Origin: Watersipora subatra
Taxonomy: Eukaryota; Bryozoa; Gymnolaemata; Cheilostomatida; Watersiporidae
Direction of reading: 5' to 3'
Length of the DNA stretch: 64,000 nucleotides
NCBI RefSeq assembly: GCF_963576615.1
Contig: NC_088711.1
Location: 33,964,121 to 34,028,120, forward strand
The notes below the pieces were generated by a model that did not search any database, was not told where the DNA came from, and saw only the letters and a program-made list of their open reading frames with translations. Made by a program: the position numbers and the translations under genes. This document shows, in pieces, positions 1 to 64,000 of the stretch; position 1 is the stretch's first letter, and each line of letters opens with the position of its first letter.

Positions 1-1597
1 AAACTGACGTATGTACAGCCAAACCTTTAAACCGACGTATGTACAGTCAACCCTCTCTTTGAAATCGCATTAATGTACACATTTTCCAGTTTAACCAAGC
101 ATTCAACCCGACACTCAAGGTGATTTCTAGCATAAAAGTTCAGCATTTCTTAAATGGATTCAGTTTTGGAAGTGCAAGCGAACAGATCAGTAACAGGTTA
201 AAGCAAAATAATAAAACCTATATAAAGTAAGTTTGCTTAAACTTTGCCTATTTTGAAATAGAATACATTACATCATGTACGTACCTCTATCACTATCACC
301 TACCCCTGAAGGTACGTACCTCTATCACTATCACCTACCCCTGAAATACAGCGATGATAAAAACTTTCTTTATTGATTACTGTCACCATATTATGCTACT
401 AATTGTGTTACATATAAATTAGTTTTTCAATTTAGCATTTTGACAAAACTGTATACTGTACATTGATATTAATATTATTATCGGTACTTCATTTAATTAT
501 TGTTTGGGCTGTGACCTGAGTTTCCTTTAGTATACAAAGCAAATCTTGGAAGGCATTAAAGTTTGATGTAGACATGTGACATTATGAATTTTACTTTAAC
601 CAGTTTCGTGAAAATAAGAGCTAAGAGTAGATGTGGGATGAATACTTGTCAGATAAACAACAACAACCAGCTTGGCTCATCTCCACAGAAACCACTAAAA
701 GCTAGAGTATGGTGACACATGAGATAGCACCTCAATCGGTACGCTTGTTTTTCTCTCCCGAATCTGATAACAAACCACTAGAAACAAACGGCTAAATGTA
801 TGATAAGCTAAGCGCTTTATTAGGAAAGCCAAAGTGAGTAATACATCTATCAAATTTTGTCTCAATAGATTCTATATGAAGAACATGTCATTTTCATGCT
901 CACATATCATTATAGTTGCTAGCTATGTTAACCCCTTCAGTGTTTGCAATAAGCACAATAACTTTGTGAATTTTATAACAATATTTGTAATATTCTGTTA
1001 CCTTTTCTCGTTTGGTAAGGCTGGTATGTCTCGTCTGATTCAACTGGTCCGGTCATCACGGTCAAGTCCAAGTACAAACATAAAGCAGATGAAGTGGCTT
1101 TATTCGTCTGTATCACTGTAAGTTGATGTGTTAACATATTAACATCTGTTTACATGTTAACAAGTTTACATGCTACGATTACGAATAGTGGTTTTATTGC
1201 CTTAACCTAGATAATATTATATTTCGCACAGGCATTTTACTAGGCACACACTTTTTTACCTTTTTTACTTTGTGCTTTTTAGCTAGCCTGGGCACAATTA
1301 CATTGGGCAGTTCTATAAATCTACAATGCTCAAAAATGCTTATATATTCAAGTTGTTTGCTTCCTTGTAAATTGAAGAACAGCGCAAACTTTTGATATTA
1401 GATTGCTGCACTGAGACAGAGCAGATGTTCAGTTGCCATGACGTCACGTCATGTATGCAAACAATTATTCTGTTGGCTTTGTCATAATCAACAGTCAGTT
1501 GCCCTTCATAAACATTCTCTACACGTCTGTGCTTGTGGGAGTTATCTTCCCTTCAGAGAATTACCTGAAGGGCAGTTTTCACATCGAGAGAAGATTG
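1..1597. other. unassigned non-coding DNA
   Basis: I see no gene here. The open frame at 834-1121 on the plus strand has AT-rich, low-complexity composition, no recognisable domain and no supporting splice context. A 34-bp direct duplication lies at 277-345 and is listed separately. Confidence 0.5.
277..345. repeat. 34-bp tandem duplication
   Basis: A 34-base segment starting GTACGTACCTCTATC occurs at 277-310 and again at 312-345 with one base between the copies. The copies look identical, which suggests a recent local duplication. No function is evident. Confidence 0.8.
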
Positions 1598-1770
1598 TAG
1601 GTAACTAGTAGATAACTAGTAGATAACTAGTAGGTAACTAATAGGTAACTAATAGGTAACTAGTAGGTAACTAGTAGGTAACTAGTAGGTAACTAGAAGG
1701 TTAACTAGAAGGTAACTAGAAGGTAACTAGTAAGTAACTAGTAGGATACTAGTAGGTAACTTAGTCTCTT
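1598..1770. repeat. 11-bp minisatellite (GGTAACTAGTA)
   Basis: About 14 copies of an 11-base unit GGTAACTAGTA with scattered substitutions. Each unit contains the short palindrome ACTAGT. The array is not coding. Confidence 0.9.
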
Positions 1771-2132
1771 TATACCTTCTAGCTGATTGTCAGGTAAAAC
1801 AAATAGATTTACACATTAGTAAGACTGGCCAGAAATTTAACTTAGTGCAATTCGGTAATTACAACAAGTTTTATAGTATTCAGTCCGTCTGCGGTTGTTT
1901 ACATGTTTAGGAGTCTGATAGTATCTAGGGTTAGATCATATTTAATTCAATTGCTTTTAGCAAACTGACTCGTCACAATTACAGCTGCCATCTTAAATAC
2001 AACTGGCAGCAGGTGAAATCTTTGAAAATTACTCTGTCTGTTGGTTGAATATTTACTCATAAGAACTGTTTGTTGGGGTATGAATGTCATGAAAGTAGCT
2101 TCATCGGAAGAATCAAGTGTTACAAGTCTTAA

Positions 2133-2166
2133 GGGTCTATGTCTATGTCTATGTCTATGTCTATGT
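2133..2166. repeat. (TCTATG)n hexamer microsatellite
   Basis: About five copies of TCTATG. The reverse strand reads as an RH repeat, which makes a spurious open frame at 1947-2171. Confidence 0.85.
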
Positions 2167-2477
2167 ATCAAAGGATGATGCGCAAGTCCAGTTTTTAAAA
2201 CACTGAACTGTTAAGATAGGAGTTCAAATGACTAAACATCTAATTGACTGTAGCGTTACAACAGCTGATGTCTATAAGCAACCACACAGACCAGTCATTT
2301 TATGTTTGTGGTAAAATTTACCACTGTTCTCAATTTATTGCAAATGTTCAGTTTAACTTCAAAAAATGCAACATATGACTAAAAGAAAAATCAGAACAAC
2401 ATAAAAAAAATTTTCTTAACTTTTTGTATCCTAATAAAAAGGGAATTTGCATGAGTTTAAACCTTTACTTCACTAAC

Positions 2478-2905
2478 CAGGCTATAAACACATAACTTTG
2501 TTACCAATGCTATAAACACATAACTCTGTTACCCAGGCTATAAACACATAACTCTGTTACCCAGGCTATAAACACTATAAACTCTGATACCCAGGCTATA
2601 AACACATAACCCTGTTACCCAGGCTATAAACACATAACTCTGTTACCCAGGCTATAAACACTATATACTCTGTTACCCAGGCTATAAACACATAACTCTG
2701 TTACCAAGGCTATATACACATAACTCTGTTACCAAGGCTATAAACACATAACTCTGTTACCAATGCTAGCTAGTAACACTATAAACACATAACTCCGTTA
2801 CTGATGCTAGCTAGCAATGCTATAAACACATAACTCCGTTACCGATGCTAGCTAGCAATGCTATAAACACATAACTCCGTTACCGATGCTAGCTAGTAAT
2901 GCAAA
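2478..2905. repeat. 28-bp minisatellite
   Basis: About 14 units related to GGCTATAAACACATAACTCT followed by GTTACCCA. The right-hand units pick up an extra GATGCTAGCTAG segment, so the array has two unit types. No gene is seen from here to about 4.4 kb; 3540-3740 is very AT-rich. Confidence 0.9.
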
Positions 2906-4434
2906 AGATATTTAGGCAAAATCAACTCTCAACATTGATTTTAGTATTTCTAAATATTGATGATTGGTATTACTCATCCTCTACACGCTTGCCAGCTACC
3001 TCTTACGAAACTGTTTAAATTATTGGATTACTTTGGTTTTCATAAGCAACTGCATTCCTGAGTTACAAAAACAGAAGAGTGGTTATGCTCCGTTAGTTGG
3101 AGAGGAATGCATTTCAGCTATTACGCATAAGGTCTTAACATTTATGTCAAACATCAAAAATTCATTAGCTTGGCTTGATGCATATACATGAGCACAGGCT
3201 AGATTGCTTTATTGCATTTGAGAGTATAGGACCTTAGTAGTGCATCAGTGATATTGTGGGACTGCATGACTAGCATGTCGGAGTCATGCCCATAGGCCTA
3301 CCCCATACACCAACATGCAATAGTTGTACTGCGATATACCGAAAAAGTATAAGTTGCTATATAAATACATTCATGAGTGGTATAATGCTGGCGACATAAA
3401 GATATGTATGCAACTTTCAATATGCTAATGCTAGACATTGTCGACCCTTTGCTGACTGAACTTAGCAAGGCATGACAATAGTTTATACTAGCGTAACGGA
3501 ATGTAGAACCTCTTCTACTGATAGCTAGAGATTTCTTTATTTTTACTTATACTGTAATTTAATATAAATATAATACAATATGGTATTTATAGGCCTATAA
3601 CATGATATATGGTACATGTTCACCTAGAAGAGTGGGCCTAATACTGTATAGGTGAGAATAATATGGCATAATATGACATTGAATTACATACAGTGAACTA
3701 TAATATAGTGTGATATAAGAATTATAATACAATATTTTATTATGTGTTACTTATTATCTTTTTATCAATATATAAACAAAATAAAAATGTTTTTTGTAAT
3801 CCATCAATATACGCGTTAATGAACTTATTCAGAAGCTTCTCTGCAGAGGCACACGGAGAGTTGAGCTCACACCATGTACCGTATTCACGAGTGGCTACAT
3901 CTGCATTAGAGTTTCTCGGATGAAGCTATTTCCTTCAGGATTTTGAAGTGATAAATTAATTTCCTTCATTGCTTTGTAGTCCATGCTTGGAATTTTTTGT
4001 TTGATCAAACTTGGCACAGCGACCAACCATTGTTGTGGTGTTGTTCAAATTGGCCACATTAGCTGAATATGTAACAACTACGAATCATTTAGCGAGTGAA
4101 TTCTGTAAACACAAGAATACTGCCTAATCACACATGGTGTTGACGAAAGGATGAATATTGCTTCTGCTAATAAAAGGCCATAGCGCAGAAGCGCGATACT
4201 TCAAACAGTTTCATCGTTTCTGCAACTACATATATTCAGAAATTCACCACCTATCATGGAGCTGGATTCCACAAATTCCTGTTATATTTTCACTCAAGTA
4301 CTAGATCACCGCTAAATGCCGGTCAACTCTCAACTATATGAAAAAATGAACTTCAAGTGGTACCAAATTGGAACGAATTATTTGCTTCAGTTGAATGTGC
4401 GGAGACTACTACTCTACTAACAAAAAAGACCAAC

Positions 4435-4557
4435 ATGGCTGCCTTCCTAGTGGTGATCATATGTCTGTTGGTAGAACTTTCGGTTGCGCAAAGCTACACA
4501 TCAGCTGCCATCTTTTGTACAGATTTAATAAGTCAAAAAGCCTACTCAGTCAGATGA
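4435..4557 (+). CDS. possible first exon of a secreted protein
   Basis: From the ATG at 4435 the frame reads MAAFLVVIICLLVELSVAQS, which has the form of a signal peptide: a short N-region, a hydrophobic core of about 14 residues and a plausible cleavage site after the final A-Q/S. About 20 more residues follow before a stop at 4555. An upstream in-frame ATG at 4357 would spoil the signal shape. No convincing downstream plus-strand exon or strong donor was found, so this could be an isolated exon, a decayed gene or chance. The family is not recognised. Confidence 0.3.
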   Translation: MAAFLVVIICLLVELSVAQSYTSAAIFCTDLISQKAYSVR

Positions 4558-5478
4558 TACATTGCTTAGTTTGTCACTGCGTGTGACTTCTGTTGGAGTC
4601 ACATTTACAATTTCGTGTTGTGTATCGGTAATCAGCCTTGACTCATTTATAAACCTAAAGCTAAGCCTCAAAGGTACATTCCAGATCAACTACACTGCAG
4701 CTTAAGCTAATGCATAATGGATTTTAATTTAAATTTTTTGGCAAAATTTAAGGAACTTTTAGAAAAGTGGACAGAATTGAAATTAGGTTATGCAATTCCC
4801 TAGTCAGCCCTGCATCCACCTGTAGATGAGCGGGGAATATAATGGCTACAATGTACCTACAAACCTTTTTGGAATATTGTTCATGATTCATTCACAACTA
4901 CAAAAGGTTGCCATTTCATTACTATTCTACTAGCTGTAGGGTTTTAGTAAAGTTGGAGGAATGCCACTAAGTCTAAGGCACTAAGGCTAAGGCACTGGCT
5001 TGTTGAGAGTACAAGTGTAAATCTTTGAGAACAAAAGTATGGTAGTCTTTTGTAACCAGACATGACTGAGGCTAAACCACAGATGCTTCAGATGCTGTTT
5101 CAAACCTCCAGCTGTCCTCCTATTTATTAAAAATATTCTAAACACTCATTTATGGTTGACCCTTAGTTTTTAAATCATATTATTTAGAATGAATGGTGTT
5201 TCTCCTTTGAAGTTTAACTTTATATTACGTGAGTAGCGAATGGCTGCAAAACCAAGCGTTACCTCATCACCCAAATGTTTTTAGATTTGTTGCGTATGCC
5301 TGTAATTTTAGATATAAATAAGGATATTTAAGTTTCAGAGGTTATCTAATGCCTCTCAAGCGCTGACCTCTTCAACTTTTAATGCTCTCACTTTTACAAT
5401 CATTACTATTATTACTATTATTACTATTACTAACAATATCAATAGTATCACCGTTTAATCTTGAGAATTCTCCTTTAC

Positions 5479-6720
5479 GCACAATTAGCATCTCTACCGA
5501 TTGCATGCTTCTGCTTGTTGAAAGACAGTGATTTGGTCTGATAGAGGTGAAGTCAGGCCACACACAGCCTGTAACCAGTGCTCATCGAAGAGGGTAAATA
5601 AACTATAATGCAGTGTTTGATGAAAACAGAAGTTGAAATTTGAAAAGCTATAAGGTCGATGGCAGTGACCGAGTCTTGGACAATTGACGATTTTGATGAC
5701 ATTCACCTTGACCCCTACATTTATCAATTACTAATCGTATCATGTGAACACATGAGTTAGAGGTCAACTTAAGGTCTGATTGTAAACGTGAAAGTGTTAC
5801 CTTAGCTTGTGCATTATTGTAGACGCGACATAATGAATAAATTATGGCATTTAAGATAAAGTTATAAACAGCTTTGGCATGCTTAAAAAGTAGATTTTTT
5901 TAACCAAAATGTGCAATTAAACAATATCAAAAAAGTAAATTCCTTCGGCTGGTCTTGAACTCGTACCTACATAGTCTATCAGAATGTCTACACCAACCAG
6001 TATCGAGACATAAGTTTTATTGCAGGCCATAGACATTGCTACGCTTATTGCTAAAGACCATAGATCAAGACTTAATGTACTGAGTAGTGTGGCTCACTAA
6101 GATGTCTGCTTCAGTAGTTGCAGCAGACCTGCTGTGTTGGTGTCTCTAAAGTCCTGTCTAAAACCTATTGCACTACCACTTATAAACGACATTGGCAAAT
6201 ACTACATACTATAATATAAGAGCTTAGCAAGAATATGGTATGGTAGACAAACATGGTGAACAAACAAACAAAGTAATCAATAATGCACAGAGATAGTCTG
6301 TCAACATAGCATGTCAAATCATACACCTGTACAATTTAAGATTGCTACATGAAACTTCAAACTGCGATTTGGTTTTGAACTTGATCTGTCCCTGATGAAT
6401 GCATAACTGCAGCTATCTGTTTCGTAGCATTTTAGTAGTTCACTAAAGGAGCTGTCGCCCACATAGTTTCTAAGAGCTGATCTCTACATGTACTTACCTC
6501 CTGTAAGACTTTCATCTTGCCAGCATTCCTGGTAAAGACCTCGATGCCTGCTGTAGCGTGTGAGTCCATCATTTGGTTCAGAAGACCTTCTCGCCACTTC
6601 TATTTCTATCCAGTAGTTGGTAGTGACGGAGATGATCAACAGAATAAATGCTATCAGAGCAAATGCTGCTCCAACTGACTGGACTGTCCTTCTCATACCT
6701 TTACCTAGTGTAATACACAT
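5479..6720 (-). CDS. claudin/PMP22-like four-TM protein, 5' exons only
   Basis: Two exons read on the minus strand. Exon 1 (6498-6720) begins with an ATG; a second in-frame Met at 6696 is an alternative start. It encodes TM1 (AFALIAFILLIISVTTNYW) followed by the extracellular loop with RHRGLYQECW, the G-L-x(3)-C part of the claudin W-GLW-C-C signature. It ends GGAG|GTAAGT in phase 1. Exon 2 (5479-5568, 90 nt) lies between an acceptor TTACAG and a donor GTGC|GTAAAG, phase 1 in and out. It supplies the second loop cysteine in the context RPNHCLSTSRSMQSVEML. This matches the exon structure of the complete paralogue at 20.9-30.7 kb (exon 2 there is 99 nt). Exons for TM2-TM4 were not found between 1 and 5478 and probably lie beyond the left edge. 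Claudin-superfamily proteins sit in the plasma membrane at cell contacts or act as channel subunits; which applies here cannot be told. Confidence 0.55.
5940..6015 (-). repeat. possible tRNA-derived SINE fragment
   Basis: On the minus strand there is a B-box-like GTACGAGTTCAAGACC after a decayed A-box region. It resembles the tRNA-like core of the interspersed repeats elsewhere in the window, but no tail is clear. It lies in intron 1 of the claudin-like gene. Confidence 0.35.
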
Positions 6721-9545
6721 GCTATAAGTTTTAGTAGATGTCTGTCCTCGTGTACGTAGGTGTCTCCGCTGTTACCTGTTTAGGTAGAGCCTTATGAGTC
6801 TTGTATTGAGATAAGAGGTGTGTACACAGGCTATAGAGCAATAAATATCATGCCTTGCCTACTTGAGTGCAGCGGTTTGACTGAAAGGACCTCCCTGCCA
6901 CGCTGCTCGCTGATTACTATTATGATAAATGTATTTCGTTGCCATGGCGATAAGGTAACCACTACAATTGCTTGTCATTAATTTCCACTGCAACTACTTG
7001 TAATGGCTGGTTGAAAGGGATTGGCTTAAAAGGTTGAAGCAGCGCGTGACATCAGCACCATCCTTTTGTTACATCACAATTACATGGTAACCCGCTCTCT
7101 ATTGTTTTAGATGTTGTTACGGTTCAGTTCGGATGTTGCCTAAAGCAGATTGCCAGTTATTTGTCTCTATCTGAATAAGTGGCAATAAAACAGCATTGCC
7201 GACACTTGTGGTTGAATGAGTATCTATGCACCCATAATCTATATCTACTATTTAAACTAGGGAGTGCTAGATGCCTTTAATGTTATGCTAACTAACACAT
7301 TATATCATGCTATTATTGTAAACAAAGCAACCAACCTTTTTCAGGATCCAAATACGCTAATCGTACTAGAGGTGTTCACAGCTTGTTAGTCAGTCACACA
7401 CCCTGTTCTCTGAAGCATCAATAACGTAATAGCGCAGAATATATTGACTGTTGTGACATAGTTCTATCGAAAGACGGAATGCCTGGCATTGCCCCGCAAC
7501 AATAAAGCATTTGAAGCTCATTCTCTAGATGACTATGCATTCTTTTGTAATACTCGTATACACTAGCAGTTTGTAGACACAGGGTATTGTATCATGAGAT
7601 GTTGTATTGTCCAGCAAATACCTACGACTGTTAAACAGTGAATGTAAGCGACTGCCATTCCAATGTTGAAATTTAAGCGATGTTAGATGTAGGTTGGCAT
7701 GTCCTCTTTGCATATTTAATATGTATGACTCCTTCATTTCCTGCTAGGACTGGTGCCAAGACACTAGTCATTGCTCCAACCATTTTTATTATAAGTTGGA
7801 AGGACGGCAAAATCTTGGCGAGTGATCAGCTAAGACTGAACATCGTATAACAAAAATTGGCAATTGTGTCGCAAATATGGGTGTTGCTGTTATGCAATGC
7901 TGCGATACAATGATATCTGTGTCAGGCCTGCTAGTGACTAATAAGGAATCCCTAGGAGATTCCGTTGCAGAAGTACATCTTCCACTTTTTTTGCTGATGC
8001 TTTCAAGGATACAATTTAAACATTAAGAATTGTTGTCTCCTGACAAGTGAACTCGTAGCTCTATAACAATTGTGAAGTCCTCCTCTGCAGCTATGTATGT
8101 ATTCAAATATTATTTACCTACCAGATTTGATTTGAATATTCTAGACAAATAGTATGAACCTCAATGTTCCCTGAGCTCACATGCAACATTTTCACTCATA
8201 TCTCACAACTTTGATCAAATCTTCATGACACGGATAATGAAAAGTTTAAATAGTTCGATTAGATGTTGATTGGTTCATCATGGTAATGCAGTTGTCGAAG
8301 TTAATGACAATCCCTCGCAGTCATTTAAATAGTTTTCATGGCTCGCATGTCACTGGACTAAAATAAAACAATTAAATGGCACGTTTTTGCGCTATGCATG
8401 CCAGAAGCACACAATCAAATGATTGACAGATTGAGTAGATTACTCCGACGCAGACGTCGCTTGTAGCCTCGCCTACAAATAAGCACACAAAATATCTTAT
8501 CACAAAAAAACGCATACACACCTATGCACACACTTTACATTAGCGTCATGTGTTGAGGCTAAACCATTATTTGCTGGCGTTGAATATTAAGTTAGCAAGT
8601 GATTCATTAAAAACATTATATTTGATTTTATATGTAAACTATATTGTGATGTGTCGGCCTGAAGTTTCTGAAGGCCATCATAAAATTGCGTAGAATGAAG
8701 TGTTCAACTACAGCAACATCCACTAGCTGGCGCTGATAGAGTTAGTTCAGCGCACAAAAACAGACAAAATATTTAGTTTTATGTTAGCAAAAAGGTAAGC
8801 AGGTACATATACATGTAGATATATGTATCTACATGTAGATACATGTAGGTATAAATACAAGTTGGTACACATTGAGGTAGGTGCACAGATAAGTAGGCCC
8901 ATATGTAGGCAGGTATAGATACAGTTAGGTAAATATACATGTAGGTAGGTACATGTAGATACAGGTAAGTACATAGGTAGGATCTTGTTTCTCAATCATG
9001 TAAGAGCTGTCTAAAGCCAACAGCTTGTAATATTGGTTTGAACAGCAGGCCTATGTTACATAGGGTCCGTTAATAAACAGTACACATGCATGCACTGACT
9101 TCTCTAGGCACTCTCTTACTAGTGTGGCAGATAAAAGTTCATTGACAAAATCACACACAAGTAGGTGCAGCTATAAGCACTTGCAGATGGCTGCCAACAA
9201 GTGCTATAGGTAATAGTTTATTCAACTTAACATTTGCACAGCAGATGTCAGTCACAGCCTGTTCTACACATGAACATTGAAAGCTGGTTATTGAAAATGG
9301 AATAGGAAATTTAAACAAACACTTTCTGCAGTCATACCATCATATCAGACAATGATAGTAATACAAAAAGGAAACGGAATAGTGTCGAGACTCGCTCACA
9401 GGCTAGGGCATATAACGTAAACTTTACTGTGTTACATATTTGACACACGCTACAAAACTATGCAGTCATGGTGCAGTTTTGACCTTTTGTAGTCTGAAGA
9501 ATACCGGATAAACACTTGAAACTTTCAAGTTATAAAATAATTTTA
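6721..9545. other. no gene recognised; degenerate ATGTAGGTA repeats at 8800-8990
   Basis: I see no supported coding region. From about 8800 to 8990 there is a degenerate repeat of ATGTAG/GTAGGTA-type words. It produces a Cys/Leu/Tyr-rich spurious open frame on the minus strand (8747-8995). Confidence 0.5.
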
Positions 9546-9782
9546 ATTTCAGTTGCTTCTGTTCATGGAACACTCTCTCTGGGACGTAGGCATATGACTC
9601 ACTTCTGTTCATGGAACACTCTCTCTGGGACGTAGGCATAGAACTCACTTCTGTTCATGGAACACTCTCTCTGGGACGTAGGCATAGGACTCACTTCTGT
9701 TCATGGAACACTCTCTCTAGGACGTAGGCATAGGACTCACTTCTGTTCATGGAACACTCTCTCTAGGACGTACGCATAGACT
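9546..9782. repeat. 46-bp minisatellite, five copies
   Basis: Five nearly identical 46-base units contain GTTCATGGAACACTCTCTCT followed by a GGACGTAGGCATA-type segment. The last two units carry CTAGGACGT in place of CTGGGACGT. Confidence 0.9.
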
Positions 9783-11482
9783 CAATTGGCACAATGTTAC
9801 TAGTCAATACTTTTATACACGTAAGTTGTTCTAAGAATCATATATTTTGTCTATTGCCTAAACTGCTGCATAATGTTAGTTAGTATATTAATTTAGTGTA
9901 GTATAACAAATCTGTCTGTAAAAACATAGGAAAAAGTTTACAATCTTTTTACTTGTATCAATCAGGAGTTGAACCTGTGCCTTCCAATCCAATGTACTCT
10001 ACCGACTCTCTGTTGCACAGATAGGTACTCTACCGACTTCCTGTCGCACATGTATGTACACTACTGACTTCCTGCTCCACAAGTATGCACTTTATTGAGC
10101 AAGCAAGGTCTAAGAAAACTGAGTATCTGGCTAGGTTTGCTATATGTGTTATGAAAAGCTCCTTAACAATGTTATTTTTATTCAAGATGGTTTTGTAGCA
10201 ATTAACCGCAATTTTGTAGCATTTGTACACTGATCAAATGGATTGGCGACTGGACTGGGCTATATGATTTCTGTTAAAATCTCAGCTTTTTGTAGAGTAC
10301 CTTTACCAAATGGAGTTCATGAAACACATTTTTAAAGTTCTGTTTCAATATCAGAGGCGAGTTAATGTCTAATGTAAAATGAATTCTTACAGTTCCCACG
10401 CAAGTCACTCAGGCCTTGTGAATAGATGACAAAATTTCAACACTCAAACCATAGATTCTGCTTTACAATAAGAAAGTGACTGCAGAAAATATGCTAGCAT
10501 GAACTTAGTTTTATTTGACAGAGAGAAATACAATTTTAAAAAGAACGTAAATAAAATTTCTTTACAAATTCAAAAATATAATTATACTCACATTTTAATT
10601 TGCAAATATGCCATTGAGAGGGCTGTTGAAGAATGGTGAGAATCAGAAGAATCTATCAAAGGCTGAGAACACCTTGCGCATTTCCTTATTTACTGAACTC
10701 AAGTCCATAGACTTCCAGAAATCAGATAACATCTACCTTCACACATGCATTGTGGCAAATAATGATAAACCTGAATGTCAAATGTATAGTAGGGTTCATG
10801 TTAAGATAAAAGCATATATTTCCAATCACATCATTGCGGTTTGCCTTTATTTAAAAAACCTGTTTAACCAGCCTTAGTCTGACACATGTTATATGATATT
10901 AAACATGATATATTATATATTACGTTTGATATTCTATATTACAATATATATAATATATGATATTATATTAGGCTTGCAGGTTGAGATGTATACTAGTACC
11001 TGGCAGTCCGGTAGGTGCCGTACGAGATCATCAGATGTAATAATTATATGTACAAATATTCTGCAATGTGAATGGGTGGTTGATCGACACAGACGGTGGT
11101 GCGATGTAGTATTTCCCCAACCTCAAGCAGTGGTTTTGGTCGTACAGAAAGAGAGACACAGATCGTGATATAGAAAAGATATATCTACATCTACTATATA
11201 AATGGCAAACTTTGTGTATGTGCGTGTGTTAGGCCACCTTATAGAGCGGTCTTTCCCTTTTTCGATTCGGTCGTACGGTGAAATTGATAAACAATCTACT
11301 TCGGCATAGATGCCGTTTAGACCGCCTATTGTTAAACGGAAACAGCCATGTTTTGCCGAAATATCTCTGGCGAAATAGAATGTTTATAAATTTCACCGCG
11401 GTCGTACGAAGCCGACGGAAGGTCACGTAAACATTTGTTTTTTCCCGGCTACCTAGACAATTCTTTTTGCATTGAAAATTAC
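9783..11482. other. no gene recognised; AT palindromic stretch at 10880-10975
   Basis: At 9960-10085 there are repeated 'actctaccgacttcctgt' phrases and a B-box-like sequence on the minus strand, suggesting a worn tRNA-like repeat. Around 10880-10975 runs of ATATATTATATATTA-type sequence could form a cruciform. The 89-aa frame at 10608-10877 has no recognisable feature. Confidence 0.4.
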
Positions 11483-12632
11483 CTACTAAGTTTCTACTTC
11501 AAAAAGGTAAGTACTTCTCACTCAATGTTGTATTGTCTATGAATTGCCACATCTCCACTACTTAACCCTTTCACTGCGGTTCATGTACAAATTCAGCTAT
11601 CAGCCTACTGCCAGCCATTTCACCGATATTGCCTATGTATCTGCCTTTGTATTGCTTACGTATTTGCCGATACTGTATAAATGTATACAATATTTTTTTC
11701 AATTTCAAACTCTATCTAGAATGTTTTGGTTATATATTTTATTTTGCCAACATGTTAACAAACACTGCTATGCAAACAATTCATTGTATCTACATTTTGT
11801 GCATTGATAAAGCGATGTGAAGCTGCGATCGCTACCAAGTTAAAACCATCCTCTACAATGTTCCTTATTCTTACAAAACCATTACTTTCACCACCATCAG
11901 AGTCAGTGCTGCTATTGCTATTTTAATTATTCATGTAAAATCTAAATCTGAATCGGCTATAATGTCATCAACATGAGTAATTATTTCTTTTCTAACTCGG
12001 GAGGCACTTACAAAACTTACACAAAAATGTTAATTTTTAAGTTGGAAATTCCCAAACATAGATTCAAAATTAAATTTTAAGCTGATTTTATAGAGAAGTT
12101 TTCAGACAACATGGTCACTACCATAAAACTCCTAAAGATTGTTGGTTACGTTATCAACGAATAATAAAATTCAGTTAGAGCCTACTACGCAATTGCTGGG
12201 AAAGTCGCAAAAATTCGTCTATGGCAGTCGACAATAGAGAACGCATAAATGCGTCAACGGCAGTGAAAGTGTTAAAAACGTTGGATTTGCCACTGTTTGG
12301 GATAGTAACAATGTTCATTTCCTTCCGCAGCTTAGTTACTTTTACTTTTTTTCCAGCTACGAGTACTACAGAACTACAGCTACTACAGAACTTGCACGAG
12401 TACTGCTACTGCGTTCTACCTACTAAATTTCTACTTCAAAAAGGTTAGTACTTCTCATTCAATGTTGTATTGTCTATGAATTGCCACACATCAACTACTT
12501 AAAAACGTTGGATTTGCCACTGTTCGTGATAGTAAACGTGTTCATTTCCTTCCGCATCTGAATTACTTTTACTTATTTTTCAGCTACGAGTACTACAGAA
12601 CTACAGCTACTACAGAACTTGCACGAGTACTC
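11483..12632. repeat. tandem duplication, about 0.22 kb unit, one copy interrupted
   Basis: Copy 1 is split: 11483-11565 (CCTACTAAGTTTCTACTTC... to ...CCACTACTTAA) continues at 12276-12416 (AAACGTTGGATTTGCC... to ...GCACGAGTACT). Copy 2 runs uninterrupted over about 12417-12632. The interruption is the 706-bp element at 11566-12271, so copy 2 shows the empty site. Both copies contain a run ending in TACTACAGAACTACAGCTAC, itself a short repeat. Confidence 0.85.
11566..12271. mobile_element. piggyBac-like MITE with TTAA target duplication
   Basis: The element starts CCCTTTCACTGCGG and ends CAGTGAAAGTG, a terminal inverted repeat of about 12-14 bases allowing a mismatch. It is flanked by TTAA at 11562-11565 and 12272-12275. 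TTAA target duplication and a CCCTTT-type terminus are hallmarks of the piggyBac superfamily. The adjacent duplicate at about 12499-12502 has a single TTAA in the same context, which is the pre-insertion site. The interior holds no transposase frame; 63-87 aa frames inside are Tyr/Leu-rich chance frames. It is therefore non-autonomous. Confidence 0.8.
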
Positions 12633-12792
12633 CGAGTGTTGTGATAAGCGACAGTGAGAAGAAAGAGAGCAGAATATATTACAAAAAAGCACACCATCTC
12701 ATTCACTTTTAAAAACGCTCCTAATTGAAAATATCCCTCAAATAACCTAAAAACCAGAAGTTTTACCAATTAAAACCTCTTGAAGCAGTACC

Positions 12793-13362
12793 ATGCCTCC
12801 CAAAAAGCCTACTGCCAAAACGCAAGAACAGATTGATTCCTGTAGAGAAAGAGACCAAATTCGCAAAGCAGCAGCTAGACAAGCAGAAACTGCTGAGCAA
12901 ACACGGCTACAACTGAAACAAGCTAGATTAGCTACTGCAGCTGCTAGAAGAACAGAAACCGTTGAACAAACACAAGTACGTCGATAGCAGGCCAGAATAG
13001 ATGCTGCAGCTGCTAGAAGTGCAGAGACTGCAGAGATAACACAGCTATGCCTACAACAAAACCGAATAGCTACTGCACATGCTACAAGTGCAGAAACTGC
13101 CGAGCAAACACAGCTACACCTACAACAAAACAGAATAGCAGCTGCTAGAAGAACAGAAACCGCTGAACAAACACAAGTACGTCGATAGCAGGCCGGAATA
13201 GATGCTGCAGCTGCTAAAAGAGCAGAGACTGCTGAGCCGACTCAGCAGCGACTCGAACAGCTCAGAGCAGCTGCTACAGCTGCCAGACGTGCAGAAACCA
13301 CTGACCAGATGCAGCAGCGACAAGAAGATGATTGACTAGCTACAGCAGCTGCTCGGTGAGCT
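12793..13362 (+). pseudogene. repetitive 'AETAEQTQ' coding region with recurrent stop codons
   Basis: From the ATG at 12793 one frame runs to about 13360 apart from in-frame TAG codons at 12985-12987 and 13186-13188 and TGA near 13333 and 13360. It begins MPPKKPTAKTQEQ and then repeats an Ala/Arg/Gln/Glu-rich unit (ATAAARRTETVEQTQ type, about 20-22 residues), strongly helical or coiled-coil in character. The two TAGs fall at the same place in the unit (after QVRR, before QA), so one mutant unit may have been duplicated. Similar 'AARRAAETAEQTQ' tracts are, to my recollection, found at the N-terminus of Helitron-type or other transposon proteins of invertebrates; this is not proven here. Most likely a transposon-derived pseudogene. 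Confidence 0.55.
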
Positions 13363-14273
13363 GTACGTTGCCTGCTCAAAAGTAGGCACAAGCCGAAAAT
13401 TGTTTGTTCATACACCCAACAGAAAAACAAAAAATGTTGTCTACCCGCAATTGTTGCGTTGAATTAACATTGTGTTATTGTTATGTTATGCTTGCATTAA
13501 ACTAATGTTATGGTATTGTTATGTCATGCTATGTCCTTCCTGTTTTGCTATACCTACATATTATCCACATGCAGCATTTTCTAACATATCTTTCAGTATA
13601 TACATGCATATATTTTCATGCATATATTTTCATGCATTCGTTTTCCTTATTGTATCTCATAAAAAAGGCTATCATGTTGGCGCTGTTTTATTATTGTAAG
13701 GTGCGAATGCTGTATTTGCCTTGACATCATACGGTCTGTGGTGTTATACATGTAAATTTTGCTGATAGTAAATTTTATCAACACAACCACATTACATTGT
13801 ACTATTTTAATATACCGTGTTAAAACACAGGCTATAGACAAAGAACTGGTGAGCCCTGATTAGTGTTTCAAGCATGTAGGAGTTTTCATTCACTAAATGC
13901 TGGTGATAGCGATATATTTTGTAGAATTTGTTAAATCATGCAAACTTTTTTAATACTGTCAGTTTGAAGAACAGTTTGCCTAGCAATGTCAATTTCATTT
14001 TCAGTTCTCTGATACAAAATTAGGACAACTCCGATTTGAGTGGTTCTAGACTGATGCATTGTAGACTAGCTGTCAAACAAATTGCAGATTTCCATTGTTC
14101 TCCCCAACATTATTGACATGTATGACTGCTTACCTATGTGTATGCAGTCTGATCAGGGCAGCAATCTCAGCAGGCTGCATATTTGGAGTTGTTTTACAGT
14201 ATGAAAGACAACTCTCAATAAACCTCTTGCTGTACGTGAATCTGTTCCCATAGACGGGTAGTTATGCAGCTAG
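13363..14273. other. no gene recognised
   Basis: AT-rich sequence with short ATATTTTCATGCAT duplications near 13600-13640. No supported gene or transposon terminus is seen. Confidence 0.4.
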
Positions 14274-15482
14274 TCCCACGACCAAACGAGCGGAGCGAAT
14301 GTTTGAGAGTTTTTATGATAAATACATGTGCACACAACTTACGAAAATTATTCATCAACAACGTCGCAAACCCTTGTACAGAAATCTCATCAACAAATTT
14401 AACCGTTGTTCTGTGGAGTAGTTTAAGTATAATAACATTACAAAACACATATAAACCTATTTAAATATATTACCAAGTCTTTGAAAAGTGTTGACAGTAT
14501 TTTAAAACTTACCCATCTGAACGGATTATACATAAATAGACAGATTAATTCGGCCACAAAACGCTTGAAAAGCTTCGTTTAATAATAGTTAAGACCGGCC
14601 TACGATACGCCAATAAAGCCGCGCAACAGATAGTAGAACTATTTAGCAGTGCGTATTTCACGAGAAAAACATGCTCATTTCACCAGTCTATGGCATTGTT
14701 TACTTGCTAAGGTTTCTAATATTTTTGTTAGATTTAATTATAAAAACAATTAATCGAATTTATCCGAAGGTTTCTGTAATAAACGTAGACCGTTTGAGGC
14801 GTAGACCGATTTACAGGTACGAAATTGTGGTACACAGTTTATCAGCCTATGTTTTTTTGTCCAATTACCAAAGGTTTCATTAAATTATTTAAAACGTTAG
14901 CCAAAATTTTTTACAACTTATGTACAAGCTAGAGCTGAACTACAATGCCCCTTTATGACGAGAACATTTTTTATTTTGCTCCAGTTTGCAGAAAACTTCC
15001 AGACGCGTGAACGCTCATACTTGCTTTTTGTTAAAGATCGCTATCAAAACCCTTCTACATTCAACACAACCAACTTTCAAACTGTGTATAGTACACAGTA
15101 GCTTGCCATTGTACTTCTAATTTTGCATTTCAGAGTTATAATAAACATATTTCCTTATTTTTGTTGTTAAATTACATACATTACAGTAGGTTAGGCCTAC
15201 AGCTTTAATTAATATTTATTTTATTGTTGTAAAACATAGGTTTGAGATAGTAGTAAATTAGGTGTGATTTTTTGGGTGATTAGGTGTGATTTATTGTTGT
15301 AAAACATAGGTTTGAGATAATAGTAGATTAGGTGTGATTTTGTGTGTGATTAGGTGTGATTTATTGTTGTAAAACATACTTTTTGACAACTATTTTTTCA
15401 ACAACCAGCACTGCCATTTCTTTTTTCCATTATCACTTATTCCATTATCAGGTCGTGGGCTGTATGACAGGGGAATTGCTAG
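14274..15482 (+). mobile_element. Helitron/Helentron-like non-autonomous element, copy 1
   Basis: The left end is TCCCACGACCAAACGAGCG. The right end is GGTCGTGGGCTGTATGACAG followed by GGGAATTGCTAG. CCCACGACC at the left terminus pairs with GGTCGTGGG, which lies about 25 bases inside the right terminus; between it and the end is the small hairpin CTGT-ATG-ACAG. A 5' TC, a 3' CTAG and asymmetric inverted repeats are Helitron/Helentron features. No Rep/helicase frame is present. The right half contains a tandem duplication (15225-15370) with GTAAAACATAGGTTTGAGAT. Related copies are at 15495-16614 and 60959-62479. Confidence 0.6.
15225..15372. repeat. about 62-bp tandem duplication inside Helitron-like copy 1
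   Basis: TTTATTGTTGTAAAACATAG with its following AGGTGTGATTT segment occurs about two and a half times. The related element at 60959-62479 has only one copy (around 62030-62070), so this is an internal expansion. Confidence 0.75.
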
Positions 15483-15494
15483 TATATATATATA

Positions 15495-16614
15495 CTAGAA
15501 ATTCTCCTGTCATACAGCCCACGACCAAAGTGATATTGGAAAAAAGAAAGGGTACTGATGGTTGAGAAATGCAATATTAGCAGTCAAATGGCACTGCAGT
15601 GGAATAGGATAACTGCAATGGTAGCTGTAATGTACTGGGTGTTATTATGTACAACAAATAGCAATAATGAAAGGAAAGGATTATATGTTTATATCTCTCC
15701 CCCTGCAATAGGAGAAATGCAATATTAGAAGTAAAATGCACTGATATTTTTAGAATAACCAATATTATTATTATAGTAATACAGTAATAATAGAAAACCA
15801 ATGCATAATTTTGTTTACATTACAAAATGTCATAGCTAACAATATCAAGAAGTTGTGATATTTATATAGATTTTTAGAAAATCTATTTAACAAAACTATT
15901 TAGAAAAAATAATAACAGGTCACATATTGCCCATTATCAATGTTGTTAGTGTGACTATAACACTTCAATAGCCATCCAAACTTATAATTAGTTATTGTAA
16001 TAATCTCATAAGAATCGTTAGAAAAAATATCATCGTCATTTCCTTTACTTTCACTGCGTTGGACATCAGTTAGAATACCAAAGTACTCAAAAGTGTCTAA
16101 AATGTCAGTTACTTTGAAATAGGCAAAAAAGAAACAATTATATTTCAGTACTCCTACGTTAATTACAGAAACCTTCGACAATTCGACAACGCTATAGACT
16201 GGTGAAATGTGCACGTTATTTTTTCGTGAAATGCGCACGACTTAATGGTTCTATTCTCTGTCGCTCAGCGTTTCATTTGCCGGTCTTAATTTTGATAAAA
16301 GTAAGGCTTAGCAAGTTTTAATAACGATTTTCGGTCAAATTAATCTGTCTATTTGTGTATAATCCGTTCAGATGGGTAAGTTTTAAGATACTGTCGACAC
16401 TTTTAAAAGACTTGGTAATATATTTAAATAGGTTTATATGTGTTTTGTATCGTTATTATACTTAAACGACTCCACAGAAAAATGGTTAAATTTGTTGATG
16501 AGATTTTGGTACAAGGGTTTGCGACGTTGTTGATGAATAATTTTTGGAAGTTGTGTGCACATGCATTTATCATAAAAACTCTCAAACATTCGCTCCGCTC
16601 GTTTGGTCGTGGGA
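15495..16614 (-). mobile_element. Helitron/Helentron-like non-autonomous element, copy 2 (inverted)
   Basis: This copy is in reverse orientation to copy 1. Its 3' end (reverse strand ...GAGAATTTCTAG) starts at 15495 and its 5' end (TCCCACGACCAAACGAGCGG on the reverse strand) is at 16614. Only a TATATATATATA-type spacer separates the two 3' ends, so the pair forms a 2.3-kb imperfect palindrome. Frames of 87-112 aa inside are read on both strands and match nothing recognisable. Confidence 0.6.
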
Positions 16615-17644
16615 TAAAATTCAATGTTTGTCTTTCGTTGGTCTTTTGTTTTCTGTCATCGTCATCGTCGTGTACATCTACAGCGATTAAAGTCTTGCGA
16701 TGATGATTCTCCACTGAACTGGAATTTAACTCGTGACGGTTGCAATCGCAAGAAACAAATGCACATAACTACAGGCTAAGCTATTCTCATCTAATCTAGC
16801 TCCTCTATGGTATCCTTATCGCTATTAAAACTAAATATGTACATTTTATTATGAATTATTATAACCTTTTTCGTTTGTTCTTGTAAATTTCTGTAAAATC
16901 CATTTCAAAATTCATTATTCATTTTTCTATATTTGTACTTTTTAATTGTGCCATTTCAATTTCAAATGTTCCATTACAGTGCAACTGTAATAGAAAAATT
17001 TCAATCATCAGCTTTCGGTTATTGCAAAGGGCAATCACTAGAAATTGAAACACTAGAAATTTTTCATATGAACATTTTCAAGTAGGAATTGTCTATACTT
17101 TCTCTCTTAGTTCGGTCAGACAAAATACCCTCGCATGCTTCACTGATATATTTAATTTGAATATCTTATTTTTACATTTTCGCGAGTATTGAATATCGAG
17201 CTGTACCACTATAAATGTATTCCAAATTTTGATAGATAACTTCTTCGGCAACAGAACCCTTTTTTTATAAACACTTCCATGCACTCTTTGTTTTTATTAA
17301 TTCAACATATTCATGATTTTTATTTATTCATTTTTCAGTTTATTTTAATTGTATCAGTATTAATTCACTTTTCATTGTAACCATTGTAACAAATCATACT
17401 TTGTTTAGCCATTACTCGCTAATTATTTCACATTTGAACACCTTTACAGTTGTTTTATTTTTTCTCTTATTTTATTTGAACTGCACAAAACACTTTTCTC
17501 ATGATATGTAGTATAAAGGTTAGAGTGGTAACTGTTGTTATATGTTAAATATGTTTCTTGTAGTTCAAGCGCTGCAAACTCAACAGGTTTTAATCTAGTC
17601 GCTATAAACTGGACATACGACAGACAAACAAACACTTAGACTTG

Positions 17645-18022
17645 TATATATACTAGCTGTGCTACCCGGCGTTGCCGGAGTATTGAAAATCAGCTTATAA
17701 ACAATGAGAGGTAATGAGAGTTGCCTGCCACTCGCTATTAGCCTGGCACATTGCCAATGCATAATTTGAGTAAGCGTGCTAATATGAGCTACCCTCTCGG
17801 TGAGGTTAGGCAATCACCCTGCTCCCATATAGCGACATATATCACTAGTGAAGTGATCAAGTTTGTGTGGCTGAGTTGGTACGGTGTCTGACTGGTTAAC
17901 CGGAGTGTCCAAGTCCAAGTTCAAATTTATTTTTATATTTCGTTATTCCAAGATATCAGTAGCTATAGCTGGACGATCATAACGACGAATGCACAAACTA
18001 TGAGAAATATATACATGTATAT
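17645..18022 (+). mobile_element. tRNA-containing interspersed repeat (CCGGCGTTGC family), copy 1
   Basis: It starts CTAGCTGTGCTACCCGGCGT and carries a tRNA-like core with an A-box-like TGGCTGAGTTGG (17870s) and a B-box-like AAGTTCAAATT. It ends in a TATGAGAAATATATAC-type tail after the phrase AGCTATAGCTGGACGA. The layout fits a tRNA-derived SINE or a composite non-autonomous retroposon. Relatives occur at 19236-19742 (minus), 33790-34600 (minus), 45726-46434 (plus), 46435-47325 (plus) and 56790-57058 (minus). Confidence 0.6.
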
Positions 18023-18595
18023 AGATAGGCACTTGGACAGCTTTATGATATTATGTATAGTATAATACACCTTATATATTATATTTACTTAATGTATTGT
18101 ATACTATATATAATGCACAATGAATTATTTATGACAAGTCGGCCTAGGTTTGTTGCATTAGTTTTATGGTATAGGCCTCAACAAGAATAATGCATGCTAA
18201 TGAATATAACCACAAAACAATAAAAAATATGACATGAAATATTTCAGTCTAACAGCAGTGTAACGAAAAAACTATTGTAAATATATAAATATTTTGTCTG
18301 TGGTTGCTGGGTATTTTGTCTATGGTTGTTAAGTATTATCTACGTATAGCATGCACAAAATAAGAGCTAAACACGATAATGCTAGTTGTTCCATTATTAT
18401 GATAGACAAGCGAGTACATGTATTTTATTTTAGGTTAGCCGAAGGGAGGAATGTTTTAGGTTTCAGCATCACAGCTTTATCGGTATTAGCAGTAGTAGAA
18501 AGTCATTTGATGAACTGAGGAATTAAGTAGACCGCTTGGGAGTTGCTCTCACTTGTTGACAATAGTATATAACTCCTATTACACTTAGTTGGAGC

Positions 18596-18640
18596 CATAG
18601 AGACCTATTAACTATACTAAGTATAGTTAATAGGTCTATG
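18596..18640. repeat. near-perfect 45-bp palindrome
   Basis: The arms CATAG..ACCTATTAACTATACT and AGTATAGTTAATAGGT..CTATG are complementary except for a two-base insertion in the left arm and a single central A. It would form a stable hairpin or cruciform. No transposon end or target duplication is seen around it. Confidence 0.85.
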
Positions 18641-19235
18641 GTTGCAGCAATGATATAAATGATCAGTCAGTTGCCATTCACCAGCATTTGTGATACTAAT
18701 AGTCACCATTGTGAAATCGCCCAAAATAGGTTTATATTTAGATTTTGAGTATGTAAACAACACTGCACAGCTTTGCCTGCTGTTCTACCTATCTTATTGG
18801 CCAGGTCAAACAACATGACAATAGTGAAAGGCTTTGTCATTTTATATTAGGGATGACAAAATATTTATCAAAAACTAGGGAAAAAAGGACGCTGTTCGGG
18901 TGATTTCGGGCAATTATATTTAACTTTAAGCATATGTTACGACCCCCTACCAATCTCAAAATTAGTAAATATAGTTAATTTGAAATGTTTTATTTTCCAT
19001 GAATCTACTTTTTAAGTTAGGTGTTACCCCTACACTGTATAAATTCAATGTTTGCTATTGTGAACCGCGGGGTCTACTGACTGAATGAGCTAATGCCACG
19101 ATAACGGAGAGTTGTTTTCCAAAACCTAACAAGGCAACACTACCGGCAACGGCAAGGCAACACTGTACTGCTATACTATACTACTAAGGCTTACCATCAA
19201 ATATGTTACAGAGATCTAAATTTTCATTCATTAGC

Positions 19236-19742
19236 ACTTTTAGCTATTTATATAAATCTCAAAGTGGGTCTGTCTGCGTGTCCAGCTACAACGATAAAGT
19301 TTCAAGAATGCAAAATCCTCTTTGCACTGGATTTGAACTTGGAACCTGCAGTTATGCGGACAGGCATTCATCCAATACGCTACGCTGTCTGACTGGCTAC
19401 ACCATGGATACATACTGTACAGCGCATCCTTATTACACATGCCAATCTTTCATGGCTTCATTCTCAACACTGCAGCTAGTGTTATGTGTGAAGCCATACC
19501 AGAAGAAAAATGCTCAAAATCATATGGCCAGAAAGACTATTGCAATCACTACAGATCTGTAGTAGTCATTGCAGCCGATACGGTATGAATTACACAGAAA
19601 TAAACACAGTAAACAATAAACACAGTACATAGAAATAAATGAAACACCTTCATTTATTCAAGTTAGAATGGTAAATGTTGTATATGTTGTTTCTGTGCAA
19701 AAACCTTTTTATTACCTGTGCAACACTGGGAATTCAGCTAGT
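19236..19742 (-). mobile_element. tRNA-containing interspersed repeat (CCGGCGTTGC family), copy 2
   Basis: In reverse orientation: the head, on the reverse strand CTAGCTGAATTCCCAGTGTT, is at 19742; the tRNA-like core with GGTTCCAAGTTCAAATCC is at 19320-19420; the tail AAACTTT..GCTGGACACGCAG is near 19236-19310. The 119-aa plus-strand frame here (19203-19562) is a by-product of this repeat. Confidence 0.6.
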
Positions 19743-20649
19743 ACATTCATAAAAAAGGATGTCTGTAATAAAAATAGTCATTAGACAGGCAAAACTGAAA
19801 GCTGACCGATAAAAACATTTTGCATAATATATCGGTCAACGGCTAACTGGATGATTAAACGAATAGCAAAAATATAGAAGGTGGACAAGAACATACCAGC
19901 AGGTTAATTAATAACAATATCTCAGCCATTTAAGGTAGTGACAGTTGGCGACAGGTGGTGACAGTTGGCGACAAGTTGCTCACACAGAGTCAAATGCTCC
20001 CAACCTTATTGTGACAAGCTCAAAGTTCTTGTGCAAATCTTTCCGTCAGGTTTTCACAATCCGGATTGTTTAAACATTAAAAGTGGTCATCATTATTAGT
20101 ACTTTCTCTACTTCTTAACTTCAACATTTGATACAATTCTCTTGTTTTGTTGAGTTTTGGGACTTCAGCAAATGAGTTTTTGTGAAGGGAACTTTACCTT
20201 GTCTTTTACTACATGGCAGGTGCATGAGTAGCCAGATTCCGATTCGTGGGTTCAAAACCAGTTAGAAACAGAACTTTTTGAGAAGCTGAACACTCTGTTT
20301 TAGAAGTTTGTTACATATGATGGCCTCGCTAAAGGCATAATAAGGATGCATTACAAAACTCATTGACCTCAGCCTCATTTTGAGCGCATTGTATATTAAA
20401 AGGTTTTAATAAAAAAATATACAATTCGTGTACCTCTAGCCACATCATAGCCATAAAGCTAGACAAGCTCTTTCTTCAAATATGTTCTATCAACTCATAT
20501 TTCACCTGCTGTACAGCCTTTCCTAAACAGTGTAATGGTGACAACAAGAGCCAAACAGAATTCGTTTAGGAACTTTCATGTTATGAAAGGTTGTACTACC
20601 TTCAGGGGTTAAAAATAAAGATCAAGCTACATATAAGGGTGTGATTCAT
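19743..20649. other. no gene recognised
   Basis: Contains a short GACAGTTGGCGACAGGTGGTG repeat near 19930-19980 and a B-box-like GTGGGTTCAAAACC near 20250. Nothing else can be supported. Confidence 0.4.
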
Positions 20650-20664
20650 TCATGAGTCACTTAC

Positions 20665-20875
20665 CTATGCTATTGTCAAGATTAAACAAAATAAAGAGAA
20701 AATGGTGCTTGACATCCCAGTCATTCTGGTTCAAGCAAGAACTCTCTTTGGCTTTTCTTGGCTTTTTTCTTGACAGAAGAGCTCCGTCAGGAATCAAACA
20801 AAGGGGGGCTTTAGATATAAAGTTTTCATTGAAATCTTTAACATCCAGATGAGACTTGAGTGCAAAACATGACAT
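20665..20875 (-). CDS. possible exon with strong donor, family unknown
   Basis: The minus-strand frame is open for about 70 codons (polar, Lys/Ser/Asn-rich, for example LSRKKPRKAKESSCLNQNDW) and ends at ATAG|GTAAGTG. It lies just 3' of the claudin-like gene's stop codon, so it could be an alternative cytoplasmic tail of that gene, an exon of a neighbour or chance. No matching acceptor or partner exon was identified. Confidence 0.2.
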
Positions 20876-20949
20876 AGATCTCGAGCACTCAATAGGAAAT
20901 GGTGGCGAGAATCCTACTGACCTCGAAATATGTTAAGTCTACTCGGCTA

Positions 20950-23900
20950 TCAGCTGGTTCTGCAGGTGACAGTTAGAGTTCCTATAGCTGTCAACCATGT
21001 TGGAAGAAGGTTTGCTAGCGTAAGATAGTAAGAAAGCTGCAGTGTCATTTCTTTATTCATCATGAAATATATGGTGACAAGTGCGATTACCTGACAGACA
21101 CCTGCAACACATGCCACTGAGCTGTAAACACAACACTTCAACGCATCAATAAAATACGCAATAGAGGTATGCAATAGAGATATGCTGTAGAGATATGCTA
21201 AAGATATGTGTAATAGTGATATGTTACAGAGATATGTTATAGAGATATGTTATAGAGATATGTTATAGAGATATGTTTTAGAGATATGTTACAGAGATAT
21301 GCAATAGATATATGCAATAGAGATGTGCAATAGAGATGTGCAATGGAGATGTGCAATGGAGATGTGCAATCATATATTCATACAATCAAGATATGTTATA
21401 GATACATACAGCAGAGATGGGAAACGGAGATACGCAATAATGATATGCAATAGATATACGCAATAGAGACATTCAGTAGTGATATGTAATAGAGATATGC
21501 AATAGATATACGCAATAGAGACATTCAGTAGTGATATGTAATAGAGATATGCAATAGATATACGCAATAGAGACATTCAGTAGTGATATGTAATACAGAT
21601 ATTCAGCAACAATTTCACATGAATTAAATGTATCATAGTACATATAGCTAAATCGTTTACATTGAAGTTTAAATTAAGATGTGTTTAACATGCTAATAGT
21701 ATAGTATTTCCTTTCCTCAAAAATATTGTAAGGAGGGGACAACTTTCTTGTTATTTAAAGTTATTTGACATACCTGAAGTTATCAGTACAGCTGTTAGTC
21801 CTCCTAGCCCGCATGTCTTACATTTAGCCTTAGGAACATATCCACAGACAAAGAATATATGGGCTGCTAAGATCATTGCCCCAGCCAGCGCAATAAGGAC
21901 TAGAGAGAGAATTTCAAGCTCTGAAATGAAGCAAAAGGCATGTAAACCACAAAGTAAAAACTTGCTAACATCACAAGCAATCACCATAAAGAAATGACAG
22001 AGCTAAGCAGGTGATAAAATTGTCTTCAGAGTGTAACAAGTCATGCTTGAGTTTATATTTTTGCATTACTGATGTGAATTATTTTATGCAAACAAGTTTG
22101 CTATAAATCATGCCCCTACAAAAAGTAAAACTTTTCTCTTCTGGACAGACTCGGTGTAACAATTTTGAACATTGTATAAATAATGAACCTCTATCGCTTG
22201 AGTAATCTTTTAGAAGCAAGGCTAGCAAGTGGTACATCATGAATCGATTGTATTGAACAGCAGACATTAAGTAGAAGCTTCTAGAAAAATTCATTTTTCG
22301 GTATGTTTTTGTTATTTGTAGATTATACTGTGAATAACGATGTAACATGTTTGAGTTACTATTAGATTTAATAAATCACTACTGTTTAATTGTAAATAAT
22401 TTTGTTGGTACAAAATAACCTGCAAAGCAAGTTCTTGAAATCAGGCAAATTCTTTACATGACTAGTACTACTATTGTAACTCTCCTACCTGCAATACATC
22501 TAGTACTAGTATGTTATAGTAACTCTCCTACCTGCAATACATCTAGTACTAGTATGTTATGGCAACTCTTCTACCTGCAATACATCTAGTACTAGTATGT
22601 TATAGTAACCTTCCTACCTGCAATACATCTAGTACTAGTGTGTTATAGCAACTCTCCTTCTTGCAATACATCTAGTACTAGTATGTTATAGCAACTCTCC
22701 TATCTGCAATACATCTAGTACTAGTATGTTATGGCAACTCTTCTACCTGCAATACATCTAGTACTAGTATGTTATAGTAACCCTCCTACCAGCAATACAT
22801 CTAGTACTAGTATGTTATAGCAACTCTTCTACCTGCAATACATCTAGTACTAGTATGTTATAGTAACCCTCCTACCTGCAATACATCTAGTACTAGTGTG
22901 TTATAGCAACTCTCCTACCTACAATACATCTAGAACTAGTATGTTATAGCAACTCTCCTTCTTGCAATACATCTAGTACTAGTATGTTATAGCAACTCTC
23001 CTATCTGCAATACATCTAGTACTAGTATGTTATGGCAACTCTTCTACCTGCAATACATCTAGTACTAGTATGTTATAGTAACCCTCCTACCTGCAATACA
23101 TCTAGTACTAGTATGTTATAGCAACCCTCCTACCTGCAATACATCTAGAACTAGTATGTTATAGCAACTCTCCTACCTACAATATATCTAGTACTAGTAT
23201 ATTATAGCAACTTTCCTACTTGCAATACATTTAGTGCTAGTATGTTATAGTAACTCTCCTACTTGCAATACATTTAGTACTAGTATGTTATAGTAACTCT
23301 CCTTGCAATACATCTAGTACTAGTATGTTATACTAACTCTCCTACTTGCAATACATTTAGTACTGGTATGTTATAGTAACTCTCTTACCTGCAATACATC
23401 AAGTGCTAGTATGTTATAGCAACCCTCCTACCTGCAATACATCTAGAACTAGTATGTTATAGCAACTCTCCTACCTACAATACATCTAGAACTAGTATGT
23501 TATAGCAACTCTCCTTGCAATACATCTAGTACTAGTATGTTATAGCAACTCTCCTACCTACAATATATCTAGTACTAGTATGTTATAGCAACTTTCCTAC
23601 TTGCAATACATTTAGTGCTAGTATGTTATAGTAACTCTCCTACCTACAATACATCTAGTACTAGTATGTTATACTAACTCTCCTACCTGCAATACATCTA
23701 GTACTAGTATGTTATGGCAACTCTTCTACCTGCAATACATCTAGTACTAGTACGTTATAGTAACCCTTCTACCTGCAATACATCTAGTACTAGTATGTTA
23801 TAGCAACTCTCTTACCTACAATACATCTAGTACTAGTATGTTATGGCAACTTTCCTACCCGCAATACATCTAGTACTACATGTAGTATGTTATAGTAACC

Positions 23901-26900
23901 CTCCTATCTGCAAAACATTCATACTATCCAAACTAATAAGCAGGCTATATGCTTAGACCAATTGATTATTGAGACAAAAAAAATACATCCCACAAAAATT
24001 GAACTCAGATACTCGGCTCAGCAGATAAGCCCACTAACAACTGCACCACTTGATCACCTTGCTATAATGTGGACTAGTTGTGCATATAGCTATTACACAT
24101 GATGATCTTTCATGGCGCATGAGCCTACCAGGATACTAGTTTACATAAAATAATACAATAGAATTTAATCGCAAAGAAGTCTTTTAAGGAGTTTGCCATA
24201 TTCGCTGGGACATATTGATTCACTCAATATCTGTACATTCAGCTGACTTGAATTTAATAAAAATTAAAATTTTAATGGAAAAGTGCTCAGTTCTTACCAA
24301 ATGCCAAGCCTCTCTGAATGAAGACTCCAGCAAGCTTCTTATACTGGCCAAGAGTTGTGCAGTTATATTGCTGGGACGGGTAGAAAGAGAGAACACCTGG
24401 AAAAAAGGGCAGATATATCCTGTGCAAAGTTTCATGTCCTCAAACTGATAACAAAACATTCTTGCTTCAAGTCTTGTTATTAAAAACCATCAGTATTGTG
24501 TTACAAGTAGTGGAAGCCTGTCACTATAAAATGGTTTGTGAACTAGCTAGTGACGTCGCAAAGCTGCAAGTGAACTAGCTAGTGATGTCACAAAGTTGCA
24601 AGTGAACTAGCTAGTGACGTCACAAAGCTGCAAGTGAACTAGCTAGTGACGCCACAAAGTTGCAAGTGAACTAGCTAGTGACGTCGCAAAGCTGCAAGTG
24701 AACTAGCTAGTGATGTCACAAAGTTGCAAGTGAACTAGCTAGTGACGTCACAAAGCTGCAAGTGAACTAGCTAGTGACGCCACAAAGCGGCAGGTGAACT
24801 AGCTAGTGATGTCACAAAGCGGCAGGTGAACTAGCTAGTGATGTCACAAAGCGGCAGGTGAAAAGGCTAGTGACATCACAAAGCTGCAAGTGAACTAGCT
24901 AGTGATGTCACAAAGTTGCAAGTGAACTAGCTAGTGACGTCACAAAGCTGCAAGTGAACTAGCTAGTGATGCCACAAAGCGGCAAGTGAACTAGCTAGTG
25001 ACATCACAAAGCTGCAAGTGAACTAGCTAGTGACATCACAAAGCTGCACAACCTAACTTCTCTACTGATGGGAAGCGAGGAATGAGAACTTTCACAACTT
25101 TATACAGTAATAACTTCTTAATGCTTGCACATATACCGATATCAGCTGTAGGTTGTCTTCCTTGGTCTGCCATTTGTGCCATTTGGCTGTTGAAAGGCTA
25201 GTGGTTATATATATTTATTTTAATTGCTGAATACGTCAATAAATACTTCATCTAAAGTGAAATTTAAAAAGTTTGGTTGTGTTCATAACTTAGCTTTATG
25301 CTTTTTAATGTTTTTTAATATTTAAGCAAGATAGGTACAAACAAAACAAAACTTCAAATAATACTAAACCTTTTGGAGTTTTGAGTTATTGCAATAGCAA
25401 TATGCTGTTGCTCATATTCACAGAGAGAGGCTTACAATAAGCCATAAACCTCATAGCAATATATTCTAAAAAATACTGGATGTGATAAAATGAGCCTTCA
25501 ACATTTTTTGTGATATGTATTAGTCTGTCTTAAGCGAAGTTATACAAAACCCTTACAAAGAAGCATTGCACATAGGATTAAGTTATTTTAACTAGTCAAA
25601 TAGCTACATAACTCCAACAACAATAGTAACAATTGTACCTATGACAATATTAGTAACAATCATACCTCTGGCAACAATACTAACAATACCTACAACAATA
25701 ACAATAATACATACAACAACTCACACCCACATGTACTGGCATGCACCCACATGCACCGGCACGCACCCACGTGCACTAACTCGCACCCACATGCACCAAC
25801 TCACACCCACATATTCCAACTCACACCCACATGCACCAACTCACACCCATATGCACCAACTCGCACCCATATGCACCAACTCACACCCACATGCACCAGC
25901 TAACACCCACATGCACCAACTCACACCCATATGCACCAACTCACACCCACATGCACCAGCTAACACCCACATGCACCAGCACACACCCACATGCACCACC
26001 ACGCACCCACATGCACCACCACGCACCCACATGCACCAGCTTGCACCCACATGCACCAGCTCATACCTACATGCACCAACTCACACCCACATGCACCAAC
26101 TCACACTTACATGCACCAACTCGCACTTGTGATCATGAATATGAAATCAAAATAGCTTGCAATAAGTTCGACTGTTATTTATAAAGCACCCTGTCAGATG
26201 TAGAGCTGGTATACAGCTCATGATAGCCTTCCATTTACACGGTGTTATGACTCTGTAATTAAATTCGTACATACGTATACATGTAGTCTGTGATGAACAC
26301 TGTGGCAACGGCGGAGGTAAAATCCTTTTAGACAAAATGGAAACATCACGCTAATATAGTGAACCAATGAGTTCAGTTGTTGGAATATGATAAAACGATA
26401 TACGTTGTATATTGGCTGCTATTATAAATAAAAGTTTTGTAAACACACATAAGATATCTGACATAATTATTGAAGGGTAATTACAGCTATGCAAGGCATA
26501 TATTAGATGGCAAAAAATAAAAACTGACATTTAACCATGAGCGGTGTCTGACTATTTAGATAAGGCTTATAAAATTATAAAAAGTTAACAGTCCTGTAGA
26601 TGTTTTTTATTTAATTTATATTATGGTTCAAAAACAATGATAAATAATTCAAATAATTACAAGTAGCATGAAAACAAATGCATTATGTAAAAAATTAAAT
26701 AATAGCCAAAACAAACATTTGTTCAACTTTTAAATCGTCACAATATTGCTATGTACAGGTGATCGTAAGTTGAGGCTTTACTATATATCATGTATTGAAT
26801 GTGTCTATCAACAAAACATGCATGGGTATTTCTGCAGCTGCGTAAAGGAGCCTCGTGTAGCACAGAATATAAAACTAGCCACTGAATTTTTATTAAAACA

Positions 26901-29900
26901 ACACGAAACAGCTTTATAAGCTTCGATGGCTGAACAGCGCTAGAATTATTGATCTTGTAAATATTAGTATTGTATTATTTCAATGCACCTGGTTATATAA
27001 CAAATATATCTACGAACGTATTAAACTTTCTTAACTAAAGACTTCCACAGCTCAGATCTCCTGGCAATCTACATCCCTGGAGCGGGTGTCATGTATGTAA
27101 ATGCTCTAGATGTTGTATACATACTATGACAACTAACGTGCTCCTCAAACATGAATTAGCTCCACCTGTACGCTTAAATTATTGCAGACGGTCAAGTCTC
27201 AAATATGAGACGGTCCTTCAATGTCTCGTACCATGTACCGTAAGTCCTCATGCTCAAGCTGTGCGGCTTGTGCTCAAAACCAGATGATTCACGAAAGAAA
27301 AAAGAATCCTCCAACAAGCCGCATATGCCCACAGACCGCGGCTAATGACTGAGGTTTTGTTATCTTTGACCCCTTCGGGAGCGAGAGTGTTGAGACGGGT
27401 TTCGCTATACCCCTGTCCTCTTGAATAAGAAATCAGGCTACATCAGTTCATGTGAAAATAATTTTCTTTTACTTCCAAGTTCCAATTGAAATTCCTAAAC
27501 CCTTGCATCAAGAACCTACTGGCCATGTCTCAGCTAGATTTTTATTGCGCTGTTAGACGGCTTCACGTTTATGGAAAGATACCAGTCAAGAACGAAACGG
27601 TGTTAATAACCTATGACTGTAGTGAGTTAAACATGAGCGATAAATTCTTCTTTAGTCTAAAGTATTCCATAAACATGACCTTGAAAATAAACGAGAAGGT
27701 CGCCAAAACCTCGTACATAAAAGTGTATCATGACTGCGATTCTATGGTTATAGCGCGGAACTGAGCAGAGACCGTATTTATCGAGAAACCGCCCTGAGCC
27801 TCTAGTAAGTTTTAAAAACTTGGCTTTAGCAGCGGCCTGTGACCCTGAACCAGAAGCCACACCCAACGACAAGCCACGCGGGTTGAGCATAAGGACTTAC
27901 GGTACTTAGTCATTGCATTAGTAAGGTATGCGGCTAAGGCACGTCGGTAAGGCACGTCGGTAAGGCACGTCGGTAAGGCACGTCGATAAAGCACGTCGGT
28001 AAGGCACGTCGGCACGGTACGTCGGTAAGGTACATCAGTAAGGTATGTCGGAAAGGTACATTGGTAAAGCATGTTGGTAAAGCTATAAAATGCTATTCAG
28101 GATACAAAAAGTGAAGTTGTTCAGTGATATCATCATCAAACAATGCTTTTGGTAATAAATGCAAATAATTTCAGCCCCTTGAACTTCCATTACATAAAGA
28201 AATACCTAACAGCTATGTTCTTCTACTTAAAGCCATTGCAATGATATGTACAAGTATTAATATAACAGGTTAGGTCTACTAGCAAGTTTGCGCATGAGCA
28301 ATGAAAGCGGAGCAACCAGTATGCGCCCCAAACCCATATTCTTAATAGATTATTGCAGGAAATTATCTATCCAATTGAGTATCTACACGTAGTTCACATA
28401 CAAATTGTATATGTAGCACCCAAGTACCAAATTGTTACATATTTTGTTGAAAATAGTTAAAAAATATGAATTTATCATAATTATACAGTAATAGTAATCC
28501 TGCTACTCCACTGCTTTAACTATTACGGCTTCGCTGTATTGTGTGTTCCGTGGCCACTCGAGTTTTTCTATTTTCATTCCATAATGATTAGTTACATATG
28601 CTTAAAAGCTGCAGCCATTTTCTTGTTTTGAAATGAATAAAGTGAAGAGTTAGTACATTGCACAGCAGTACATTATATTTCGCTGTCACTATATGACTTC
28701 AGGGTGTTTTGTCCACCGATGTGGCCTTCATTTAGATAGGTGTAGCAGTGTACCGTGTCATCTCTAAGTCACGAATGCTGAGCACACAGTCTATTGATAT
28801 GAAAGTCCTAGAACAAGGAGCTGGTTGTTGTCAGCGATAAAAATATAATCTTTTACTAGATTAGTTCGAGACCACTTTTTACTTACTGAATTAATTCGGA
28901 CATCTCTCCATCTACAGAGAATCGCCATGAATAGCTTTCCATGACTTTGCTATTCTAACGGTAAGTGACTCAAACTATTTAGCATTGACTGCCCTTGATT
29001 CTCGCCACAGTCATGCTTTTCTGTTCAGTTCTCGCTAATCTCTTACGGGTTTTAGTATTATATATGTAATATATGTACTATACAAGTTTGCCCCTGTACA
29101 AGAACATGTACTTATATGTATAGTATCTACGAAGGTTAAGAAAGCATCGCAAGTTTTCCGATGCTAAATTTAGGGCTCACATGTCAAAAATGTAGTTTCT
29201 ATTTCATGGAAATTCCCATTTTGCGGGTGGGTTTAGCATGTAATCTCACCCCCACCGTCCCACATATTAGGAGGATCACTGTAGATAACAGCACCTCATT
29301 CAGATGTTAGTAAATGGATAACTGGGCAGCTGGTCCCTGTGCTGCAGTGCCTGACGATTTGTGACGTCTGACACCATTGTTATTGTTGGTAGAGTCAGAC
29401 ACACTTTGTCGCTTTCTTTCCGGCACTGACATCATATTTGGCAATCGAATATTGGTAAATAGGTGTGTTATGCTTTGATAATCGCCATGCCTGGCTTATA
29501 ATCATTTGTGTACACGCATCACATGCCACCTGCTTTTCTTGTTTGATGTGTCATTACAGGTGCTTGTTATCAGCAGCTCATCACCCCAACACAGGATTCT
29601 CAGCTGTTCAACATCATATCTACATTAATAGCAAATATGCCACAGCTCACCATCCCAACCATCTTCAATATTATCCCCAATTTCTCTTCACATAACATGC
29701 TGTTCTACCCTATCTATCATCTATCACACAATGTTACATTCTCCGTTTCCCCCTTTGTATCACACCACTGCTCAAGACCACTGCCAACTCCTTCTCCTGC
29801 ACAAGTTGTAGAGGAGATAAACTCGCAGACATATGGTCGGCAAGTGACTTGAGTTACACTCTATTGAAAGAGCAGCCGAGACCCAATAGTCCAGTTAGCA

Positions 29901-30721
29901 GAGGATCAGGGTTTGAACCCCTGATCATGGCGGGAAGAGCACCTGACGTTAATGACTCCCTTCACCAAATCCACCAAACAGATTATTAAAAGAAATCTTG
30001 TGCTACTACATCCTCTGTACCACACACTGTTCAACACTGTAGAGGAAAGTGGGGCTAGTTGAGACAAGGGGAAAGTTGAGACAGTCACATTATTTCAAAC
30101 TGTTGAGTTGCACCACACACTGTTCAATACTGCATTACACACTGCTCAACACTGCATTACACACTGTCCAACACTGCACTACACACTGTTCAACACTGCA
30201 CCACACACTGTTCAACACTGCATTACACACTGTTCAACACTGCAATACACACTGTTCAACACTGCACCACACACTGTTCAACACTGCACCACACACTGTT
30301 ACTACACAGTGTAGTACTAATACATGTATATATGCATATAGCTCATGTTTAGGAACTGAAATACCTAATATTGAGGTAGTAACCTAATTTCTGACAGAAT
30401 ATTCTAGAATATGGGAGTTTATCTTTAGGAGTAATGTTTAGCTCACTTGCACATCTTATGTACTTCCTAATATACCTCTCTCTATTACTCGTATCTCAGT
30501 CTATTACTCATACCTGCATAGTCCGCCATCGGAACTGAACACGCTCTCCACAATCCTATGATCCACTGTCCATCTCCAGAAACGCTACTAGTTCCCTCTG
30601 TTTCTGCTGCCCACGCATCAAATCCTACTGTCAAGCCCAATAGCAGCAACTCTATCCACAAACAGGCATTCAGTGCTATAAGATATATCCGCTCTGCCCT
30701 AGTAGTCTTTACCCCCTTCAT
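20950..30721 (-). CDS. claudin-like four-transmembrane protein, complete (4 exons)
   Basis: Exons on the minus strand: 30514-30721, 24298-24396, 21774-21920, 20950-21116. The sum is 621 nt, 206 aa plus stop, and all three introns are phase 1. Exon 1 has TM1 (IYLIALNACLWIELLLLG) and then DAW...GLWRAC. Exon 2 starts after the polypyrimidine acceptor CTTTTTTCCAG and gives the second loop cysteine (QQYNCTTLGQYKKLAG). Exon 3 has TM2 (LSLVLIALAGAMILAAHIFF) and the start of TM3. Exon 4 finishes TM3 and has TM4 (LANLLPTWLTAIGTLTV) with a very short cytoplasmic end, TCRTS. W-GLW-C-C plus four TMs and about 200 aa is the claudin/PMP22/EMP superfamily pattern; members form cell-cell barriers or regulate channels. 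The C-terminus does not end in a typical PDZ-binding YV. Introns hold several large minisatellites. A different frame of exon 2 (reading FEDMKLCTGYIC) is open too but breaks the phase. Confidence 0.75.
21160..21600. repeat. 13-bp and higher-order minisatellite in claudin-like intron 3
   Basis: Units of TAGAGATATGTTA/GCAATAGAGATAT type, then about three copies of a roughly 52-base higher-order unit containing GCAATAGATATACGCAATAG and ACATTCAGTAG. The reverse strand gives a chance 68-aa frame. Confidence 0.85.
22450..23915. repeat. 43-bp minisatellite, about 33 copies, claudin-like intron 2
   Basis: The unit contains TGCAATACATCTAGTACTAG followed by TATGTTATAGCAACTCTCC. Each unit carries the palindromic core CTAGTACTAG. 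Variants (CTTCTTGCAAT, GGCAACTCTT, GTGTGTTATAG) recur at intervals, suggesting higher-order expansion of groups of units. Confidence 0.95.
23985..24080 (-). repeat. tRNA-like repeat fragment
   Basis: On the minus strand a GTGATCAAGTGGTGCAGTTG segment and a GAGTTCAATTTTT B-box-like segment lie at tRNA-like spacing. This is probably a worn SINE, not a functional tRNA: the stems cannot be drawn cleanly. Confidence 0.4.
24536..25050. repeat. 32-bp minisatellite carrying TGACGTCA, about 16 copies
   Basis: The unit is GTGAACTAGCTAGTGACGTC followed by ACAAAGCTGCAA. Many units contain TGACGTCA, the palindromic consensus for CREB/ATF-type factors; others have TGATGTCA, TGACGCCA or TGACATCA. It lies in intron 1 of the claudin-like gene, about 140 nt from exon 2. 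Whether it is regulatory is unknown. Confidence 0.9.
25720..26130. repeat. 20-bp minisatellite (CATGCACCAACTCACACCCA)
   Basis: About 20 copies of a 20-base unit, strongly C/A on the plus strand. Because 20 is not a multiple of three, all plus-strand frames give His/Thr/Pro repeats, which explains the 117- and 163-aa open frames here. Confidence 0.95.
27486..27764 (+). CDS. hypothetical 92-aa open frame
   Basis: The frame has a more protein-like composition than its neighbours (for example SQLDFYCAVRRLHVYGKIPV and ITYDCSELNMSDKFFFSLKY) but no recognised domain, signal peptide or splice sites. It lies antisense within intron 1 of the claudin-like gene. It may be a transposon remnant or chance. 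Confidence 0.2.
   Translation: MKFLNPCIKNLLAMSQLDFYCAVRRLHVYGKIPVKNETVLITYDCSELNMSDKFFFSLKYSINMTLKINEKVAKTSYIKVYHDCDSMVIARN
27925..28085. repeat. 13-bp minisatellite (GGCACGTCGGTAA)
   Basis: About 12 copies of a 13-base unit, GC-rich at the start and decaying towards 28085. It is unusually rich in CpG for this region. Confidence 0.9.
29559..29852 (+). CDS. possible plus-strand terminal exon, family unknown
   Basis: After an acceptor-like TGTGTCATTACAG the frame is open for about 98 codons to a TGA at 29850. It is Pro/Ser/Ile-rich (for example IANMPQLTIPTIFNIIPNFS and ends PTPSPAQVVEEINSQTYGRQ). A TGA lies just upstream in the same frame, so an exon would have to start at this acceptor. No partner exon was found. 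It sits antisense in the claudin-like intron 1. Confidence 0.25.
   Translation, partial: GACYQQLITPTQDSQLFNIISTLIANMPQLTIPTIFNIIPNFSSHNMLFYPIYHLSHNVTFSVSPFVSHHCSRPLPTPSPAQVVEEINSQTYGRQVT
30108..30308. repeat. 22-bp minisatellite (CACCACACACTGTTCAACACTG)
   Basis: About nine copies of a unit containing CACACTGTTCAACACTG, with ATTACA variants. It explains the Leu/His/Cys-rich open frames on the plus strand. Confidence 0.9.
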
Positions 30722-31211
30722 CAGTTTTTTACACTATAAAATTATTTATTCTTTCTGAGTTACTATAGGAATCAGGCACATATAATCACTTGCTACTAGA
30801 TATACGTTCTGTGTTATTTGATAGCAAAGCTTTGATGACCACCAGCTATTTATGACAGAAAACCTATGACCCTTAATCCAGAACCTAGCTACGGCATTAT
30901 GTTTATTATAAGCTCGATGTCGACAATCATTATCGATAGCTGAAATACCTACTGAAAGAAAAATGACATAAATGAAATTGAAAATACAAAAACAGGTTTT
31001 TAAGTTAACGGAACTAAATTAAACTTTTTTGTAAATAATTTTGTTAAATTTTTTTATAGATTTGGTATTGACAGCCTTCAAAAGGCAAGGCTTTAATACT
31101 AAGAATGCTTGATGCGGGCTTCGGCTGGTAGGTCCCAACTAGCTACACGTGTTATTGTTAGCTAGCGAGAATAGATCACATTCCTCATAATCATAGGGCG
31201 TGCTGAATATA

Positions 31212-31219
31212 GAATGCAC
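31212..31219. other. empty target site for the hAT-like MITE of copy B
   Basis: Copy A has a single GAATGCAC in the context TATAGAATGCACGGCTCC. In copy B the same octamer flanks an insertion on both sides (47657-47664 and 51541-51548). This is the pre-insertion state. Confidence 0.85.
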
Positions 31220-31525
31220 GGCTCCATTATTACCGGCTGCCATTATTCCATCGGTGAATAATTACCTGATGCTGAAACTAAATATTGCTCACAGACAGGT
31301 CTTGTTATTCCATTCTCTAATGACCGCTGCGCAGTGTGTACTCAAATTCTATTGTACGTAACTTCATTATGGTCCTTGGGTTTAATTGATAAACAAATTT
31401 GTAACAACTAAAACACAATCAAGTAGAGTTTTTTTTGTGTTTGGTTTATGTTTACAAAGTATTGAAGTACAGAAAGTGAAAGAGGCTGTGGCACTACTAA
31501 AAGCAGCTTGTCAAGGGAGAACTTC

Positions 31526-34500
31526 CTAAGGAGAGTTCATCCATAACATAGCCAAAGCTATCAGAGAAAGACATGTTCCAGCTGAAATCTTTTCTCCATG
31601 GTTTCCTCCATGTTCTTTTTCAATGAAGTCAAATGCACCATCTAAAACACAGCAAGACATGAAAATTACTGCTCTATTACAGAAAATAAATACACAATCA
31701 TTTGATAGAGAATACCTGTTATCCCAGAATGCATGGCCAGTTAGACAACATTTTACAACGTGTACTTAGGCTGCCCCCAGCTAGCAGACCCCAGTGAGCC
31801 ATTAATTATAAAAATCTTAAAAGACAAGGTTCACTAATAAATATAGAGCAAACCGTGCCATGGACATGGAGCTATTTTGATAGCAATAGTTGAAAGTCCT
31901 TCACTGTTTCTTTATCCTAATAGTATAGAGTTTATATTGGCCACTGAGTATTGAGTTTTTTGATTGATTATGAACTAAGATAGCATGTGGTCCTTGGCAA
32001 AATTACGTGACAAACTGAAAGGTACATGTAGCTGTACATATTATTACTTTTCTTTATACACGTAAAATGATCCACCAGTAGTGTCCCACGCAGGGGCTAC
32101 TAAGATGGCTGCTCATTTCTTGAAGGGCTTCTTAAAAATTCTCTTTTCACATCAAATAGTCAGCGGCTGGCTATACGACAGCAATTGTAGCATGGCATTG
32201 CAGCTATGCAGCAGCAATGGTAGCGCAGCATAGCATTGCAGCTATGATGCATCAATGGTGGCATAGCATCACAGCTATGTAGCAGCATTGTTAGCAATGG
32301 TAGCATAGCATTACAGCTATGAAGCAGCAATGATAGCAATGACAGCATAGCATTACAGCTATGAAGCAGCAAAGAAAGCAATGGCAGCATAGCATTACAG
32401 CTATGAATCAGCAATGGTAGCATAGCATTGCAGCTATGAAGCAGCAATGAAAGCAATGGCAGCGTAGCATTACAGCTATGAAGCAGCAATGGTAGCATAG
32501 CATTGCAGCTATGTAGCAGCAATGATAGCAATGGCAGCATAGCATTACAGCTATGAAGCAACAATGGTAGCACAGCATTGCAGCTATGTACCAGCAATGA
32601 AAGCAATGGCAGCGTAGCATTACAGCTATGAAGCAGCAATGGTAGCACAGCATTGCGGCTATGTACCAGCAATGAAAGCAATGGTAGCATAGCATTGCAG
32701 CTATGAAGCAGCAATGAAAGCATTGGCAGCGTAGCATTACAGCTATGAAGCAGCAATGGTAGCATAGCATTGCAGCTATGTACCAGCAATGAAAGCAATG
32801 GTAGCATAGCATTGCAGCTATGAAGCAGCAATGAAAGCAATGGCAGCATAGCATTACAGCTATGAAGCAGCAATGATAGCATAGCATTGCAGCTATGAAG
32901 CAGCAATGATAGCAATGGCAGCATAGCATTACAGCTATGAAGCAGCAATGAAAGCAATGGTAGCATACCATTGCAGCTATGCAGCAGCAATGGTGATTAA
33001 TGTATTCTAACTTATAACTGCGTGTATAAGTATACTGAACTAAGTAGATCACAGCATAGTAAAGCATATTCTACTCGCCTGATAGCGAGATAGCTTTAAT
33101 AGCCTTTAGGAATAGCCTTTAGGATTAGCAGTAGCTACATGAAAGAGTGTTCAAAGCTCTAACATAAAACTTCTACCACAACAATGTTTATGCAGTTCAT
33201 GGCTGTGTCCTAAAACTAGTAATAACCAATATAACTATAGAAAAATACATATGTAAGTGTAAGTAGAGTATTATATTTGTGTAGGAGAGAGTTGTCTTCT
33301 CTTCTATTTGATCAGTTTTTGAAGGGGCAGAATTATTGCATATCTATAGTATTTTTTAAAGTCAATATAAGTTATTAAAACAATGAGTCGGTGTCAAAGC
33401 TATTACTGTTTTAACAACAGACACACCAGGTAAGTGTAGAGACACAGGCTACAGCAGGTAAGCGTAGAGACAAAAGCTACAGCAGGTAAGCGTAGAGACA
33501 AAGGCTACAGCAGGTAAGCGTAGAGACACAGGCTACAGCAGGTAAGCGTAGAGACAAAGTCTACAGCAGGTAAGCGTAGATACACAGGCTACAGCAAGTA
33601 AGCGTAGAGACAAAGGCTACAGCAGGTAAGCGTAGAGACAAAGGCTACGGCAGGTAAGCGTAGAGACACAGGCTACAGCAGGGGTTGAACACCTGAGTGA
33701 TAGTTGTTATGACACTTCCTGCCATAGTTAAAATATTTTAGGTAACTTAATGGTGCTTGCATAGAACTTCGACTATCTTATGTCACTGTATATCAGTTGG
33801 TTGTTGGACTATTGGTCGTTTGTCCTACGCCTGTCAAGTTATAGGCATAAAGTTTTAGTCACGAAAAATGCACTTTAGGTGGGGTTTGAACTTAGAACCT
33901 ACAGCTCTTCAGAAAAGTGTGCTAAATAGCGCTGCACGATATCTTTGCATGTACATTCGATTATTTGGTCTCAAAATATATCGAATAATATCGAACATTG
34001 GAGTTGTCTTCTTTGATATATAGTGTTGGGCTTTAACATGAACGAAATGAGAGGATACTGGTTGATATCGGTTGAAAAACAGGGGTTGTCACCTCGTTAC
34101 AATAAAGAGAATAGACAACTCCACTTTTGCAAAATAAAATATCAATGTCGACATTCATATCGACTTGAAAACTGACCAAGTATAAAATCATCCACTGAAA
34201 TATATTGTCATATCGGATTGTATCGTGTTATCGTGCAGCACTAGTGCTAAACCACCAGGCCATCCGGCTACATGGCTATACTATGAATTAATTGTCCAGA
34301 TAATACTAATTACACTCGCTGAGCTTTATTGCCAATTGGTTAAAATACTCAGACCTCATCTAGCACGCTTAAAGAGCATGATGCAATCTTTTTTCCGCGT
34401 GCTGGCTTAAGTTATAATAATGGCTTCTATGAGCTTAAGTTATAATAATGGCTTCTATGAGCTTAAGTTATAATAATGGCTTCTTTGAGCTTAAGTAACT

Positions 34501-37500
34501 CAAATTCATTGGGTGAAGAAACTTAGCTAATTGAAAACCAATTTTTTATGCAAAAGCTTATTTTATCCCTCATGCAACGCCGGGCATTCAACTAGTAATA
34601 TATATTATTGGGATTGTCACGTTTGGAGCAGCGCAAGCATATTATTGTTTTATTTAAACTGCGCTATATAGAGTCTAGCATTGGCTCCTAAAGTTGCTGT
34701 TTGAAGGTCTTGTATACCTATATGATAGCATCTGTAGAGAAAGGGTGATAAGACACGCTATACTTACAGGGACAATAGTCGCAAGTGTATGGACAATAGG
34801 CTTCCAAACCTGCTGTACATTTTCCATTGCATGCGTATGGTACATCCTCAGTGTTGGTGCAATTTACTGTAATTACAACCGACCAATTTGCATATAGCTA
34901 ACATGAGGGAACTGAGAGAAGAAAATGCATATTAGCGTCTTTTCATTTATTTTTTTGTTTTACTTTGGAACAAAATGAGAAGCAGTTTTGTTCACAATAA
35001 CTATGGGCAGCAAAATAAAGTAATATGTATAATAAATCTGAAAATACAATAAATAAATAAATCAATGCATATAACAATATAATAATATTTAAAGTAGTAT
35101 GCATAATAATATAATAATAAAAAATATTATGTGTAATGATAAAATAACATACAAGATTAGACTTGCCCTTATTGACCAAACTAAATCCGCAAAAAATAAA
35201 CTACATGTATTTGATTTTACACTTAAGTTTATATCCTCTCTTGGCAATCAATTAGCAATATCGCCTTACTTTCTGATTGGCTAACAGAAATAGACTTACG
35301 AGCGCAATCTAATTGAGGAGAATACAGTGATGATCTAGTGATACAGCTGCAAGTGCAGGTCTCCAAGTCCATACCTCCTCCGTTATAACAGACTCTACCT
35401 CCACAGTCTGTATAAAGTGTAGTAAAATAGATAGCCCTGAGCGCAACTGTCACAGATGAGAAAGCTCATTAGGTTTCTTATAACACCATGACTTGTTTCA
35501 CCAAACTCACTTTTAAACTTGTTTGAATTATATGAAACTCGGCTACAGCATAAAAACAATTCTTTTGCGATGAATTATTCGGTACCAAATAAATTTGGTA
35601 GAACATGTGCTCCTACGGTTTGTGATCTCGCAATAAGCGTGTAGAGCTAACCAATTAAAATATGTTATCCTTTGAGTTCGCAGGTTAATTAATCAAGTTT
35701 TCTTTTTTGCCTGCATAATATAAACAGCTATAAAAAATAATTGCACTCATTATTTTCTTACAAGTGAGTCAATTTTCCTCCTACCCGATTTGCAAATGAA
35801 AGTACACAGGAATAGGCAACTCTTACATACCGCATAAGCCTTTATTATTCCCAGATGTAATGCAATTGCCACCGCGTCTGCAACTGTCACACTGTGTGCC
35901 TTCTGTGTATGGTTTACTCCAGTCTATTTGCCTTCAAAATGATGCAAATTTATTAATGTCTTTACAATCCCCTCTATGAAGTTGCCAAAATATCTTTCTA
36001 TTAATTCGTTGTACAGAAACATTAGTTAATTTCACAAGAGATTTATTTACTAAACAACTATGACCTCAAAGCGATACAAATTTTAAAATAAAACAGCTTT
36101 GGTTTGTAAGATCACACACAAGTGGTCACTAGCCCTGTTTTAGTTTATAACCAGACTTCAAGGTCACACATGTGCACATATTAATCTTACCCTGGTCCAT
36201 AATTGCACACGTAGAATCGTCCTTTGGTAGAGCATTTGGTGTAACCGCAACCAACCTTTGTGGAGTTTGCTCTCACCACCTGGTTATGAGAAATACTGGG
36301 ATATAGAAATGGTTCATATAGACTAAAGTAAGTAACAATGATTCATATAGACTAAAGTAAGTAACAATGGTTCATATAGACTATAGTAAGTAACAGTGGT
36401 TTATATAGACTAAAGTAAGTAACGATCGTAAGTAACATGAACATAGCGTCCTTTTCTTCTGGCTCATTGCTCACCTGTGTAAAATGTCCAACTTTTTCAA
36501 ACTGCATTAGAGAAGCGTTGCCATAGTGAAACGCTGACTGCTCGTTGAACCAGCTTTGTACAGTCTGATTCCAGTCTTTGTAATTGTAGCCAATATTCTG
36601 TCCAACTCTTAATCTGTCAGAAGCGTGTAACACAGTCTAAGCGCAATGTAAATGCTTTTTAAATCTAAAATTATCTTTGAATTATGGGATATGTCTTATG
36701 GGGCATGAATTATGGGATATGTCTTATGGGATAATATGATGTTCACTTAAAGACAGTAAGATCAACTCTCTTTGGTATTTATAATATCCAGACAATGGCC
36801 GTGGGAGCCTTGAATCCACGACCTCCTAATAGTTTCAGTTTATGGTGGCAGCAGTTCATACGTCTGTAGATGTTTGTCCTCATTATTGCTGCCGCAAGCT
36901 AGATTTGCATCAATTTTAGGTGTATTTAAAGTATTCACATGTATTTCACTTATTTTAATATTGATATTGTCTCCAATATTATGTACAAAAAGTTATATGA
37001 GAGAATTATAAATTCATTTACATTAATTATTCATTTATCAATAATCTTCTGTAGAAGTTTGACTTGAAAAACCTGCAAAATTGGTTTTCATTTTAAATTT
37101 TACTATCTCTACTACATGTATAAGTAGTTCTTTTTTGTTGATCTATGAATTTATATAGTTCATACTTTTGCTGTGACGATGTTAAATGTAAACAAAAGTT
37201 CAATTAATATTTTCAATCATCATGAATGCTAAGTATCAAGATGAGTAAATTTAATTTGTCAAATAGATAAAACTGTAAAACGTTTAAAACTTGAATGAGA
37301 AGAAGGATCATTCTCAACAGAGCTGACCAGAGTGCTGCTATTATCCGTTATTATTATGTTTTTCTCTCTTTCCTGCAGTTATCATTACTCTTTTAAGTCA
37401 CTTTTTCATATTTCTCTTCATTAGTTATCATTGTTATTATTGGCTATTTAAATTAACCAAGGTAAGACTAAATTACGCTATGATTAAGTGTGAAACCACA

Positions 37501-40500
37501 GTATGTCAGACCTTCCTGGAATCGATCGTTGATCACCAGAATCATGCTTTATGTCGCAATTGTCCGCCCATCTTTGAGCTATTGCAGAGAGCTCTTCATC
37601 CCAGGCCTGCAGTTGTCAACCAAAACATCAATTATCATTGTGTTAAAGTTTATATTCCTAAGCAACAGTGTGCAAGAAACTCTCTTGTTTGACCACAACT
37701 CATTCTTACATTAATCCAAACTCTTTTGATAAGTTTTTTCCTAAATGATTGATGTGCCCTGTTCAAGGCAATGAACTAAACCTGTAATTCTAGTAATTTC
37801 AATCATTATCTATGGCAGATGACATATGACATATGACAAGATGACCAAGGACTTATGACAGGCATCAATATGACAACTGACATAATATATTATTCGGCAA
37901 TATCAGATGTCATATGGTATATGACAAAAGATATATGCGACACATGACAAACGACATATAACAGTGTAACAGTTGAACTTGTATGAAATATGACAATTTG
38001 ACAATATGACATGTGACATGTGACATATGGCATATGGCACATGATATATGTCATAGGATATATGGTATATGGTGTGAGTCATATGATATATGGTATATGT
38101 CAATGTGATATAGAACAAGATGACATATAAATGAGATATGGCAATTTCCTTACAATCATTCTGACAATATGGAAATTAATTAAATTAATAATAATTGGAG
38201 CATTCTTTCTTGGAACTTGTTCGACAGTGGTAAGCGAAAGTGTCAAAAATGACATGACATATAACAGCGCAACAGTTAAAATTGTATGACATATGACAAA
38301 ACGACACGTCACATATGTCATATGATATATTGGAGAATATCATATGACAATGATAATTGCTATGTCTCATTTATATGCCATAATGGTCTATGTCACATAG
38401 AACAATACGGCATATAAATGAGATATGGCAATTTCCTTACAATCACTCAGTCAACAAAATTGGCAACCGACACGCTTCTATATAATAATTGGAACGTCCT
38501 TTCCTGAAACTTGTTGGACAGTAGTAAGCGAAAGTGTCCAAAATGAGTTCATCGATTTGCACAAAGCATTGAAGCATGCTCAAAGCACCCTGTCTTCCGT
38601 GTCATTTAAATACCGCTCTCTCATTATTCATATCATAGTCCAACTGATTCTTTACAAAATACACCTTTGCTCCAAATATCGTTAAAAGGATTAAGTATAA
38701 AATCTAAGCAATATTTAGTGGTAAGATATGAAAGAAATTGTCTCCACCAACCATAACTTGCATATCTGTGGCGTTCTTTATGCTTGCTCTTAGTAGATTA
38801 TGTAGTTCTGTAATGGAAGTTGCCTCCACTTTGCTAACACCTGAAACACAAAGAGCACTGTGACTTTACTATTCTGTATGATCTTATAACAGTGTCTCAT
38901 GTTAGCTGTTTGGTCTTATCCTTGTAAATGCTTGAGATAAAGGCAATCATGCCCATAGTTTGGTCTTTTAGGGCAACACAGATACACAACAGGTTAGTAT
39001 GTCTGTTAAAACTTTGCTGAGGGAATTTGGTCGACAATTCATTTAATCACAAAGATAATAATAATACTTAATAATATTTATATATATACTTTTATTGGGC
39101 AGTCCATAATCATTTTATAGAAAAAATGTTTTACACACGGGGCCATAAAAACAACCAATAAAAAATAAGGTAGTACCATCTGGTGTCACAAATGCAAAAA
39201 CACAAATTTATACAAGAAGGCTCGAAGCTACTAAGTTTAGGTATAGATGCTATTAATTAATAATATTACTTACTAATTAATAAGTAATTAATTATATTAT
39301 TAATTTAGCAATTTAGCGTATGCAATCACGAAAAGGATATACAATATATAGTAAGAGTGATAAAAATGGTAAAAACGGCCTAGCCTTGTGGTTGCATGAG
39401 CTTGTTAGTAGCTATGTTAGTAGACTTGGGGTTTGAATGTCTGAGTGTCAATCCAGGATGAAAGCGATTTTCTAAAGGTGATTTTCCATTGCTGAAACTT
39501 GACCAGTTATAACGGAACAGACGACGACAGACAAACTTTGAGATGTATATAAATAGATGAATATTATATACAAGTATATATATTTATAGGTGTACACATA
39601 TTTATAATGGATAAACACTCAAACCTAGGGTAAACAGCACTTCATGCATTGAAGTGGTGTTATAACTAGTGTTGAGATAGGATAACTAACATTTCTCTTG
39701 TAGCATTGTTATTTTCTTTGTCTCCTGCATGTTACTGCCCTCTTTACATAAGTAACTCTTTACTCGGTGACACGAATAACGCAGCAGTATAAATCGAAGT
39801 CTACAAAAATTTCTACACAAGGATCTGAACATTGCATCTCTAGCAGCTTGGCAGCAAACCTGTGCCATCATCGGATAGCACGGCTGACGGGTTTTATCCA
39901 TGGTAGAGTAAGTGACGGGCCACTTACAAAGATAAGTGTCTCAGTGTTTATGATGAGCCTACATCATAGATATAATAAACTTTATTATATCTATGGCCTA
40001 CATCTATTGTACTGGGTAGACTTGTTTCTCTTTGTGAAGTTTTTTGGCTTTGATCCAAGAATTGGCACTGTTAGGCTAAATGGTTAGAGATTATTTAACA
40101 ACTTTATTAATAATAGTATAGAATAACAATAATTAAAAAATTTATTATTAATATCAATAATAATTGTTTCAATACCAATTAATGACATGAAATGAAAGAA
40201 CTTATCAATATTCACATATCTTTGTAACATTCCACTCTGACACAACGCAAAGGTTAGCAACAGATATAGGTTACGCAAAACGGTGCCGGCTAGATAACAG
40301 CATTGATTATGAAAATATTTTTAATTAAATTTTTATTACGTTACTATAGATCATTTTAACAATTTAATAACTGTAGTTATCAACTTATTGCTTCAGTGTT
40401 TGATATAAAAAGGCCAAATCGCCGTACAGTTCTCTAGTCTCATAAAGGTTATTAAACTTATCTCGAAATTACTCTGAATATCTGGTCATGTTGACTCTGA

Positions 40501-40992
40501 AATCTGCCAACTATAGACAAGTGTTAAATTACCTCACAAGTCAAAAGAGCTCCAGCACCACTGTAGCTCATTACAGGCAAATATAAGGGTGTCAAGGAGG
40601 TAAACAAAAGCAGCTGCAGCTAGATAGGTATGAAGAATGGTTTTGATGCTGAACATGAGCTCTTGCAATACAGAGATTCTCAGTTTTAATCCTAGCTATC
40701 ACCATTTATATACAATTATAGTGTCTAAAAACCTCCAAAATCTATATCTACAAAGATAAATTTCTTTAAATGCTGTTATAAATGAATATAAATTAAAATA
40801 CTGTGTAATAAAAGTTTAATCATACCTAAGTTAGTAATGTGATTTATAGAAATTATATGTCTATTAGAATAACTCTATATTAACTCTCACACCTCTGTCC
40901 TGTTTGTCAGCATCAGCAGACATAGGCAAGCATGCCGTGTGTCCGGAAATAATGGTAAACTTTTCAGACAAACATTCACTTTTTCCGGCTGC
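31526..40992 (-). CDS. CAP/SCP protein with EGF-like and ShKT modules and GPI-type tail (gene A)
   Basis: Nine exons fit in phase (921 nt, 306 aa plus stop, first exon missing): 40893-40992, Cys-rich leader with SGHTACLP; 38752-38840, CAP start ITELHNLLRASIKNATDMQV; 37512-37606, WDEELSAIAQRWADNC; 36475-36613, VGQNIGYNY...WFNEQSAFHYG...VGHFTQ; 36191-36279, VVRANSTKVGCGYTKC...FYVCNYGP; 35831-35916, hinge PYTEGTQCDSCRRGGNC; 35300-35407, EGF-like CGGRVCYNGG...CTCSC; 34768-34866, six-Cys ShKT; 31526-31641, EHGGNHGEKIS then a hydrophobic end. The CAP motifs HN..R, GQNIGY, GHFTQVV and CNYGP are intact, though the usual W of VVWA is R. The tail suggests a GPI-anchored extracellular protein. The hinge acceptor is less certain; an AG seven bases upstream would break the phase. 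A signal-peptide exon was not found above 40992. ShKT modules can bind ion channels or matrix; the role here is unknown. Confidence 0.75.
32160..32998. repeat. 33/42-bp composite minisatellite, copy A only
   Basis: Two unit types alternate: a 33-base unit (GCAGCTATGAAGCAGCAATG plus GTAGCATAGCATT) and a 42-base unit with an extra AAAGCAATG segment. Both lengths are multiples of three, so the reverse strand stays open and gives chance 219- and 276-aa frames. It lies in the last intron of gene A; copy B has no such array. Confidence 0.95.
33420..33682. repeat. 28-bp minisatellite (GTAAGCGTAGAGACAAAGG), copy A
   Basis: About nine copies of a 28-base unit ending CTACAGCAG. The paralogous array in copy B (52515-52858) has about 12 more diverged units, so the arrays have changed since the duplication. 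It lies in the last intron of gene A. Confidence 0.95.
33683..33690. other. empty target site for the P-like element of copy B
   Basis: GGTTGAAC occurs once here, in AGGGGTTGAACACCTGAG. In copy B it appears on both sides of the 3.2-kb insertion (52858-52865 and, with one change, 56072-56079). Confidence 0.85.
33790..34600 (-). mobile_element. tRNA-containing interspersed repeat with a nested MITE, copy 3
   Basis: On the minus strand it begins CTAGTTGAATGCCCGGCGTT (34597) and contains a tRNA-like core with GGATGGCCTGGTGGTTTAGC split by the hAT-like MITE at 33927-34243, then GTAGGTTCTAAGTTCAAACC. The orthologous position in copy B (56790-57058) is unsplit. A 28-bp GCTTAAGTTATAATAATGGC triplication lies at 34405-34490. 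Confidence 0.65.
33927..34243. mobile_element. hAT-like MITE, 317 bp
   Basis: Terminal inverted repeats TAGCGCTGCACGATA / TATCGTGCAGCACTA; flanking exact 8-base duplications GTGCTAAA at 33919-33926 and 34244-34251. Eight-base target duplications with short TIRs are typical of hAT elements. No coding capacity. The empty site is GTGCTAAA at 56938-56945 in copy B. It is the same family as the element at 47665-51540. Confidence 0.9.
36300..36432. repeat. 29-bp minisatellite (GGTTCATATAGACTAAAGTA), copy A
   Basis: About four units of TAAGTAACAATGGTTCATAT plus AGACTAAAG, between two CAP exons. Copy B has about 15 units at 58930-59375, so the array has expanded or contracted since the duplication. 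Confidence 0.9.
37800..38560. repeat. degenerate ACATATGACATATG tract and local duplication
   Basis: From 37815 to 38110 and 38275-38400 the sequence is a degenerate CATATG/ATGACA repeat. In addition about 38110-38260 and 38400-38555 are diverged copies of each other (shared ATAAATGAGATATGGCAATT and TAAGCGAAAGTGTC). The right boundary of the segmental duplication falls in here. Confidence 0.7.
39370..39590 (+). repeat. diverged tRNA-like interspersed repeat
   Basis: Contains GCCTTGTGGTTGCATGAGC (A-box-like), GGGTTTGAATGTCTGAG (B-box-like) and a GACAGACAAACTTTGAGATG tail, the same order as the CCGGCGTTGC-family repeats. The head is not clear. Confidence 0.5.
39957..40003. repeat. 31-bp perfect palindrome flanked by 8-bp direct repeats
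   Basis: CATAGATATAATAAA, one central C and TTTATTATATCTATG (39965-39995) form a perfect inverted repeat. Exact GCCTACAT flanks it on both sides (39957-39964 and 39996-40003), as a target-site duplication would. It may be the residue of a deleted hAT-type element or a very small hairpin insertion. Confidence 0.85.
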
Positions 40993-40999
40993 CTAAAAT

Positions 41000-42170
41000 T
41001 AATACAAGCAGCATAATAAATGATAGAAAACAATATAGTGTTTTACATTCATGACATTGTCGGTATCGGTATGGTTGGTTCTCATAATTGGTATGTTCAC
41101 TTTGCTCACATTTATGTAAATACAAGCTTTGAAATGTATGAAATCTTATTTCTCCTGCTATAACATAGTAATAACATCCACCAGGCTGTATAACGCATTA
41201 AACAATGCATGTCTTGTATACAACAATATGTACTTCAGATCAGACAATGTATGCCATCGACTCAAATGTGTACGCTTTGCACCAAATAAAGTACACCTAA
41301 CAATGTACCGTAAATCTTCATGTATGAGTTACAGATATACAGCATATATAAGCTGCTATGAGCCATGTTTCCGTTTATTAAACACACTTGATTTAACTTA
41401 GCCTGTGATTCATTCGCCAAACCTGCCATCTCTGTTCGCTGTCACACGCACAAGTTTGCTGACGAGATGGCAATCGACCAATGAGTAAGTGTTCAGGGAA
41501 CCACAGCAAAAAAGTATCCAATCAGCCAGCACATTTTGTAACCCATTTAAATTGAAGGCTGTGAACGTAGCTTTGGAAACTACCAACCGATATGCTGTCA
41601 CAGTTTTTGAATTAACGAAAAGCAACCCAACGAATGGAATCAAATCCTGGATATGTCACATGACAGTGTCACATGACAGTGACCATGACTAGTGACCTCA
41701 TTATGTCAGTGCAAGTGTTGGATATTTCCTACCATCTTATTGCTGAATAAATTATTTTTAGCATTGGGGCTGAAAGTTACCTTAACCCCAAACGTAGTGA
41801 GAAGTTTATGAGTATAATTTTTAGACTGCAGGTATAAGTTTTTAAACAAGTTTTCAAGCACCCCAAACTTTAAAACAAAGTTTCAGGTTCACAGTGTGGC
41901 TTATAGATGAGGATTTACGGTATGTCTTTTTCACACTGATATATGCTTCAGACCTAACGATTTACACTTTTTCAGCAATACAAGCCTCACATTCAACAAC
42001 GGATGATTTTTACTCCATTTTTATTCTTATTTTCATGCCTACCATGTATGATTTACACCCAACAATATAACATACTTAATGCTTGGCTGCTGAGGGACAT
42101 GAAACATTTGAATAGCATGCAGTACAGAAGCAGCACTTACAGCGACCACTGTTTATATACTGCTAGTAAT
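41000..42170. other. no gene recognised upstream of gene A
   Basis: The signal-peptide exon and promoter of gene A should lie here or further right, but no exon can be supported. The short frames at 41129-41692 show no domain. TGACAGTGTCACATGACAGTG near 41660 is a small direct repeat. Confidence 0.4.
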
Positions 42171-42176
42171 CAACAT

Positions 42177-42400
42177 TGGAACCTTGGCTACACAAGTGGA
42201 ACCTTGGCTACACAAGTGGAACCTTGTCTACACAAGTAGAACCTTGGCTAAACAAGTAGAACCTTGGCTACACAAGTGGAACCTTGGCTACACAAGTGGA
42301 ACCTTGGCTACACAAGTGGAACCTTGGCTACACAAGTGGAACCTTAACTACACAAGTAGAACCTTACCTACACAAGTGGAACCTTGGCTACACAAGTGTT
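42177..42400. repeat. 20-bp minisatellite (AACCTTGGCTACACAAGTGG)
   Basis: Eleven copies of a 20-base unit with few variants. It produces overlapping Trp/His/Lys-rich chance frames on the plus strand. Confidence 0.95.
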
Positions 42401-43214
42401 AATATTATATACTCAGTTTATACCTCCATCAAAAACAAATACTCTATCAATAGAAATTGTCTTCTGTAAACAGCGTGGAAACATACATTTATATAAATGT
42501 GATAAGGTACGTTGAGACTATATTACATTAGCAAGCTCAACCTAGTACCATTCTCAACTAAAATTACCTTTCTGACTTTTTGAATTTTTATTTTAGGACT
42601 TGCTAAAATCATGCATGCCTCCAAAGTATCTTTTTGTATTAAAATACTTGAGCTTTACTATTTATACATCATAATAAAAATGACAGGTCAGAGTAAGCTC
42701 GAGTTCCACAAGCGGGAAGGGCTCACTTGGTACTCACCCCACATATGCTGTACATGATGCTGGTCAAAACTAGCCACTCTTCTGTAAATATATTGCAGAA
42801 TGTTATCACAATCCCATGCTAACTTTTATAAATGAGTGCAAAAGATCAATCACTGAGCTAAGTAAGTATATAAAAACATTGAAAGACCCAAACAAATTAT
42901 GACATCAAATGTAGCGTAGTGAGAAGAGCGGCATCATATAATGAGGCTACAGACAAATGTAATTTATATCTTTATTAGAAATTCTCCATTATATGCAAAC
43001 CATCCACCACTACTTTAAACAAAAGATGTGAACTTGCTTCAACACGGCAAAGTACTTTGGAGCAATTATAAGCCTTAACTTTAAACACCTAAATTGTTTA
43101 TCTCGTTGTACTTGGTGCATAATTGCATTGCTTGCTAATATCAATCCTACATACCTATCAGTGATGCTTTCAGGTATTTAACAACTATGATTTTATCACC
43201 ATCTAAATATAAGA

Positions 43215-43562
43215 TGCTTTTAGTGTTAGCAATATTATCTGATGGTTATTGCTCTGCAATATGAAACTATTAGTAGCAATATTATCTGATGGTTATTGCT
43301 CTGCAATATGAAACTATTAGTAGCAATATTATCTGATGGTTATTGCTCTGCAATATGAAACTATTAGTAGCAATATTATCTGATGGTTATTGCTCTGCAA
43401 TATGAAACTATTAGTAGAAATATTATCTGATGGTTATTGCTCTGCAATATGAAACTATTAGTAGCAATATTATCTGATGGTTATTGCTCTGCAATATGAA
43501 ACTATTCGTAGCAATATTATCTGATGGTTATTGCTCTGCAATATGAAACTATTAGTAGCAAA
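43215..43562. repeat. 47-bp minisatellite, about seven copies
   Basis: Nearly identical units containing AGCAATATTATCTGATGGTT and ATTGCTCTGCAATATGAAAC. The very low divergence suggests recent expansion. Confidence 0.95.
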
Positions 43563-43667
43563 ATTCTTTTAAAATTGACTTCAAACTTTCATCTTACTTG
43601 CTTTTGCACTGAATTTTATATATTAGCTACACGAGGTGCAAAGAGTATCATATTTAACATAAATCAG

Positions 43668-43935
43668 CTTGCACACCATGATCTCTTCTCTCGAGCTCAC
43701 ATACCATGATCTCTTCTCTCGAGCTCACATACCATGATCTCTTCGCTCGAGCTCACGTACCATGATCTCTTCTCTCGTTTAGGATTATCTCTAGTTACTC
43801 TAAATCTCATCCTAGCAATAATTTCTAGTTTATTGCTATGATAAACGCTGAGACGCTGACAGCTGACGCTGACAGCTGACGCTGACAACATCTACGCTGA
43901 CGCCATTCACGCCAATAGCGTTTATGCTGACCTCA
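43668..43935. repeat. 28-bp minisatellite and GACGCTGACAGCT repeat
   Basis: Four units of ACCATGATCTCTTCTCTCGA plus GCTCACAT (43668-43775), then a GACGCTGACAGCT-type repeat (43848-43890). The latter ends in the inverted pair ATGCTGACCTC..GAGGTCAGCAT (43925-43955), a hairpin. Confidence 0.85.
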
Positions 43936-43959
43936 CTGACGCGAGGTCAGCATAAAATG

Positions 43960-44699
43960 AAAATCTTTAGAACAGCAGTCATGCCACTAGGTATTTTAAG
44001 ACGGCTGATCTAAGCCCGATGAGTATGTGGAAGATTCTATTTGTAGTCTCTACCTTCTAACGAAAGTTTCGTTTTGAAGAGCCACAGCGAGCCTTCATAT
44101 TGCGAAGCAAATTTTTATCGCTAGGAGAAAAGTCCTAATAAATTTATTTTGTGATAACTGTTACAATAATGCAATGATATCTCTTATTTTTACTTAATAC
44201 ATATATTTATAACTGTAAGTGTCACCTACAATACTTACTGACTAGAAGAAACATGCTGAACACAAAAGAGAGAAAGCTTGGTTCGTTACGTAAGTATAAA
44301 AAGTGGTCTATAGTTTTGAGCGTACAGAAAGATAATGAAATCATAACCGCTTAATCTATTGTTTGAGTTTTGTTTCATTAAATGTCTGCAAACACGCAAC
44401 CTTCTTGACTACATCATACAAGATAACTAAATGATACAAATGTTATGGTAACTAAGCATGGGTGTGATTGTTTTTATCGACTGCCGCATGATAAAAGCTT
44501 GTCCAACAAAGATATGCGCTATTGTAATATTTTGTATCCGCCCATTAATATGACCAATTGCACACAATCTTTAGACTATTCTAACATCACCTGATGCAAC
44601 TTTATTGTTCATAACAAAAGTAACTTATCATTCGCTGCAGGACGCTTCAGGAAGAGGACAATCATTAATGAACTAAAAGAAAAGACAACTGATACTACA
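43960..44699. other. no gene recognised
   Basis: A minus-strand ATG with MFLLVS before a GTAAGT (about 44237-44255) looks like a minute leader exon but has the wrong phase for gene A. Nothing else is supported. Confidence 0.3.
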
Positions 44700-45605
44700 T
44701 TAAAGGTTGACTTGCAACAAAATTCACATTACAGTTATTTGGTATCAAAAAAATCACCATGTCTTACTCAGCTGTGTTGTAAGTGAAAAATATGTGAAAA
44801 TGTGATTACAAGCTCTTGAAAGCTCAAAAAGGACAGTTAATCTCAGCCATCACGAAATTGGCGTAGATTGGAATCCCTCTAAAACGGCTCAAATGGGACA
44901 CAGTTGAACACATGTTTACACTTTCATGCAACCTCATTCGTCGAAATATTTTCACAAATATACTTCACGCATTCAATAGAACCATGTCTATTGTCCTTAC
45001 GGATCTATTTCATCATCATTGTAATGCTGTCACATTGAGCACTGATATCTCAAAACCTTCCAAAAACTTCCTTTAATTTTTTAATCTTAGCTTGAAGGAG
45101 TGCATATTAACATCGGATAAAAATGACGAGCCTGTTGGTCGCCTGTGATAGTCGAAAAACGCTGCAGAAATCGTTCATGATATTTGGCTTGAAGTATGGG
45201 TCACATGATCAGATTAAGACTAGTTAATTAGACCAGGCTGAAACGAAGCTGTAAAGTAGCGAGCATCTATATTTTATACAGGCTTTCCGGTAGAACCCGA
45301 AGTATTTGTCATAAACTAGCGCTACGAGACGTTTTATATTGAGTCTTTCATTGGCCTTTCATCTCACGTAATAACATCACGTGTCAAAACAATAACCACA
45401 ATGTTTGAGTACATCATTGAAATAAAGAGATTCCAAACTACGGCGTTTTCGTGATAGCTGTGATTAACTGTTCGTTTTTGAGTTTTTAAGAGCTTGTAAT
45501 CACATTTCCACATATTTTGCACCTACGACACAGCAGAGTAAGAAATGGTGAACCTTTTGATACCAAACAACTGTAATGCAAATTTTGTTGCAAGTAAACC
45601 TTTAA
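44700..45605. mobile_element. long-inverted-repeat MITE, 906 bp, TTAA-bounded
   Basis: The left arm (44700 to about 44885, TTAAAGGTTGACTTGCAACA...) and the right arm (about 45420-45605, ...TTGCAAGTAAACCTTTAA) are inverted copies of about 190 bases with scattered mismatches. Matching internal landmarks are TTACAGTTATTTGGTATCAA / TTGATACCAAACAACTGTAA and GTGATTACAAGCTCTTGAA / AAGAGCTTGTAATCAC. TTAA at both ends may be a target duplication. The roughly 530-base interior has no long frame, so the element is non-autonomous. Confidence 0.75.
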
Positions 45606-45725
45606 CATCCATTAAAGTGATGGAAATCGATAGTATAATTTTCAAGCTCATACGTAATGCTTCGTAAACTACACTTGTTGCTTTTTAATTAAATCATGCT
45701 ATTTAGCTCACAAATATATTATCTT

Positions 45726-46434
45726 ACTAGCTGAATGGCCGACATTGCACGAGTAATAAAAAAGTTGTTGCACAGAAAATTTATTTTTAATCAACATCTA
45801 CAACATTTACCATTCCAACTTTTAAATAAAATGTTTGTTTTTGTGTATTCGATCAATGCATAACTAAAATATTTGAAAGCTCAAGGCATAGCTAAAACAG
45901 GTTGTTGAAAACAATTTTCAATTCTTATGTGACACATTCGCTCAAGATTAAAACAGCTTGTAAACAGGGGCAAGTAATGTAGTTGACATTGGCTAAGTTT
46001 TTTTACCCACTAAACTATAATAAGAGCTGTGTCAGTCCTTCCTGCTGAGCATTAAGAATGAAGGTCGTACCTCACTTGAATCGAACCACACAGCTGGAAT
46101 GCACAGATATTAAACCAAGTGCACTATCGCTATGTCATGCAGCCACCTTGCCATGGCTTGGAATGGTTGTGCTTAAAGGTAACTGTTACGTGGAGTTACG
46201 CCATCACGTTGTGTCGAGAGAAAGCGGTAGCATATTTGCTCGCATATAGCGACATATATCGCCTAAGGAATAAATCAAGCTCGTGTGACTGAATTGGTAA
46301 AGCATCGGATAGGCGAAGCGGAGGGTCCAAGATCAAATCTTCTGCAATACGGATTCCTTATTCCAAGATATTAATAGTTATAGCTTGACAAACACAGACA
46401 CATATAGACTAACTTTGAGAAATATATATATAGA
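45726..46434 (+). mobile_element. tRNA-containing interspersed repeat, copy 4
   Basis: Head CTAGCTGAATGGCCGACATT, then GCACGAGTAATAAAAAAG; tRNA-like core GTGTGACTGAATTGGTAAAG near 46285; tail GACAAACACAGACACATATA then AAATATATATATAGA. A second tRNA-like segment in reverse lies at 46065-46150. The next copy starts at once at 46435, giving a head-to-tail pair. Confidence 0.6.
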
Positions 46435-47325
46435 CTAGTTGTAATAGCCGGTGTTGCTCGGGTAATAAAAAAAGTCTTTACACAGAACATTTATTTTTAT
46501 TTAACATATAACAAAGTTTGCCATTCTAACTTTCAAACTACATATTATGAGAAAAATGTAGTTGTGTAAAAGTGTACTTGTATTTGTACCAACTACCTTT
46601 GTACAAATGCCAATTTTCGCATGCCAGTATTGCCATGTGAAATTATCGTAGGCTATAGACGAACATCGAGTAGTATGAAAACCCATAGTAATTATCTAAT
46701 GCAATCACCTCATGGTAAAAAGCATCATCATTGAAAATAGTAACAAAATGATATGTTAATATTATTATATTTATTAGGTAAATAAATTAAAAGAAAAAAT
46801 AAACCATGAGTATATAGATGCGTGTGTATAAAAAAGGTTACTGTTCCACCAGAACCTATCCATCAAAACTTTGAATATGACGAGACTGGTATCTCTGGAT
46901 ACTGGTACAATTGTAAAAATGATATATCGAACGGAGAGAGAATGTCGAGGCTCTTCTTACGGAGATACTACAATTGTTCGCATGAAAATAATTTTTCTTG
47001 ACAGCGGATATAGCATTGAACCTTATGAAAAGCTGAAAATTAAAGTTCAAAAAAGCACGAGAAACCCTTGTGTTTCATAGAGTTAATAGAATTCAAAGAC
47101 TTACCAATAATACGTCAATTACCATGTGCATACGCTATACGGTATATGATAAAGTTTTTGATCGATACGCCTAGATAGAGCGCGTGGATTGAAAAACTGC
47201 GGTTTAAATTTCCGTGGGTTCAAATCAATCTGAATGCGGAGTTTTAATTCCAATATTATAATAGCTATAGCTGGACATACTGAAGGACAGACTACAAACT
47301 TTGAAAAATATATATAGACCTATGG
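46435..47325 (+). mobile_element. tRNA-containing interspersed repeat, copy 5
   Basis: Head CTAGTTGTAATAGCCGGTGT, then GCTCGGGTAATAAAAAAAG and TTTGCCATTCTAACTTTC; tRNA-like core with GTGGGTTCAAATCAATC near 47215; tail TAGCTATAGCTGGACATACT to GAAAAATATATATAGACC. Directly abuts copy 4. Confidence 0.6.
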
Positions 47326-47795
47326 CCCCCTATAGGTTAAGACTCGTGATGCCGACGACCATTATTAATACCGTAGTTAAAAATACCTAGACCTACTGAA
47401 AGAAAAATTACACAAATGAAATTAAAAATACAAAAACAGTTTTTAAAGTTAACAGAAACTAAATTAATTTTTTTTTGTAAATAATTTTGTTAATATTTTT
47501 ACGGCTTTAGTATTGACAGCTTTCAAAAGGCAAAGTTCTAATACTAGGAATGCGTTACTGGAGCTTCGATTGGTAGGTCCCAACTAGCTACACGTGTTAT
47601 TGTTAGCTAGCGAGAATAGATCACATTCCTCATAATCATAAGGCGTGCTGAATTTAGAATGCACTAGTGCTGCACGATATCTTTGCATGTACATTCGATC
47701 ATTTGGTCTCAAAATATATCGAATATCGAAAAATATTGAACATTGGAGTTGTCTTCTTTCGATATATAGTGTTAGGCTTTAACATGAACGATATG

Positions 47796-48028
47796 TGTTG
47801 TATTATGGGATTGCTAGGCTCGGGCTATATTGGTGTCTGAGCTCAAGGTAGTACAGGTGGTCTTGGTAATTACGGTGAGTGGATAAAGCTGAACAAAGCT
47901 TGGGTAAAGCTAGTAGATTAGGTAGTATAAGGCAGTATGGGGAGGATATAAGGAAGTGTAATGAAAGACGGACGTTCCTCTTGGTCTTCTTCGCTTCAAT
48001 CTCATGTAAGTGTTATATTTATACAACA
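47796..48028 (+). repeat. 5' LTR
   Basis: 233 bp, TGTTGTATTATGGGATTGCT at the start and TATTTATACAACA at the end. It matches 51087-51322 along its length. Confidence 0.85.
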
Positions 48029-48316
48029 TGGCGCAGTTGACGAAACTTTAAATTTTTCTTTTCTGTGTGTTATCGCTAGCGATAGTTTTCTGGTTACGGT
48101 GTAAGTCTAACGTTTGATTAGATCCTTTCACGGGCGTGCAGGTGGGGTGACGTGAGGTAGGGTGGTGTTGTGAGGCTGTGAGGTGTTGTAGCGGTGAAGC
48201 ACCGGTGTTGGAGAGGTGTAGATATTTATTAAGTGTTTGGAGGTGAGAATTACATTAAATTTATACGAGTGGGGTAGAGTGAATTTGTGGCGAGAAATAT
48301 ATTGTGTTGTGTCGGG

Positions 48317-49850
48317 ATGGAGATCGGTTATCCGAAGCTGGTGTTTAGTGAGCGCGGTGATGGTTCATGGGAGAGATTTATATAAGAAATGAATTTATGT
48401 ATTGAGAGTGCAGTTGAGAGAAGAGGTTACGAAAGTGAAGGGGGCAATAGACGCCTTATTATGAGAGGTAGAGCTAAGTTGAGGCCATTACTGAGAGCTA
48501 TTGGGCACAGGGGTAGAAAAGTATTAAAAGGTGCAGGGTTTGATGTAGATGGTGCAAATTCAACTTATGAAGAGGCAGTGGGTATTTTGCAGGATTATTA
48601 TGATAGACAGGAGAGCATGTTTGTGAAAGGTCATAAATTTTTGACGGCTAGACAGGCACTTGGTGAAAGTGATAGAGATTTCTTGGTACGAGTTTAGAGT
48701 TTAAGCAGATATGCTGAGGTAGCGAACAATGCTGATAGAGTAAGGTTTGCTCCTATAGTAGCAGTAAACGGGTTGAGATATAGAGAAGTAAGTAGAGACT
48801 TGATGAAGAATGCCAATTTGACCTGGGTGATGTTGAATGAGGCATTGAGGGCTCGTGAGATGGCGAATCATTCAGACAGGTTCTTGGGAGCAGATAGTAG
48901 AGGAAGCGATTTAAAAAGTGAAATTAAAAAAGAGGTAGCAAGGGTATCAGAGTGCGAGAGTCATGCGCAGTACCGGAGTGGTGGTAGAGATAGAAGCTAC
49001 GATTCAGCAGGGAGATCTTCCCCTAGAAGTAGCCCTAGGAGTAGTAGAAAGTATTATGGTAATAGTAGTGAGGAGCGTGATACTAGTAGGTATTGGACAC
49101 AAGGTCGGAAGTGTGACAAGGACAGTGGCAGTAGAAAGTATAGAGATAATAGCAAAGAAAGGTATGTCTCTAGATATAGAGAAAACAGTAGAGAGAGTAG
49201 AGATAAAGTTTGCTACAATTGCAGAGGTAGTGGCCATGAGATGCGGAGTTGTCCCTTCATTTAATGTTTTCTTGTGGACGGCGAGGACATGTATCCCGTT
49301 ATTGTAGGGATAAGGGAGGAGATGTATGTTATGACAGACGAAGTAGCAGCAGGTGGTCAGGAGGTAGCCGTGATAATAGCTATGAGCGATATGGTAGCCA
49401 CGATAGTAGTAGGGAGAGGTACAGGGGCCGAGAAAGCCCCCGCGAGACGAGAGACAAGTTGAGTACATACAGGGACAATAGTATGGATAGGCTTGAGGGG
49501 GTATAAGGAGAGGCGCGAGACGAGTCGGTATGATGAAAGGTACCGGGATAATAGTAAGGGTAGAAGTGTTAGATTCTCTGGTTCTAGGGATAAATATGAT
49601 GATGACAATTGACTAGGACGGAGAATTGTGCAAGTTTTAAAAGTCAATGGGGAGAATGTGGAGTTTACGTTTGATACTGGGGCCGATGTGTCAATAGCAA
49701 CCGAAGCAACAGCCAATAAGTTGAACCTACGGTTAAAGAAACCGTCGACAGTTTTAGAAACTGCTGATGGTAGTGACAAACAAGTTGGTTGTCACTACCA
49801 TCAACGAGTTAAAAGTGGTTGGAAGTGTAATAGTTCATTTGGAAAGTAAA
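48317..49850 (+). pseudogene. gag and aspartic protease of the LTR element, disrupted
   Basis: An ATG at 48317 opens a frame that meets a TAA at 48383 and a TAG at 48695, each with clear continuation in the same frame. The capsid-like part (RGYESEGG...LRPLLRAIG...ARQALGESDRDFLVRV) is followed by a basic Arg/Ser-rich region and a zinc knuckle CYNCRGSGHEMRSC (CX2CX4HX4C). After a stop and frame change a second knuckle, CFSCGRRGHVSRYC, appears, then another Arg/Ser-rich stretch. The protease has FTFDTGADVSIATEATANKL, with the catalytic DTG. At about 49790 the frame shifts again, and a retropepsin-like C-terminal part (VVQGLRTNFLDITKLKQLKL) is read from 49767 in another frame. Stops and shifts mean no intact polyprotein here. 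Confidence 0.75.
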
Positions 49851-50221
49851 CACAGGCATATGGATGCTGAAGTTCATGTGGTGCAAGGATTGAGAACAAA
49901 CTTTTTGGACATAACTAAGTTGAAGCAGCTAAAATTATTTGCTGTTGTAAACGCGTTATGCGAAAGTAAGTTTGAGCCTGTTAAGGAGTGTAGAAGTATT
50001 AAGCCAGTTAAGCCGTTTTTGTCGAGAACCACTATTGCTGGGTCAAGTTATGTTTCAGATGATGTCAAGTTGCAAAACCTGACAAATAAGTCTGACAGAG
50101 AGTATGATGTTAAGAAAGGCCACACAGGTCAAGATTGGTGGACTTGTGAAACCAAGGGAGTAAAGAGTAGCGGATACGTAGAAATTGGTAGTCAAGGGGG
50201 ACAGTCCAAAGCACCAGAGAG

Positions 50222-50911
50222 GTGCAAGTGTCTATGGGGTATGATAGAGAACACAGTCATGATGAGGTAAGTGGAGGTGCTAAAAAAGTAGCTGAACCAG
50301 TATCTGTAATGGAGAAAGTTTGCTCTTTTTTAGCTGAGGTGTCCAGCAATGGAATGTTAGACAGAAATGGTCATGAGAGAAAGGTAGCAGAGATAGAGAA
50401 GGAAGAGAAAGAGGTACAGAGGAAGTCAAAGAAGAAAATGGCTAGGCTAAAAGCGAAGCGTAAGGCAGCAGTTGTGGAGTTGGAAAATGTCAAGGCATTC
50501 AGGGTAGTGGTGCAGGAGTTGGCCGAGGTTCAGAAGAGAATTGCTGGTAGCAGACCTGCACTGGTTGCAGGTGAGGTCGAGCTAGATAGGTCTGGGCCTA
50601 TGTCAACTCCCAGCTCTGTGGCGCCATTCCCTGTGCAGCCGATTGTGGCCCAGGTGGAGACCTCCTACAGGATGCCTGTTGAGCCCGCCTCTTATTGGGG
50701 AGAGCAAGGTGAAAACAGAAGAGACGGAGATGAGGTTGAGGAGTCATTACTGACCCAACCAAAAAACTCCGGGCTAGTCAGCGTTGGTGGAAATAGGGTT
50801 GGAGATGTTGGTGGAAGTAGTGTTGGTTGTGACAGTGGTCATGGTGAAAGTATTGGTAGCGACGAAAATCAGGGTGATGGAAAAGCCAGTGCATACTGGC
50901 AATGGAGCTGA
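50222..50911 (+). CDS. 229-aa lysine/glutamate-rich open frame in the pol position
   Basis: An intact frame inside the LTR element, between the protease remnant and the 3' LTR. Residues about 55-115 are highly charged and heptad-like (VAEIEKEEKEVQRKSKKKMA, RLKAKRKAAVVELENV), a likely coiled coil; the rest is Pro/Gly/Ser-rich with VGGNRVGDVGGSSVG. No RT, RNase H or integrase motif is seen. Possible origins: a captured host fragment, an accessory gene or the leftover of a deleted pol. It stays open although gag is broken. Confidence 0.45.
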   Translation: MQVSMGYDREHSHDEVSGGAKKVAEPVSVMEKVCSFLAEVSSNGMLDRNGHERKVAEIEKEEKEVQRKSKKKMARLKAKRKAAVVELENVKAFRVVVQELAEVQKRIAGSRPALVAGEVELDRSGPMSTPSSVAPFPVQPIVAQVETSYRMPVEPASYWGEQGENRRDGDEVEESLLTQPKNSGLVSVGGNRVGDVGGSSVGCDSGHGESIGSDENQGDGKASAYWQWS

Positions 50912-51086
50912 GAGTAACGAGAAGAGTATTTTAGACGGTGGCACAGGGTCAGACAAGCCAGAGGCATAGCCTATGGAGACTGCCCTAACAGAGTAAGGTA
51001 TGAGCAACACAAGTAAGGTAAGCTACTATGTCTGCTTGTTGGTAGTGATGAGGTGGCCTCAAAAAAAAGAAAAAAAAAGAAGGGCA

Positions 51087-51322
51087 TGTTGCATTATGGG
51101 ATTTGTTAGGCTTAGGCTATATTGGTGTCTGAGCTCAAGGCAGTATAGGTGGTCTTGGTAATTACGGTGAGTGGGCAAAGCTGAATAAAGCTAGTGGGTA
51201 AAGCTAGTAGATTAGGTAGTATAAGGCAGTATGGAGAAGATATAAGGAAGTGTAATGAAAGACGGACGTTCTTCTTGGTCTTCTTCGCTTCAATCTCATG
51301 TAAGTGTTATATTTATACAACA
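51087..51322 (+). repeat. 3' LTR
   Basis: 236 bp, starts TGTTGCATTATGGGATTTGT and ends TATTTATACAACA. It is preceded by an A/G purine tract and followed by the target duplication ATATG. Confidence 0.85.
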
Positions 51323-51859
51323 ATATGACAGGATATTGGTTAATATTGGTTAAAACAGGAGTTGTCCTCTCGTTACAATAAAGAGAATAGACAACTCCAT
51401 TTTTGCAAAATAAAATCAGCCGATATTTCGATAAAATATCGGCTTCGGCATTCATATCGACTTGAAAACTGACCAAATATAAAATCATCCACTGAAATAT
51501 ATCGTCATATCAAATTATATCGTGTTATCGTGCAGCACTAGAATGCACGGCTCCATCATTACCTGCTGCCATTATTCCATCGGTGAATAGTTACCTGATG
51601 CTGCAACTAAATAATGCTCACAGACAGGTCTTGTTATTCAATTTTCTAATGACCGCTGCTGTGCAGTGCTGTATTCAAATTCCATTGTACATAACTTCAT
51701 TATGTTCCTTAGGTTTAATTGATAAACAAATTTGTAACAACTAAATCACAATCAAGTAGAGTTTTGTTTGTGTCTGGTTTATCGCTTAGAAAGTAATGAA
51801 GTACAGAAAGTGAAAGAGGTTGTAGCACTACTGAAAACAGCTTGTCAAGGGAGTACTTC

Positions 51860-54800
51860 CTAAGGAAAGTTCATCCATAACATAGTCAAAGCTATCAGAG
51901 AAAGACATGCTCCAGCTGAAATCTTTTCTCCATGGTTTCCTCCATGTTCACTGTCTTTGTTTCCTCCATGTTCAGTCTCATTGTAGTCAAATGCACCATC
52001 TAAAACACGGCAAGACATGAAAATTACTGCTCTATTACAGAAAATAAATACACATAATCATTTAATAGAGAATACCTGTTATTCCAGAATGCATGGCCAG
52101 TTAGACAGCATTTTACAAAGCGTCATTAGGCTGCCCCAGCTAGCAAACCCCAGTGAGCCATTAATTAAAAGAATCTTACTGGTTTTTCCATGGTTTCCTC
52201 CATGTTCTTTGTCTTTGTTTCCTCCATGTTCTTTGCCTTTGTTTCCTCCATGTTCTTTGTCTTTGTTTCCTCCATGTTCTTTGTCTTTGTTTCCTCCATG
52301 TTCTTCGTCTTTGTTTCCTCCATGTTCAGTCTCATTGTAATCAAATGCACCATCTAAAACACAGCAAGACATGAAAATTACTGCTCTATTACAGAAAAGA
52401 AATACTTACACATAAGGGGCAGAATTATTGCATATTTATAGTATTTTTCAAAGCCAATATAACTTATTAAAAAGTGAGTTGGTGTCAAAACTATTATTGC
52501 TTCAACAACAGACATACCAGATAATCGTAGAGACACAGGCTACAGTAGGTAAGCATAGAGACACAGGCTACAGCAGGTAAGCGTAGATACAAAGGCTACA
52601 AGGGGTAAGCATTGAAACACACGCTACAGCAGGTAAGCATTGAAAAACAGGCTACAGCAGGTAAGCATTGAAACACAGGCTACAGCAGGTAAGTGTAAAG
52701 GCACAGGCTACAGCAGGTAAGTGTAGAGGCACAGGCTACAGCAGGTAAGCGTAGAGACACAGGCTACTGCAGATAAGCGTAGAGACACAGGCTACAGCAG
52801 GTAAGCGTAGAGGCACAGGCTACAGCAGGTAAGTGTAGAGGCACAGGCTACAGCAGGGGTTGAACCATTGAACTTAAAAGTTAAAACCCCTGGAATGGCA
52901 ATCGCGTGACTTTTACATTGATAGCGATACATAATGCATGCGCCATATTGGGTGGCTAATCGTATGCTAGTTCCGTTTGTAAACAAACAGTGAAAAATGA
53001 CAGAAATGCACATGTTGAATAGTCATTTTCCAGCTGGGTGTTAATAAAAACTCCTCCTACACAACGTTTAGAGTGCCATGATAGAAGAAAACCTATTTAT
53101 AACATATGGAGTGGATATAATAAATGATAAGTAGATGTTAAATAGATTTTTTTGGACCATATTATTCATACAAACTGTTGTATTACAGATGCATAAACCT
53201 AGCAAATGATATATTCAGGCAAATAACAACCATTCCATTATATTAAAAATTATATTACATATACATAAACCATAATGGAGAAACTTAGCAAATGAAGTAT
53301 TTAGATAAAAACAACACACATGCTGCCAAAACAAAAACCGTTTCAAGATTTGAGTGATAATAGCTTATGAATGTATGATATGTATAATACAGTATCTGTA
53401 AAAGATGGAATGAACTACTGCAACAACTAAACGGAAATTAGAAACAGTTGTAATAAAGGATAATCAAAATAATGCAAACAAGGAAATGCCGGAAGTAGTG
53501 TAATCAGTTGATTAGACCTATACATACACATTACAGAAACTGTGTAAAAGGAGATTTGTATACCACTGAATATTGAGCCAAGGTGCATCAGAGTTTCTTA
53601 GAACTAAATCAGATTAGGAATAGCAGCACAACAACAGCTACAGATGAATATTACAGTTCAATATTATCCTTTATTACAGTGATTATATTGTTACTGGCCT
53701 TTAAAAAGTACTGATTTAGTATTTTATGCCACAAAGATGCACCTTGCAGTTTGAATGTACGATTTTAGCATAATGATGCTGTCCGAGATCATAAAACGAC
53801 TGAATAAGGTTTTTCATCAATGAAGCAGTGGTTGGATATGCCATCTGCTGTGTCCGTAAGGTGTTTCCCAAGGCATAGGACATTACTAGATCCTACACTA
53901 CTGATAACATTCACCACACAATGGAGTGAACCTGGCTTTGCATTAATACGAAAGTATTGATCTGCAACTAGCAGGATCCTGATGACACCGTCTGATGGAC
54001 GCACCAATCTTCCATTGTTTTGTAGCTCGAGTAGAGTATAGAGATGTCGGTACTGGATACTTGACTTAGTGGTAACCAGCAACTGACGGCCAATGTGACA
54101 GCACTTTATTTAGCTTTTGCACAATGTAGCCAGCTATACAGACTATACTGTTACCTATAACAGAAATCTTACATCTGAAATCATTGTACTGTATTGAAAA
54201 CTGATCAACTTCTGGAGTAGCCTGTATGATGAGAATCTCGTTTTGAGCAGTAACATTACCTGTCTCACCAACATCTGATTCTGCACCACATTTGCTGATA
54301 AGTTTGCGAAAGGTAGCCTTAAACTGAGTAACAGTAGGATTATTATTCCAACCCCCTAAACAAAAGCATCAATTATAACAATTACATGTACATAAAATCA
54401 ACAAAAATGAATGTCTTATTCACATAAACATAGTACCCTTAATACACAACAATACAGCTAATTAAATAAGTGAAAATAAAATAGCTCAAAATGCTACCAT
54501 ATTGCTATGTAAAATGAAAATGTGGCAATTTTCACTGAAAGTCCTTCACGCACATCTTAGGCATAAAGCTTAATGGAAATTTCTTAATCAAGCATGGATC
54601 AAAAATAGAATGCATCCATGAGATTATTTCAATAGAAATGACCACAAACAAATTACAGAAATACTGCAAAGGTGTACTAACCATTGCCACAAATGCATTA
54701 CTAGAGAAATTTACATCAACATCTTCTGCTAAGCTGCAGACATATTCATAAGCACTTGCTGTGGCAGCTGTCACTGTTTTGCATGCTGTTTGAGGTTTCT

Positions 54801-57800
54801 GAATTTTTTAGATATATCTACTTTAAGTTGAACAACCTTGCAGCACTGTGCTTGACAATATGGTTTGGAATTCAATCATTGAAAAGCACCATTCAACATT
54901 GAAAAAATAAACCTTTAAATGACTGGGCAGTGTAAACAGTGTGGGCACAGCATCTGGTTTCAGTCGAACATTTTAACCTGTTCTGTCAAAACATAGATAA
55001 TTGAAATGTTCGTTGCAGATAAGTGCCCGAGGACCAGGCTTATTCACTCTTCTGCAGTTACAATGCCATTGTAAATAACAAGAGTTTTCAGTTACTTTGT
55101 TTATAAATCTAAAAATTAAAATGAAACTGTAATAGTTAGTTGGCAACAGTAGTAATAACAATAGTATTGTTACTCTTACCTCCTTACTGCTAGCTATATC
55201 TAGGTACAACAATAAACAATATAGGCACTACAAACATTTTTTTCAAATATTTATTTAGAAATAATGCGATGGTTCGTAGTTCCTAAATCTTAATATAATA
55301 AAAATTTCAAATTTAAATAATAAGAAACTTTTGTTATGAAAAGAGAAAAAGTTCACTCACTAGCTTATAAATTTATCTAATCACCGACAACATACAGTCA
55401 AACTCGTACACTCAGTAGTGACACTGATCGACTCTCACTCACTTAGTGTCTAGTGTAGTAGAACTAACTAGAAGCAGTACTAACATAGTAGTAGCACAAC
55501 TAGTAGTAGTCGTAAACTTTAGAAATAGTAGTAGAACTAGTAGTAGAAGTGACTCACTTGTGAAATGTCATGCCCTTTCCTTCAAAAGTCCATTCGTGTG
55601 GTTTTTGCAGTTCATGGAATAGCAGTATAGCACTGTGCACCTACAGGCCTGCCAACTCTCACGCATTGGACGTGAGACTCACACAATCACACCAAAGAAA
55701 AAATGAAAATGCGTGAGAAGTGTGTGAGACTTTTTCCCCAATTTCCACAATTTTGTATATACTATCATTGATACATCAATTGCCCCAAAACCAAATCTCA
55801 AGCATTGCTCCACTCTTGGGTTGGCAGACCTGTGCACCTACACCCTTCTGCCTCTTACATAAGTTATTAGTAGTAATCTCAGTAATCTGTTCCCTTGATT
55901 TAGCGGTGTATCGGTGTATCCGTAATCTTCCATAGCTGTTAAATCTGAAATTACATTTCTTTCTCACATTGAACACAATGAAATTTACTCAAACGCTAAC
56001 TCAACATGGCGTCGGCCGGATTTCCGTAGTTGCGAATGACCTTTTCCATTTCAGGGGTTTTGAGTTCAATGGGTTAAACACCTGAGTGATAGTTGTTATG
56101 GCACTCTATGGTGATAGTTAAAATATTTTAGGTAACTTAATTGTGCTTGCATAGAACTGCGTCCATCTTATTTTTATGTAAACAAAAAATCATGAAAAAG
56201 TTTTAATTCATAGCCTACCTCATCCAGTTGATGGCCATTGTTTATGTTGATCTATACCAAAGTCAGCAGTCTATTAGTCATCTATTATCTACTTATAATA
56301 ACCAAATTAGAAAAAAATCTTCAACTTAGAATGATAAATATAGAAAGAACTTCAATGCATAAAAAATAGTAACAAAAGAAATATTAATTCCTTAGTGTTA
56401 CAGTAAATCTTTGCTTGTTATGATTCACTGATAGTCAGTGTTGTCTATCATCATACATAGCTTGTTGCCCAGCTAGATGATTTACTGGTAGTCAGTATGG
56501 TCTATCATCATACATAACTTGTTGCACAGCTAGATGATTTACTGGTAGTCAGTATGGTCTATCATCATACATAGCTTGTTGCCCAGCTAGATGATTTACT
56601 GGTAGTCAGTGTTGTCTATCATCATACATAGCTTGTTGCCCAGCTAGATGTTCGGGGTTTTAACTTTTTTATTTCTATAAAAAATTCAGAGAAGACGTTG
56701 TTTGCCCAGTTCAATGAGTAATTATGAATGATATGAATATGATTATGAATATACAGATGAACATAATCTTATCTATATAAATATAATAGATGGCAGTGTT
56801 TATCAGTTGGTTGTTGTACTATTGGTCGTTTGTCCTACGCCTGTCAAGTTATAGGAATAAAGTTTTAGTCACAAAAATGCACTTTGGGTGGGGCTTGAAT
56901 TGAGAACCTACAGCTCTGCAGACAGGTGTGCTAAACCACCAGGCCATCCGGCTACATGGCTATACTATAGATTAATTGTGCAGACCATACTTATTACACT
57001 TGCTGATCTTTATTTATTATTACTTATTACCCTTGCAATACCCGGCATTCACTGAGTAATATATATTATTGGGATTGTTACGTTTGGAGCAGCGCAAGCA
57101 TATTATTGTTTTATTTAAACTGCGCTATATAGTCTAGCATTGGCTCCTAGACTTGCTGTCTGAAGGTCTTGTATATATGATAGCATCTGTAGAGAAAGAG
57201 TGATAAGACACGCTATACTTACAGGGACAATAGTCGCAAGTGTATGGACAATAGGCCTCCCAACTTGCTGGACATTTTCCATTGCATGCGTATGGTACAT
57301 CCTCAGTGTTGGTGCAATTTACTGTAATCACAACCAACTAGTTTGCATATAGCTAACATGAGGGAACTGAGAGAAGAAAATGCATATTAGCTTCTTTTTT
57401 ATCATTTTCTTGTTTTACTTTGGAACAAAATGAAAAGCACTTTTGTTCACAATAACTAGATAATGTGCAGAATAATATTATATAAAGTGGAATAAATAAT
57501 AATACAATAACGTATAAAGTAATATGTATAATACTATTATATAAAGTAATATGCATAACAGTCTAATAATATATAAAGTGATGTGTATAGCAACATAGTT
57601 TTATATGACATGATATGGGAAGCTTGCTGTACTTGATTTCTCAACTAAGTTCAGCTATTGGTTTTGGAGCATGTGTTAGACTTGCCCCTCATGACCAAAA
57701 CTAATATGGTTTTGGAGCATGTGTTAGACTTGCCCCTCATGACCAAAACTAATACCGCAAAAAATAAACTATTCGAATTTACATTTAAGTTTATATCCTC

Positions 57801-60800
57801 TCTTGGCAATCAATTAGCAATATCGCCTTACTTTCTGATTGGCTAACAGAAATGGACTTACGAGCGCAATCTAACTGAGGAGAATACAGTGATGATCTAA
57901 AGATACAGCTGCAAGTGCAGGTCTCCAAGTCCATTTCTCCTCCGTTATAACAGACTCTACCTCCACAGTCTGTATAAAGTGTAGTAAAATAGATAGCCCC
58001 TGAGTGCAACTATTGCAGAAGATAAAACTCATTTTTCAACTTGTTTGAATTATTTGAACCTCAGCTACAGCACAAAAATAATTTTCTAGCGAGGAATTAT
58101 TCGATACCAAATAAATTTTGTAGAAAATGTGCTCTTACAGTTTTGATCCGGCAATAAGAATATGAAACTCGGCTACAGCATAAAAATAATTCTTTTGCGA
58201 TGAATTATTCGGTACCAAATAAATTTGGTAGAACGTGTGCTCCTACGGTTTGTGATCTCGCAATAAGCGTGTAGAGCTAACCAATTAAAGCATGTTATCC
58301 TTCAAGTTCGCAGGTTAATTAATCAAGTTTTCTTTTTTGCCTGCATAATATAAACAGCATTAAAAATAATTGAACTCATTATTTTCTTACAAGTGAGTTA
58401 ATTTTCATCCTACCCAATTTGCAAATGAAAGTACACAGGAATAGGCAACTCTTACATACCGCATAAGCCTTTGTTATTCCCAGATGTAATGCAATTGCTA
58501 CTGCACCTGTCACACTGTGTGCCTTCTGTGTATGGTTTACTCCAGTCTGCTTGCCTTCAAAATATTGCAAATTTATTAATGTTCTTACGAACACGTGTTT
58601 AAAGTTGCCAAAATATCTTTCTATCAATTCCTTGTACAGAAACATTGGTTAATTTCACAAAAGATTTATTTACCAAACAATTATGACTTAAAAGCGATAC
58701 AAATGTTAAAGTAAAACAGCTTTGGTTTGTAAGATTACACACAAGTGGTCACTAGCCCTGTTTTAGTTTATAACCAGACTTCAAGGTCACACATGTGTAC
58801 GTATTAACCTTACTCTGGTCCATAATTGCACACGTAGAATCGTCCTTTGGTAGAGCATTTGGTGTAACCGCAACCAACCTTTGTGGAGTTTGCTCTCACC
58901 ACCTGGTTATGAGAAATACTGGGATATAGAAATGGTTCATATAGACTAAAGTAAGTAACAATGGTTCACATAGACTAAAGTAAGTAACAATGGTTTATAT
59001 AGACTAAAGTAAGTAACAATGGTTCATATAGACTAAAGTAAGTAACAATGGTTCATATAGACTAAAGTAAGTAACAATGGTTCATATAGGCTAAAGTAAG
59101 TAACAATGGTTCATATAGACTAAAGTAAGTAACAATGGTTTATATAGACTAAAGTAAGTAACAATGGTTCATATAGACTAAAGTAAGTAACAATGGTTCA
59201 TATAGACTCAAGTAAGTAACAATGGTTCATATAGGCTAAAGTAAGTAACAATGGTTCATGTAGACTAAAGTAAGTAACAATGATTCATATAGACTAAAGT
59301 AAGTAACAATGGTTCATATAGACTAAAGTAAGTAACAATGGTTCATATAGACTAAAGTAAGTAACGATCGTAAGTAACATGAACATAGCGTCCTTTTCTT
59401 CTGACTCATTTCTCACCTGTGTAAAATGTCCAACCTTTTCAAACTGCATTAGAGAAAAGTTGCCATATTGAAATGCTGACTGCTCGTTGAACCAGCTCTG
59501 TATGGTCTGATTCCAGTCTTTGTGATTGTAGCCAATATTCTGTCCAACTCTGAATCTGTCAGAAGGGTGTAGCACAATCTCAGCACAATGTAGATGCTTT
59601 CTAAATCTAGAATTATCTTTGAATTATGGGATATGATTTATGGGGCAAGAATTATGGGATGTGTCTTATGGGAATGAATTATGGGATGTCTAATGGGGCA
59701 TGAAATATGGGATGGGTATTATGGGATTGAATTATGGGATTTGTCTTAATGGGCATGAATTATGGGATATGTCTTATTGGGCATGAGTTATGGGATGTGT
59801 CTTATGGGAATGAGTTATGGGATGTGTCTTTTATAACATGAATTATGGGATATGTCTTATGGAGCATGAATTATGGGATATGTCTTATGGGGCATGAGTT
59901 ATGGGATGTGTCTTATGGGAATGAATAATGGGATGTGTCTTTTATAACATGAATTATGGGATATGTCTTATGGAGCATGAATTATGGGATATGTCTTATG
60001 GAGCATGAATTATGGGATATGTCTTATAGAGAATGAATTATGGGATATGTCTTATGGAGCATGAATTATGGGAGATGTCTTATGGAGCATGAATTATGGG
60101 ATGTGTATAATGGAGCATGAACTATGGGAGATGTCTTATGGAGCATGAATTATGAGATGTGTCTTATGGAGCATGAATTATGGGATATGTCTTACGGAAC
60201 ATGAATTATGGGATATGCCTTATGGAGCATGAATTATGGGAGATGTCTTATGGAGCATGAGTTATGGGATGTGTTATATGAGGCTTATGATGTTTACAGT
60301 AAGATCAACTTTCTTTAGTATTTATATTAGCTAGACATGGGCCTTGGGAGTCTTGAATCCACAACCTCCTAATAGTTTCAGTTCATGGTGGCAGCAGTTC
60401 ATACGTCTGTAGATGCTTGTCCTCATTATTGCTGCCGCAAGTTGGGTTTGCATCAATTTTAGATGCATTTAAAGTAATCAAATTTATTTCACTTATTTTA
60501 ATATTTATATTGTCTCCATTATTATGAGAGATTTAAAAATTCATTTACAATAATTATTCTTTTATCAATAATTTCCTGTGGAAGTTTGACTTGAAAAGCC
60601 TGCCAAGCTTGTTTTCAGTTAATACTTTATCATCTTTACTACATGTATAAGTAGTTCTTTTTTGTTGATCTATGAATTTATATGGTTCCTACTTTTGCTG
60701 TGACGATGTTAAATGTAAGCAAAAGTTCAATTAATATTTGCAATCATCATGAATGCTTAAGTATCAACATGAGTAAATTTAATTTGTCAAATAGATAAAA

Positions 60801-62655
60801 TTGTAAAACATTTAAAACTTGAATGAGAGAAAGGATCACCCTCAGCAGAGCTAACCAGAGCGCTGCTATTATCCGTTATTATTATGTTTTTCTCTCTTTC
60901 TCGCAGTTATCATTACTCTTTTAAGTCACTTTTTCATATTTCTCTTCATTAGTTATCATCCCACGACCAAACACGAGCAAAGCGATTGTTTAGTAGATTT
61001 ATGATAAATGCCCATGGGCACACAACTCCCGAAAACTTTCCCGAAGTCCATTCAACAAATTAAACCATTTTTGTGTAGAGTCGTTCAAGTATAATAATGA
61101 TACATAACACATATAAACATATTTAAATATATTACCAAGTCTTTGAAAGGTTGCCGCAATCACCTAAAACTAACCCATCTGATCGGATGATACATAAATA
61201 GACAGATTAATTCAGCCTAAAATCGAAATAGAAACTTAAGAAGCCTTTTTTAATAAAAATTAAGACCGGTTAACAAAACGCCAATAAGGCCGTGTGACAG
61301 ATAGTATAACCATTAAGTCGTCCAAATTTCACGAGAAAAACGTGCACATTTAACCAGTCTATAGAATTGTTCAATTGCCGAAGGTTTCTGTAATTAACTT
61401 CGAAGTACTAAAAAGTGATTGTTTCTTTTTTGCCGATTTTATTATTCGAATTAATTATTTGATTTTATAAAAATATTATTATAATATTTAATTATAAGAA
61501 TAATCATTAGAATTTACAACATCGAAGTATATAATGATTGCATTGTCTAATTGCCGAAGTTTTCTTTAATTAACGTAGACCGTTTGAGCGTAAACCGATT
61601 TACTGGTACGAAAATGTGGTACACAGTTTATCAGCCCCTGTTTTTTGTCCAATTACCGAAGGTTTCATTAAATTATCTAGAACAAGAGCCAGAATTCTTT
61701 ACATCTTATCTACTAGTTAGGGCCAAACTAAAATGCCCCTTTGTGACAAGAATATTTCTTTATTTTACTCCAGTTTGCAGAAAACTTCCAGACGCGTTAA
61801 TGCTAATGCTTGCTTCCTGTTACAAATCGCTGTCAAAACCATTCGACATTCAACACAACCAACTTTCAACTTTCCAACACAATTTTAAAACTGCGTATAT
61901 TACATGACAGCTTGCCATTTTACTTTTAATAATGTATTTCAGAGATATAATAAACATATTTCATTATTGCTGTTGTTAGTTAAATTACGTACAGTAGGTT
62001 AGGCCTACAGCTTGAATTAATATTTATTTTATTGTTGCAAAACCTAGGTTTGAGATAGTAGTAGATTAAGTCTGATTTTTATACAACCATTTGTTTTGAA
62101 TAATTGACATTTTGAATTTTAATTCAAAACAATTTGACAACTACCATGGACATACAACCTCCCAGAACACCACATCGTCACAGTGGCCATCCAAGTGTCT
62201 CCCAATTATTACACAGGAAGAGAAATAGAAGGTCCTCACAGCAACCATCAACATCAAATGCTAATGTTCAACAACACGCTAATCAAAATAATAACAACAA
62301 CTCATCTGATTCAGAGAATTCTTTAGTAGATGTTGTAGGCAAAGCCTACAACATTTAACTAAAGAATTCTACTTTTGTAGAATTCTGACCTTTTGTAACT
62401 ACTTTTTCAAAAACCAGCAGTACCCTTTCTTTTTTCCAATATCACTTTGGTCGTGGGCTGTATGACAGGGGAATTTCTATTGTTATTATTGGCTATTTAA
62501 ATTAACCAAGGTAAGACTAAATTACGATAGGATTATGTGTGAAACCACAGTATGTCAGACCTTCCTGGAATCGATCGTTGATCACCAGAATCATGCTTTA
62601 TGTCGCAATTATCCGCCCATCTTTGAGCTATTGCAGAGAGCTCTTCATCCCAGGC
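51860..62655 (-). CDS. CAP/SCP protein with EGF-like and ShKT modules and GPI-type tail (gene B, 5' part missing)
   Basis: Eight minus-strand exons are in phase (924 nt): 62561-62655, WDEELSAIAQRWADNC; 59417-59555, VGQNIGYNH...VGHFTQ; 58814-58902, VVRANSTKVGCGYTKC; 58460-58539, hinge (two codons shorter than in A); 57862-57969, EGF-like; 57223-57321, ShKT; 52180-52353, a repeat exon with about six EHGGNKDK units; 51860-51999, the tail exon ending with hydrophobic GACLSLIALTMLWMNFP. Both tail-type exons begin GAFDYNETEHGG, so B has a duplicated tail exon, the inner copy expanded by a 24-bp coding repeat. Exons matching A's 38752-38840 and 40893-40992 are absent up to 64000; B may be 5'-truncated or continue to the right. 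If the ShKT donor is not used, a short read-through tail to about 57134 is possible. Confidence 0.65.
52190..52335. repeat. 24-bp coding minisatellite in gene B
   Basis: About six copies of GTTCTTTGTCTTTGTTTCCTCCAT-type units. Read on the minus strand each is an 8-residue EHGGNKDK repeat, and the reading frame is kept. Copy A has a single EHGGNHGE here, so the expansion is specific to B. Confidence 0.9.
52515..52858. repeat. 28-bp minisatellite, copy B
   Basis: About 12 units of GTAAGCGTAGAGACACAGGC plus TACAGCAG, more diverged than the copy A array at 33420-33682. The P-like element inserted just past its right end. Confidence 0.95.
53789..55620 (-). pseudogene. P-element/THAP9-like transposase remnant
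   Basis: Minus-strand pieces. Around 55558-55620, ...EWTFEGKGMTFHK ends at a phase-2 donor; an acceptor at 55108 continues in phase 2 with FINKVTENSCYLQWHCNCRR then PGPRALICNEHF. The W, P and C-x2-H-F arrangement is that of a THAP zinc finger, but its N-terminal Cys pair is not visible. At 54155-54355, between AG and GT signals, comes LGGWNNNPTVTQFKATFRKL, typical of the C-terminal half of P/THAP9-type transposases. At 53789-54082, LLELQNNGRLVRPSDGVIRI follows. The catalytic domain was not found. These pieces look like a shortened or decayed transposase. Confidence 0.6.
55440..55550. repeat. TAGTAGAACTAG microsatellite-like tract
   Basis: Degenerate AGTAGTAG/GAACTAG repeat inside the P-like element near its THAP-type exon. 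Confidence 0.7.
55644..55832. mobile_element. hAT-like MITE, 189 bp, nested in the P-like element
   Basis: Starts CAGGCCTGCCAACTCTCACG and ends GGGTTGGCAGACCTG, an inverted repeat of about 14 bases. Exact 8-base duplication TGCACCTA at 55636-55643 and 55833-55840. No coding capacity. It differs in sequence from the TAGTGCTGCACGATA family. Confidence 0.9.
56410..56652. repeat. 57-bp minisatellite, about four copies
   Basis: Units containing GATGATTTACTGGTAGTCAG and TCTATCATCATACATAGCTT, low divergence. Present in copy B only. Confidence 0.9.
56790..57058 (-). mobile_element. tRNA-containing interspersed repeat, copy 6 (paralogue of copy 3)
   Basis: Reverse-strand core GGATGGCCTGGTGGTTTAGC then GTAGGTTCTCAATTCAAGCC, with the head near 57055. 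It carries the uninterrupted GTGCTAAA (56938-56945) that is duplicated around the MITE in copy A. Confidence 0.65.
57656..57755. repeat. 48-bp tandem duplication
   Basis: TGGTTTTGGAGCATGTGTTA with its following GACTTGCCCCTCATGACC segment occurs twice. Copy A (around 35155-35180) has only a short single equivalent. A second local duplication of about 120 bp lies at 58030-58270. Confidence 0.8.
58930..59375. repeat. 29-bp minisatellite, copy B, about 15 units
   Basis: The same unit as 36300-36432 in copy A (TAAGTAACAATGGTTCATAT plus AGACTAAAG). It lies between two CAP exons of gene B. Confidence 0.95.
59618..60285. repeat. 28-bp minisatellite (ATGAATTATGGGATATGTCT), about 23 units
   Basis: Units of ATGAATTATGGGATATGTCT plus TATGGAGC with variants. 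Copy A has only about two units at 36685-36740, so this is a large expansion in copy B. Confidence 0.95.
62149..62358 (+). CDS. short Asn/Ser/His-rich frame in Helitron-like copy 3
   Basis: From the ATG at 62149 (an earlier one is at 62134): MDIQPPRTPHRHSGHPSVSQ, then a basic stretch and NQNNNNNSSDSENSLVDVV. Low complexity with no domain. Its 3' end overlaps the hairpin at 62315-62370. It could be the truncated start of a transposon protein; low confidence that it is coding. Confidence 0.25.
   Translation, partial: DIQPPRTPHRHSGHPSVSQLLHRKRNRRSSQQPSTSNANVQQHANQNNNNNSSDSENSLVDVVGKAYNI
62315..62370. repeat. 56-bp hairpin
   Basis: The left arm AGAATTCTTTAGTAGATGTT continuing GTAGGC and the right arm GCCTACAACATTTAACTAAA continuing GAATTCT pair except for one inserted base and one mismatch, with an AAA loop. 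It lies about 110 bases before the 3' end of the Helitron-like element. A further TAGAATTCT copy follows at 62388. Confidence 0.85.
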
Positions 62656-63140
62656 CTGCAGTTGTCAACCAAAACATCAATTATCATTGTGTTAAAGTTT
62701 ATATTCCTAAGCAACAGTGTGCAAGAAACTCTCTTGTTTGACCACAACTCATTCTTACATTAATCCAAACTCTTTTGATAAGTTTTTTCCTAAATGAATC
62801 ATATGGGCCTGTTCAAGGCAATGAACTAAACCTGTAATTCTAGTAATTTCAAACCTTATCTATGAAAAATGAAAAGATGACAATATGACAAAGAACAAAT
62901 GACAGGTAACAATATGACCACTGACATAGTATATCATTTGACAATATTAGATGTCATATGGTATATGACAAAAGATATATATGACACATGACATGTAACA
63001 GCGCAACAGTTAAAATTGTATGACATATGACAAAACGACACGTCACATATGTCATATGATATATTGGAGAATATCATATGACAATGATAATTGCTATATC
63101 TCATTTATATGCCATAATGGTCTATGTCACATACATAGAG

Positions 63141-63439
63141 TTATCTCCCCCTAGAGTGATAACTACACGAGCGTTTTCGGTGCCAACAAGGAGCGTTTAG
63201 GCCACGCCCCTTTTTTGTGCTAGTCAGTCGTAGTGATTGACTAGATTAATAACATCAGCCATGAGAAGGGTTAAACAAGGATCGTGAATTTCCAGTTAAC
63301 ATAGTAATTAATGCTCATATTAAAGAAATGATGATTATAGTTTATTACTCTAATATATGCTTATTATTTAAAGCAATTCAATACCTAGTGGGATCGCTAA
63401 ACATATTATGGAAATGTTTACTTTTCTATATCCATTTCC
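63141..63439. other. no gene recognised beyond the duplication boundary
   Basis: After the copy B boundary at about 63134 the sequence is unrelated to that right of copy A. No CAP exon with an HN..R motif is seen. Confidence 0.5.
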
Positions 63440-64000
63440 ATAAACATAAACATTTCCATAATTTTAGGGAGATGGATTTGGAAATTTTGTTTTAGAAATA
63501 TGGAAATGGTATGGAAATGGAAATAATATGAAAATGAATTATGGAAATGCTATAAAAATGGAAATAATATGGAAATGAATTATAGAAATGTTATGGAAAT
63601 GTTATGGAAATACTATGGAAATGAAGTAGGGAAATGTTATGAGAATGGAAATAATATGGAAATGAATTATGGAAATGTTATGGAAATGAAGTAGGGAAAT
63701 GCTATGGAAATGAAAATAATATGGAAATGAATTATAGAAATGTTATGGAAATGAAGTAGGGAAATGCTATGAAAATGGAAATAATATGGAAATGAGTTAT
63801 GGAAATGTTATGGAAATGGAAATAATATGGAAAGAAATTATGGAAATGAAAATAATATGGAAATGAAGTAGGGAAATGTTATGGAAATGGAAATAATATG
63901 GAAATGAATTATGGAAATGAAAATAATATGGAAAAGAAGTAGGGAAATGTTATGGAAATGGAAATAATATGGAAATGAATTATGGAAATGGAAATTGTGA
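63440..64000. repeat. GGAAATGTTATGGAAATGAA satellite-like array, runs off the window
   Basis: Short GGAAATG words combine into a roughly 40-base higher-order unit (ATGGAAATGGAAATAATATG then GAAATGAATTATGG). The array continues past 64000. Confidence 0.95.

Follow-up and report, generated by a model that had tools for sequence, protein, structure and literature searches.

In the human alpha-globin duplication units, tandem gene copies consist of homology blocks that are split by insertions and have diverged unevenly. The locus described here resembles those units in its tandem copies, its insertion-separated homology blocks and its uneven divergence, and differs from them in that another gene is involved and one copy has almost three times the length of the other.

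Paralogous empty sites have been used as proof of transposition, and on the account given in PMC4495683 the use of a paralogue in this way is an established method. As in that work, a diverged duplicate without the element displays the pre-insertion target together with the target duplication; unlike the cases presented there, in which one empty site of about 120 bp served each element, several elements are resolved here inside a single tandem pair, and in both directions. This single locus thereby establishes, for several transposon families, both the element ends and the target sites. In the terminator-mutation theory, as outlined in PMC3966223, mobile elements break up the homology that paralogues share and could make gene conversion slower. 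Mobile-element insertions likewise interrupt the homology between the duplicate genes of this locus, whereas, unlike in that theory, what is observed here is patchy divergence, to which the insertions may be linked.

Extent of the tandem duplication

The window, that is, the whole stretch of DNA analysed, comprises 64,000 nucleotides (C4:33964121-34028120) of an assembly of 783.7 Mb in 239 contigs. A right flank of 40 kb was added to it, so that 124 kb were read in total. When the window was compared with itself, 30947-38102 and 47391-63129 aligned in collinear blocks, most of them 82-94% identical, and with the flank included 19 blocks formed a collinear chain between two copies, A and B, over their whole length.

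30947-47096: copy A, 16.2 kb, defined by the chain of alignment blocks to copy B
47391 to ~93122 (window coordinates; C4:34057242): copy B, 45.7 kb, of which 47391-64000 lies inside the window, defined by the flank alignment

The two copies are adjacent and directly oriented on one contig, which is the arrangement of a tandem segmental duplication, as the initial annotation had recognised. That annotation ended the homology at 38400/63140 and gave copy B as 47335-63140, an interval that covers about a third of its 45.7 kb. The A-B alignment does halt at 38399/63133, but this is the entry point of a terminal inverted repeat (TIR) transposon into copy B, and when the right flank was included homology resumed at B ~65354 and reached A 47096/B 93122. 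The copies differ by 888 substitutions in 10,946 aligned sites with the corrected pairing of blocks (8.1% overall), and the divergence per block ranges from 1.4% to 26%, most blocks being 6-26% apart. The final block (A 46811-47096) reaches only ~74% identity over its aligned sites, and nothing in copy B clearly pairs with A 47097-47335 in the alignment; the right end of the duplication, which the sequence would place near A 47096/B 93122, is therefore uncertain. Since the homology ends have decayed, the mode of origin, whether unequal exchange or replication error, is not readable from them.

No third copy was found in the 784-Mb assembly. A 2-kb stretch of copy A gave full-length matches only at A and B, the others being short pieces (40 of 1229 candidates scored), and all matches of a 424-bp stretch fell inside A and B. 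In the window, neither an Rfam match at the gathering score nor a tRNA was found, and the assembly gave no COX1 match. The tandem duplication appears real, well preserved and ordinary in kind.

Insertions and their empty sites

Every junction stated in the initial annotation was read base by base. Nine insertions were resolved, five primary and two nested in copy B and two primary in copy A, and opposite each of them the other copy holds the target once. The copies thus act as mutual empty-site controls, as had been proposed.

33927-34243, no strand: hAT-like MITE in copy A, 317 bp, inverted ends TAGYGCTGCACGATA, exact 8-bp duplication GTGCTAAA on both sides; empty site, GTGCTAAA once in B at 56928-56935
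47665-51540, no strand: hAT-like MITE in copy B, same family as the MITE in A, 349 bp without the LTR element, exact 8-bp duplication GAATGCAC on both sides; empty site, GAATGCAC once in A at 31212-31219
47796-51322, plus strand: LTR element inside the B MITE, 3527 bp, LTRs at 47796-48028 and 51087-51322, 5-bp duplication ATATG on both sides
52866-56071, minus strand: P-like DNA transposon in copy B, 3206 bp, duplication GGTTGAAC on the left and GGTTAAAC on the right (7/8 bases); empty site, GGTTGAAC once in A at 33683-33690
55644-55832, no strand: 189-bp MITE inside the P-like element, inverted ends CAGGYCTGCCAAC, exact 8-bp duplication TGCACCTA on both sides
60959-62479, plus strand: Helitron-like element in copy B, 1521 bp, TC...CTA, between A and T; empty site at A 37430/37431, where A and T are adjacent
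63134-65353, no strand: TIR transposon in copy B, 2220 bp, inverted ends of ~254 bp, exact duplication GTCACATA; empty site, GTCACATA once in A at 38392-38399
67985-72192, reversed: second Helitron-like element in copy B, with another piece of its own family inside it; corresponding position A 41022/41023
44704-45601, no strand: 898-bp element in copy A, 183-bp inverted ends, TTAA on both sides; empty site, TTAA once in B at 85489-85492

The element ends given in the initial annotation proved exact and its coordinates correct to within ~10 bases; for example, the empty site of the A MITE exists, and 56938, where it had been placed, lies just off the observed position. The empty sites and nestings stated there are all present, but two further resolved insertions in copy B and the TTAA-flanked insertion in copy A had been missed. 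The difference in primary resolved insertions between the copies, five in B against two in A, was also considered as a signal that B gathers more insertions and was rejected (two-sided binomial 0.45).

The MITEs combine 8-bp target duplications (GTGCTAAA, GAATGCAC and TGCACCTA) with short inverted ends, as hAT MITEs do, and their ends are presumably of hAT type. The LTR element has the structure of an LTR retrotransposon, with two direct LTRs bounded by TGTTG...CAACA and the ATATG duplication, and its open pieces gave an aspartyl protease match and a weak CCHC knuckle match. The list of 11 families obtained for 147 of the window's 150 longest open pieces (298 in total) contains neither reverse transcriptase nor integrase, and the element is therefore at most a non-autonomous member. 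The P-like element shows the 8-bp duplication and terminal inverted repeats of the P superfamily, with ends CATTGAACT...AGTTCAATG; its pieces matched TNP-like_RNaseH_C at 26.6 bits (cut-off 24) and THAP at 18.1 bits, which is below the cut-off of 23.9.

Canonical Helitrons, as defined in PMC5148889, have a 5' TC and a 3' CTRR end and insert between A and T without target duplication. These features were found in the Helitron-like family, whose ends are TCCCACGACC...CTAG, the element in the window ending with CTA. Because the ends of the element at 60959-62479 repeat the flanking letters, its cut may shift by one base either way. At the second insertion the site in copy A is G/A and the flanks in copy B are A/A, unlike the usual pair. 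A 21-base pattern from the 3' end of the family matched the genome exactly at 1426 places, 778 on one strand and 648 on the other, against none for its reversed control. In the first 30 loci listed, all on contig C1 and three of them forming one array, the TCTAG end was seen in 27 and a following T in 26; A precedes the element in 11 of the 15 loci with both ends in view. Furthermore, 12 bases of the 5' end, CCCACGACCAAA, are found again in inverted orientation, in a copy that stops 23 nt short of the 3' end. PMC4067079 reports an intermediate form that has 5'TT and 3'CTAG, and the Hel-2 Helitrons of Lepidoptera, as presented in PMC4344730, have TC...CTRR ends, an A/T target and subterminal inverted repeats. 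The family of this locus shares canonical ends, A/T target and subterminal inverted repeats with Hel-2 and differs from it, as described there, in sequence and length. A new structural class was accordingly rejected, since PMC4344730 already documents canonical ends combined with subterminal inverted repeats in Lepidoptera; the elements appear to form a new family within a known type.

The CAP-domain genes and uneven divergence

Each copy contains one predicted gene for a CAP-domain protein.

34772-38835, minus strand: copy A CAP-domain gene, made up of seven exon stretches, from 34772-34867 to 38758-38835
from 57227, minus strand: copy B CAP-domain gene, with six of its exon stretches inside the window and the seventh at 65713-65790, outside it

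The joined exon peptides of copy A matched the Pfam CAP domain (PF00188, E 7e-23) and, in a comparison with PDB, CRISP-type chains (best E 9.6e-22). The CAP protein presumably carries an EGF-like and ShKT-like tail, which was spotted by eye; neither was listed by Pfam for the joined exon peptides at E 0.1. All seven recognised exon stretches are open in both copies; exon 5 differs between them by six bases, in frame. With that differing part of exon 5 excluded, dN was 0.021 and dS 0.070 over 211 codons, and both gene copies therefore look constrained at the sequence level. The resolved insertions are intronic or lie outside the gene. We infer that both predicted genes work; at this locus, two genes that look constrained tolerate a growth of ~30 kb on one side. 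A genome search for CAP listed eight places, none of which corresponded to the exons of these two genes.

The divergence between the copies is patchy. Once exons are excluded, the low segment fitted at A 37111-41002 has 130 noncoding substitutions in 3356 sites (3.9%), compared with 743 in 7061 (10.5%) outside it. This contrast was matched in 0 of 1000 shuffles of 100-bp blocks and in 2 of 1000 shuffles of 200-bp blocks. This segment takes in upstream DNA as well as introns and the first exons, and within it A 38252-38399 and B 62986-63133 are 98.6% identical in the correct pairing. Gene conversion and constraint are both possible causes.

Conversion between the copies could have homogenised the stretch around the first exons while insertions elsewhere contributed to the divergence of the rest, an effect foreseen in the existing idea of insertions as terminator mutations (PMC3966223, as far as set out there). 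The low count, seldom reached by shuffles, is consistent with this, as is the right end of the segment at 41002 (support 40978-41919), close to the second Helitron-like insertion at 41022/41023. On the other hand, the left end is placed only loosely (37107-38285), and in copy B two insertions (A 37430 and 38399) fall inside the segment and hence are not its bounds; regulatory constraint on the first exons, introns and upstream DNA would also look alike. We regard conversion as a tentative explanation, with somewhat less than an even chance of being right. It is doubtful that the locus as a whole is a record of transposons ending conversion, in which the first-exon stretch is still homogenised and the insertion-cut stretches have drifted; the locus would gain weight if insertions had indeed halted gene conversion.

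A low tract flanked by transposons at both ends was considered and rejected, because it rested on the pairing of B 62986-63129 with the wrong one of two tandem units in copy A. The mispaired fit was 38394-41004, for which random placement put both ends near a site in 1118 of 100,000 trials, and the correct pairing puts the insertions at 37430 and 38399 inside the segment. The figures from the mispaired blocks (924/10,994 sites, tract 87/2491) are superseded, and the dN/dS, LTR and MITE values are independent of block pairing. The transition count, taken from the earlier block pairing, was 550:374.

Order of events

The two nestings that had been described, with ATATG on both sides of the LTR element and TGCACCTA on both sides of the 189-bp MITE, stand; they prove that the LTR element is later than the B MITE and that the 189-bp MITE is later than the P-like element. 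The K2P distance between the LTRs of the LTR element is 0.054, less than the noncoding divergence between the copies outside the low segment, and this element is therefore probably younger than the split of A and B. It is the one element for which the order has date-based support; for the remaining elements, duplication first and insertions after is the simplest reading. The order given previously, duplication and then insertions, is likely overall rather than proven, and it takes for granted that A and B started out identical.

The scenario that best accounts for the locus is a tandem duplication of a CAP-gene stretch followed by divergence and one-sided insertions, to which we assign a probability of about 0.88. 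A 16-kb stretch with one CAP-domain gene would have been duplicated in tandem, and the copies, assumed identical at birth, would then have diverged. Copy B would have gained at least five separate and two nested insertions, reaching 45.7 kb, and copy A at least two, the empty site of each insertion being the other copy. Minisatellite arrays would have altered their length in the copies, and both genes would have retained open, apparently constrained exons.

It is conceivable that some of the insertions pre-date the duplication, having been polymorphic, and that unequal exchange between two haplotypes split filled and empty sites between the copies. The sequence is compatible with this for the MITEs, the P-like element and the Helitron-like elements, because empty sites give no date; the LTR pair, however, is less diverged than the noncoding sequence of A and B outside the low segment, and such a history must apply to several elements and in both copies, so that we give it a small chance. 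A last possibility, that A and B are alleles of one locus in a highly polymorphic animal set end to end by an assembly artefact, would give an identical arrangement of copies, and false duplications of this type are described as widespread in assemblies and recognised by discordant reads and by a gap, in assembly or in depth, that separates the two members (PMC9516828), but it appears very unlikely from the sequence, since there is no N at the A/B junction or anywhere in the 124 kb to mark an assembly gap (a gap-filled join without N would look alike), the divergence of most blocks is very high for alleles, the LTR insertion would be a very old polymorphism with its K2P of 0.054, and, among the matches scored, the 2-kb stretch of copy A recurs at full length only at A and B and the 424-bp stretch only inside them.

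Besides the resolved insertions, the copies show further length differences, at 56172-56789, 73484-75959, 76114-83830 and 86057-92458 in copy B, and at 31820-33321, 34331-34557, 37952-38251, 43029-43508 and 46190-46431 in copy A. Several length differences carry no readable target duplication, which weighs against the preferred reading. The stretch at B 76114-83830, whose left end is not fixed, has a CTAG/T end behind a small G+C-rich palindrome, in the manner of a canonical Helitron. The minisatellites differ in copy number between A and B, for example with 4 vs 15 copies of a 29-bp unit and 11.1 vs 8.9 copies of a 20-bp unit. Finally, short repeats at ~A 39073-39250 and 39311-39565, which have many matches elsewhere, are present in both copies and therefore probably arrived before the duplication.

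LTR element and substitution pattern

The copy B MITE, one of a hAT-like pair (33927-34243 in copy A and 47665-51540 in copy B), carries a nested LTR element.

47796-51322: LTR element, 3.5 kb
47796-48028 and 51087-51322: its LTRs

This element matches a protease (gag-asp_proteas, 7.9e-9) and has a weaker similarity to CCHC, and no reverse transcriptase was found for it among the 11 domain families listed for 147 of the 150 longest open pieces of the window. It is possibly a non-autonomous gag-protease element. The two LTRs differ by 12 transitions and no transversions, and the MITE pair by 19 transitions and 4 transversions, compared with 550 transitions and 374 transversions between copies A and B (Fisher p 0.0003), the latter counted on an earlier alignment, later corrected, that paired 62986-63129 of copy B with the wrong tandem unit of copy A. 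The transition excess of the LTR and MITE pairs perhaps reflects cytosine deamination in transposons.

Repeats common to both copies

39073-39250 and 39311-39565: short repeats, present in copies A and B

These repeats align to numerous other sites with identities of about 69-85%, and are probably insertions that predate the duplication. Minisatellites are very abundant in the window: its 64 kb contain 75 rows of tandem repeats, and many of these overlap.

Arrangements of Helitron-like copies

14274-15482 and 15495-16615: tail-to-tail pair of Helitron-like copies (span 14274-16615), identified in the sequence of the window

TATATATATATA lies between the two CTAG ends of this pair. On another contig of the assembly, three Helitron-like 3' ends (loci L032-L034, C1:4441661-4441965) are arranged in series with a spacing of 142 bp, and the T that usually follows the end is absent there.

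Elsewhere in the window, the genome is marked as that of an animal by an open stretch at 6487-6771 on the minus strand, which matches Claudin_2 (36.1 bits against a cut-off of 29.1).
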